From: Clostridium sp. AM49-4BH
GTDB taxonomy: Bacteria > Bacillota > Clostridia > Lachnospirales > Lachnospiraceae
Length of the DNA: 42,871 bases
NCBI RefSeq assembly: GCF_003478335.1
Contig: NZ_QUFB01000026.1
Coordinates: 1 to 42,871 of the forward strand
Reading direction: 5' to 3'
This document shows positions 1-42,871 of this stretch, in pieces. A model generated the notes under the pieces. It had not been told where the DNA came from and did not search any database. It saw only the letters and a program-made list of their open reading frames with translations. The translations under genes and the position numbers were made by a program. Each line of letters opens with the position of its first letter. The first letter of the stretch is position 1.

Positions 1-205
1 CTTCCACCGCATCTGTAGTCTCCACTTCATCTGCCGCCGGTTCTTCCACCGCATCTGTAGTCTCCACTTCATCTGCCGCCGGTTCTTCCACCGCATCTGT
101 AATCTTCTCTTCGTCAACCATTGGTTCTTCCACCTCGTCTGTAGTATTCACTTCGTCTACCATTGGTTTTTCCACCACATCTGTAGTATTCACTTCGTCT
201 ACCGT
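1..205. repeat. In-frame 42-bp tandem repeat, about five copies
   Basis: Units begin at 1, 43, 85, 127 and 169 (period exactly 42 bp, 14 codons). Copies 1-42 and 43-84 are identical; the three nearer the start codon have diverged, which suggests recent expansion on the distal side. Confidence 0.9.
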
Positions 206-226
206 TTTTTTATCTGCACGATCCAT
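1..226 (-). CDS. Acidic repeat protein, N-terminal part (gene runs off the window)
   Basis: Only the N-terminal 75 or so residues are in the window. The ATG at 226-224 follows a strong Shine-Dalgarno (TAAGGAGG). The protein begins MDRADKKTVDEV and then consists of 14-residue units of the type VDEVNTTDEVEEPM, drifting to ADEVETTDAVEEPA further in. The units are rich in Glu, Asp, Val and Thr, with no signal peptide or membrane segment visible. The two units nearest the window edge are identical at DNA level and the array continues outside. Function is not recognised. It could be a flexible acidic spacer of a larger cytoplasmic or surface protein; what lies beyond would decide. Confidence 0.75.
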   Translation of the reverse strand, partial: MDRADKKTVDEVNTTDVVEKPMVDEVNTTDEVEEPMVDEEKITDAVEEPAADEVETTDAVEEPAADEVETTDAVE

Positions 227-352
227 ACGCTTCCTCCTTATTTCGGAATGTATTTCCCTCTGAAAAAAATTCCTCACCAAAACACATGATATGCTCTGAT
301 GAGGAGAGGGGTTTGAGGGGTATATCTAGTCGCTATCTTAACGACTGACTAT

Positions 353-381
353 AGTATATCAGCATTTATTACAAATTGCAA
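353..381 (-). promoter_or_regulatory. Sigma-A promoter for the acidic repeat gene
   Basis: Read on the minus strand: TTGCAA (381-376), 17-bp spacer, TATACT (358-353). It leaves an untranslated leader of about 120 nt before the start at 226. The leader holds a small hairpin (GTCG...CGAC). Confidence 0.75.
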
Positions 382-417
382 CTAAAATTGTAAGAAAATT
401 GTAAAAAATTTCATTCG

Positions 418-500
418 AACTTCAAGCAACGAAAATTGTCACTTCATCACATATTGCTTATTCTGTCTGCAATAAACAGATATTTTGCAGTTTTAAATAA
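418..500. repeat. Degraded copy (A) of a MITE-like repeat
   Basis: Shares AACTTC at its left edge, the core CATATTGCTTATT.TGTC and a following TTTTGCAG with the repeats at 9923-10139 (inverted) and 13062-13250. The right end is not recognisable. It fills most of the 314-bp gap between the repeat gene and the DUF2156 gene, in which I see no other feature apart from the promoter at 353-381. Confidence 0.5.
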
Positions 501-540
501 ACGTTCCGTGTTGCAATATCGTCTTATACCAAATATTCCG

Positions 541-1434
541 CTATTTACGCACTACCATATACTTTTCCAATAAAATATCAGGAACATAAGACATTTTTGC
601 TTTGCGCAGCCCTTCTGCTCCGGCATCATCTTCTCGATTAATATAGCGGTACTGCTGGCATTCATGCTTTACAAACTGCTGGTTGATCATCGGATATGCT
701 CCTTGGATCTCTGGAAATGCTTTTTCAAAATGGACAGCCAACGTATCTCCACCAAGCGATTCTCCCATCGTAAAGGCCACAACTTCTCTATCTGCCCAAA
801 GCACACCTCCAACCATTCCCAATTTGTCATAATGCTGCAATGCCTGATTCACAACTTGAAATTCTTCTTCCATATCAGGATCCCATTTATCAGCACGCTT
901 GCGCTTCCAAATTTGATTCATCTGCAGACAAGCCTGCCAATTATCCGGTCCCAACGACTCATATCGCCAGTCATGATTTTCCTCAAAACGGTGAATGTGG
1001 CCACGCTTTCCATGCAGTTTTTTACCTGCTAACGTTGTCAAACGTTCTGTCTCATAAATATAATCGTAAATATCCCGTTCCGGCGTAATGATAAATTCCC
1101 CCGGATGCCATTTTTCTAACAATTCAACCTCATCCCGCAACAAACCGTAAAACCGCAATGCATCCTGTCTTTTAGTCCATTCCAAAATACGTTCCAAAGC
1201 CTGCTGCTTATCTCCCGGTCCGGACGGAAAATCATAATACAGATCGGCGCCATCATAAAACCGCACACTGATGCAGCCATCAAATTCTGCCATTTCTGCC
1301 GGATATACACTTTGCCACAAATAATTATTAGCAAAACAATGTTCACAAGTTCTTCGTGGATCCTGTGCATACATGGTCATCATAAGCTCTCTATCTTCCA
1401 AATTAATTTTATGATATCGTATTCTTTCCTGCAT
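541..1434 (-). CDS. DUF2156 (phosphatidylglycerol lysyltransferase C-terminal-like) protein
   Basis: 297 residues, soluble, no membrane segments. The stretch KKLHGKRGHIHRFEEN near residue 140 and the C-terminal YRYINREDDAGAEGLRKAK are hallmarks of the stand-alone DUF2156 family, which has two GNAT-like folds related to the aminoacyl-transferase domain of MprF. Without the MprF membrane part the substrate is unknown; transfer of an amino acid from aminoacyl-tRNA to a lipid or small molecule is a family-level guess. The start ATG at 1434 has its Shine-Dalgarno (AGGTG, 1464-1460) unusually far upstream, with a perfect hairpin in between (see the separate entry). It is divergent from the FliD-like gene at 1685. 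Confidence 0.85.
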   Translation of the reverse strand: MQERIRYHKINLEDRELMMTMYAQDPRRTCEHCFANNYLWQSVYPAEMAEFDGCISVRFYDGADLYYDFPSGPGDKQQALERILEWTKRQDALRFYGLLRDEVELLEKWHPGEFIITPERDIYDYIYETERLTTLAGKKLHGKRGHIHRFEENHDWRYESLGPDNWQACLQMNQIWKRKRADKWDPDMEEEFQVVNQALQHYDKLGMVGGVLWADREVVAFTMGESLGGDTLAVHFEKAFPEIQGAYPMINQQFVKHECQQYRYINREDDAGAEGLRKAKMSYVPDILLEKYMVVRK

Positions 1435-1441
1435 AACTCAT

Positions 1442-1464
1442 AACGGTTTCCCGTTGTTTCACCT
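1442..1464 (-). promoter_or_regulatory. Hairpin between Shine-Dalgarno and start codon of the DUF2156 gene
   Basis: AGGTG at 1464-1460 lies about 25 nt from the ATG. Positions 1455-1442 form AACGG-GAAA-CCGTT, a perfect 5-bp stem with a GAAA loop. Looping it out reduces the spacing to about 11 nt, a normal distance. That the hairpin works this way is inference. Confidence 0.45.
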
Positions 1465-1684
1465 CGTTTTCTACTCTTATCTCACTCTTAATTCTCCTCA
1501 TGTTACCATGAAAAATTCAAAACTTCAACAATACTTATGTTTTCTGTCTCCCTTGCCGATATAATATACAGAGTCCCAAAGAAAAACAAGCAGCTGCGAA
1601 GCAGACATTTGTTTTTCCGGGCTCATTAACGAACACACAGTCTGGCAGCAAAGAGCTGCGGACTCGGAAAGGAATGTGGGTATT

Positions 1685-2422
1685 ATGGTCGCTACAACTT
1701 ATTCGTATGACTTTTATTTGCGGGGGATATACTCTTCAAACCGTGGTGCACGCAAAGCAGAGCGTCGTTCATCCATGCAGAATAGTGAACTTACCAAGGC
1801 GGATTCCTCAGCTATGAAAAAGATCATTGAGCAATTGCGTCAGTTGGAGTGGAGTGAACCAACCGTAATGGAAGATAAAGATTCCAATTCGATGAATACG
1901 GTCAGCGATTCCACCAATTATAAATTTACAAAACTATTTGCAGATACTTATAATAATTTACTGGAAAGTGCAGGAAACTCGACTTCCGGCCAGGCAAAAC
2001 GTCTTATCTCACGGATGAAACACTTGACCAGAGAACAAAAAGACGCTTTAGAAAGCGTTGGTATCTCGATCAGTTCCAACGGCAAACTCAGTGTTAAGAA
2101 AGGCACTGTAAATCAGGCCGCAACTTATAAGTTCAAGCAATTATTCGGCAGTGACAGTGATTACCTGACAGAAATGTCTTCCATTGCAAAAAAGATAAAA
2201 AGACATGCAAGTCAGATCGTGATCCCGCCTAAAAAAGCCAAAGCGAGCACAAAACAGGATAGTACCAGTAATGCTGCCGATACTTCCTCTGTAGCGGCTA
2301 TTGCAGAAATCGCGGGCAGTGTTCACACTGCAGATCTCGCCGGCATTACTACAGGTACCGCAAATACTTCCGGCTCTGCATCCAATTCTCTCATTGGCAA
2401 TACCGTGGATGTGATTCTTTAA
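1685..2422 (+). CDS. FliD C-terminal-like protein, function unassigned
   Basis: 245 residues from ATG 1685 (an in-frame GTG at 1676 is possible but AAAGGA at 1669-1674 fits the ATG). The N-terminus MVATTYSYDFYLRG resembles the start of the larger FliD-like protein at 10588-11877 (LNVYNYLMTGY). The middle has YNNLLESAG, then LISRMKHL, then LESVGISISSNGKLSV, the layout of the C-terminal half of flagellar caps, in which YNxL is followed some 40 residues later by a GI...DGxL turn. The tail is Ser/Thr/Ala-rich. No signal peptide. A TATAAT at 1560-1565 lacks a good -35. The stop codon lies in a 39-bp duplication. Relation to FliD is inference from pattern, not alignment. Confidence 0.6.
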   Translation: MVATTYSYDFYLRGIYSSNRGARKAERRSSMQNSELTKADSSAMKKIIEQLRQLEWSEPTVMEDKDSNSMNTVSDSTNYKFTKLFADTYNNLLESAGNSTSGQAKRLISRMKHLTREQKDALESVGISISSNGKLSVKKGTVNQAATYKFKQLFGSDSDYLTEMSSIAKKIKRHASQIVIPPKKAKASTKQDSTSNAADTSSVAAIAEIAGSVHTADLAGITTGTANTSGSASNSLIGNTVDVIL

Positions 2423-2460
2423 TCGCTGCATATTGGCATTACCGCGGATGTGATTCTTTC
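2393..2460. repeat. 39-bp direct duplication across the stop codon of the FliD-like gene
   Basis: Copy 1 (2393-2431) encodes the last residues IGNTVDVIL and the stop. Copy 2 starts at 2432 and matches for 28 bp with two substitutions. Translated in the same register, copy 2 would read IGITADVIL. Confidence 0.75.
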
Positions 2461-2477
2461 CTTCCATGTGATACCAC

Positions 2478-2518
2478 AAAAGGCACCGCATAAACTTCCG
2501 TTTATGCAGTGCCTTTTT
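2478..2518. terminator. Bidirectional intrinsic terminator
   Basis: AAAAGGCAC.GCATAAAC, loop TTCC, GTTTATGC.GTGCCTTTTT. It ends the + strand gene at 1685-2422 and, from the other side, the rpmG-rplA operon whose last stop is at 2552. Confidence 0.85.
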
Positions 2519-2551
2519 ATTGGTTAAAACCGTATTACAATCCGTTAAAAA

Positions 2552-3244
2552 TTATACGTATTTAGCAGTGTTAAGCTTTACTCCAGGTCCCATTGTTGCG
2601 GACAAGGATACGCTTCTATAATACTGACCCTTAGCTGCTGCCGGTTTAGCCTTTGTGATAGCACCCATCAATGTCTCGACGTTCTCTACCAACTGCTCCT
2701 CAGAGAAGGAAACCTTTCCTACCGGTACATGTACGATATTAGCTTTATCCAAACGATACTCAATCTTACCAGCCTTGATATCCTGAACAGCCTTAGTCAC
2801 GTCCATCGTTACAGTTCCAGCCTTAGGGTTTGGCATCAGACCCTTAGGTCCGAGTACACGACCCAAACGACCAACAACGCCCATCATGTCCGGTGTAGCT
2901 ACAACTACATCAAACTCGAACCATCCATCGTTCTGGATCTTAGGGATCAACTCCTCGCCACCAGCGTAATCAGCGCCAGCTGCAAGAGCCTCATCTACCT
3001 TGTCACCCTTAGCAAATACCAGCACGCGAACAGTCTTACCTGTTCCGTGAGGAAGTACAACAGCACCACGGATCTGCTGATCTGCGTGACGTCCGTCTAC
3101 ACCCAATCTGATATGTGCTTCTACAGTCTCATCAAACTTTGCAACAGCTGTCTCTTTGATCACCTTTACAGCATCAGCAACTTCGTACTGTGCAGCTCTG
3201 TCAATCTTCTTAGCAGCCTCAACGTATTTCTTTCCTCTTTTCAT
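2552..3244 (-). CDS. rplA: Ribosomal protein uL1
   Basis: 230 residues from [16 protein letters not shown] at 3244-3242 is preceded by AGGAGG at a 9-nt distance, so the longer upstream reading is not used. Typical L1 features are GTGKTVRV, the [15 protein letters not shown] segment (part of the 23S and mRNA-binding surface) and YRLDKANI. It builds the L1 stalk of the large subunit and in many bacteria represses its own operon. Last gene of rpmG-secE-nusG-rplK-rplA; rplJ-rplL do not follow here, unlike in Bacillus. The 117-nt gap to rplK contains a small hairpin at about 3277-3297. Confidence 0.98.
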
Positions 3245-3361
3245 ATTATATAACCTCCTAGTGGTAGTAACGGCGGGTCCATGACACATCCCTTGTGTCG
3301 CCTCCCACATCGTTCAATCAACAACAATCTTTTTTATGCGATAATTCCGGCGTTCACTTAA

Positions 3362-3787
3362 TTATTCCTCTACAGTAACACCCATGCTGCGAGCTGTTCC
3401 TGCGATCATGCTCATTGCTGCCTCAAGAGAAGCTGCGTTCAGATCCGGCATCTTTGTCTCGGCAATCTCCTGAATTTTTGCTTTAGAGATTGTAGCAACT
3501 TTATTCTTGTTTGGCTCACCTGATGCATGCTCAATACCACATGCCTTCTTGATCAGCACTGCTGCTGGAGGAGTCTTTGTGATAAAGCTGAAGCTCTTAT
3601 CCTGATATACAGTGATAACTACAGGAATCAACATACCTTCCTGTCCAGCTGTTCTTGCATTAAACTCCTTTGTAAATGCTACAATGTTTACTCCGTGCTG
3701 ACCAAGTGCAGGACCAACCGGTGGTGCTGGTGTTGCCTTTGCAGCAGGAATCTGTAATTTAATATATCCTTCGACTTTCTTAGCCAT
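3362..3787 (-). CDS. rplK: Ribosomal protein uL11
   Basis: 141 residues, full family length. [20 protein letters not shown] and the Pro-rich [14 protein letters not shown] are the conserved N-terminal domain, and the C-terminal domain ends [13 protein letters not shown]. It binds the GTPase-associated centre of 23S rRNA and is needed for stringent activation of RelA-type enzymes. GGAGG lies 8 nt before the ATG at 3787. Confidence 0.98.
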
Positions 3788-3903
3788 TGTCTCTTACCTC
3801 CTGTGAAAATACCGCTTACGCGGTTACTATCTAACATTGCGGATGCCACATCTATATGGCGTCCAGCTCGGAATGACTTCTTCATCCCTTCAAAACGAAA
3901 TCA
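3788..3903 (-). promoter_or_regulatory. nusG-rplK intergenic leader with two hairpins
   Basis: Two stems are visible on the transcript: GGGATGA-AGAAG-TCATTCC (3888-3870) and ACCGC-GTAA-GCGGT (3824-3811), the latter just before the rplK Shine-Dalgarno. In other bacteria L1 binds a leader near L11 to repress L11-L1; whether either hairpin is such a site cannot be told from sequence alone. Confidence 0.3.
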
Positions 3904-4425
3904 TTATAAAACCTCAACATCGTTAAAGCTGATTTCAACCGGTGTTTCACGTCCGAACATATCGATATTGATCGTAACCATACGGTTCTGATGATCGATC
4001 TGACGAACAATTCCGGTGGTGTCTTCCCAGACACCAGACTTAACAATCACAGAATCGCCAATGCTGAATGGTGCATTCGGTGCATCCACCTTCAATCCCA
4101 TGCTTGCCATCTCTTCATCTGTTAATGGTACCGGCTTGGATCCCGGTCCTACGAACCCTGTCACACCACGTGTATTGCGTACCACGTACCATGTGTCATC
4201 GTTCATAATCATCTTGATCAAGACGTATGCAGGGAACATCTTCTGCTGAGTAATCTTCTCTTCGTCATCCTTTTCCTTTACTACATTGAGCATCGGAACG
4301 GAAACTTCCAAAATCTGATCCTGCAAACCACGATTTTCAATGGTCTTCTCGATATCCATTTTTACCTTGTTCTCATAGCCTGAATAGGTATGAGCCACAT
4401 ACCAACGCGCTTCTGCATCTGCCAT
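3904..4425 (-). CDS. nusG: Transcription termination/antitermination factor NusG
   Basis: 173 residues. The NGN domain starts at ARWYVAHTYSGYENKV and the KOW domain near the C-terminus contains VIVKSGVWEDTTGIVRQID. NusG binds RNA polymerase and links it to Rho or the ribosome. I take the ATG at 4425 (MADAEARW), 7 nt after GGTG; a TTG two codons upstream is possible. Only 11 nt separate it from secE, so the two are co-transcribed. Confidence 0.97.
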   Translation of the reverse strand: MADAEARWYVAHTYSGYENKVKMDIEKTIENRGLQDQILEVSVPMLNVVKEKDDEEKITQQKMFPAYVLIKMIMNDDTWYVVRNTRGVTGFVGPGSKPVPLTDEEMASMGLKVDAPNAPFSIGDSVIVKSGVWEDTTGIVRQIDHQNRMVTINIDMFGRETPVEISFNDVEVL

Positions 4426-4436
4426 AGTCAATCACC

Positions 4437-4694
4437 TTATCCTATCTGAAAAACCTTGTCAAGGCCTGTCTTGATCAGCAAATCAAGCAGGGCAATGATA
4501 ATACCCAAAATAACCGTACTAACTACAACTGCTGTAGTCTCTTTTGTGATCGTTTCCTTATCCGGCCAGATAATTCTGCGAAACTCTGCTTTCAGTCCTT
4601 GCAGACGGCTCTTTTTCTTAGAAGCCGTGGCGGTCTTTGCGGTCTTTTTTGGTTCGTCCTGCATTACTTCTTCTTTATTCTCAGAATTTGCCAT
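4437..4694 (-). CDS. secE: Preprotein translocase subunit SecE
   Basis: 85 residues: a Lys-rich N-terminal tail, the conserved FRRIIWPDKETITKET motif before the membrane, then one transmembrane helix (VVVSTVILGIIIALLDLLI). Single-helix SecE is the usual Gram-positive form; it clamps SecY in the Sec channel. It sits between rpmG and nusG as in most Firmicutes. Confidence 0.96.
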   Translation of the reverse strand: MANSENKEEVMQDEPKKTAKTATASKKKSRLQGLKAEFRRIIWPDKETITKETTAVVVSTVILGIIIALLDLLIKTGLDKVFQIG

Positions 4695-4732
4695 CGTTCA
4701 ACCTCATTCCTTTCCATTCACGCGGGAAACGA

Positions 4733-4882
4733 TTATTTCGTCTCTTTGTGTAATGTGTGTCTTCTACAGAATCTGCAATACTTCTTCGTTTCCATACGAT
4801 CCGGATGATTTCTCTTCTCCTTCGTCGTATCGTAATTACGCTGTTTGCACTCTGTGCATTCCAAAGTAATCTTTACTCTCAC
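4733..4882 (-). CDS. rpmG: Ribosomal protein bL33
   Basis: 49 residues read directly from the minus strand, starting at a GTG (4882-4880) 8 nt after GGAGG. The protein begins [17 protein letters not shown] and has two Cys pairs (CTEC and CRFC), so this is the zinc-binding C+ form of L33. First gene of the operon; the canonical promoter at 4955-4983 is about 70 nt upstream. Confidence 0.95.
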
Positions 4883-4954
4883 GGCTTTCACCTCCATTAA
4901 ATTATTGGCGCCCGAATTTTGGGCATAAAAAAAAGACTGTTACATCGCCCATCT

Positions 4955-4983
4955 ACTATAGCACAGAACAGGTTGTCCGTCAA
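4955..4983 (-). promoter_or_regulatory. Sigma-A promoter of rpmG-secE-nusG-rplK-rplA
   Basis: TTGACG (4983-4978), 17-bp spacer, TATAGT (4960-4955), one or two mismatches from consensus. The leader contains a T8 tract and a small GCCC/GGGC stem. Confidence 0.85.
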
Positions 4984-5013
4984 GAAAAATTCTACATAAA
5001 TTCAGAAATTTAG

Positions 5014-5047
5014 GGAGGATACGGGATTTTTCTTTCTCGTATCCTCC
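5014..5047 (-). terminator. Terminator hairpin after the ABC exporter operon
   Basis: GGAGGATACG and CGTATCCTCC form a perfect 10-bp stem with a 14-nt loop, 43 nt beyond the exporter stop codon. The following tract (CTAAATTT) is only weakly T-rich. Confidence 0.6.
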
Positions 5048-5089
5048 TATTCTGTCTATATACACGCATGCTCCCCGACGCTTGTGCTT

Positions 5090-6937
5090 TTATACTGCCT
5101 CTTCAAACTGTGAGTTATACAGATTTGCATAAAAACCATTCGCCGCCAACAAGGTATCATGGTCACCCTGCTCAATAATATCGCCATCTTTCATCACTAA
5201 GATAAGATCTGCATTGCGAATTGTTGATAAACGATGCGCGATCACAAAACTTGTGCGCCCCTTCATCAGATTGTCCATCGCCTTTTGGATCTCGATCTCC
5301 GTACGCGTATCAACCGAAGAGGTTGCCTCATCCAAAATAAGGATCTTATTATCCGCCAAGATTGCGCGTGCAATCGTAAGAAGCTGCTTTTGTCCTTGTG
5401 ACACATTGCTTGCATCTTCGTTGAGCTCCATCTGATATCCGCCCGGCAGTGTCTGAATGAAGTGATGTGCCCGCGCCGCTTTTGCCGCTGCAATGACCTC
5501 TTCATCCGTAGCATCCAAACGGCCATAGCGAATATTTTCCATGATCGTACCCTTAAACAGCCATGTATCCTGCAGCACCATTCCGAACGCATCTCGCAGA
5601 TCACGACGATTGAAATCGCGGATATCTCGGTCATTCAGCCGTATACTTCCCCGATCTACATCATAAAATCGCATTAGTAATTTCACCATCGTCGTCTTAC
5701 CGGCTCCGGTCGGACCAACGATCGCAATCTTCTGTCCCGGTTCTACATGTGCACTAAAATCATGAATGATCGGCTGCTCCGGCCGATACCCGAATCCTAC
5801 GTGGTCAAAGATAACCTCACCGGTTACTTTAGAAATATCTGCCGGCTGTTCTGCAAGCTGTATCTCCTCTTCTTCCTCCAAAAATTCAAATACACGTTCC
5901 GATGCCGCAGACATCGACTGCACCATATTAATAACCTGTGCAATCTGCTGAATCGGCTGCGTAAAGTTCTTGACATATTGGATAAATGCCTGAATATCAC
6001 CGATGGTAATCACGTTTTTGATGGCAAGCAGTCCACCGGTCAATGCAACGCACGCATAGCCCAGATTGCCGACAAACATCATGATCGGCTGCATCATACC
6101 TGACAAAAACTGTGATTTCCATGCCGAATTATACAAAATACGGTTTGTACGCTCAAATTCATCTATCGTTTCTTTTTCGTGGTTAAATGCTTTGACAACC
6201 AAATGCCCACCATATACTTCTTCTACCTGACCATTAATATGTCCCAGATATTCCTGCTGTGCGTGGAAATATTTTTGAGATTTTCTGGTTACCAATGCAA
6301 TCAATCCCATCGAGATCGGCAGTATGATCAAGGCGATCAATGTCATCAACGGTGAAATGCTCAACATCATGACCAGCACACCTATCAGCGTTGCAACGGA
6401 CGTAATAATCGTTGTAATACTTTGATTTAATCCCTGTCCAAGTGTATCCACATCATTTGTAATGCGCGACAGCACCTCGCCGTAAGTACGACTCTCAAAA
6501 TACTTCATTGGCATACGGTTAATCTTTTCGGAAATTTCCCGGCGCAGTCTGTAACAGACTTTCTGGGTGATCCCGGTCATGATCCATCCCTGCACAAAAC
6601 TAAACAACGCACTTGCCAAATACAGTGCCAGCACGATGAGCAGGATCAATCCGATTTTATGAAAATCTATGCTTCCGGTGCCTTGGATCTTTTTCATCAG
6701 CCCTTCCGAAAGTGCTGTCGTTGCTTTACCAAGTATTTTAGGACCTGCCACATTGAATATAGTAGAAAACGCTGCAAAGAGCATCACTACAAAAATACCG
6801 ATCTTATATTTTGCAATGTACTGCATCAACTTTTTGACGGATTTCTTCAGATCTTTTGGCTTTTCGCCCGGCTGCATACCGCGTCCCATCGGGCCTCTCC
6901 GCCGTGGTCTTTGTGTTAATTCTCGATTCTCACTCAT
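5090..6937 (-). CDS. ABC exporter subunit with intact catalytic glutamate (heterodimer partner 2)
   Basis: 615 residues: an Arg/Pro-rich cytoplasmic N-terminus, a six-helix type-I exporter membrane domain (about 35-330), then the nucleotide-binding domain with Walker A GPTGAGKTT near residue 409, signature SQGQ (not SGGQ) and Walker B ILILDEATS with the catalytic Glu, plus the switch His in AHRLST. Its ATG overlaps the stop of the upstream subunit (ATGAGTGA), so translation is coupled. The complementary defects of the two subunits match heterodimeric exporters such as BmrCD, LmrCD and TM287/288, which export drugs or other hydrophobic compounds. The substrate is unknown; MarR control suggests a toxic inducer. 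Confidence 0.92.
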   Translation of the reverse strand: MSENRELTQRPRRRGPMGRGMQPGEKPKDLKKSVKKLMQYIAKYKIGIFVVMLFAAFSTIFNVAGPKILGKATTALSEGLMKKIQGTGSIDFHKIGLILLIVLALYLASALFSFVQGWIMTGITQKVCYRLRREISEKINRMPMKYFESRTYGEVLSRITNDVDTLGQGLNQSITTIITSVATLIGVLVMMLSISPLMTLIALIILPISMGLIALVTRKSQKYFHAQQEYLGHINGQVEEVYGGHLVVKAFNHEKETIDEFERTNRILYNSAWKSQFLSGMMQPIMMFVGNLGYACVALTGGLLAIKNVITIGDIQAFIQYVKNFTQPIQQIAQVINMVQSMSAASERVFEFLEEEEEIQLAEQPADISKVTGEVIFDHVGFGYRPEQPIIHDFSAHVEPGQKIAIVGPTGAGKTTMVKLLMRFYDVDRGSIRLNDRDIRDFNRRDLRDAFGMVLQDTWLFKGTIMENIRYGRLDATDEEVIAAAKAARAHHFIQTLPGGYQMELNEDASNVSQGQKQLLTIARAILADNKILILDEATSSVDTRTEIEIQKAMDNLMKGRTSFVIAHRLSTIRNADLILVMKDGDIIEQGDHDTLLAANGFYANLYNSQFEEAV

Positions 6938-9343
6938 GCATTGTCACCTCGCTTTCTTCCATTCCAAGTTCGCTGGCAGACAACTGAGATTCTGCAATCT
7001 GTCGATACACCTCACAGTGTTCCAGCAATTCTTCATGTGTTCCCTTCCCTACAATTCGTCCTTCATCCAATACCAAAATCTGCTCTGCGTGCAGAATCGT
7101 ACTGATTCTCTGTGCTACAATAATTATGGTACTGTCTGTTACATTCTCGCTAAGTGCCCCTCGAAGCGCAGCATCCGTCTTGAGATCCAATGCCGAAAAA
7201 CTATCATCAAAAATACAGATCTTCGGATTCTTAGCGATTGCTCTTGCAATTGCCAATCTCTGTTTTTGTCCACCGGAAACATTCGAACCGCCCTGTGCGA
7301 TCGCACTGTCATAGCGATCTTCCTTGACATCAATAAACTCTGTTGCCTGCGCTATATCCGCTGCACGTTCGATTTCTTCCTCGGTGGCATCACCTTTACC
7401 AAAGCGCAAATTGGAGGCAATGGTTCCCGAAAATAAAATTCCTTTCTGTGGCACATAACCAATCTCCTCACGCAGATCCGACATCGCGATTCGACGGATA
7501 TCTTTGCCATCCAACGTGATTTTTCCATCGGTAACGTCATACAAACGTGGGATCAGATTCACTAATGTCGATTTGCCACAACCGGTGCTTCCGATAATTG
7601 CGGTTGTTTTGCCCGGTTCTGCGACAAAATCTATGTCATGAAGTACATCCTCTGTTGCGCCCGGATAACGGAAACATACGTGTTCAAAAGCAATGCGTCC
7701 GTTATGCGTTGTAAGTGTTTCCGGCTCATCGATATCAACAATTGAAGATTCTGTCTGAATGACCTCATCAATACGCTCTGCTGCAACAGCGGCACGCGGC
7801 AGCATGATCGACATCATTGTCAACATCAGGAATGACATCACGATCATCATCGCATACGTGATGAAAGCAGTCATTGCTCCTACCTGCATACTTCCCGCAT
7901 CAATCTTTTTGGCACCAAACCAAACAATGCCAACCGTCAAAACGTTCATGATCATCATCATACCCGGCATCATAAACGTCATCACACGATTCGTAAACAA
8001 CGTCGTTTTGGTGAGATCTTTGTTAGCTGCATCGAAACGCTCTTCCTCTGTGTCCTCCCGACCAAATGCGCGAATAACGGAAAGTCCTGTAAGGATCTCT
8101 CGAGAGACCAGATTGATTCGATCCACTAATTTTTGCATCAACTTAAATTTTGGCATGGCCGACGACATGAGTAACAGCACATAGCCGATGATAACGATGA
8201 TCGCAAGAACAATGATCCACCCCATTCCGGCACCTGTCTGTACCACTTTCAGAACACCACCAATGCCTAGTATCGGCGCATACGCAACCATCCTAAGAAG
8301 CATTACCGATACCATTTGAATCTGTTGAATATCATTCGTACTTCTCGTAATAAGGGAAGCCGTTGAGAAACGATCCATTTCTGCATTGGAAAATCCAACG
8401 ACTTTTTTGAACACATTTTCTCGCAGCGTCATACCAATTCCGGCAGCTACTTTGGAGGCAAAGAAACCAACTAGTACGGTAACAACTCCCATCAGCAATG
8501 CCATTCCAACCATTTTCAGGCCGGCATATACTAAGTATGTTTTTTGTATTTTATCCACATCGACGCCTGCCGCTTTGTCACAGGCAATCGCATAGGCAAT
8601 GCCTGTTGTCTTGACCAACGAACTGCCCATTGTGTCGATCGTGTTTTTCATGCTGTCTCTCGTAGAAAACAGCGTCTTTTCGTCGAGCATTCCGTTTTTT
8701 TGCATAGCGATAAATACCGGACGCACGTCGACACATTGTACCATTTTGGAATTTCCATCAGAGTCTTCTTTCTTTTGGCGGAAACGATGCAGTTTCACAC
8801 CCATAAATTTCTCGATCTGATCTACGCTAAGTCCGGACTGGTTCTTTGATGATCGTCCTACTTTTGCGCTATTGCCATTCTGGCTGCCGGCATCTTTGCC
8901 GCCTTGACTCGCTGCGTCATTCTGGCTGCCGTTATTTTTGCTTCCGGATGCCATCTGGCTCGCCACCATTTTTTCGAGGTTTTCTCCTCCATGGCGCTCA
9001 TTTGATAATTCATGATCAGCGGCAGCGCAAGCTGTTCGTCTAACTCCTCTAATCTGTCCTGCGACAAATTTTTCAACACCTTTGTGTCGCCTTTCTTCAC
9101 ATAAATATCATTCCAAATGCGCTTTTCCTGATCCGTCATGATAAACTGCGCAGTTTGAAATTCCTCTTCCTGAATCTTCTCCGGCATCACATGCTCGATG
9201 CCATGATTTTGGATTCCCACATCGATAATGTCCGACGTGTACGATGGAAGAGATAGGTCGCACCAAGCCTGCACAACCAACAGACCAATGATTGCGATCA
9301 CGATCTTCCAATACGGAATCATGTTTTTAAATATTTTACTCAT
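6930..9343 (-). CDS. ABC exporter subunit with degenerate site (heterodimer partner 1), frameshifted in this sequence
   Basis: The gene starts at ATG 9343 (MSKIFKNMIPYWK), overlaps the marR stop and would encode about 805 residues. One base is missing near 8969-8992: the first frame carries TM1 to MSAMEEK and the rest continues one frame away from ENLEKMVASQM. Between TM1 and TM2 lies an extracytoplasmic insert of roughly 200 residues, rich in Ser, Asn and Gln. The NBD has Walker A GSTGCGKST and an intact SGGQ signature, but Walker B reads IFDDSFS, with Asp in place of the catalytic Glu, as expected for the degenerate site of a heterodimer. An A6 tract at the junction could in principle allow slippage, but similar lesions elsewhere in the window make an assembly error more likely. 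Confidence 0.85.
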
Positions 9344-9803
9344 CGTCGTTTTCCTTTCTGTTCTTCCATTTTCTACAGGAAATTTCTTCCTGTGCTGCAA
9401 TATAAACATCATTCAGATAGCAAAGAAGACGTTCTCCTTCTTCTTGGTCAACCCGTTTGCCAACAGCATCCGAAAAATCCTTCATGATCTTTTCCGCCTG
9501 CTGCATTATCGCAATGCCCTCCTCTGTCATGACAACATAGGTATTGCGACGATCCTCCGGATTCACAACACGTTCCACATATCCTTTCTGCTCCAGTCCC
9601 CGCAGCGTCCGCGATATCGCCGAGGGCTTCACGCACGCTCTCTTGATCAATTCCGACACGGAAATCCGACGATCATCTTCTGCTTTCATTGCAAGCAGCA
9701 TCGTAAGATACTCCATTCGGCTGATTCCAGGCAGCATATCGCTAATATTCAGCTTACGAAACTGATTCATAATGCGGAACATTTTCTCATGATACTTTGT
9801 CAT
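9336..9803 (-). CDS. MarR-family transcriptional repressor of the exporter operon
   Basis: 155 residues from MTKYHEKMFRIM; the start at 9803 is preceded by GGAG, and a longer reading would run into the operator. The winged helix is clear: SVSELIKRACVKPSAISRTL is the helix-turn-helix and NPEDRRNTYVVMT the wing. Flanking helices form the dimer. First gene of marR-ABC-ABC, overlapping the next gene by 8 nt. The inverted repeats over its promoter suggest autorepression relieved by a ligand, typically a phenolic or drug-like exporter substrate. Confidence 0.93.
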   Translation of the reverse strand: MTKYHEKMFRIMNQFRKLNISDMLPGISRMEYLTMLLAMKAEDDRRISVSELIKRACVKPSAISRTLRGLEQKGYVERVVNPEDRRNTYVVMTEEGIAIMQQAEKIMKDFSDAVGKRVDQEEGERLLCYLNDVYIAAQEEISCRKWKNRKENDDE

Positions 9804-9826
9804 ATGCTCCAGCCTCCTCCAATTTA

Positions 9827-9884
9827 TTAACATCGTTAATTATTATGCGCGTTAAATAATAACACCCCATTCTTTCACTGTCAA
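9827..9884 (-). promoter_or_regulatory. Promoter and MarR operators of the marR-ABC operon
   Basis: TTGACA (9884-9879), exactly 17 bp, TATTAT (9861-9856). A palindrome TTATTAT-9 nt-ATAATAA (9862-9840) covers the -10 box, and TTAAC-ATC-GTTAA (9839-9827) lies just downstream in the leader. Both have the size of MarR sites. Binding is inferred. Confidence 0.8.
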
Positions 9885-9922
9885 CCAAATGTTCTTCAAC
9901 TTTAGAAAGATTTTAGAAACCA

Positions 9923-10139
9923 AACTTCCCATACCGCCTTATCTCAGACAATCCTCTGGGCATGTATTCATCAGAGACTTAACAAAATAAGAAATCACGC
10001 GAAACCTCCGCGCTCTGCAGCAATTGCTATAGTTTTTTTGATGACAGGATAATTTACTTTGTTGGCTGCAAAATAGCTATTAGTTTTGTGACATAATAAG
10101 TAATATATGGTTTGACAATAACCTCCGGTATGGGAAGTT
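9923..10139. repeat. MITE-like element (copy B) with 14-bp perfect terminal inverted repeats
   Basis: Left end AACTTCCCATACCG (9923-9936) is the exact reverse complement of the right end (10126-10139). The 217-bp element has no ORF. Its inverse resembles the repeat at 13062-13250 over about 130 nt and the fragment at 418-500. No clear target duplication is visible. It occupies most of the gap between the marR promoter and the next terminator. Confidence 0.7.
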
Positions 10140-10154
10140 GGAGTTAGAAACAAA

Positions 10155-10182
10155 AAGGACTTCGCAAAATTGCGAAGTCCTT
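10155..10182 (-). terminator. Terminator of the FliD-like / NusG-II operon
   Basis: AAGGACTTCGCA, loop ATTT, TGCGAAGTCCTT, followed on the minus strand by more T. It begins 8 nt after the stop at 10190 that the unbroken NusG-II gene would have, which supports that reading frame as the original one. Confidence 0.9.
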
Positions 10183-10189
10183 GTAAGTG

Positions 10190-10563
10190 CTATTGGGCAA
10201 CACCATCCAGATCTCCTGTTTCGGAAGATTGAATTGTTACTATTACTTTATGCGGCAGACAAATAATCGTTTCTCCATTGCTCCGGATCCCTTTATGATA
10301 TACACAGATCTTGTCCGGACAATCTGCCTTTTCATGAAAACTTTCCCATCTTTTATCTGCACTGTATTCGTGTGGCCCCCATCCGACGGCACATCCACCG
10401 TCGCATCTTCCTTCAACGAAAGCGTCTTATATACATTACCATCAACGGTAATCTCCACAATCGCTGCTCTGCCTGTCGATGCAAAATAGAGCCGATACAC
10501 GCCAAAACTCACCAACGCAAGCATTAGCGCAATACCTACTATCATATAATCTGCTTTCTTCAC
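10190..10563 (-). CDS. NusG domain II-containing (DUF1312-type) protein, frameshifted in this sequence
   Basis: One N-terminal membrane helix (YMIVGIALMLALVSFGVYRLYF), then VEITVDGNVYKTLSL and TNTVQIKDGKVFMK. As written, the frame ends early at 10243 with unrelated residues. One base away the family's expected C-terminus appears: ADCPDKICVYHKGI, then GETIICLPHKVIVTI, ending at a stop at 10190 for about 124 residues. A base is therefore missing near 10327-10332 (ATGAAAAGG). The domain resembles an insert domain of some NusG proteins; family members are membrane-anchored and of unknown function. It follows the FliD-like gene by 24 nt. Confidence 0.8.
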
Positions 10564-10587
10564 ACTACTTCTCCATGAGCTCGCATA

Positions 10588-11877
10588 CTAGCAATAATAG
10601 TTAAACAGCATACCGCTGTAGAGGGATGTTGTATAGGCATATCCCACTGCCGGCTTGCTCGTATTAGGATAGCTCACTAATGTTTTGTCAACATATTCCA
10701 TAGGATCCAGCTTAACATAATTCATCTTTGCAAGCATTCTGCTGCTCAATCGGGATCTTGCTCCAAACAATTCTTGAAAGGAACCGTCCATAGCCGACTG
10801 TTCTGCCAGATAATCATCCATTTCCAAATATCCCTGATCATTAAAGGTCAGACCACAGGATTCCAAGTCTGACTGGAACGGCATCAACACACTTTGCATT
10901 TCACGCACAAGTTTCGGTGTATGTCCGCTCTTCTCTGCATAATTCCAAGAGCTGTCAATCATCTGGTTATAATGATCCAAAACGTTTCTCACACCATTGA
11001 TAATCTTATCACTATCCGGTGTGTATGTGATCTGTGCCGGTTGTTCCGAAATGCGTTTCATCTGTATCTGTAAACTTCCCGCAAGCTTAAATTGATTAGA
11101 CATGGAATGTTTCTCCACACCATTGATCTCAAATGATGCATTTTCCGGATTCTGAACAATCCGATTTAACCCATAGTATGAAGTAATTCCCTCGGAATGC
11201 TGTCCGTCAGGTCGATCTTCAAACGATAATATCGGCTCCCCATCCGGGCTTCCTGTCATATCCGTTGAAATCCTCATTGCGATCTTACCGGCTTCTCTCG
11301 AAACCGGCTGTGCCTGAATGCCTATTCTCGCTTTCGTAATGAAATCCGCCAGTCCACCGATCACCTCTCCGTGTCTGGCATCTTTCTTAATATTATATTG
11401 AAAATCATAGGAATCATCATTCACTCGGATCCGAAAACGGTACAATCCCTCTTCCAGGCTCCTGCTGGAATCATAAAACTCTTTGCTCACATTGACCTGC
11501 TGCTTCGCTAAACCGTGCACTTCCAGCGAAAACGGTGACGGCAGCTTCTCATAATCTTCCGTATCAATATTCACCGATACATCCCCGGCCTGCGAAGAGA
11601 CTGCCTTCCGTCCACCAAAGACTGAACTGTCATCTTCTGTCATCAAATCCTCAAATGCATCATGCAAAGCAATGGAGGACTCTTTCACATTCAAGGCATA
11701 TGCCTGTTTGTCATCAGAAAGTTTTACGAGATAGATTGGTGAGGACTTTGTACGTTTCGCAATGTCGCGCACAATGGAACGAAGTTCTGATGTCTTATGC
11801 GCACCATACTTCGAAGCTGCCGGCTTCGTGTTATATCCGGTCATGAGATAATTATATACATTTAAATCCATCGCCAT
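10588..11877 (-). CDS. FliD-like (flagellar hook-associated 2-like) protein
   Basis: 429 residues from MAMDLNVYNYLMTGY, with AGGAG 9 nt before the ATG at 11877. No signal peptide. The centre (EKLPSPFSLEVHGLAKQQVNVSK) and the later NGVRNVLDHYNQMIDSS, then LTFNDQGYLEMDDYL, follow the FliD C-terminal plan, and the C-terminus YTTSLYSGMLFNYYC is aromatic. It is shorter than and divergent from true caps. No other flagellar gene is in the window and the promoter is sigma-A-like, not sigma-28. It could be a filament-associated or a non-flagellar paralogue. It pairs with the smaller protein at 1685-2422 by its N-terminus. Confidence 0.6.
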   Translation of the reverse strand: MAMDLNVYNYLMTGYNTKPAASKYGAHKTSELRSIVRDIAKRTKSSPIYLVKLSDDKQAYALNVKESSIALHDAFEDLMTEDDSSVFGGRKAVSSQAGDVSVNIDTEDYEKLPSPFSLEVHGLAKQQVNVSKEFYDSSRSLEEGLYRFRIRVNDDSYDFQYNIKKDARHGEVIGGLADFITKARIGIQAQPVSREAGKIAMRISTDMTGSPDGEPILSFEDRPDGQHSEGITSYYGLNRIVQNPENASFEINGVEKHSMSNQFKLAGSLQIQMKRISEQPAQITYTPDSDKIINGVRNVLDHYNQMIDSSWNYAEKSGHTPKLVREMQSVLMPFQSDLESCGLTFNDQGYLEMDDYLAEQSAMDGSFQELFGARSRLSSRMLAKMNYVKLDPMEYVDKTLVSYPNTSKPAVGYAYTTSLYSGMLFNYYC

Positions 11878-11984
11878 ACCGCATCTCTCCTTTCCCTGGA
11901 ATCTTACAATGAGACATCCTTGCCTCTGCATCGGTCAAACATCTTACTTCGCAGTACTCCTGAGAGTCTGCCACTATTTATTTT

Positions 11985-12014
11985 ATTATACGTAGTAACC
12001 TAAAGGACTGTCAA
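11985..12014 (-). promoter_or_regulatory. Sigma-A promoter of the FliD-like / NusG-II operon
   Basis: TTGACA (12014-12009), 18-bp spacer, TATAAT (11990-11985), both hexamers perfect. The leader is about 100 nt. Confidence 0.8.
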
Positions 12015-12054
12015 TTGGTAAACCTGCACAAATAAATACTACAATTGGATCCGC

Positions 12055-13026
12055 TTAATTTTCATATGCAATCTTTTCCTGATGCTGCATCGGATAACGA
12101 ATCAGTTGATCCCGTTCTAACATATCCGGTCTCATACGAACTGCTGTAATCTGACGATTATCGTATGTTGTGTAATAAAAGATTCCCTGAGATGCATTAC
12201 AGCAGGACGTATAGATGGTATACTCATATTCACCATCCCTCACCTCACAGCATCCTTTTTGCTGCGAAATTGTTTCCATTATGTGAAAATATTGACCCAC
12301 CTGTGATTCCTCTGTCTCACCACTGATCGCATTTAATTTTGTAAATGCCGCTCTGGCAAAACGGGATGTCGACGATAGATCTCCCGGCAGACCGAGTGCT
12401 CCCATTCCTCGGCTGTAGGTGCCAAGAACGCCGGGTGCCAAATGATTTTCAGGCTGTTTTGGTGATAATTGCATATAATTGTTCAGCAAAAACATCTGCT
12501 TGTCAAAAGGCGGATTGTTGGTAAGTACCCCAACCGGGTTGTCGTAAATACGCAGGCCTTCTTCCACCATCTCCACGGTGATCGACTGCTTTTCATCCGC
12601 AATAAGCCAATGTAGGGAAGATGCTGGATATTTGCCGGCAAATGTCTCCCCGATCAGATTAAGACCGATCAGATAGTCTCTCACCTGTTCCACACTCTCA
12701 CAAGCCCCCAATACCCACGGAATAAACTCATATGTCGCCACATTTTTGGCATTTTCCTCATATTCTCCATAACAGGCATTCCCAACAAAATTCAATCCTG
12801 CCATTCCAAGACCTTTTTCATTTACTGCTTCATAATATAATGGATATTCCTCTGCGACGTGTGCCATTCCTATCATGGCATAATGCGTTGTGCATTCTCC
12901 CATATGTGAATACGAAAACTGATAATGCCGCGGCGTGATAACCACTTCTTCACCATATGAACTCTCATAATCTAATGTTCTTCCAAAATAGAAATCCTTT
13001 GCTTTATACGATATTGCAGTACACAT
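12055..13026 (-). CDS. Bile salt hydrolase / choloylglycine hydrolase family
   Basis: 323 residues. ATG at 13026 puts Cys at position 2 (MCTAISYKAKDFYFGRTLDYE), the N-terminal nucleophile exposed on Met removal. Arg16 and Asp19 of FGRTLDYE, the Asn pair in GVLTNNPPF and the Arg in SRFARAAF complete the Ntn-hydrolase site. The enzyme hydrolyses the amide of conjugated bile acids or, in the sister branch, penicillin V. The GTYSRG.GALGLPGDLSS stretch and the tetramer-loop region look like bile salt hydrolase, but family separation by eye is uncertain. No signal peptide, so cytoplasmic. GGAG precedes the start by 7 nt. Monocistronic. Confidence 0.9.
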   Translation of the reverse strand: MCTAISYKAKDFYFGRTLDYESSYGEEVVITPRHYQFSYSHMGECTTHYAMIGMAHVAEEYPLYYEAVNEKGLGMAGLNFVGNACYGEYEENAKNVATYEFIPWVLGACESVEQVRDYLIGLNLIGETFAGKYPASSLHWLIADEKQSITVEMVEEGLRIYDNPVGVLTNNPPFDKQMFLLNNYMQLSPKQPENHLAPGVLGTYSRGMGALGLPGDLSSTSRFARAAFTKLNAISGETEESQVGQYFHIMETISQQKGCCEVRDGEYEYTIYTSCCNASQGIFYYTTYDNRQITAVRMRPDMLERDQLIRYPMQHQEKIAYEN

Positions 13027-13061
13027 ACAATCACTCCTCTCTATGACATATAATTTACTGA

Positions 13062-13250
13062 AACTTCCCACACCTCATTATCTCACGCAACCACATATTG
13101 CTTATTATGTCAAAGCATGCTAAGTGTTTTGCAGCCACAATATAGCGGTTTCTGCCGACAGAGAACTATAGTAATTGCCTTGCCGCTTTATCGTTGTATA
13201 ATGATACTTCTTCTGCGCAAAAGTTTTAGTTATATAATACGTGGGATTGG
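13062..13250. repeat. Copy (C) of the MITE-like repeat
   Basis: Starts AACTTCCCACACC (13062), shares CATATTGCTTATTATGTC, TTTTGCAGCCA and CTATAG.AATTGC with the inverse of 9923-10139. The right end is decayed (ACGTGGGATTGG near 13240). It lies between the divergent bile salt hydrolase and DUF11 genes, so it may now contribute promoter sequence. Confidence 0.6.
13175..13202 (+). promoter_or_regulatory. Candidate promoter of the DUF11 gene, inside the repeat
   Basis: TTGCCT (13175-13180), 16-bp spacer, TATAAT (13197-13202). The leader of about 150 nt ends with the hairpin GCCGCT...AGCGGC (13322-13339) immediately before the GGAGG Shine-Dalgarno. Confidence 0.5.
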
Positions 13251-13353
13251 CACATTTTGCAAGATTATTCATACAGTAAGGTAAGACACATGAAACCATC
13301 TTTTTACAATTATCGATTATGCCGCTGCAACAAGCGGCAGAACGGAGGTTACT

Positions 13354-14205
13354 ATGGCACGTTTTACAAATCAGGCACAGCTTCGCTACGGTAATGCTGT
13401 GACCAATTCCAACGTTGCAGTTGGTGAAATTTTGGAAGTTTTATCTGCTACCAAGACCGCTGTAAAAACCACTTACGGACAAAATGACACTGTCACTTAT
13501 ATTATCAGCATTGTCAATTCCGGTGCAACAGCATTCAACGGACTTACTTTAACGGATGATCTTGGTGCTTACACATTTGGTACCGGTACAGTTACACCTC
13601 TTACCTATATTCCGGGAACCATAAATTATTATATCAATGGAACGCTTCAGACTGCTCCTACAGTTGAAGCCGGGCCGCCACTGACCGTATCCGGTATTAG
13701 CGTTCCTGCAAACGGCAATGCAACGATTATTTACGAAACAGCCGTAAATGAATTTGCGCCGTTTGCAACCGGTTCTGATGTTGTAAACACCGCAAGAATT
13801 ACCGGTGGCGGCATTACACCGATCACGATCTCCGAAACGATCGCTGCGGAAAGCACGCCTATCCTTAACATTACCAAATCTGTCAGCCCGGTCCCTGTTA
13901 CCGAAAACGGCATTTTAACTTACACTTTCCTGATCCAGAATATGGGAAGTGCACCTGCTGCCGTCACAACAGGTGCCACGATCACGGATACGTTCAATCC
14001 GATCTTATCCGGTCTGACCGTAACCTTCAACGGAACTGCATGGACTGCGCCGACTAATTACACGTACAACGAAACAACCGGTTTGTTTGCCACTGCCGCT
14101 GGTCAGATTACGGTACCTGCTGCCACCTTTACGCAGGATCCGGAAACGGGGGCTTGGGTTACAACACCCGGCGTTAGCACATTAGTTGTCACAGGCACGA
14201 TCTAG
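13354..14205 (+). CDS. DUF11 repeat-domain protein
   Basis: 283 residues, nearly all Thr/Asn/Gly-rich beta-strand sequence. It has two DUF11 modules: the first about 25-150 (VGEILEVLSATKTAVKTTYGQNDTVTY, NTARITGGG), the second about 165-283 (ILNITKSVSPVPVTENGILTYTF). The N-terminus MARFTNQAQLRYGN recurs in Firmicute DUF11 proteins without a signal peptide. There is no LPXTG motif or membrane anchor. Such modules build stalks of surface proteins; how this one reaches the outside is not evident. GGAGG is at 13344-13348. Its last codons and stop lie in a 42-bp triplicate. Confidence 0.8.
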   Translation: MARFTNQAQLRYGNAVTNSNVAVGEILEVLSATKTAVKTTYGQNDTVTYIISIVNSGATAFNGLTLTDDLGAYTFGTGTVTPLTYIPGTINYYINGTLQTAPTVEAGPPLTVSGISVPANGNATIIYETAVNEFAPFATGSDVVNTARITGGGITPITISETIAAESTPILNITKSVSPVPVTENGILTYTFLIQNMGSAPAAVTTGATITDTFNPILSGLTVTFNGTAWTAPTNYTYNETTGLFATAAGQITVPAATFTQDPETGAWVTTPGVSTLVVTGTI

Positions 14206-14319
14206 CGATAGCCTTCAAGCTTTTGATGTACTTCCGGCACGATCTAACAATAGCATTCAAACCCTTGATGTGCTTCCGGCACGATCTAACAATAGCATTC
14301 AAACTCTTGATGTGCTTCC
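14194..14319. repeat. 42-bp tandem repeat x3 across the stop codon of the DUF11 gene
   Basis: Copies at 14194-14235, 14236-14277 and 14278-14319. Each begins GGCACGATCTA: in the gene this reads Gly-Thr-Ile-stop, and the later copies keep the Gly-Thr-Ile-stop register (TAG in copy 1, TAA in the others). Copies 2 and 3 differ at one base. Confidence 0.9.
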
Positions 14320-14342
14320 TTCTTTCGAACACTACTTTCACT

Positions 14343-14391
14343 AAAAAGAGCAAAACCAGCGTTTTGCTTTTATTACGCTACACAACACCCT
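14343..14391. repeat. Terminator-adjacent hairpin repeat, copy 1 (short form)
   Basis: Contains AGCAAAAC-CAGC-GTTTTGCT and the flank ACACAACA, but lacks the CAAGAATTGC hairpin of the full element. It lies 14 nt past the SEC-C gene terminator at 14405-14448 in the minus-strand direction. Confidence 0.6.
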
Positions 14392-14404
14392 AATCCTATC
14401 AATT

Positions 14405-14448
14405 AAAAGGGGGCTGCGCACTAATTGCTTAGTGCGACAGCCCCTTTG
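14405..14448. terminator. Bidirectional terminator between the DUF11 and SEC-C genes
   Basis: Stem GGGGCTG.GCACTAA / TTAGTGC.ACAGCCCC with a TTGC loop, A-run on the left and T-run on the right. It serves the convergent genes on both sides. Confidence 0.85.
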
Positions 14449-14506
14449 TCTTATCCTATATTACCGTTTGCAATACTTACGTATTGCGATCATTGCCGGC
14501 AAACTA

Positions 14507-15013
14507 TTATTTTGCACGGCCACAGCAATATTTGTATTTCTTCCCGGATCCGCATGGACATGGCTCATTACGCCCAATCTTGCGCTCCTTAACAATTGTA
14601 CCGGACTTTTTCTGCTCACGATAAAGCTCCTTGCGTCGCTCCGGTGTCAACAGCTCATCCCACTCCGGCAGTTCATATAACCAATCAGCACCCGCTTCTA
14701 CCATATGATAATATAAGCTTTCCAAATCAATCGGCAATTTTACAACCGTGTCAGCTTCCATTTCCTCGATTGGGTTCGGTTCTTTCAAGCTTTCATTGAT
14801 TCCATCTAAGAAACCTACCATATAATTCAATTCCATGCCGTATTTATCTGCTAATTCCTGAACAGTACCGGATACCACTTTCTCCGGAGCCGCAAGTAAC
14901 TGCTGATAAATGGCTTTTTCCTGCTCGAAATACTTATCCCAAATTGCTTTTCCCTCTTTGGAGTTCAATTCTACGCCATATGCGTACTCTCTCCATTCCT
15001 GTAATAATCCCAT
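14507..15013 (-). CDS. SEC-C metal-binding domain protein
   Basis: 168 residues, soluble and acidic. The C-terminus [19 protein letters not shown] is a complete SEC-C zinc motif (CPC...CC), also found at the end of SecA where it binds zinc and SecB or the ribosome. The helical N-terminal 140 residues ([16 protein letters not shown]) are not a family I can name. Stand-alone SEC-C proteins are common in Clostridia; the role is unknown, with ribosome or chaperone association the usual guess. Shine-Dalgarno GGAGG is 6 nt before the ATG. Confidence 0.85.
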
Positions 15014-15133
15014 AATTTCCTCCGATTTCTACTGCTGCCTGCTCTGGTATCCACCGAAAAGACAGCGAATTTTCTTCTTGTGCGATTACTCGTCCACGCA
15101 GTCACACGCATGACAACGTTTCATCCCTGTAGC

Positions 15134-15162
15134 ATTATACCTGTTTTCTCGGCAGAAGTCCA
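15134..15162 (-). promoter_or_regulatory. Promoter of the SEC-C gene
   Basis: TGGACT (15162-15157), 17-bp spacer, TATAAT (15139-15134), about 120 nt upstream of the start. Confidence 0.65.
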
Positions 15163-15242
15163 CACTTTTTGATATTCCACTGCATAGATACTCGCAAACC
15201 ATGACATCGCGCTCATTGACGGTCAAATCCTAAAACAGCTCT

Positions 15243-16157
15243 CTACTTCTGTTCCGGCCGTATCCAAGTCCCGCTCGCTTTCTTATGTTTCCACGAGTCT
15301 TTGGATGCCTGATATCCTGTCACCGTCATTACCTGATAATCACTCTCCGTCTTCAGCGAGCGATAAATCTTTTTGAGTGCAACCCACCGGCGATTGTGCT
15401 TAGGATCACCGGAATCTCCCAAAAATACTGCATCTTTCTGTTTGTCATATAAAAAGATGGTAACATAATGCCCCGGTGTATTTTTCCAATAGCAAGCTGA
15501 GTTACTGCTGCTGACAAGTACAATCGCTGAGTCATTGGAAGCGATCATCTTTTGAAATTTGCGATACGATGTCGGTTTGCGCCGTAGGAACACCTCAAAG
15601 CCAAGACCCTGCATAGCACTCTCCATATACTCCCAGGCGACTGCACCGCCACCACCGTAAATCGTGTTCCGCTTGGTATACTTATAAATATCTACCGGAG
15701 AAGCCTCATAAGTGGTCTGCGACGAATAAATATTGGCCATACAACAAAATCCGCAACCGAATGCACCGAATTTGCCACCGTCATAATACGTCTCTGCCCA
15801 TTTCCCGGACCAAGTCAAACGTTTACCCCAAGACTTCGGCCCCTGCAAAAACGTATACACTGCATCCTCCGGTTTTACCACGTTGTTCTGTCCTGCTGTT
15901 TGGATAGATTTCCCTGCTGTTTGCGGCATATCTCCCGTGCTGTTTTTGTCCCCGACATTTTTAACAGCCCCGGTCTGCTTCCCGCCACTTGCCGTTATTT
16001 TCTGTGCGGACTTTCCTTTATCTGTCTGAGAAGCTGTCACACGCAGAGCAAGTCCCACGACCACAACTACCGCCAGCAATGCAACGAAGACACTTTCTTT
16101 CCAATAGTTCATACGTCCGCATTTTAGTACATCCCACTTGTTTCTTAATAACCTCAT
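15243..16157 (-). CDS. Membrane-anchored C39-like (papain-fold) peptidase
   Basis: 304 residues. One N-terminal membrane helix (VFVALLAVVVVVGLALRV), a Lys/Gly/Thr/Gln-rich linker to about residue 95, then the peptidase domain. FGCGFCCMAN holds the candidate catalytic Cys near 135, GHYVTIF the His near 230 and GDSGDP the Asp near 249, the order of C39-like domains. Stand-alone members are thought to cleave peptides or cell-wall proteins outside the cell; no bacteriocin genes are adjacent, so a leader-peptide exporter role is unlikely. AAGGTG lies 5-6 nt before the ATG at 16157. Confidence 0.78.
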   Translation of the reverse strand: MRLLRNKWDVLKCGRMNYWKESVFVALLAVVVVVGLALRVTASQTDKGKSAQKITASGGKQTGAVKNVGDKNSTGDMPQTAGKSIQTAGQNNVVKPEDAVYTFLQGPKSWGKRLTWSGKWAETYYDGGKFGAFGCGFCCMANIYSSQTTYEASPVDIYKYTKRNTIYGGGGAVAWEYMESAMQGLGFEVFLRRKPTSYRKFQKMIASNDSAIVLVSSSNSACYWKNTPGHYVTIFLYDKQKDAVFLGDSGDPKHNRRWVALKKIYRSLKTESDYQVMTVTGYQASKDSWKHKKASGTWIRPEQK

Positions 16158-16189
16158 CTTTCACCTTCCTACCGTTATCTGCTTCTGGA

Positions 16190-16392
16190 TTTTTCACTTT
16201 CTAACTGTCACTTACCGTGCAAAGCTCCTGCTTTATCACCGTCTACTCGTTACTCGGCTTTTCACTTTCCAACTGTCACTTACTGTGCAAAGCTCCTGCC
16301 TTATCACCGTCTACTCGTCACTCGGCTTTTCACTTTCCAACTGTCACTTACCGTGCAAAGCTCCTGCCTTATCACCGTCTACTCGTTACTCA
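16190..16392. repeat. 68-bp tandem repeat x3 across the stop codon of the membrane protein gene
   Basis: The landmark GTGCAAAG recurs at 16217, 16285 and 16353, exactly 68 bp apart. The last copy carries the final Glu codon and stop (16386-16388) of the gene. The upstream coding end TGGAAAGTGAAA matches the repeat interior, with about 9 extra nt in the gene. It fills the gap to the C39-like peptidase gene. Confidence 0.9.
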
Positions 16393-18751
16393 AATATCGC
16401 GTCTTTCACTTTCCATACGGATACATCATCTTTTTGCCAGACTACATCTGCCACTTCATACAATCCATTCACGTCAACATTATACGTGCCATACTCTTGA
16501 TTGCTCAAATAAATATAATTGACATCATACTTCCGGAACAACTCCTTAGCACTCGCCGGACTCGTATACATCGTTTCGACGTCCTGTTCATTTTGCTGAT
16601 AGTTCAAACCATGATAATACAAAAACGAAGAGGAACCACACACGATACTGCGTCCTGTCAACGCCGGGACCGGACTGTTATGAGCCGTTGATGTCAAGAT
16701 CACATCCCACGGCGTAGTTTCATCCTCAATATATCGACACGCTTTTACCGCTGACGCGGTATATAATTCATAATCAGATACCCATTCCCGGCCCATCGTC
16801 AAAAAGCCGGATATTGCACTAACAAATAACAGGCAGGCACCCAAAAGCACTACACCAGCCTTTCCGATAGCACTGCACCAATACACAGCGCCGTACCGTT
16901 CATAAATCTGAACTAACGCATCTGCCGCGATTCCGCACATAAAGACCGCTCCAACAAACAACAATTTATTGTTATCATAGTCATTCGGCTGGAAAGCCGC
17001 AAGCTCAGCCACAAACCAAATCAACAAATATGGCGCACCTATCTTTAGGTTTCTCGCACTGACCACAAAGGAGGACAGCAAAAGCAGCACAAATGGCAGT
17101 CCCAGGTTTTTAAGATAAAATACGATATACTGATCACCATTATTGGACCAATTGAAATGACTGCGCACAAAATTATCGCCGGAGGCTGTGAAAATGTCCA
17201 CATAAATAACTGTGGAAGTGCAAATATCAATACTACGATCAAAAAAATGCCCCACGTAAATGCCAAACGTTTCCACGATCTATTTTGCAGATAACGCACC
17301 AACTTGTATCCCAAAAACAGGACAAACAGTGCAACCCCAATGATCATTATCGCTAATCCATGTTTGTCTGCAAACTCATTCGAGCGGTTGATCATCTGCA
17401 TCACGCTAAAGAACGCCAGTCCAATATAAAGAGCATATCGAATCCAGCTGTCTGATACCGTTGCATCAGCACTTGAGCTTCCCCTGCGATTTCCGGTTGA
17501 CGCAGACACGTTTGCACTTCTTCGACCAGAAGATGTTACTTTGCCATTTCTGCGTCCAGAAGCTGTCGCTATGCCATTTCTTCTACCAGAAGATGTCACT
17601 TTGCCATTTCTACGGCTGGATCCCCTGCTCGCTGACGCTGCTTTCCACCCATATGCAGCTTTTCCTGTTACAAAAAGACTATTATCTGTCAGATCCAATA
17701 GCAACCATACCGCACAGATCATCCCCAACGCCAAAAACGAATGTGTATGGATCATTGGAAGCGCACCAGCCGCCACGCCCGCCATAACAAACAATTTCTT
17801 TTTGCGCTCCGCTATCGCCCGGAACAAAAACGCCAACAGCGGAAACAATATGGCCCAGCCAAATAATGTCGCACGCTGCGGGATCAGCATGTCAACCATA
17901 ACCTGTACCCAGCGCAGATTTTTATCCAAATAATTCGTTGGTGTCATATAAAATTCCGCAAAGATTTTATGTATCTTTTCTGCATTGTCAAAATACACAA
18001 ATCCTAGTCCACCATTCCAAAAGAATAGGATCCAAGCGATCAACGCTGTCGCTGATCTGCCAAGCCAATATTTGATCAAGCAGTAAAATCCCATAAACAC
18101 CTGCAAAATTGCTCCGAGCATCGGCAAAACGTACGCCAGCCGTAGACTTGCGCCCATCAGATACAAACTGGAACTAACACTGTCGCACAGAAACGGATAG
18201 GATAATTTATGCCCCGGCAGCAAAGAATACTCCGGCGGGAACGTCTGCTGATTAGCAATACTGGTAATAAAGCTAAAATGCATATTCATATCGCCGTAGG
18301 TGGACTGCCCCGTGTGCATACTGCCATCAGCATTTCCTACGATCGTATGTGTATACAGACAATAGCAAAAAAAGGCAAAAGTAACTGCCATCAAGATCCA
18401 AACCGGATTTTCCCGGAACAAACGTTTCCATTCGTTCACCTTCCGATATGGATGCTGCTGTAGTGAAGATTCTGAACAATGGCATCTCCAACCAACCAGC
18501 ACACATAGAACTACCTGTAATAGCAGAGCCAATACATGTGCTGTCATCGAAAAATCAAACGCAAAGGCAAAAAGCAAAGGAAACCATTGTAATGCCAAGA
18601 CACCGGCGACACTTCCCACCAGATACTGCATCACAATACTATATCGTTCTTTGCACAAAAGTTTTCTGCCAATATACATTCCACTGCCCAGAAACAACGC
18701 ATAATAACCTACTGCTAAAACTGCCCCTGTCACTCCATTTCCACCAAACAT
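16386..18751 (-). CDS. Large polytopic membrane protein, GT-C glycosyltransferase-like, frameshifted in this sequence
   Basis: Two overlapping frames join near 17186, where CAGCC replaces an expected CAGGCC: WTFSQ in the first frame continues as ASGDNFVRSHFNWSNNGDQY in the second. The joined product is about 787 residues with a dozen or more membrane helices and a soluble C-terminal domain. The first large loop (NADGSMHTGQSTYGDMNMHFSFITS) and later FQPNDYDNNKLLF resemble lipid-linked-sugar transferases of the GT-C architecture, but I cannot name a family. A Ser/Arg/Gly-rich insert (about residues 375-420) contains a 30-bp tandem repeat. The stop codon is in a 68-bp triplicate. Confidence 0.65.
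17521..17620. repeat. In-frame 30-bp tandem repeat inside the membrane protein gene
   Basis: Units at 17521, 17551, 17581 and 17611 (partial). Each encodes about ten residues of the type GRRNGKVTSS, giving a strongly basic loop between predicted membrane helices. Confidence 0.85.
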
Positions 18752-18903
18752 ACTTTATACTCATCCTCACTTTAATCACTATTCATCACTCTGCGCCAAG
18801 ACAGCCAAAAAGCAAGGCAATCCCGTTATCTCCATGCACAGAGAGAAACTCCGTTTCATATAAATATCAGAATACCGTAGTTTCATTTCTTTGTCAAACA
18901 GCT

Positions 18904-19008
18904 TGCCAAACCGGCTCTTTCCATTCTTAGGCACACAACTTGTCAGACCGGCTCTTTCCATTCTTTGGCACACAACCTGCCAGACCGGCTCTTCCCATTC
19001 TTTGGCAA
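18904..19008. repeat. 37-bp tandem repeat x3 beyond the GH31 terminator
   Basis: CCGGCTCTT recurs at 18911, 18948 and 18985, period 37. Unlike the other arrays it contains no codons of a gene: it starts directly after the terminator of the alpha-xylosidase gene. It accounts for most of the 335-bp gap at 18752-19086. Confidence 0.85.
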
Positions 19009-19010
19009 AA

Positions 19011-19060
19011 TAAAAACCCCTTAAGCGAGACCGGGATATTTGCCCTGTCCGCTTAAGGGG
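19011..19060 (-). terminator. Terminator of the alpha-xylosidase gene
   Basis: CCCCTTAAGCG (19017-19027) pairs with CGCTTAAGGGG (19050-19060), with a further inner stem. On the minus strand it is followed by GTTTTTATTTT. Confidence 0.85.
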
Positions 19061-19086
19061 AAACACTTTAATATGCTCTTTTGTTA

Positions 19087-21447
19087 TTACAGAGTAATGT
19101 CAACACTTGTTGTACCTGCTGCTGCCTCAACAGTCTTGCCTGCTACAGTAATCTTAAAGCTCTTGTCTGTTGCAGTGTAAGAAACAGTAACTTTATCACC
19201 ATATCTTGTTGCTGCGATATCAGTAAGCTTGTTGGATTCCTGATCGTAAATAGTTGCTGTTGCAGTCTTACCATCTTCTAAGCCATATACTACTGCCTCT
19301 GCATCCTGCAGATAATCATACAATACATTCATTTTGCCCTCTGCATCGAAATTACCATAAGTAACAATGCTGTTTGGACGAGCAAGGATCGGTGTCTGGA
19401 AATAATCACATTTTCTTGTGTAATACTTACCACCTTCGTATGTCTCACCGCTCTGGATATCTGTCCATGTTCCACAATCCGGTACATAGAACTCTGCAAT
19501 ACCTTCTTCATTCATAACCGGAACGATGCACAAGTTGTCGCCGAGCATGTACTGCTGATCCAGATACTTACAAGCAGTATCGTCAGAGAATGCGATGATC
19601 ATAGAACGCATCATTGGAACACCGACCTGATGAGTCTTGTTAGCCTGTGCCCAAAGATAAGGCATCATCTTACCCTTTAATACAGTGTAGTGACGAAGTA
19701 CATCACATGCCTCTGTATCGCCATCCTTGTCATAAACCCAAGGCACACGGTAAGAACCAGATCCATGTAGACGGCTGTGTGTAGACAACAGACCAAATGC
19801 ACACCATCTCTTATATACATCAGCCGGAGCTGTAGCCTCGAATCCACCCATATCATGTGAGAAGAAACCAAAACCTGATGAGCAGAGAGAAAGTCCACCA
19901 CGAAGTGTCTCTGACATTGCAGAATACTCTGCGTAGCAGTCACCACCCCAGTGTACCGGGAACTTCTGTCCACCAACAGTCGCGCTACGAGCAAAGAGAC
20001 AAGCCTTATCCTTACCATAATACTCCTCTAATGCTTCAAATACACACTTGTTATAAAGGTATGTGTAGTAGTTGTGCATCTTGATCGGATCAGATCCATC
20101 GTAATATTTTACCTTAGTAGGGATTCTCTCACCAAAGTCTGTCTTGATGTTATTAACACCCATGTCAAACAGCTTCTTCAAAAGACCCTTGAACCAAGCA
20201 CAAGCCTCTGGGTTTGTGAAATCGACAATTGCCATACCAGGCTGCCACATATCACACTGGAATACGCTTCCGTCCAGATTCTTGATGAAATAACCTTTTT
20301 CTTTACCAATATCAAACAACTTAGACTGCTGTGCAATGTATGAGTTGATCCATACACAGATCTCTAAGCCCTTGTCGTGTAGTCTCTTTAACATTCCCTC
20401 AGGATCCGGGAACATCTCATCATCCCACTCAAAGTTACACCACTCGTAACCCTTCATCCAGAAGCAGTCAAAGTGGAATACCTGCAATGGAATCTTACGC
20501 TCTGCCATACCATCGATAAAGCTGGTTACTGTCTCCTCATCATAGCTTGTTGTGAAGGAAGTAGACAACCACAGACCGAATGAATATGCCGGTGGCAATG
20601 CAGGCTTACCTGTCAATGTTGTATAGTTCTCTAATACATGCTCTAAGTTCTCACCACCGATGATGAAGTACTCTAATTCCTCACCAGGTACCGTAAATGT
20701 TACCTTAGAAACTGTATCGCTCATTACCTCGAAAGATACCTTGTCAGAGCTGTTGACCAATACACCATAGCTCTTAGAAGAGATATAGAACGGTACTGTC
20801 TTGTAACTCTGATCAGAACATGTACCACCATCGCAGTTCCATGTCTCTACTGTCTGACCATTCTTTACGAATGGAGTGAATTTCTCACCGAAACCGTAAA
20901 TACACTCACCGATATCTGTCTTTAACTGCTCACGCAAATATGTTGTGTGAGGATCCTGTGGATAGTTGAAGAACTGATCGTCTTCCTGTGTGTTCATACG
21001 AGCGTTTGCTGTGTACTGGCTCTCGTTGATGATGGATGTAGATCTCCATGCACCGCCTGTCAAATGCTTATCTTTGTAGTAATACTGTACTTCCCAGTCA
21101 TCTGCAATCTTTATCTCTACGCGAGTATCGCCGGACTTCAATGTTACCTTGTCCTCTGTGCGAGTGATCTCAGGAGTATATCCTGTATCCTCGTTCAACT
21201 CATAACGAGGAATGTTGTCCAATCCTCCTCTGTAATGATCGATGTGTACCTTGATGATATTCTCTGAAGTAGAAGAATATGTGATCTCAAGGTTTGGTCC
21301 AGCCAATGTCATACCACGATTCAAAACCGTATATGGTGTAGCCAATACTTTGATGGAATTCTCTGTTGTCTCCACCTTGTATGCCTGAGAAGCGTAGTTC
21401 ACATTGTAACCCTGTTTGCTTAACCAAAATCCGTCTGCTACTTTCAT
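19087..21447 (-). CDS. yicI: GH31 alpha-xylosidase (YicI-like)
   Basis: 786 residues, no signal peptide, so cytoplasmic. N-terminal beta-sandwich (1-250), then the (beta/alpha)8 barrel with the nucleophile Asp in NIKTDFGER near 434 and the acid/base Asp in HWGGD near 501; KTDFGERIPT is the signature of the alpha-xylosidase branch as in E. coli YicI. A C-terminal beta domain closes the protein. It removes alpha-1,6-xylose from xyloglucan oligosaccharides such as isoprimeverose. Together with the secreted GH5 enzyme and the CE2 esterase nearby, this suggests plant hemicellulose use, although no sugar transporter is in the window. AAAGGAG precedes the ATG. Monocistronic. Confidence 0.93.
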   Translation of the reverse strand: MKVADGFWLSKQGYNVNYASQAYKVETTENSIKVLATPYTVLNRGMTLAGPNLEITYSSTSENIIKVHIDHYRGGLDNIPRYELNEDTGYTPEITRTEDKVTLKSGDTRVEIKIADDWEVQYYYKDKHLTGGAWRSTSIINESQYTANARMNTQEDDQFFNYPQDPHTTYLREQLKTDIGECIYGFGEKFTPFVKNGQTVETWNCDGGTCSDQSYKTVPFYISSKSYGVLVNSSDKVSFEVMSDTVSKVTFTVPGEELEYFIIGGENLEHVLENYTTLTGKPALPPAYSFGLWLSTSFTTSYDEETVTSFIDGMAERKIPLQVFHFDCFWMKGYEWCNFEWDDEMFPDPEGMLKRLHDKGLEICVWINSYIAQQSKLFDIGKEKGYFIKNLDGSVFQCDMWQPGMAIVDFTNPEACAWFKGLLKKLFDMGVNNIKTDFGERIPTKVKYYDGSDPIKMHNYYTYLYNKCVFEALEEYYGKDKACLFARSATVGGQKFPVHWGGDCYAEYSAMSETLRGGLSLCSSGFGFFSHDMGGFEATAPADVYKRWCAFGLLSTHSRLHGSGSYRVPWVYDKDGDTEACDVLRHYTVLKGKMMPYLWAQANKTHQVGVPMMRSMIIAFSDDTACKYLDQQYMLGDNLCIVPVMNEEGIAEFYVPDCGTWTDIQSGETYEGGKYYTRKCDYFQTPILARPNSIVTYGNFDAEGKMNVLYDYLQDAEAVVYGLEDGKTATATIYDQESNKLTDIAATRYGDKVTVSYTATDKSFKITVAGKTVEAAAGTTSVDITL

Positions 21448-21560
21448 GTTTCGTCTCCTTTCAAAATACCTTTTCTCTAATTTTGATGACTTTATCCCCG
21501 CTTGTCATATCGGTAAGACAAGATCATCCGATTGCGCATATCTTGCGACTTGATAGTTCT

Positions 21561-21589
21561 ATTATACTTGCATATATTTGTTTCGTCTA
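21561..21589 (-). promoter_or_regulatory. Candidate promoter of the alpha-xylosidase gene
   Basis: TAGACG (21589-21584), 17-bp spacer, TATAAT (21566-21561), giving a leader of about 110 nt. The -35 is weak, which would fit an activator-dependent or catabolite-controlled gene, but no cre site stands out. Confidence 0.5.
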
Positions 21590-21661
21590 TAATTATTAGA
21601 GCAATTTATAACATTATTTTGATATTTTTGCTAATTTTGGTGAGAAGTTCGCTCATGACAT

Positions 21662-21740
21662 AAAAAAAAGCAAAGCCAGCGCTATGCAAGAATTGCTAAA
21701 GCAATTCTTGGTGATGTCACGCTGCATAACAGCATTTTCC
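21662..21740. repeat. Terminator-adjacent hairpin repeat, copy 2
   Basis: Contains GCAAAGC-CAGC-GCTATGC (one mismatch), CAAGAATTGC-TAAA-GCAATTCTTG (perfect) and the flank GCATAACAGCATTTTCC. It lies 8 nt beyond the terminator of the 21856-23673 gene in the minus-strand direction and ends in T8 on that strand. Confidence 0.85.
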
Positions 21741-21747
21741 AATTCCA

Positions 21748-21787
21748 TAAAAAGACCGTGATCCGATCTGCGATCGAATCACGGTCT
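21748..21787 (-). terminator. Terminator of the 604-residue surface protein gene
   Basis: AGACCGTGAT / ATCACGGTCT, a 10-bp perfect stem, followed on the minus strand by TTTTT. Confidence 0.85.
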
Positions 21788-21855
21788 CACTTAAAACCAA
21801 TGTTTTGTGTTCAAGAATTTGTTTGACTCAATTCCTTCTAATTTTCTATCGAAAA

Positions 21856-23673
21856 TTATTTGAATTTCTTGTATCCACTCTTTTTAAGTTTCTTAAGCTG
21901 AGCTTTCTTTGCCTTCTTAGATGCAGCAGTAACTTTGATTGTCTTCTTGCAGCCCTTGAATGCGCCCTTCTTTACAGAAACTTTAGCTTTCAATGTAAGT
22001 TTAGAAAGCTTCTTGCAGTTCTTGAATGCACCTGCCGGGATAGACTTGATCGTCTTACCAAGAGTAACTTTCTTAGCCTTAGCACCCTTGAATGCATTCT
22101 TGCCAAGCTTGTTGATCTTGTAAGTAGCCTTAACCTTGCTTACAGTCTTAGATACACTAGTACCTACGCTAAGCTTAGAAGCTTTCTTACCCTTCTTGGA
22201 CAAGCCAACTACTGTTACAACACCCTTTGTCTTCTTAGAGCCTGTAGCTGTTGCAACCTTTGTTACCTGATATTTGAAGTTGCCAGACTCGAACTTAGCA
22301 CCCTTCTTGTAGCCAATTGTCTTAGCTGCTTCGAAGCTAGCACCTTTGAGCTGGAATGTAATCTCCATGCTGCTTGTAGGAAGAGTTGTCAAACTACTCA
22401 TTGCAGAATTTGCATCTTTTCCCTTAGGATAAGCTACATTCTTGATTCCGTCATCTTCTGAATATCCATCAGCTACCATGAACTGATAATACTCATCAGC
22501 ATCCGGCTTGTTAGGAAGTGAGAAACCACTCTTAACAACCTTGCCATCAATCTTTAATGTAGCATTAACAGCAGTTACACCCTTCTGTGTCAAAGGAATC
22601 TGAGTTGTAACATAGAGCATGTTGAAGCCCTTAGCTGTCTTAGCATCTTTCTCAACACCCTTGATTGTCTTAAGGTTTACACCGGAGATAGATACTGTAT
22701 AGTTTGTTCCGTTTGCTTTCATTGTAGCATTAGCAATCTTAGCATTGAATCCTTTCATCTTATCACCTGTGCTAAGTGATACCTGAGAATTATACTTAAT
22801 TTCCTTGCTCTTAAGACCATTGCTGGCGTTCCATGGATCACGGAAGATGTAGTTATCTGTCTGGAATCCAAGGTATGCATCATATGTCTTCAATGCCGGT
22901 GCCTTTGTAGGAGCAACAGTTGGCTTTGGAGTAGGTGTTACTACAGGAGCCTCAGCAGATACTTCCAATGTAACTGCGAGTGTATCACCTGCAACAACCT
23001 CAACCGGGTCACCTGCGTTTGTCCATGTACCATTAGCATTTGTCATAAATGGGTTTGCTTTCTGGAACTCATCTGCCTTACTTGCGGATGTGCTGCAGTA
23101 GTTATTAACAATACCAGCGCGAAGCTTTCCTGTTGCTTTATTACCATCGTTATAAACGCTTGCCTTAGACCAATCAAGCGTCTGCTTTACTTTACCGTCA
23201 GCGCCAGTGATTGTGATTGTCTTAGGCTTTATAGAATATGTGCTAGGTACAACATAATTCTTCTTGCCGGATACATCCTTTGCACCTAAAGTACCAAACT
23301 CAACTCCAAGATAAGATGCCTCTGTCAAAAGATCATCTACGTCATCCTCTGCTACTGCAGATACTGTATATGTGCCTGTCGTAGAGATGGCTCCTGTAGA
23401 TGCTACAAATCCACCATTAACCTCTTCTGTCTCGCCTGCTGCAAGTTTGTAAGCAGCATCAACCTGCTTAACAGCACCTGTGCTGTCCTTTACAACTCTG
23501 TCTGTTCCATTGAAAATCTTACTGTTATTCTGCACAAGATATGCAGTAAATTCTGGTGCGATCTTAGTTGCATCTGCAGCTTTAGACTTCTCACCAGTCA
23601 CACCAGCACCTAAAGAAACAACCATAGCTGCTGTGAGAATCATAGAGAGTAAACTCTTTGACTGTTTTCTCAT
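21856..23673 (-). CDS. Secreted modular protein with C-terminal BspA-like leucine-rich repeats
   Basis: 604 residues from ATG 23673 (AAGGAGG upstream). Signal peptide LLSMILTAAMVVSLGAGVTG. Module 1 (about 30-240) is a beta-rich domain I do not recognise. A Pro/Thr linker (TPTPKPTVAPTKAP) follows, then module 2 (about 270-450, AYLGFQTDNYIFRDPWN to SSMEITFQLKG), which is homologous to module 4 of the neighbour at 24196-26955. The end is a Lys-rich LRR_5 array (IPAGAFKNCKKLSKLTLKAK) finishing SGYKKFK. No LPXTG; the very basic C-terminus may hold the protein on the anionic wall. A carbohydrate-binding role is inferred from neighbours. A TATAAT at 23791-23786 may be its -10 box. Confidence 0.75.
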   Translation of the reverse strand: MRKQSKSLLSMILTAAMVVSLGAGVTGEKSKAADATKIAPEFTAYLVQNNSKIFNGTDRVVKDSTGAVKQVDAAYKLAAGETEEVNGGFVASTGAISTTGTYTVSAVAEDDVDDLLTEASYLGVEFGTLGAKDVSGKKNYVVPSTYSIKPKTITITGADGKVKQTLDWSKASVYNDGNKATGKLRAGIVNNYCSTSASKADEFQKANPFMTNANGTWTNAGDPVEVVAGDTLAVTLEVSAEAPVVTPTPKPTVAPTKAPALKTYDAYLGFQTDNYIFRDPWNASNGLKSKEIKYNSQVSLSTGDKMKGFNAKIANATMKANGTNYTVSISGVNLKTIKGVEKDAKTAKGFNMLYVTTQIPLTQKGVTAVNATLKIDGKVVKSGFSLPNKPDADEYYQFMVADGYSEDDGIKNVAYPKGKDANSAMSSLTTLPTSSMEITFQLKGASFEAAKTIGYKKGAKFESGNFKYQVTKVATATGSKKTKGVVTVVGLSKKGKKASKLSVGTSVSKTVSKVKATYKINKLGKNAFKGAKAKKVTLGKTIKSIPAGAFKNCKKLSKLTLKAKVSVKKGAFKGCKKTIKVTAASKKAKKAQLKKLKKSGYKKFK

Positions 23674-23905
23674 GAATATTTTCCTCCTTTTCATTTTGCA
23701 ATGTTTTGGTCAAACATTGACATGTTCTTGAACATTCTGGTCAGGATATCATACTTAAATGCTGATGTCCCCCAAATCATGTACTATTATACAAGATTTT
23801 CTTTAAAATTTCCAGCCCTTTTTCCTTTGAAAAAAAGGCTTGTTTTACCTACAAAAATAGAGAATCCTCTTGCTGCACAGACTTCTACGAACTAAAACCA
23901 CTCAA

Positions 23906-23990
23906 CAAAAGCAAAGCCAGCGCTTTGCTTTACAAGAATTGCTAAAGCAATTCTTGATAACATTACTCCACACAACAGCAATCTCCGATA
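23906..23990. repeat. Terminator-adjacent hairpin repeat, copy 3
   Basis: AAAGCAAAGC-CAGC-GCTTTGCTTT and CAAGAATTGC-TAAA-GCAATTCTTG, both perfect stems, then the flank ACACAACAGCA. It is a direct tandem with copy 4, about 91 bp apart. Confidence 0.9.
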
Positions 23991-23995
23991 AAGGA

Positions 23996-24083
23996 ACAAA
24001 AAGCAAAGCCGGCGCTTTGCTTTGCAAGAATTGCTAAAGCAATTCTTGATTGCATTACTCCACACAACAGCAATTTTCGATAA
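23996..24083. repeat. Terminator-adjacent hairpin repeat, copy 4
   Basis: Same two hairpins, here with loop CGGC/GCCG in the first. Minus-strand reading GCAAAGC-GCCG-GCTTTGC-TTTTT is itself an intrinsic-terminator shape. It starts about 16 nt beyond the terminator of the 24196-26955 gene. Confidence 0.9.
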
Positions 24084-24098
24084 AGTATTTCCGATAAT

Positions 24099-24133
24099 AA
24101 AAAAACAGCCGTGTCTTTCGACACGACTGTTTT
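24099..24133 (-). terminator. Terminator of the 919-residue surface protein gene
   Basis: AACAG.CGTGTC, loop TTTC, GACACG.CTGTT, followed on the minus strand by T-rich sequence. Confidence 0.85.
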
Positions 24134-24195
24134 CCGGTTTTCACCATATTTTAAATGACTCAATAATTATCAAAATTTAGTGTTAATTTCTTTAA

Positions 24196-26955
24196 TTATT
24201 TGAATTTCTTGTAACCGCTCTTCTTTAACTTCTTAACATTAGCCTTAGTTACTTTCTTAGAAGCGCCCTTAACCTTGATTGTCTTCTTGCATCCCTTGAA
24301 TGCTTTCTTAGCAACCTTTGTTAATTTAGCTTTTACCTTCAAAGTAGATAACTTCTTGCAGTTAGCAAATGCTCCTGCAGGAATGGACTTAATGTTCTTG
24401 CCAAGAGTGATTGTCTTAGCATTAGCGCCCTTGAATGCGTTCTTGCCAATACTTGTTACTTTATAGCTGTAGCCATTGATCTTAGCTGTAGCTGGTGCAG
24501 AGAGGCTAGATGCCTTCTTGCCTGCCTTAGAAAGACCAACGATTGCTAATGTACCAGCTTTCTTAGCTGTAGCTGCTTTTGTTACCTTGTAAACAACCTT
24601 GCCGCTCTCAACCTTATTACCCTTCTTAGGTGCCTTTGGTGCCTTAGTAGGTGCCTTAGTAGGTGCCTTAGTAGGTGCCGGGCTGTTTGTAGGAGCCGGT
24701 GTTACGTTTGGCTTCTCACTTGGTTTAACAGTTGGCTGTTCACTCGGTGTAGGAAGAGCACCCTCAGACGCATCAATATCGTCCTTTGTGATAGTATCGT
24801 TCTTTACATTCTCACCTGTCTCAGGATCTTTATAAGTACCTTCCTTAAGGTCGTTCAATGCAGCCTTAAGTCCTGTAACCTTAAATGTAATCTCAATGCT
24901 GTTCTCTGGAACTGCCAAATCTTCAGCATCTGTCTTTTCAAACAAAGGTCCCTTATCATCAGGATTCCACTTGTTGATCAGTGGATAGTAGTAATACAAC
25001 TCATCTGCTTTCTGAACAAGGCTCAGATCTTTAGCAACTTCAGCACCATCAACCTTCAGAGATGTAACAGATAACTTAACATCTGCATATGCACCATCTG
25101 GGTTTTCTTCTGTCTTAGCAGAAAGGTCTGTTGCGATAGACAACAAGTTGTACTTCGTAGCTGATGACAAATCGATACCGCTAATAGCTACTGTATACTC
25201 ACCATCTCTTGTAAGTAATACATCAGTAGCCTTGAATTCTGCAGCGTTACCGCTTGCCTTGATGTAATCGTAAGTATCCTGTTTTCCAACAGCATTTGGC
25301 TTGTAACCATTACGATAATCCCATGAATCCATCTGATATGCGAGATAAGCATGGATACCCTTTGTAGCCCAAAGAGCCTCATCATAAGCCTTAGGAGCGT
25401 CTGTTGGCTCTGGAGTAGGTGTTACTTCTGGTCCTTCTGTATCATCTGCGAATTTCAATTCTGTTGTCTTCATAGTTACATCAGAAATTGTTAAACCAGC
25501 TGTTACGTTCTTGTCATCATCTTTCTCTAATGCAGAATCGATGTCAGCGAACATTACACCTAACTGATTTCCAAGAGTAATTTCTCCTGCTGCAGTATAA
25601 GATACTGTATATGTTCCGTCTTTTTCGATTTCAACAACACCAGCTGATGGTACTGTGTTACCTAATGTATTTACAGACCAGTCACTTGAGTTTACACCGA
25701 TGAATGCCTTGATAGACTTAGCGCCTGTCTTTGCTAATACATCTGCAACGCCTGCTGCCTTGAAAGAAATAGAGATGTCTCTAAGTGTCTGACCTTCCAT
25801 TTTATTTGGATCAAACTTGCCCCAGTTGTTGAACACAAGAAGTCTTGCTTCTCCACTGTCGCCACCTATGAATTTGCTTTCTGTAGCACCATCGAATTTT
25901 GCAACGCTCTTAACTTCCTTTGCTACCTCAACTTTGAGGGATGCATCAGATACTGTTAAACCTGCTGTTACATTCTTATCATCGTCTTTCTCTAATGCAG
26001 AATTGATGTCAGCAAACATTACACCCATCTGGTTTCCTAACTTAACTGTTGAAGAACCAGTATATGTTACTGTGTATGTTCCATCTTTCTCAATCTCTGT
26101 TACTCCGTTTGCAGGAACTGTGTTTCCAAGAGTATTTACAGACCAGTCGCTTGAATTCAATCCAAGGAATGCCTTGATAGACTTAGCGCCTGTCTTTGCC
26201 AATACATCTGCAACACCTGCAACCTTGAAAGTAATAGACGCATTCTTTACATCAATACCTTCAAGCTCACTCGGGTCATACTTACCCCAGTTGTTAAACA
26301 CTAACAAACGAGCTTCTTCGGAATCTCCGCCTATTAACTTAGATTCTACCGCTTTATCGAAAGATGTAACATCTTTCATTAAAGCAGGAGCTTTAATCTG
26401 AAGCTTTGTATCAGAAACTTTCAAACCTGCTGTTACATTCTTGTCATCATCTTTCTCTAAAGCAGAGTCGATGTCAGCAAACATTACACCCATCTGGTTT
26501 CCAAGTGTAATTGTTGAGGAACCAGTATATGTTACTGTATAGGTTCCATCTTTCTCAATTTCTGTTACTCCATCTGCAGGTGCAGTGTTACCAAGAGTAT
26601 TCACTGACCAATCACTTGAATTCAATCCAAGGAATGCTTTAATAGACTTAGCTCCTGTCTTCGCCAACACATCAGCCACACCTTCAACATTAAAAGTAAT
26701 AGATGCATCTTTCATGCTGATTCCTTCAAGTTCACTAGGATCATACTTGTCCCAGTTGTTAAATACTAACAAACGAGCTTCTCCAGAATCTCCGCCTACT
26801 AACTTAGATTCAACTGCCTTATCAAATACAACCTTGTCCACAGTAGATACCGCAGCATCTGCTTTTTCAGAAACAAGGCCGACGCTAGGAATAAGACTTA
26901 ACGCCATTGCACCGGCAAGAACCCATGACAAAACTTTTTTTGTCTGTTTTCTCAT
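24196..26955 (-). CDS. Secreted protein with a triplicated module and C-terminal leucine-rich repeats
   Basis: 919 residues from ATG 26955 (GGAGGAG upstream). Signal peptide VLSWVLAGAMALSLIPSVGLV. Three near-identical modules of about 155 residues follow (roughly 39-193, 194-350, 351-510). Each opens like FDKAVESKLIGGDSGEARLL and contains FNNWGKYDPSELEG and FLGLNSSDWSVNTLGN, a compact aromatic-rich beta fold that resembles carbohydrate-binding modules. Module 4 (about 526-715) matches module 2 of the protein at 21856. A Pro/Thr/Lys linker with repeated APTK precedes the Lys-rich LRR_5 array ending SGYKKFK. It is probably surface-bound and polysaccharide-binding; ligand unknown. Modules 1-3 were made by recent internal duplication. 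Confidence 0.78.
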   Translation of the reverse strand: MRKQTKKVLSWVLAGAMALSLIPSVGLVSEKADAAVSTVDKVVFDKAVESKLVGGDSGEARLLVFNNWDKYDPSELEGISMKDASITFNVEGVADVLAKTGAKSIKAFLGLNSSDWSVNTLGNTAPADGVTEIEKDGTYTVTYTGSSTITLGNQMGVMFADIDSALEKDDDKNVTAGLKVSDTKLQIKAPALMKDVTSFDKAVESKLIGGDSEEARLLVFNNWGKYDPSELEGIDVKNASITFKVAGVADVLAKTGAKSIKAFLGLNSSDWSVNTLGNTVPANGVTEIEKDGTYTVTYTGSSTVKLGNQMGVMFADINSALEKDDDKNVTAGLTVSDASLKVEVAKEVKSVAKFDGATESKFIGGDSGEARLLVFNNWGKFDPNKMEGQTLRDISISFKAAGVADVLAKTGAKSIKAFIGVNSSDWSVNTLGNTVPSAGVVEIEKDGTYTVSYTAAGEITLGNQLGVMFADIDSALEKDDDKNVTAGLTISDVTMKTTELKFADDTEGPEVTPTPEPTDAPKAYDEALWATKGIHAYLAYQMDSWDYRNGYKPNAVGKQDTYDYIKASGNAAEFKATDVLLTRDGEYTVAISGIDLSSATKYNLLSIATDLSAKTEENPDGAYADVKLSVTSLKVDGAEVAKDLSLVQKADELYYYYPLINKWNPDDKGPLFEKTDAEDLAVPENSIEITFKVTGLKAALNDLKEGTYKDPETGENVKNDTITKDDIDASEGALPTPSEQPTVKPSEKPNVTPAPTNSPAPTKAPTKAPTKAPKAPKKGNKVESGKVVYKVTKAATAKKAGTLAIVGLSKAGKKASSLSAPATAKINGYSYKVTSIGKNAFKGANAKTITLGKNIKSIPAGAFANCKKLSTLKVKAKLTKVAKKAFKGCKKTIKVKGASKKVTKANVKKLKKSGYKKFK

Positions 26956-27392
26956 TATTTCTCCTCCTCTTTTTATTATTGAGTCATCGTACATAATTGA
27001 AATGCTGTACGTAAGTTTTGAACTTAAGAACTACGAAACAAAAACTCATATTTCAATCAAAACGTACCATAGCCTTTCATTTATATACATAAAAATTTAC
27101 AAAACATATTCTAACACGATACGGTAAAAAAATCAATCATTTTTACCTGTTTTTCAAAAAATCTATTGCCGATTTTGTTAAATATACACAAATTTATTTC
27201 TTAATCCTGTCTATGTCGATGATTTTTACCGTAAATATACACAATACGACAGACCTGCCATGCAGGCATTATCCAGAACTTTCCTGCCACAAATACTTGT
27301 TTCGTATTTCCATTATGGCAAAAAAGCGGAAAGAATAAATTTATTTATATCTTGTTATAATACCTTTCAAAAACTTGAAAGTGAGGCTTTTT
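26956..27392. other. AT-rich intergenic region with promoter and repeated box
   Basis: 437 bp without a gene. Besides the promoter at 27108-27136 it has an imperfect palindrome GGTAAAAA...TTTTTACC overlapping that -35 (27122-27148), and the box AAATATACACAA occurs twice (near 27180 and 27232). These could be regulator sites. Confidence 0.4.
27108..27136 (-). promoter_or_regulatory. Promoter of the triplicated-module protein gene
   Basis: TTGATT (27136-27131), 17-bp spacer, TAGAAT (27113-27108), leader about 150 nt. The overlapping GGTAAAAA/TTTTTACC palindrome may be an operator. Confidence 0.6.
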
Positions 27393-27857
27393 ATGACAAA
27401 GCAAAAATGTAATTCTAATAACCCAAATAGCAATTTAGACAAAAGAACCCTAACGCTAAACGAATGGTATTCTTTTGGGATACAGAATTATAAAAACGGC
27501 GTTGTCAAACCATCGACAATCCAAAATTATTGCTGCATCTACAATAATCATATCAAAAAATTTTTAGGTTATATGCCGCTTTGCGAAATTCGCACAATGC
27601 ATATTCAACAAATGCTCAATTCACTGGGACTATCATCCAAGTACCAGCATCGCATCCATGCCATACTCTCGAATATGTTTGAAATCGCGGTTCAAGATGA
27701 TTTGATCGTGAAAAATCCATGTTGCCATACTTATTTTCTTCCCTTTTGTATGACAGCGATGCAATTTATCGAATTTCGATCAGCTTATTTCAACTTCGTC
27801 TCCGAATGGTATCATATTGAATACTTGTCAACTCAATCCACCATTATCTATAACTGA
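27393..27857 (+). pseudogene. Truncated tyrosine recombinase (integrase N-terminal part)
   Basis: 154 residues from ATG 27393, after GTGAGG. It contains the N-terminal core-binding (SAM-like) region: TLNEWYSFGIQNYKNGVVKPSTIQNY, HIKKFLG, IRTMHIQQMLNSL, ILSNMFEIAVQDDLIVKNPC. After the NPC motif, where the catalytic domain should begin, the sequence turns into unrelated residues and stops; the R...HxxR...Y residues are absent and I do not find them in the other frames. It is an integrase remnant, one of few + strand genes here, directly followed by a long repeat array. It suggests that a mobile element once entered this region. Confidence 0.75.
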
Positions 27858-27869
27858 GACTACTTTATA

Positions 27870-28224
27870 TTGACTGCTTTAGCGCTTTCGCTGATTTCAG
27901 CTTGCTTTTTGCTTCTTTGGTTGACTACTTTGGGGACTTTTTCTATTTCAGCTTGCCTATTGGGCTATTTCGGTTGACTGCTTTAGCGCTTTCGCTGATT
28001 TCAGCTTGCCTATTGGGCTATTTCGGTTGACTGCTTTGGCGTTTTCGCTGATTCTAGCTTGCCTATCGTGCTTCTTTGGTTGACTGCTTTGGCGCTTTCG
28101 CTGATTTCAGCTTGCTTTTTGCTTCTTTGGTTGACTGCTTTGGGACTTTCGCTGATTCCGGCTTGCTTATTGGCTTCTTTGGTTGACTGCTTTGGCGCTT
28201 TCGCTGATTCCAGCTTGTTTCTCC
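27870..28224. repeat. 51-54 bp degenerate tandem repeat, seven copies
   Basis: TTGACT(G/A)CTTT starts copies at 27870, 27921, 27973, 28027, 28080, 28131 and 28183. Units also share CTTTCGCTGATT.CAGCTTG. There are no unique spacers, so it is not CRISPR. The 689-bp gap 27858-28546 consists of this array, hairpin repeat copy 5 and a terminator. Confidence 0.9.
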
Positions 28225-28245
28225 CCCTCTACATTAACTGTTACT

Positions 28246-28320
28246 AGGGCTTTGCTTTGTAAGAATTGCTAAAGCAGTTCTTGATAACATCACACTGCAT
28301 AACAGCATTTTCTTATTCCA
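28246..28320. repeat. Terminator-adjacent hairpin repeat, copy 5
   Basis: The left hairpin is truncated (GGGCTTTGCTTT); AAGAATTGC-TAAA-GCAGTTCTT is intact with one changed pair (A to G, giving a G-T pair). The flank GCATAACAGCATTTTC is conserved. It lies about 95 nt beyond the GH5 gene terminator. Confidence 0.75.
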
Positions 28321-28414
28321 TAGCATAAGCTTTGACACCGCATTTGCAAATACAAATGCACCAATGGTCCTTTTTATTTACGCAGTATAAACATAAAAAG
28401 CCTCCCCATAAACA

Positions 28415-28457
28415 TAAAAAACCTCCGCGGAGTATCTATAAGATACCTCGCGGAGGT
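28415..28457 (-). terminator. Terminator of the GH5 gene
   Basis: ACCTCCGCG.AGTATC / GATAC.CGCGGAGGT with a short TATAA loop, followed on the minus strand by TTTTTATG. A 20-bp duplication (AAACATAAAAA.CCTCC) lies next to it. Confidence 0.85.
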
Positions 28458-28546
28458 CGTCCTTGTTCTGATTACTTATCTTAAAACAATTACTGCCAAT
28501 TACGAATCATTGTTTGTACTACCATCAATCAATAATTAAGCGGTAA

Positions 28547-30907
28547 TTATTCGCCTAACTCGTAGATCTGGATGCCTGTGATCGTTGGACGTCCACTAAA
28601 TGTCAATGACAGATAATGTCTATCCTTTGTCAAGTTTAATCCTGCTTCATCTAATACGATGAGCTTATCTGCGAAAGCAGCATAGTCAATATCTACATCA
28701 TCCTTGAACGTCGCTGTGTCAGATACACCCAACTGGATATGTCCAACGTTATCCTCGTCATCTGCTTTCCAGTTTGCCTTGTCCAATGTCTCAGGAGCGA
28801 ACTGTACTGCGATAGCCGGCTTCTTGTACTTGCTGACATCAATGTTGAGGAATGACTGGAATCCGGCACCATCAAAAGTGATCGTAGTAGTATCGCCCGC
28901 AATCGTAGGAGATACTGTGCTAGATGGGATCATCTTCTTAGCTACATCCGGATCTTCTCCGTTAGTCTTATCAGCTTTATCGTTGTAACGGTTCTCACCA
29001 TATGCATAGTCACCACCGTTCTTGTACCAAACACCGGTCCAGTTCCATACAGACTTCTTATCACCAACTTCCTTAATGAAAGAAAGATCTGTAGATTTAC
29101 CTGTTGTCTTAGTCATGCTTGTGTCGCCGTTAGCACCATTAATCTCATTAAAGTATACGGCAACATCCTTAAATTTCAAAGTTGCTGCAGCTCTATCAAA
29201 ATACTGACCAGTCTCCCAAAGCACCGGCACAGCATGATATTTAGCTGCTTCCTTGAACGTATCATTAAACCAAGCAGTTACACTACCTGTGACTGTCTGA
29301 GGACTGCAGACACCACACTCACCGATGATAAATGCATATCCTTCATCAGAAAATCTCTTAAGATTCTTAAAAAGCTCTACTGTTTTCTGGCGATCTTCAT
29401 ACGTATATGAACCGGCACCACCATCACCACAAAAATCCCATGGAGTGTAGTAATGTACAGATACGAAAAGCTTTGTCTTACCATTCTCAGCAATATCTGT
29501 CGGCATTATATACTTTTCGTCTGCTGTCTTCTCAAAGTCAGTATTGTAACCAGGGATCAACAGATGACGGTTTGCATTGTTACCGCCTGTAGCGCGGATA
29601 ACGTCAACAAATTTCTGATTGATCTCATGTGCCATCTTATACTTATCAGCTGTCTTTAAGTTGCCGCCAATTGAAACATCTTTCTGATCATCTGTTACAG
29701 CATAGCCATTAGAGTAAATGCTGTCGTTCAAGCGATCTCCGATTTCCTCATTAGCTCCCTCAAAGATCAGATGATCGGAATACTTGTTAAAACGCTCTGC
29801 GATCTGAGTCCAATATTTCTCATAACGAACCCAAGCCTGTGCACGAACTTCTTCGTTGGCAACTTTCTTATTATTCTCATCACGCTTGCAAGCACCGAAC
29901 TGGCCCCACCACTGGTTGTCCCAATGATCGTTAATGATAACATACATACCATTATTCAAAGCATAGATCACTGCTTTCTCTACAGCATCTAACATCTTGG
30001 CATTGATCGTATATGATCCATCATCTTTATCACCATTCGTCCAAGCTACCGGAATACGTACGGTATTAATACCGTAAGAATGTAATGTATCTAAATACTT
30101 CTGCGTGATCTCAACATTGCCCCACGCAGATACAAACCACGATGGATCTGCTGTCGCATAATCAGTAGCAGCCATGCTCTTCTTGGCAGAGATTCCCTGG
30201 ACTGCTTCCAACGTATTACCGATGTTTACACCCATACCCATCTTAGAGTCTGCCAAATCCTGAGAAGAAAGTTCCTTACGAACCGTTCCATTATCTTTGG
30301 ATTTTACAGTAGAACCATCTGTAAATGTTACCGTCTTCTCATCACCGATATTGGATTTGTCATCAATCGTATATTTGATAACATCATTACCGGATGGTCT
30401 TCCATAGATTACTGCCTCCGGATTCGGAGTTGGAGTAACCTTAGGGGTTGGTGCAGGTGTTGTCGTTGCAGGTGTTGTCGTTGCAGGTTTCTTAGTAGCA
30501 ACATTTGCAGGCGCAGGTGTTGCTTTCTTCTTAACCGTAACAGTACATTTCAAAGTCTTTTTCTTTACTTTCTTAGATCCCTTTGCAATGTATTTAACCT
30601 TTACCTTGATAGTTGCCTTACCAGCCTTCTTAGCGGTAACCTTACCCTTCTTGGATACGGTAGCCACGCTCTTCTTGCTGGTTGTCCACTTCTGGGACTT
30701 AATCTTCTTCACATTTTTCTTTGTGATCTTTAATGTGACTTTCTTGCCTGCTGTAATTGAAACTTTTTTCTTCAGTTTCAGGGTTGCTTTCTTAGAAGCT
30801 GCGCTCGCGCTGGCGGTATTAAATACAGTAGAAAATGCTCCTCCTGTAAGTACCATCGCAAGTGCAAGTGCAAAAGCAACGATTCTTTTTGTGTAACGTT
30901 GTTTCAT
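28547..30907 (-). CDS. Secreted GH5 glycoside hydrolase (endoglucanase type) with N-terminal Ig-like domain
   Basis: 786 residues. Signal peptide IVAFALALAMVLTGGAFSTV, then a Lys-rich Big_2 domain (about 38-128, KKVSITAGKKVTLKI, SVATVSKKGKVTAKKAGKATI), a Pro/Thr linker (150-165), the GH5 barrel (about 215-580) and a C-terminal beta domain (about 650-786). Barrel motifs: MGMGVNIGNTLEA, INTVRIPVAW, acid/base Glu in FEGANEE near 386, SVHYYTPWDF, nucleophile Glu in IIGECGV near 530. The acid/base motif reads NEE where classic GH5 has NEP. It is likely to cut beta-1,4-glucan or xyloglucan outside the cell. AAGGAGG precedes the ATG; a TATAAT at 30976-30971 may be its -10 box. Confidence 0.88.
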   Translation of the reverse strand: MKQRYTKRIVAFALALAMVLTGGAFSTVFNTASASAASKKATLKLKKKVSITAGKKVTLKITKKNVKKIKSQKWTTSKKSVATVSKKGKVTAKKAGKATIKVKVKYIAKGSKKVKKKTLKCTVTVKKKATPAPANVATKKPATTTPATTTPAPTPKVTPTPNPEAVIYGRPSGNDVIKYTIDDKSNIGDEKTVTFTDGSTVKSKDNGTVRKELSSQDLADSKMGMGVNIGNTLEAVQGISAKKSMAATDYATADPSWFVSAWGNVEITQKYLDTLHSYGINTVRIPVAWTNGDKDDGSYTINAKMLDAVEKAVIYALNNGMYVIINDHWDNQWWGQFGACKRDENNKKVANEEVRAQAWVRYEKYWTQIAERFNKYSDHLIFEGANEEIGDRLNDSIYSNGYAVTDDQKDVSIGGNLKTADKYKMAHEINQKFVDVIRATGGNNANRHLLIPGYNTDFEKTADEKYIMPTDIAENGKTKLFVSVHYYTPWDFCGDGGAGSYTYEDRQKTVELFKNLKRFSDEGYAFIIGECGVCSPQTVTGSVTAWFNDTFKEAAKYHAVPVLWETGQYFDRAAATLKFKDVAVYFNEINGANGDTSMTKTTGKSTDLSFIKEVGDKKSVWNWTGVWYKNGGDYAYGENRYNDKADKTNGEDPDVAKKMIPSSTVSPTIAGDTTTITFDGAGFQSFLNIDVSKYKKPAIAVQFAPETLDKANWKADDEDNVGHIQLGVSDTATFKDDVDIDYAAFADKLIVLDEAGLNLTKDRHYLSLTFSGRPTITGIQIYELGE

Positions 30908-31167
30908 TGTAATAATTCTCCTCCTTTATGGTTTATTGTAATTTTACGCAAAAACGTATTTTACTCCGCAATTATAACATGAGACATACTTTTTTTCACT
31001 AGAATTATTTGCGATGAATCACATGATTTTTTCTATATCGTATTCGAAACTGTCATTTATCTGACATATTATCTTGTTGCATTTCAACGACTTATGCAGG
31101 ACAATATAGGCTCACTGCACGTCATCGCCTTATATGCATCACATTTTCATCATAACACATATCCTGA

Positions 31168-32936
31168 TCAACGCTTCATAATTCCACGGTATCGATTGAG
31201 GCATCCGGCCATCTCTGCTCGTCTTGGCATAGCCAGATCACTGCCATTGCCATTTGATAGCACATTCAATCCATCTCGCTCCAGTGCGTCCACGAGTTCT
31301 GACACCGCCTGCGATACCTGAATCTTTTGTCCGGCATACTGCTCCAGGATCACTACCAAAGAACGTGCAATTGCCGTCATCTGCTCACTGTCAATGATCT
31401 GCTCAAGATAACGAAGATCTACATTCGTCTTGCTGATCGCAAATCCATCTGTTCCCATCACCTTGATCTTCATACCGCGATCAGATTTCCCGGCACTCTT
31501 TGTACTTGCAGCATCCCCGCTATATTTGCCGACCGCTCGTCTATGCTCACGACCGCCAGCTTCAAGCGACTGCTTTGGAATGAAAATTTTCTGCTCTACG
31601 CTGTCCGGATATTCAGCTGCCATCGATGTGTCATTCAACGGGTATGCTTTCGCTGTCTCTTTTGCAAATTGTGTGATTTCTTTCGGTCGATAACTTTCCA
31701 TTTGCAATATTGTATCTGCAATATGAAAAAAAGCACCACAGCTCCCTGCAACTAAAATGGTGGAAACCTGTTTCTGCTCATATAGCCCTTTTACCCGTTT
31801 AATAAACGGTATGATCGGCTCTTCTCCTGCTGCCACAACCTTTTCCATTAATTCATCTCGAATCATAAAATTAGTCGCACTGGTGTCTTCATCGATCAAC
31901 AATACACCTGCTCCATTCTCGACAGCTTCTACAACATTGGCCGCCTGCGATGTGGAACCGCTGGCATCCTCGCTGCTAAAATCCGTCGTATCCCGTCCGG
32001 TCGGCAGATTGCGAATAAACGGACTAATATCTTTATGATAAATGCTCCTACCGTCCTCAGAACGGATCTTAACCGCACTCTGTTCCATGGCAACGTACTC
32101 TCGACCATCTCCGGCAATATGCGGATATACTGCTCTTTCTAACGTCTGCAAAAGTGTGGATTTGCCATGATAACCGCCTCCAACGATAAGCGTCACACCT
32201 TTTTTGATCCCCATACCCTTGATCATGCCTTTATGTGGAAGGTTCCACGTAACCTCCATGGATTCCGGCGAGGCAAATGGCACCGCCTTCTTCATTGGAC
32301 GTTGGGATACTCCATTCTCGCGCGGCAGCACTGATCCATTAGCAATAAAAGCAATATACCTTCTTCCGCCATCTGCTCTCTGATGTAGCGCTGATCGTCT
32401 GCGAGGTCTGCAGCTCTCTGTAGCTTTTGGGCGTCAATATTCGCATAACAGCAGGCGTGATGCACGATCTCCGGTATAAATTGAAAAAATATTTTGCCCA
32501 GTTCTCTTGCATTGATACTTCTCCCATTTGCCGGAAAACCAACTGACATACGAACGGTTAGCTCCCCATTTTTCGCATTGATATGACAGGCACTTCGCTC
32601 CACGATTTCCTGTCCCGGACGGCTAACTGCAATCAAGCCGCTTTTGCCGGATCCTTTTGCCTTAAAATTAAATGGTTCGCTTTCCCTGCAAACCAGACGG
32701 AGTAAGTGATCTTCCACTGCGATCCTGCGATGCTTTTGCTCGTAAAACTCTTTTGGGATCGCATGTGTGCTCTGCGGCACCACCAGAGAAATCCGAGAGG
32801 GCGAAGCAAAAGGATCACCCTGCACTTTGTCAATACCAAGCCGATAATCGCCGAAATCATAACTGCCCTTAAGGCCTTTATATGCTGGGTATCCCTTGTG
32901 ATCTATCGAATTTAACATTGTTTTTAATCTCTGCAT
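31168..32936 (-). CDS. ABC-class ATPase (COG3044 type), frameshifted in this sequence
   Basis: The start MQRLKTML at 32936 lies 7 nt after AGGAG. The N-terminal frame ends at 32292; the C-terminal frame takes over as AFIANGSVLPRENGVSQRPM. TTGCT where TTGGCT is expected (near 32351) marks one missing base. The joined product is about 590 residues with P-loop GGGYHGKSTLL, Walker B-like VLLIDEDTSATNFM and the family's RDELM and VAGSCGAFFHIADT stretches. These proteins have an ABC-like ATPase core without membrane partners and with no established role. No operon partner. Confidence 0.8.
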
Positions 32937-33255
32937 GATCATTCTCCTTCATTTACAATCCAAACATATCATGAAAGTTTCCAACTCTGTCAATCACCAT
33001 AGCATCTTCCAACAATGATGCTGATTTTTGACGCTGGTTCTGTAATATGTTATGATTTTCGTTGGCTGTTCTAATAACCCTATTATAGGATACATGGGAC
33101 AAAAGGTCTATATTTACCTGCGGGAACGAAAGAAACATTTTGTCTGCGAAAAAGTCAGAAATATTTTTCCGATGAAAACGGCAGAAGCATTTTGCCCATA
33201 ACATAGTATGAAATACCTCTAAACCCGTGGGCAGAGAAAGGAATGCAAAATTACT

Positions 33256-33930
33256 ATGAATGAAAAAGAGACTATTACCACAACTTTTCAAATGCCGGTG
33301 CTAGATAAACATTGGGGGAAAACCTTTGCGCTAATGCTTATTTCTGTGATCATGATGGGACTCGGCGTGTCGCTGCTCGTTCTGACGGAAATGGGGACAG
33401 ATCCCTGCTCGGCAATGAATTATGGAATAGCCCGGACACTGGGACTTAGTTTTGGTAATTATCAACTATTATTTAATACGGTACTTCTGATCTTGGTCAT
33501 CTTACTTGATTGGCGGCTGATCGGTACCGGAACGATCGGAAATATGGTTGTGGTGGGCTACTCGGCTGATTTCTTCGGCTGGGTCTGGACAAACGTATGC
33601 CATGTGCCTGCACATCTTCCACTTGCAGCCCGCATTGGCATTCTGGTCCCGGCGCTTCTGCTTTTTGTGGTTGCTGCAGCCTGCTATATGCACAGCGGGC
33701 ACGGCATGGCACCTTATGATGCCGTACCTTTTGCCGTCACCGAAAAAATACGGCAAAAAACCGGCCGAAATTGTTTCAAGCCGGTTCGTCTTTCTATTGA
33801 TCTGATCGCAACGATACTTGGATTTCTCACGGGTGGTGAAGTTGGTGTTATGACTGTCCTGATGGTGCTTTTACTGGCACCGATCGTTGAATTTGTTGGT
33901 AAACTGTTTGAAAAATGGGGTGTCGCATAA
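33256..33930 (+). CDS. YczE/YitT-like integral membrane protein
   Basis: 224 residues, about five to six membrane helices. Family motifs are LTEMGTDPCSAMNYGIA after helix 1, SFGNYQLLFN, the GTIGNMVVVGYSADFF loop and GHGMAPYDAVPFAV. Proteins of the YczE group (COG2364) are small membrane proteins of unknown transport role; in Bacillus YczE affects lipopeptide antibiotic production. The Shine-Dalgarno (AAAGGA) is about 13 nt from the ATG, longer than usual. The stop codon lies in the loop of the terminator hairpin. Divergent from the ABC-class ATPase gene. Confidence 0.82.
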   Translation: MNEKETITTTFQMPVLDKHWGKTFALMLISVIMMGLGVSLLVLTEMGTDPCSAMNYGIARTLGLSFGNYQLLFNTVLLILVILLDWRLIGTGTIGNMVVVGYSADFFGWVWTNVCHVPAHLPLAARIGILVPALLLFVVAAACYMHSGHGMAPYDAVPFAVTEKIRQKTGRNCFKPVRLSIDLIATILGFLTGGEVGVMTVLMVLLLAPIVEFVGKLFEKWGVA

Positions 33931-33943
33931 CGACACCCCATTT
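33913..33943. terminator. Terminator hairpin enclosing the YczE-like stop codon
   Basis: AAATGGGGTGTCG / CGACACCCCATTT, a 13-bp perfect stem with loop CATAA; the TAA stop (33928-33930) is in the loop. The minus-strand side has the better T-run (CATTTTTC), so it probably also ends the CE2 esterase transcript arriving from the right. Confidence 0.85.
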
Positions 33944-33954
33944 AAGCTGTTTCA

Positions 33955-34178
33955 GTTATTTCTATTACAACATTTTCCTTGGATTCAAGTTTCTCATGTC
34001 TCAATTGCAACATTTCCCTTGGATTCAAGTTTCTCATGTCTCTATTACAGCATTTCCCTTGGATTCAAGTTTCTCATGTCTCAATTGCAGCATTTCTCTT
34101 GAATTCAAGTTCTTCGTCTCACCACTTCAACATTTCCCTTAGATTCAAGTTCCTCAGATCATCACCATTGCAGCATTT
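33955..34178. repeat. 40-bp tandem repeat, about five copies, across the stop codon of the CE2 gene
   Basis: GATTCAAGT recurs with period 40 (33981, 34021, 34061, 34101, 34141). The terminal codons of the esterase, Glu-Met-Leu-Gln-Trp-stop, form the right edge, and the nearest copy still reads Glu-Met-Leu-Lys-Trp-stop in the same register; farther copies are degenerate. Confidence 0.9.
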
Positions 34179-35253
34179 CCTTAGCAGCATCTGCAATTAA
34201 ACGGGCACACTTACGGTTCGTCTTTTCCGTCGGATGCCAATAAGTTCCCAAGCCATCTACCTCATCCTGCAATGGAAGCTGTACATAACGAATCGTACAA
34301 TCTGGCGTAACTTTGGCAAAACATGCTGTCGCAGCATCAATCGTCGTATTCAATCTTTGATCCATCGCTCCGATCGTTGTTATAATAGCTGCATTCGGAT
34401 TATGCTCGTGCACCTGATGCAACAATTTTACATAAGCATCTTCAAACTGTTTCTGTCTGTCTGGAATATCTCTTGTATAGCTCGCATCATTCGTACCTAA
34501 ATAAATGACAACAAGCTGCGGTTTATATTCCTCAAAATTCCAAGTTTCCCAGTCTGACTTCTCATTGGCAAAATAATCTCGTTCCAGTCCTGCATCCGTG
34601 TATTCATATAACATTGGCATCAGCCAGGAATCATCAATCTGTGCATCCTCTTCTTCCCCTATATATGCTGTGATAACACCTTTTCCGTTCCACGATACCA
34701 GGTTAGGTTCCGCATCAAGCAATTCTGCGGTAAGTAATGAATACGATTTGGTCGGATTTTCATCTGCGGTGTCAAATATTTCATCACTCACATCACCTTC
34801 CACGCCGTAACCGCAAGTGATCGAATCGCCAAAAAACTCGATCTGTCTTTTCTTATGTACCGGCGGCGATAATAGTATTTCTTCCCCCGGGTTTACTTCA
34901 TCGGTAATTTCTATAGAAACAATACCACACGCTGCATATTCTGCTTCAGAATATTTAACGATAGTAATCTGCTTTTCCGTAGTTTGTTGCGTTTCAAACA
35001 GCACGATTGTCTGCCTGTCCTGCTCTAAGCGCAGACGCTTAGCAGGATCTCTATCCTGTCCATAATAAATAGCAATCCAAGCCCTCTCCTTCTCAGTATG
35101 CTTTGATGCGTCACTGACAATCTCTGCGGTTGCTTTTGTTCCTACGAATTTGAAAGAAATAGATGTCGCAGAATATCCCAGATAACGAATACCCTCTCGA
35201 TAAATAGTTCTACCCGTTACACTAACATGCTTCTTATCTGCCTGAAATTTCAT
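34162..35253 (-). CDS. CE2-type SGNH carbohydrate esterase
   Basis: 363 residues from MKFQADKKHV (GGAGG before the ATG at 35253). N-terminal beta-sandwich (about 1-125; GYSATSISFKFVGTKATAEIVSD), then an SGNH domain with the nucleophile Ser in FGDSITCGYG near 144, block GTNDA near 253 and the His in YWHPTEKTN near 340. The two-domain order is that of family CE2, acetylxylan and related 6-O-deacetylases. No signal peptide, so intracellular trimming of acetylated oligosaccharides is likely. It follows glmS by 83 nt with no strong terminator, so it may be co-transcribed. Confidence 0.85.
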   Translation of the reverse strand: MKFQADKKHVSVTGRTIYREGIRYLGYSATSISFKFVGTKATAEIVSDASKHTEKERAWIAIYYGQDRDPAKRLRLEQDRQTIVLFETQQTTEKQITIVKYSEAEYAACGIVSIEITDEVNPGEEILLSPPVHKKRQIEFFGDSITCGYGVEGDVSDEIFDTADENPTKSYSLLTAELLDAEPNLVSWNGKGVITAYIGEEEDAQIDDSWLMPMLYEYTDAGLERDYFANEKSDWETWNFEEYKPQLVVIYLGTNDASYTRDIPDRQKQFEDAYVKLLHQVHEHNPNAAIITTIGAMDQRLNTTIDAATACFAKVTPDCTIRYVQLPLQDEVDGLGTYWHPTEKTNRKCARLIADAAKEMLQW

Positions 35254-35336
35254 TCTTTCGCCTCCATAAATACACATTTTTCTTACTCATGACCGGCAAT
35301 ATACAATATTGCTTTCATAATTTCATTTTTACCGGA

Positions 35337-37157
35337 TCACTCTACGGTAACTACTTTTGCTAAGTTTCTTGGTTTATCAACATCCAATCCACGATCCATC
35401 GATACGTAATATGCCAACAACTGCAATGCCGCTGCTGCCGGGAATACCATAAACTCATCCGCCATATCCGGTAATAATAATACATCTGCATATTCTGCAT
35501 CTGCCATTGAAATACTTTCGCGTACAAACAATACAACACTTGCACCACGAGACTGCACTTCACGAATGTTAGATAATTCTTTATCTTTTAGCTTTTCCTG
35601 TGTGACAACAGCAACGACCGGTGTATCTTCTGTGATCAGAGCGATCGTACCATGTTTCAATTCACCAGATGCATATGCCTCTGTATGAATATAGGAAATT
35701 TCCTTTAATTTTAAAGCTCCCTCCAGTAAGATAGAATAATCCAATCCACGGCCAAGCATAAATGCATCTTTTGCCTCTAACAGCTTTCTGGCAATTTTAT
35801 GGATGTCGTGTTTCTTGTTCAATACTTCCTTTAACTTGGCAGGAATCTGAAGCATATTGTCAACATACTCTTTCTCCGCTGCATCATCGAAAATACCTCT
35901 TACCTTTGCCATGCGCCCAATTAAGAGCATTAATGTTTCTACCTGTGTCGTATATGCTTTCGTACTTGCAACCGCGATTTCCGGACCGGCTACCGTATAC
36001 ATGACATAATCACTCTCTCTGGCGATAGAGGAACCCTTAACATTAATAACCGCAACACTCTTGGCACCTTTTTTGCGCGCATACTTCAGTGCTTCCAAAG
36101 TATCGATCGTCTCACCGGACTGTGAAATTGCTAATACCAGTGTTTTCTCATCAATGACCGGATTGGAGTACATAAACTCAGATGCATACTCTACATCCAT
36201 CAGCATTTGTAATTTTGACTGAACGATCGCTTTGGCGATCAATCCGGCATGCATAGCTGTGCCACAAGCAACAACACAAATTCGCTCACAATTCTGCAAA
36301 ACATCATCCGGCACACCATCAAAGGACAAGTCAATATGTCCGTCAACAATACGATGATCTAATGTTGCCTGCAATGCCTCCGGCTGCTCCATAATTTCCT
36401 TTTCCATATAAAATGGGTATTTACCTTTACCATCACGGCTGGTATCCCAATCAATCTCCAAAAACTCTGTCTTCTGCTCTTTGCCCTTCAGGTCAAACAC
36501 TTTAATATCGTCTTTGTGCAGCTCAACGATCTGATACTCCGGCACAACCATATATTCCGTAGCATGAGAGCCAAGTGCTGCAACATCAGATGCTAACATT
36601 GTGCCGTCCTCGGTACGTGCAGCCACGATCGGACTGACGTTACGGATTGCATAGATCACATCCGGTATATCATCAAAAATAATAACTAATGCAAATGTTC
36701 CCTTTAAATGCTTTACCGTTTGTGCAATTGCTTTATGCGGATCTCCATCGTAGTAACGGTTCAAAACACCGGCAACCACTTCTGTGTCCGTCTCTGACTT
36801 CAGATCTTTGCTCAACATAAAATGATCACGAAGCTCTTCGTAATTTTCAACAATTCCATTATGAACTAAAAGCACATTACCCTGACGATGTGGGTGCGCA
36901 TTCTCGTCACTGACACCACCATGTGTTGCCCAGCGTGTATGACCAATTCCGCAAGTAGCCTGCTTCTTGTCATTCTCACATACTTTGCGCAGATCAGCAA
37001 CGCGACCAGCACATTTACGCAACTTCGTCCGTCCTGTCTCAGCATTGATCGTTGCAAGACCGGCACTATCGTAACCACGATATTCCAACAATTCGAGAGC
37101 ATCCAACAAAAAGTCCGTCACCGGACGTGCTCCATTATAACCAACAATTCCGCACAT
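35337..37157 (-). CDS. glmS: Glutamine-fructose-6-phosphate aminotransferase (isomerizing)
   Basis: 606 residues, full length. The start at 37157 gives MCGIVGYNGARP with Cys as the N-terminal nucleophile of the glutaminase domain; an open frame continues upstream but has no SD and passes through leader repeats. Two SIS isomerase domains follow (ACGTAMHAGLIAK, AISQSGETIDTLEAL, LGRGLDYSI), ending NLAKVVTVE. It makes glucosamine-6-phosphate for peptidoglycan. CGGAGG precedes the ATG. Expression is set by the glmS ribozyme in the leader. Confidence 0.98.
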   Translation of the reverse strand: MCGIVGYNGARPVTDFLLDALELLEYRGYDSAGLATINAETGRTKLRKCAGRVADLRKVCENDKKQATCGIGHTRWATHGGVSDENAHPHRQGNVLLVHNGIVENYEELRDHFMLSKDLKSETDTEVVAGVLNRYYDGDPHKAIAQTVKHLKGTFALVIIFDDIPDVIYAIRNVSPIVAARTEDGTMLASDVAALGSHATEYMVVPEYQIVELHKDDIKVFDLKGKEQKTEFLEIDWDTSRDGKGKYPFYMEKEIMEQPEALQATLDHRIVDGHIDLSFDGVPDDVLQNCERICVVACGTAMHAGLIAKAIVQSKLQMLMDVEYASEFMYSNPVIDEKTLVLAISQSGETIDTLEALKYARKKGAKSVAVINVKGSSIARESDYVMYTVAGPEIAVASTKAYTTQVETLMLLIGRMAKVRGIFDDAAEKEYVDNMLQIPAKLKEVLNKKHDIHKIARKLLEAKDAFMLGRGLDYSILLEGALKLKEISYIHTEAYASGELKHGTIALITEDTPVVAVVTQEKLKDKELSNIREVQSRGASVVLFVRESISMADAEYADVLLLPDMADEFMVFPAAAALQLLAYYVSMDRGLDVDKPRNLAKVVTVE

Positions 37158-37231
37158 AATTTCCTCCGTTCTACTGCCAAATCGGCAGATTCCACCTGTT
37201 ACTGCGACGCCTCTCGCACTGCAAACAATAT

Positions 37232-37297
37232 CCTGCAGCATTATCGGTGCATTTCCACACTCTTCACTGTTATCTGCAGCATCACCGGTGCATTTGC
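37232..37297. repeat. 42-bp direct duplication in the glmS leader
   Basis: CTGCAGCAT.A.CGGTGCATTT occurs at 37232 and 37274 (period 42), between the ribozyme and the glmS start codon. Confidence 0.8.
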
Positions 37298-37389
37298 AGA
37301 CTTCATCCTGTGCCCATGCGGTTCTGCGTCGATTGCCTTCTAAGAACAATCATCGCAAACGAAGGATCTGTAATCTCCACTGTATTGAA

Positions 37390-37537
37390 TTTGTTTTGCA
37401 GTCACCTGCATATTTGCCAATACATAACGCACTGGAGCGTGCGAAGAGACATCCGCCGAAATTTCGATAATCTCTTTCCTCGTCAGCCTGATTCGTGCAA
37501 ATTTATACTTTTGTGCACAAAACTAGGCTCTGGCGCT
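37390..37537 (-). ncRNA. glmS ribozyme (GlcN6P-responsive self-cleaving riboswitch)
   Basis: The minus strand from 37537 reads AGCGCCAGAGCC, with cleavage expected between A37537 and G37536. The conserved core follows: GGCTGACGAGG, then ATTATCGAAATTTCGGCGGA, and TGCAGGTGACTGCAAAACAA in the 3' domain, all at the expected spacing. Glucosamine-6-phosphate acts as the cofactor for cleavage, after which the downstream glmS message is degraded. The 230-nt distance to the glmS start is long for the class. Confidence 0.95.
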
Positions 37538-37595
37538 TAAAATTTGTGTATTTTTGTTACAGAACTCTACATTTTACGATTTAGTCTCTTCGTAC

Positions 37596-37624
37596 AATAT
37601 AAGGTCTAAAAGCCTTTTTGTCAA
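37596..37624 (-). promoter_or_regulatory. Sigma-A promoter of glmS
   Basis: TTGACA (37624-37619), 17-bp spacer, TATATT (37601-37596). Transcription would start about 50 nt before the ribozyme core. It is back to back with the DUF1292 promoter. Confidence 0.85.
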
Positions 37625-37631
37625 GGTAAAC

Positions 37632-37660
37632 TTGCATCTGTGGCACTTTCACATTATAAT
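37632..37660 (+). promoter_or_regulatory. Sigma-A promoter of the DUF1292 gene
   Basis: TTGCAT (37632-37637), 17-bp spacer, TATAAT (37655-37660), with a leader of about 130 nt. Confidence 0.85.
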
Positions 37661-37796
37661 ATATGCTATTATTTCGGCAATGACCTGTTCAGAGGGTATT
37701 TCAAATGAATACTGAAAATACCTTTGCAAATAACACAGATATATTGTTGCCGTCACTTGAACTAAAACAATATTTTATACAGAAACGGAGATAATT

Positions 37797-38093
37797 ATGG
37801 CAAAAAATACAGAATACGAATTTGAAGAAACTATGGTTACGTTAACCGATGAGGATGGGATTGATAAAGACTTTTACGTGGATGAAATCTACGAGGTGGA
37901 CGGCCGGCTCTATGCTGCTCTGATTCCGGGTTTTGTGGAAAACATTACAGAATATTATGTGTTCCGCATCAAAGATTTAGGAAATGATGATTTTGAATTA
38001 GAAGATATTAATGATGAAGAAGAGTACGATGCCGCAGCAGATGCCTACGAGGAACGTCTGGATGCGAGGGCTTGGAGCGAAAGCATGAAATAA
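37797..38093 (+). CDS. DUF1292 family protein
   Basis: 98 residues, very acidic. VTLTDEDGIDKDFYVDEIYEVDGRLYAALIP and VFRIKDLGNDDFELEDINDEEEYD follow the DUF1292 pattern, a small soluble beta-sheet protein widespread in Firmicutes and often next to yrrL/yqgF-mreB-like genes. Function unknown. GGAGA is 7 nt before the ATG. Its own promoter and terminator make it monocistronic. Confidence 0.88.
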   Translation: MAKNTEYEFEETMVTLTDEDGIDKDFYVDEIYEVDGRLYAALIPGFVENITEYYVFRIKDLGNDDFELEDINDEEEYDAAADAYEERLDARAWSESMK

Positions 38094-38097
38094 CATA

Positions 38098-38150
38098 AAA
38101 CTGCCTTAGAAATCACAGGATTTTCTGTAATTTCTAAGGCAGTCTTTTTT
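38098..38150 (+). terminator. Terminator of the DUF1292 gene
   Basis: CTGCCTTAGAAAT / ATTTCTAAGGCAG, followed by CTTTTTT, starting 7 nt after the stop. Confidence 0.92.
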
Positions 38151-38231
38151 GTTCTTCTACCGAGACTATCTCTCATTCTTTGTATTGTGTATTACACAAT
38201 GCAACCTCGGCTTAGTATTCTTTCATAAGGA

Positions 38232-38795
38232 TTAATCCTCATATTGATCGTTGTAGATGATAGCAGTTTTAACATGCTCTGCTGTTTCCGCATCTTTTAA
38301 CGCCGTAATGATTTCTGCTGCAAACTCAATACACGTTCCCATTCCGCGACTTGTGATAACCTTGCCATCACGAACAACCGGCTTCTTAACATACTGACCG
38401 CAGATCAACTGATCTGCAAAACTTGGATAACAAGTTGCCTGATGATCTTTCAAAATCCCCAGCTCACCAAGCACAGTAGGTGCTGCACACACCGCTGCAA
38501 CCCATTTTTCTTCTTTTGCAAATTGCTGCAATTGCTGGCACAGTGTATCGCAGGCACGTAAATTCGGTGTTCCCGGAATACCACCCGGCAAAATCAGCAT
38601 CTGTGCCTCTGCGAAATCTGCCTCATCTAATAATCTGTCGGCGGTGATGCATACTCCATGTGAGCTCTTTACCACTCTCTGATCCCCGATCGCCACCATG
38701 TCAATATCAATCTTTGCACGGCGAACCATATCTACTACCGTCAACATTTCAACTTCTTCATATCCTTCTGCTAAAAAAATAAGTGCTTTTGCCAT
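38232..38795 (-). CDS. DJ-1/PfpI family protein (YajL/DJ-1 branch)
   Basis: 187 residues, soluble. Glu in EGYEEVEM near 14, the LPGG block (MLILPGGIPGTPNL) and the nucleophile-elbow Cys in VCAAPTVLGE near 101 are those of DJ-1, YajL and ThiJ. These proteins guard against oxidative or glyoxal damage; deglycase activity is debated. RGMGTCIEFAAEII is the expected C-terminal helix. AAAGGA lies upstream of the ATG at 38795. Preceded on the minus strand by tRNA-Thr, its terminator and hairpin repeat copy 6. Confidence 0.92.
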   Translation of the reverse strand: MAKALIFLAEGYEEVEMLTVVDMVRRAKIDIDMVAIGDQRVVKSSHGVCITADRLLDEADFAEAQMLILPGGIPGTPNLRACDTLCQQLQQFAKEEKWVAAVCAAPTVLGELGILKDHQATCYPSFADQLICGQYVKKPVVRDGKVITSRGMGTCIEFAAEIITALKDAETAEHVKTAIIYNDQYED

Positions 38796-38814
38796 ATTCC
38801 CCGTCCTTTCTATC

Positions 38815-38900
38815 CTAAAAAGAGCAAAACCAGCGTTTTGCTCTGCAAGAATTGCTAACGCAATTCTTGGTGGCTTCCCTCTAGGTTACGAGCATTTTCC
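38815..38900. repeat. Terminator-adjacent hairpin repeat, copy 6
   Basis: GAGCAAAAC-CAGC-GTTTTGCTC: relative to copies 3 and 4 both arms changed together (AAAGC/GCTTT to AAAAC/GTTTT). CAAGAATTGC-TAAC-GCAATTCTTG is perfect, and the flank GAGCATTTTCC is conserved. It begins 8 nt beyond the tRNA-Thr terminator. Confidence 0.9.
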
Positions 38901-38907
38901 TATATTG

Positions 38908-38942
38908 TAAAAAAAGTGAGAATTTCACAGAAATCCTCACTT
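38908..38942 (-). terminator. Terminator of tRNA-Thr
   Basis: AAGTGAG...CTCACTT with an inner ATTT/AAAT extension, followed on the minus strand by TTTTTTTAC. Confidence 0.85.
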
Positions 38943-38951
38943 CCTCAACAG

Positions 38952-39024
38952 AGCTGCTAACGGGAATTGAACCCGTGACCTCCGCCTTACCAAGGCGACG
39001 CTCTACCGACTGAGCCATAGCAGC
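38952..39024 (-). tRNA. tRNA-Thr (anticodon GGT)
   Basis: 73 nt. Acceptor GCTGCTA/TAGCAGC, anticodon loop TTGGTAA on the stem TCGCC/GGCGG, T-loop GGTTCAATTCC. CCA is not encoded. Confidence 0.97.
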
Positions 39025-39250
39025 ACTCAACAATCCATATTATATAATAGCGCCTCTAAATTTGCAAGCAAATTTTTCATTTTCTCTGTTTTATAAGCCC
39101 CATTTATACGTTTTCTATCGTGTCCCCGAACACTGAAGTGAAAAGCTTATTTCCACCTTAAAGAGCAAAGCAGATTAATTTCCTTCTCTTTTATCTTCAG
39201 CAGCTCTATTGCAGTATTTCATGCAGCTTTTGGATGAGAAGAAGGCGTCA

Positions 39251-39868
39251 TCACCTTAGTATCGTCCGTAATTTAGTCTTGATCCGCTGCAATGCGTTGT
39301 CTATTGCTTTCGGTTGCTTTTGCATATATCTGGCAATCTCCTGATAAGTCATACCACGCAAAAACAACGATAGAACTTCTCGTTCCATTCCACTCAAAAC
39401 ACTAAATAAGCGTTCCTCTATATCACCGGCTTCTTCTCTGTCAATAATAATGTCCTCTGGATTTTGATACAGACCTGCCGACACGCGATCCAACAGCTTG
39501 ACGCTGTCCGGTCCCTGTTCATTATCGCTATCACTGGCTGAATCAATTGAAATATAAGTATTAAGGGGCCCGTTTTTTTTACGATTGGACTTTTTGACTG
39601 CAGAATACATCTGCCGATTAATGCAATGACTGGCAAATGTCTCAAATGCAGCGCCTCTACATTCATCATAGCTTACGACTGCCTTGTACAGGCCAATCAT
39701 CCCTTCCTGTATTAAATCGTCCTCATCGCCATCCAATAAAAACAATGTTCGCGAAAGCCCTCTAACGAGTCCTTTATATTTAGCCAATACATACTCCATA
39801 GCCTCATCATTACCATGTTTTGCACTGGCAACCACTTCCTCTATTGTCTGCTGTTCATACTCTCTCAT
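39251..39868 (-). CDS. sigH: SigH-type RNA polymerase sigma factor
   Basis: 205 residues from MREYEQQTIEE at 39868; an upstream in-frame ATG at 39919 is possible but lacks an SD and runs into a repeat. Region 2 (LVRGLSRTLFLLDGDEDDLIQEGMIGLYKAV) and region 4 (GMTYQEIARYMQKQPKAIDNALQRIKTKL) match Spo0H, the ECF-like sigma-70 for early sporulation, competence and transition-phase genes. The linker IDSASDSDNEQGPDSV is more acidic than in Bacillus. Its position after rlmB (without yacP) is the ancestral order. Whether the host sporulates cannot be told from here. Confidence 0.93.
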   Translation of the reverse strand: MREYEQQTIEEVVASAKHGNDEAMEYVLAKYKGLVRGLSRTLFLLDGDEDDLIQEGMIGLYKAVVSYDECRGAAFETFASHCINRQMYSAVKKSNRKKNGPLNTYISIDSASDSDNEQGPDSVKLLDRVSAGLYQNPEDIIIDREEAGDIEERLFSVLSGMEREVLSLFLRGMTYQEIARYMQKQPKAIDNALQRIKTKLRTILR

Positions 39869-39924
39869 ACTACACCCCGTACTTACCTCACATTCACCCA
39901 ATACGATTTGCTTCTGCAAATGTG

Positions 39925-40068
39925 CCTACTTTATACCCTTAACATACCCCTGGCTATAACACACTTACTTCTATATTCTTAGCGTTCCTCTGGCTATAAC
40001 GCGCTTACTTTATGCCATTAATGTACCTCTGGCTATAACGCGCTTATTTTATGCCCTTTGTGATCCGC
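39925..40068. repeat. 39-40 bp tandem repeat, 3.7 copies, across the stop codon of rlmB
   Basis: TGGCTATAAC recurs at 39951, 39991 and 40030. On the minus strand each unit repeats the gene end AGGGCATAAAATAAGCGCG with the stop codon; the copies are less alike the farther they are from the gene. Confidence 0.9.
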
Positions 40069-40795
40069 TGGCGCACGATTTCATATGATAAAATTCCCAT
40101 CGCTACCGAAGCGTTTAATGAATCAATATCACCCTGCATCGGAATGGATGCCGTAAAGTCGCAGTTTTCTTTCACTAATCTGCTGACACCATCGCCTTCG
40201 TTACCGATCACAACACCGATCGGTCCGGTCAGATCAAGCGAATACATCGTCTCTCCTGACATATCTCCACAAACAAACCACATCCCCTGTTTCTTGAGTT
40301 CTTCCATGGTTTTGACCAGATTCGTTACCTTTGCCACCGGAGTATAATGAATCGCTCCTGCAGATGCCTTTGCCACAGTGCAGTTAAACCAACAGCTCGT
40401 CGCTTAGGAATGATGACACCATGTGCACCTGCCTGGTTAGCCGTACGAATAATAGACCCCAAATTGTGTGGGTCTTCTATTCCATCCAATAAAATAACGA
40501 ACGGTGCTTCCCCCTTCTGTGCCGCACGATCCATAATTTCTTCTACTGTGCTATACTCATAAGCCGCCAAATGTGCAATAACTCCTTGATGCTTACCTGT
40601 CTCTGATAATTGATCCAAGCGTTCTTTCTTGACGAAATTGACAATGGTACTCTGCTTTTTCGCTTCACGCAAAACTGTTTGAATAGGACCATCCTTGCAG
40701 CCTTCTAAAACAAATATCTTATCAACGGTTTTCCCTGCACGAAATGCCTCAATTACTGCATTACGTCCTTCTATTGTTAATTCTTCGTATGCCAT
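40044..40795 (-). CDS. rlmB: 23S rRNA 2'-O-methyltransferase RlmB (SpoU family), frameshifted in this sequence
   Basis: The start MAYEELTIEGRNAVIEAF is at 40795. The N-terminal frame reads through LLDGIEDPHNLGSIIRTANQ (SPOUT motif 1) to RRAVGLTA, then loses frame; the next frame continues TVAKASAGAIHYTPVAKV, then IGVVIGNEGDGVSRL (motif 2) and IPMQGDIDSLNASVAMGIL (motif 3). GCACTG where GCAACTG is expected (near 40378) marks one missing base, and the joined product is about 250 residues, normal for RlmB. It methylates a guanosine near the peptidyl transferase centre (G2251 in E. coli). The order mrnC-rlmB-sigH is as in Bacillus. Confidence 0.9.
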
Positions 40796-40860
40796 ATGTG
40801 TCTTCCTTCCTATATAATTTAACAATTTACACTACCGTACCAAACAATTTAATTCACTTC

Positions 40861-40990
40861 GATCATGCGAGTACATTATTTGTTGAGCATCTGATCTGTT
40901 TCGATCATGCGAGTACATTATTTGTGAGGCATCTGATCTGCTTCGATCATGCGAGTTCATTATTTGTGAGGCATCTGATCTGCTTCGATC
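40861..40990. repeat. 42-bp tandem repeat x3 across the stop codon of mrnC
   Basis: GATCATGCGAG recurs at 40861, 40903 and 40945, and GATCAG at 40987, all exactly 42 bp apart. On the minus strand each unit repeats the codons for IEADQMPHK and the stop. The copy next to the gene is nearly identical to it. Confidence 0.95.
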
Positions 40991-41409
40991 AGACCATCGT
41001 GCAACAATTTCATAGCTCGCTCCATCTGGTGCGTCAAATACCAATAACCAACCAACGCTTCAAACCCGGTCGCTACACGATAATCCACAATAGACGCATT
41101 CTTTGCAGAAGTTGCTGACTTGGCGTTGCGTCCCCGACGATAATATGCCACTTCCTCCTCAGTAAGCTTGTCCTCTAAAATTTTCATGAGCTTAGCTTGG
41201 GCCTCTGCTTTTACAACAGAACTAGTCATTCTATGAAAATTTTTGACATGACCAGCACCCAGATCAATGACTATCGTCCGAATGATCAAATCATATACTG
41301 CATCCCCAATATATGCAAGTGCTAATGCGGAATACTGGCTTGGCTGCAGTTTACTTTTTCCAAAGGTGTCCTGAATCTCGTTAAAAATATCCTGATATTC
41401 CTTCTCCAA
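40960..41409 (-). CDS. mrnC: Mini-ribonuclease III
   Basis: 149 residues from a TTG start at 41409, 7 nt after GGAG. The RNase III catalytic domain is without the dsRNA-binding domain: LALAYIGDAVYDLIIR is the signature motif with the catalytic acidic residues and FEALVGYWYL the second acidic site. It trims 23S rRNA ends in Bacillus and is fittingly next to rlmB and an rrn operon. Its C-terminal codons and stop lie inside a 42-bp tandem array. Confidence 0.95.
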   Translation of the reverse strand: MEKEYQDIFNEIQDTFGKSKLQPSQYSALALAYIGDAVYDLIIRTIVIDLGAGHVKNFHRMTSSVVKAEAQAKLMKILEDKLTEEEVAYYRRGRNAKSATSAKNASIVDYRVATGFEALVGYWYLTHQMERAMKLLHDGLIEADQMPHK

Positions 41410-41439
41410 TCTTAGTCTCCTTTTTTATATAGCGTAAAC

Positions 41440-41475
41440 TAAAACGACCCCCATTTACATAGTGCAAATGAGGGT
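41440..41475 (-). terminator. Terminator after the tRNA-Glu/tRNA-Cys unit
   Basis: CCCTCATTT / AAATG.GGGG with loop GCACTATGT, followed on the minus strand by TCGTTTTAG. It separates the tRNAs from mrnC. Confidence 0.75.
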
Positions 41476-41481
41476 TACTAG

Positions 41482-41552
41482 AGGCGACTACCGGATTTGA
41501 ACCGATGATCAGGGAGTTGCAGTCCCATGCCTTACCACTTGGCTAAGTCGCC
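41482..41552 (-). tRNA. tRNA-Cys (anticodon GCA)
   Basis: 71 nt. Acceptor GGCGACT/AGTCGCC, anticodon loop CTGCAAC on GGGA/TCCC, T-loop GGTTCAAATCC. CCA is not encoded. Confidence 0.97.
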
Positions 41553-41557
41553 ATATA

Positions 41558-41629
41558 TGACTCCAACGGGATTTGAACCCGTGTTACCGCCGTGAAAGGG
41601 CGATGTCTTAACCGCTTGACCATGGAGCC
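41558..41629 (-). tRNA. tRNA-Glu (anticodon TTC)
   Basis: 72 nt. Acceptor GGCTCCA/TGGAGTC (one G-T pair), anticodon loop CTTTCAC, T-loop GGTTCAAATCC. CCA is not encoded. Five nt from tRNA-Cys and transcribed with it. Confidence 0.97.
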
Positions 41630-41665
41630 ATCTTGCTAGACAATTTTTGTCTGACAACGAATAAT

Positions 41666-41694
41666 ATACTATCATATAATTTACAAGAATGCAA
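41666..41694 (-). promoter_or_regulatory. Promoter of tRNA-Glu/tRNA-Cys
   Basis: TTGCAT (41694-41689), 17-bp spacer, TAGTAT (41671-41666), about 37 nt before tRNA-Glu. Confidence 0.75.
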
Positions 41695-41798
41695 GTGTTT
41701 TTTTTATTTTTTTTAATGAACCAAAAATGAAATTTCAAATTTCTACGATTTCTACATTAAGGTTCCTACATTATTCCTACATTAATTATGTTTTTCCA

Positions 41799-41827
41799 TT
41801 GCATACACAGACCTAATATGCTATAAT
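41799..41827 (+). promoter_or_regulatory. Promoter of the structured RNA
   Basis: TTGCAT (41799-41804), 17-bp spacer, perfect TATAAT (41822-41827). No ORF follows, only the structured region. Confidence 0.85.
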
Positions 41828-41833
41828 TATCGT

Positions 41834-42030
41834 ATCGTGTGTTGTTTTGATCTGCGGTACAGAGGGTCTGTTCTCAAGTACTGGAGATTTTTGTAGAGTA
41901 ACTCTACAAGGTGCCAACATAAAGATGTTTACTTCATTGTAACATCTTTATGTTGCAATGACTGTGGTCTTACTGGCTGATGTAGGATGCCTAAGCATGT
42001 AGGTCAACTCTCACTATCCATAATCAATTT
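41834..42030 (+). ncRNA. Unassigned structured RNA, about 190 nt
   Basis: From the expected start near 41834 the transcript can form: a closing stem in which TTGATCTGC pairs with a GTAGGTCAA-containing strand near 42000; a small hairpin CAGA-GGG-TCTG; TTGTAGAG-TAA-CTCTACAA (41891-41909); a perfect 15-bp stem 41915-41929 / 41941-41955; and GGC...GCC in the 3' part. A T6 and T7 tract follows (42028-42050). No reading frame or downstream + gene exists, so it looks like a free-standing RNA. It lacks the GAGGAAAGTCC of RNase P, the GGAAGCAG loop of SRP RNA, a tmRNA tag frame and the long bubble rod of 6S RNA. A known Firmicute family that I fail to recognise remains possible. Confidence 0.6.
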
Positions 42031-42348
42031 TTTCTTCGCTTTTTTTCTACTGTTCTTAAAATTAATTCCTTTGTCTTTTTTATTCCCTTGTTCCTTTTTT
42101 CATATGTCCCCTAATTAACCAATTTGTATCAAATATGCAATAATACAAAGTCTTTAATAAATGTGCCTGTAACACATTAAATGTAATAAAAAAATCTCTT
42201 CGTAAACCCATTTGGCAGAATTGGACACTTTTTTCCATAATTGGACACTTTAATTCTATATAGGAAGCTTCCAAAGATCATCTATTACCAGAAATGGGAT
42301 TACATAGAGTACACCTCTTATCTTGAATGACGATATGGCAAAAAGATC

Positions 42349-42386
42349 AAAAAAAAAAATCCTGTAAACGAAATCGTTTACAGGAT
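42349..42386 (-). terminator. Terminator after tRNA-Asn (rrn operon end)
   Basis: ATCCTGTAAACG, loop ATTT, CGTTTACAGGAT, then T-run of about ten on the minus strand. From 42050 to 42348 I see only AT-rich sequence with no supported feature. Confidence 0.95.
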
Positions 42387-42397
42387 CTTCTTTGTCG

Positions 42398-42470
42398 CTC
42401 CCCGAGTAGGACTCGAACCTACGACAGCGCGGTTAACAGCCGCGTGCTCTACCGACTGAGCTATCGAGGA
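42398..42470 (-). tRNA. tRNA-Asn (anticodon GTT)
   Basis: 73 nt. Acceptor TCCTCGA/TCGGGGA, anticodon loop CTGTTAA on CGCGG/CCGCG, T-loop GGTTCGAGTCC. CCA is not encoded. Distal gene of the rrn transcript. Confidence 0.97.
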
Positions 42471-42766
42471 TTATAACAAAAACACAGTCCTTTCTTTAGA
42501 CTATGTTTCCGGTACTTTTTTTAGTACCTTCAAAACTGCATATAGTATCTTTCATCCACAAAATTGAACTTGTTCTTGGTACTCCGGCATTATAATTGCC
42601 TTCGTTCCTACGCTCAGATGTTACTGCCTTTTCGCGGTCATTCATATGCTCGCTGCGCTCACATATTCATGTTATCCCGCTCAAATGCAATCATGTTCCC
42701 AATCCGACTCCTGAAAGTAAACTTTCATCGCCGTCTTGTGATCCATGATACATCCTCGCTCCTTTG
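42471..42766 (-). other. Spacer between 23S rRNA and tRNA-Asn; no 5S rRNA seen
   Basis: 296 nt. It contains a GGTACT...AGTACC hairpin (near 42512-42532) and CTGCATATAG typical of rrn spacers. I find no 5S rRNA signature on either strand, so 5S must lie elsewhere in the operon or genome. Confidence 0.6.
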
Positions 42767-42871
42767 GTCAAGCCCTCGACCTATTAGTGACAGTCAGCTC
42801 CATGTGTTACCACACTTCCACCTCTGCCCTATCTACCTCGTCGTCTTCAAGGGGTCTTACTGGATTAACTC
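42767..42871 (-). rRNA. 23S ribosomal RNA, 3' end (partial)
   Basis: The minus strand carries AAGACCCCTTGAAGACGACG, AGGTAGATAGGGCAGAGGTG and TAATAGGTCGAGGGCTTGAC, the conserved last 100 nt of 23S rRNA, ending near 42767. The rest lies outside the window. Confidence 0.93.

Follow-up and report, generated by a model that had tools for sequence, protein, structure and literature searches.

By analogy, the closest precedent for the arrays described here comes from archaeal Borg elements. Their tandem repeats are extrachromosomal, are intergenic or have their first unit within a gene end, and are described as having locus-unique, error-free identical units with a strong A bias, periods divisible by three in open reading frames (ORFs), and partial-repeat flanks (PMC9879509). 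Bacterial minisatellites or VNTRs, including the MIRU-VNTR loci of M. tuberculosis, resemble the present arrays in their 40–100 bp units, short intergenic arrays and lineage-specific occurrence; however, MIRUs are repetitive sequences at 41 scattered places (PMC2734929), whereas the units of the six stop-codon arrays reported below are unrelated between loci. De novo tandem repeats of a beta-lactamase are similarly short local duplications, part of them flanked by direct repeats and attributed to slippage, the rest not, although they are coding, laboratory-selected and confined to a single gene (PMC4169377).

The window analysed here is a stretch of 42,871 nucleotides from Clostridium sp. AM49-4BH. 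It contains bacterial housekeeping genes (ribosomal proteins, mrnC, rlmB) and four tRNAs, with best relatives in the Lachnospiraceae; some of its genes appear frame-broken. An initial annotation had listed six arrays comprising the last codons of a gene, its stop codon and some 3′ flank, and Tandem Repeats Finder (TRF), for five of them, and a direct-repeat scan, for the one at 2393–2460, place all six at or near the same positions (Table 1). The direct-repeat scan returned 0 matches in a 275-kb Markov control built from 15 stretches of a related genome (G023), and chance is therefore an unlikely source of the six arrays. Identity among copies of the window arrays is 0.66–0.98. The annotation had missed three further non-genic arrays, none of which lies on a stop; one of them is made up of a dispersed element. 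The non-genic tally of the window is thus six of nine arrays on stops and none of nine on starts, the former fraction being biased, as the window was chosen for this pattern. This tally leaves aside the three in-frame coding arrays as well as eight TRF rows of short length or low score (47–85).

Table 1 Tandem arrays of the window; coding overlaps include the stop codon.
Feature	Position	Strand	Copies	Detection	Coding overlap	Context
R-S-R direct repeat, 28 bp recurring at lag 39	2393–2460	+	1.74	Direct-repeat scan; absent from TRF rows	Last 30 bp	Gene 1676–2422
42-bp array	14194–14319	+	3.0	TRF	Last 12 bp	DUF11-domain gene 13354–14205
68-bp array	16191–16391	-	3.0	TRF	6 bp (last codon and stop)	Gene 16386–17276
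40-bp array	33961–34180	-	~5.5	TRF core	Last 19 bp	CE2/GDSL esterase gene 34162–35277
39-bp array	39927–40072	-	~3.5	TRF	Last 18 bp	SpoU/RlmB-type methylase ORF 40044–40376; this ORF overlaps ORF 40325–40825 in a different frame
42-bp array	40857–40991	-	3.2	TRF	Last 32 bp	Mini-RNase III (mrnC) gene 40960–41409
37-bp array	18887–19007	.	3.3	TRF		Intergenic, off any stop
92-bp array of dispersed double-hairpin element	23907–24085	.	1.95	TRF		Intergenic, off any stop
53-bp array	27870–28270	.	6.7 (at 27870–28217)			Begins 13 bp past the stop of truncated integrase ORF 27375–27857
42-bp in-frame coding array	1–204	-		TRF		In ORF open at window edge
30-bp in-frame coding array	17511–17611	-		TRF		Within ORF 17045–18751
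In-frame coding array	25479–26823			TRF		

Comparison with syntenic relatives, made as presence or absence of arrays in one genome per species, indicates the direction of growth at three comparable gene ends. In G001, the nearest relative of the window, and in G002, the C-terminal ends of mrnC, RlmB and the esterase are conserved and have no array behind them, including at the homologous esterase gene end. Because the relatives are single-copy at these conserved gene ends, the arrays at the three loci grew from the gene outward. Arrays are present at other places on the syntenic G001 contig (L177), and the syntenic G002 contig (L120) has none. The earlier statement that gene-proximal copies are the most gene-like holds at mrnC (identity of 0.98, then 0.88) and rlmB (0.87, then 0.69) but fails at the genes ending at 14205 and 34162, where the outer copies are closer to one another than to the gene copy.

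The placement of arrays was examined in 842 kb sampled from G023, which belongs to the same genus as G001 and whose mini-RNase III is 62% identical to that of the window. Genes were called with our own simple caller (654 genes, 85% coding) and five stringencies were checked. The count (n = 130) was obtained after removing 8 of 138 arrays, namely those at most 5 bp from a stretch end, any in stretch L139, which holds the CRISPR array, and four of a dispersed family; the array statistics assume independent arrays. Stops are overlapped by 32 arrays and starts by 3 (binomial P = 4 × 10⁻⁷), against approximately 1:1 under random placement, although the ratio falls to 28:10 with the laxest gene calls. 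Since the other relatives pooled (G001, G014, other members of the genus and 68 further loci) give 10:0, plus one array over both, the pattern is not limited to one lineage. The proposed enrichment of arrays at stops over starts thus withstands the test that the initial annotation had set for itself. Beyond the 32 arrays on stops, 48 are purely intergenic and 45 are intragenic and in frame. The period of intragenic arrays is divisible by three in 45 of 45 kept arrays (46 of 46 before removal, and between 46 of 47 and 46 of 48 under less stringent gene calling), whereas extragenic periods are evenly phased (29, 34 and 29 for remainders of 0, 1 and 2). Array density is highest in convergent regions (1.77 per kb, 15 arrays), followed by co-directional (0.78, 56) and divergent regions (0.56, 12; convergent versus divergent P = 0.004), and in co-directional gaps the upstream stop is closer than the next start for 39 of 56 arrays (Wilcoxon P = 0.053). 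Retention of the codon register, noted for some of the window arrays, looks incidental: four of the six window periods are multiples of three, but among 36 G023 stop arrays the remainder is 1 in 16, 2 in 13 and 0 in only 7.

These arrays are likely to be independently born minisatellites, arising from a high rate of de novo tandem duplication, in the species of the window and also in one or more species of the sampled genus (that of G023), and filtered by purifying selection. In array-rich species, stretches of 35–100 bp would often be tandemly duplicated de novo and would then expand via slippage or unequal exchange. The sites of duplication may be arbitrary, the survivors being mostly the harmless ones: intergenic, in-frame intragenic or stop-crossing. 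A direct duplication across a stop would keep the gene intact, stop included, within the first copy, and the additional copies would come to lie in the 3′ flank, whereas one across a start would alter the promoter, ribosome-binding site or N-terminus; among gene boundaries, arrays would therefore survive at stops, which are probably favoured mainly as the sole boundary that a duplication crosses harmlessly. The observed basis for this explanation is the outward growth at three loci, the asymmetry between stops and starts, the frame rule and the density gradient, from which uniform duplication with selection is inferred as the main cause. The asymmetry itself would follow from the purging of duplications that cross a start or break the frame. 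Machinery targeting stop codons, which the initial annotation had considered, is unnecessary: the overlap of G023 arrays with the gene ranges from 0 to 1 period, and 48 of the 80 stop-or-intergenic arrays lie off stops. Contrary to a selective filter are the 12 arrays in divergent, promoter-bearing gaps, the ratio at the laxest gene calls, the gathering of array edges near stops described below and an excess at stops over random sites. This excess is 1.6-fold, with 32 of 80 arrays (0.40) overlapping stops in G023 against 0.25 expected from random placement on an array-collapsed map (P = 0.003; expected fraction 0.23–0.30 and P = 0.001–0.013 across the five gene-calling settings). As it remains, boundary selection alone does not account for everything, and the residue may stem from biased mutation or from the coding copy surviving better.

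A mutational hot spot at gene 3′ ends, where termination, R-loops or replication–transcription encounters would raise breaks and template switching in addition to selection, is possible but unlikely. It would fit the residual excess, the highest density being in convergent regions, and the gathering of gene-side array edges at −20 to +5 of the stop (22 of 55 against approximately 10 expected; P = 0.017 by Kolmogorov–Smirnov test, and 0.004, with an identical start-distance filter on observed and simulated sides). However, the gene overlap is broad and lacks a fixed register, and an excess can also arise where purifying selection maintains the coding copy and thereby keeps the array recognisable. 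Terminators were detected in a crude scan for 12 of 38 G023 stop arrays (none for the other 26), 8 beyond the array, 3 straddling its end and 1 inside. The usual position between stop and terminator, where the latter was detected, would suit a selected 3′-UTR function in which repeats stabilise or regulate mRNA, yet such a function is very improbable: units are unrelated, syntenic relatives do not share the arrays, and the mean fold z-score of 35 units resembles that of 60 array-free 3′ ends (−0.49 versus −0.28, P = 0.22), which leaves the suggestion of a structured 3′ UTR unsupported. The same terminator positions count against repeated capture of mRNA 3′ ends by reverse transcription, also suggested earlier; position alone speaks for it, arrays mostly end before the detected terminators, and similar arrays that are purely intergenic or in-frame intragenic are as common as those on stops, so its likelihood is only the slightest. 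As for an assembly artefact, the frame-broken look of some window genes means that base quality may be imperfect, but substitutions distinguish the copies and independent assemblies of other species show the same pattern, leaving it almost no chance.

The geometry of the repeats bears on how they are born. The six stop-array units of the window show no cross-match at E ≤ 1, and 112 of 154 non-genic G023 repeat structures are singletons (of the rest, one CRISPR array accounts for 23, one dispersed family for 10 and small clusters for 9), in agreement with the earlier view that the units are unrelated and reflect a process rather than a transposed element. Many G023 structures are R-S-R repeats of unrelated sequence, with R of approximately 31–42 bp, S of approximately 28–36 bp and a lag of 64–70; the R pairs of 59 R-S-R structures in G023 have a median identity of 0.96. 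Copy-number fractions of 92 G023 arrays fill all ten bins without departing from uniformity (chi-square P = 0.43). Simulated simple tandem duplications differ, 285 of 290 lying between −0.1 and +0.2 of the true integer; the birth event is thus often other than plain slippage, a point against the favoured explanation. Copy numbers are whole in some window arrays (3.0, 2.96). Several candidate sources were rejected. Higher-order repeats do not explain the 68-bp spacing, as dimers of a half unit make up just 4 of 59 units. Nor are the partial flanks explained by ordinary tandem copies having decayed, for which gapped extension gave signs in 13 of the 38 structures tested (46 selected, 8 skipped with S under 8 bp) and none in the other 25. 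A 61-bp spacing that G014 seemed to share was set aside, two G014 rows resembling a CRISPR repeat. Loss of a repair gene, examined for SbcD, MutS and Ku, was also discarded: G023 and G001 both have SbcD and MutS, and a search of array-poor G002 gave no SbcD. The MutS of G023 is split into two pieces on separate contigs, and Ku is present in just 1 of 28 genomes.

A CRISPR consists of one repeat with different spacers. Many G023 structures share its R-S-R geometry, but here the repeat changes between loci and S is nearly identical across the copies of an array. Off-target Cas1–Cas2-like integration (R to R-S-R) as the birth of half-unit arrays in G023 has a very slight chance of being correct. 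The recurrent R-S-R of unrelated sequence, many with R and S near 34 bp, would accord with it; against it, the CRISPR of G023 itself is 36 + 30, yet many R-S-R lags are 68–70, and Cas1 occurs in G002, G003 and G020, all array-poor in the sampled stretches, and was not found in the G001 assembly. Moreover, 20 S sequences compared with the rest of the 842 kb gave weak matches alone (43, best E of 0.004), and at mrnC, with its conserved C-terminus, the unit is native. A Borg-like repeat-forming process on the chromosome of a few Lachnospiraceae, with a preferred spacing (approximately 68 bp in G023, perhaps approximately 40 bp in the window species), R-S-R births with R and S roughly equal, and a preference for stop-codon surroundings beyond selection, is a doubtful alternative. 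The likeness to Borg repeats extends to locus-unique units, intragenic periods divisible by three, placement between genes or with the opening unit inside a gene end, and partial-repeat flanks, to which the spread of copy-number fractions corresponds (PMC9879509). The present arrays differ in being on a bacterial chromosome and in having imperfect copies, both in the window and in G023 R pairs. A strong A bias is not clearly visible in G023, where sense-strand arrays have an A content of 0.332 versus 0.319 in array-free 3′ ends, and a T content of 0.196 versus 0.252. The stop-over-start asymmetry is quantified here, whereas the Borg paper, where it describes the arrays, notes those at gene ends without a start comparison (PMC9879509). 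No report of such an asymmetry in bacteria was found among the listed titles and abstract openings of the open-access literature, with most subscription papers outside this scope.

With frequent duplication and a selective filter as the likely explanation, some Lachnospiraceae carry many small, independently arisen arrays that often start in the final codons of a gene. Ordinary bacterial chromosomes thereby offer a counterpart to the puzzling tandem repeats of Borgs, their unexplained partial-repeat flanks included, and the ratio of 32 stops to 3 starts provides a quantified, testable rule. For annotators, gene ends that recur together with a stop codon do not necessarily imply duplicated genes or a stop-recognising element.

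The window is a piece of Lachnospiraceae chromosome that encodes four tRNAs, and its mini-RNase III shares 83% identity with the MAG copy of one near relative (L001, genome G001) and 78% with that of a second (L002, genome G002). Pfam matches apart, its genes were named by the look of their translations, which we take to be ribosomal proteins, NusG, GlmS, RlmB and a SigH-like factor. The reiteration of gene ends with their stop codons at six genes, as claimed in the initial annotation, was confirmed by Tandem Repeats Finder, which detected five of the six arrays, and by a direct-repeat scan, which detected the sixth; each array includes the final 6–32 bp of its gene, stop included. The units have no match to one another, bearing out the claim that their sequences are unrelated. 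Six of nine non-genic arrays in the window, which was selected for this pattern, lie on a stop and none on a start (random share 0.20, p = 0.003). Separately, three genes are seemingly split into overlapping frames and appear to be pseudogenes or base-level errors, and a gene with a BspA-type LRR_5 match contains a 465-bp unit in 2.9 copies.

Relatives were compared with the window at three gene ends. The window esterase ends in AAKEMLQW-stop and its counterparts in AAKELMNW-stop (G001) and AAKEMMGW-stop (G002); the C-termini of mini-RNase III and RlmB match the relatives' ends to within a few residues. Arrays 3′ of these three genes are absent from G001 and G002. Because the C-termini agree, the gene ends are ancestral, and the array copies were added later, growing outward. 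The syntenic G001 stretch has an array at the stop of another gene.

The window observation generalises to relatives. G023, a genome in the genus of G001, is rich in arrays, with 138 of period 25–200 in 842 kb. After drops, 130 arrays comprise 45 intragenic, 48 intergenic, 32 on a stop, three on a start and two on both. With units placed at random on the array-collapsed map of G023, expected starts approximately equal expected stops; the stop share among stop-or-intergenic arrays is 0.40, versus 0.25 at random. Both excesses keep their direction at five gene-calling stringencies (28:10 stop:start at the laxest). Pooled elsewhere (G001, the further relative G014, other genus members and 68 further loci; ~2.4 Mb), ten arrays lie on stops, none on starts and one on both, alongside 29 intergenic and 55 intragenic arrays. 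Stops are favoured over starts beyond the window as well.

The signature of selection in these arrays is clear. Since all 45 retained intragenic arrays of G023 are in frame, frame-breaking intragenic duplications seem to be purged. Array density is highest in convergent intergenic DNA, which should contain fewer promoters (1.77 per kb), and lowest in divergent intergenic DNA (0.56 per kb, still 12 arrays; p = 0.004), and the unit portion inside the gene ranges anywhere from 0 to 1 period. The frame rule, orientation gradient and broad overlap are predictions of random duplication plus selection, so that the dedicated stop-targeting mechanism initially contemplated is not required: duplications would arise at random and then be sieved by selection, with the first copy of a duplication over a stop retaining the whole gene. 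Array edges near the stop go beyond this prediction alone, with 22 of 55 at −20 to +5 where ~10 are expected (Kolmogorov–Smirnov p = 0.017). Either mutation is higher at the gene 3′ end, or selection preserves the coding copy, leaving arrays recognisable for longer; there is room for a modest bias towards gene 3′ ends.

The mrnC (mini-RNase III) array of the window is a clean case: its unit is native and closes with 9 bp that directly repeat its opening, which is what plain slippage would give. Copy numbers in G023 are seldom whole, their fractions being evenly spread (p = 0.43 for uniform), unlike simulated simple duplications, 285 of 290 of which fall near whole copy numbers. When a single CRISPR array and a single dispersed family are set aside, G023 has 59 structures of fewer than two copies in which a direct repeat R flanks a segment S; the R-to-R lag is 65–74 bp in 26 of them, and in some R and S are each ~34 bp, without gapped extension. 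At lags of 64–70 bp, such ~34-bp R and S recur in unrelated sequences, a preferred spacing. The paper on Borgs, archaeal elements, describes similar partial-repeat flanks in their repeats and considers it a mystery where the middle part comes from (PMC9879509).

High array density is sporadic, since non-genic arrays per 100 kb range from 0.9 to 19: 19 in the window (8 in 42.9 kb, two coding arrays left out), 10.9 in G023 (92 in 842 kb, before drops), 3.3 in G014 (11 in 337 kb), 2.9 in G001 (8 in 275 kb, three with the 91–95 bp spacing of a dispersed element), 1.3 in the 68 further loci (15 in 1,161 kb) and 0.9 in other genus members (6 in 638 kb). Presence of SbcD/MutS or absence of Ku does not explain high density. 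The dispersed element, common to the window species and G001, is a terminator-like double hairpin with core AAGAATTGC..GCAATTCTT, often adjoining a GCAAA..TTTGC hairpin and sometimes tandem at ~91–95 bp spacing. G023 has its own dispersed, terminator-like family (10 of 154 repeat structures) and a long CRISPR array (36-bp repeat, ~30-bp spacers) with a Cas1 match on the same contig. Two identical 75-bp copies at 200-bp lag in G014 resemble duplicated tRNA genes.

Positions of arrays, dispersed elements and other features
Feature	Genome	Position
Stop array	G001	L177 9855-9945
Double-hairpin element	window	21666-21710, 23907-24085, 28249-28290, 38823-38869
Double-hairpin element	G001	L165, L170, L177, L217, L221, L231
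GGCACC..GGTGCC hairpin family	G023	L105, L107, L130, L148, L149, L155 and others
Split RlmB-type methylase gene	window	40044-40825
Split membrane protein gene	window	16386-18751
Split ABC transporter gene	window	6930-9412
465-bp units	window	25479-26823 (gene 24196-26994)
CRISPR array	G023	L139 from 8626 on (contig 9)
Cas1 match	G023	contig 9, 26612-27295
75-bp copies	G014	L251 6071-6345

The window arrays are a bacterial, chromosomal instance of dense independent minisatellites, a kind already known, to which Borg repeats are the closest known system.
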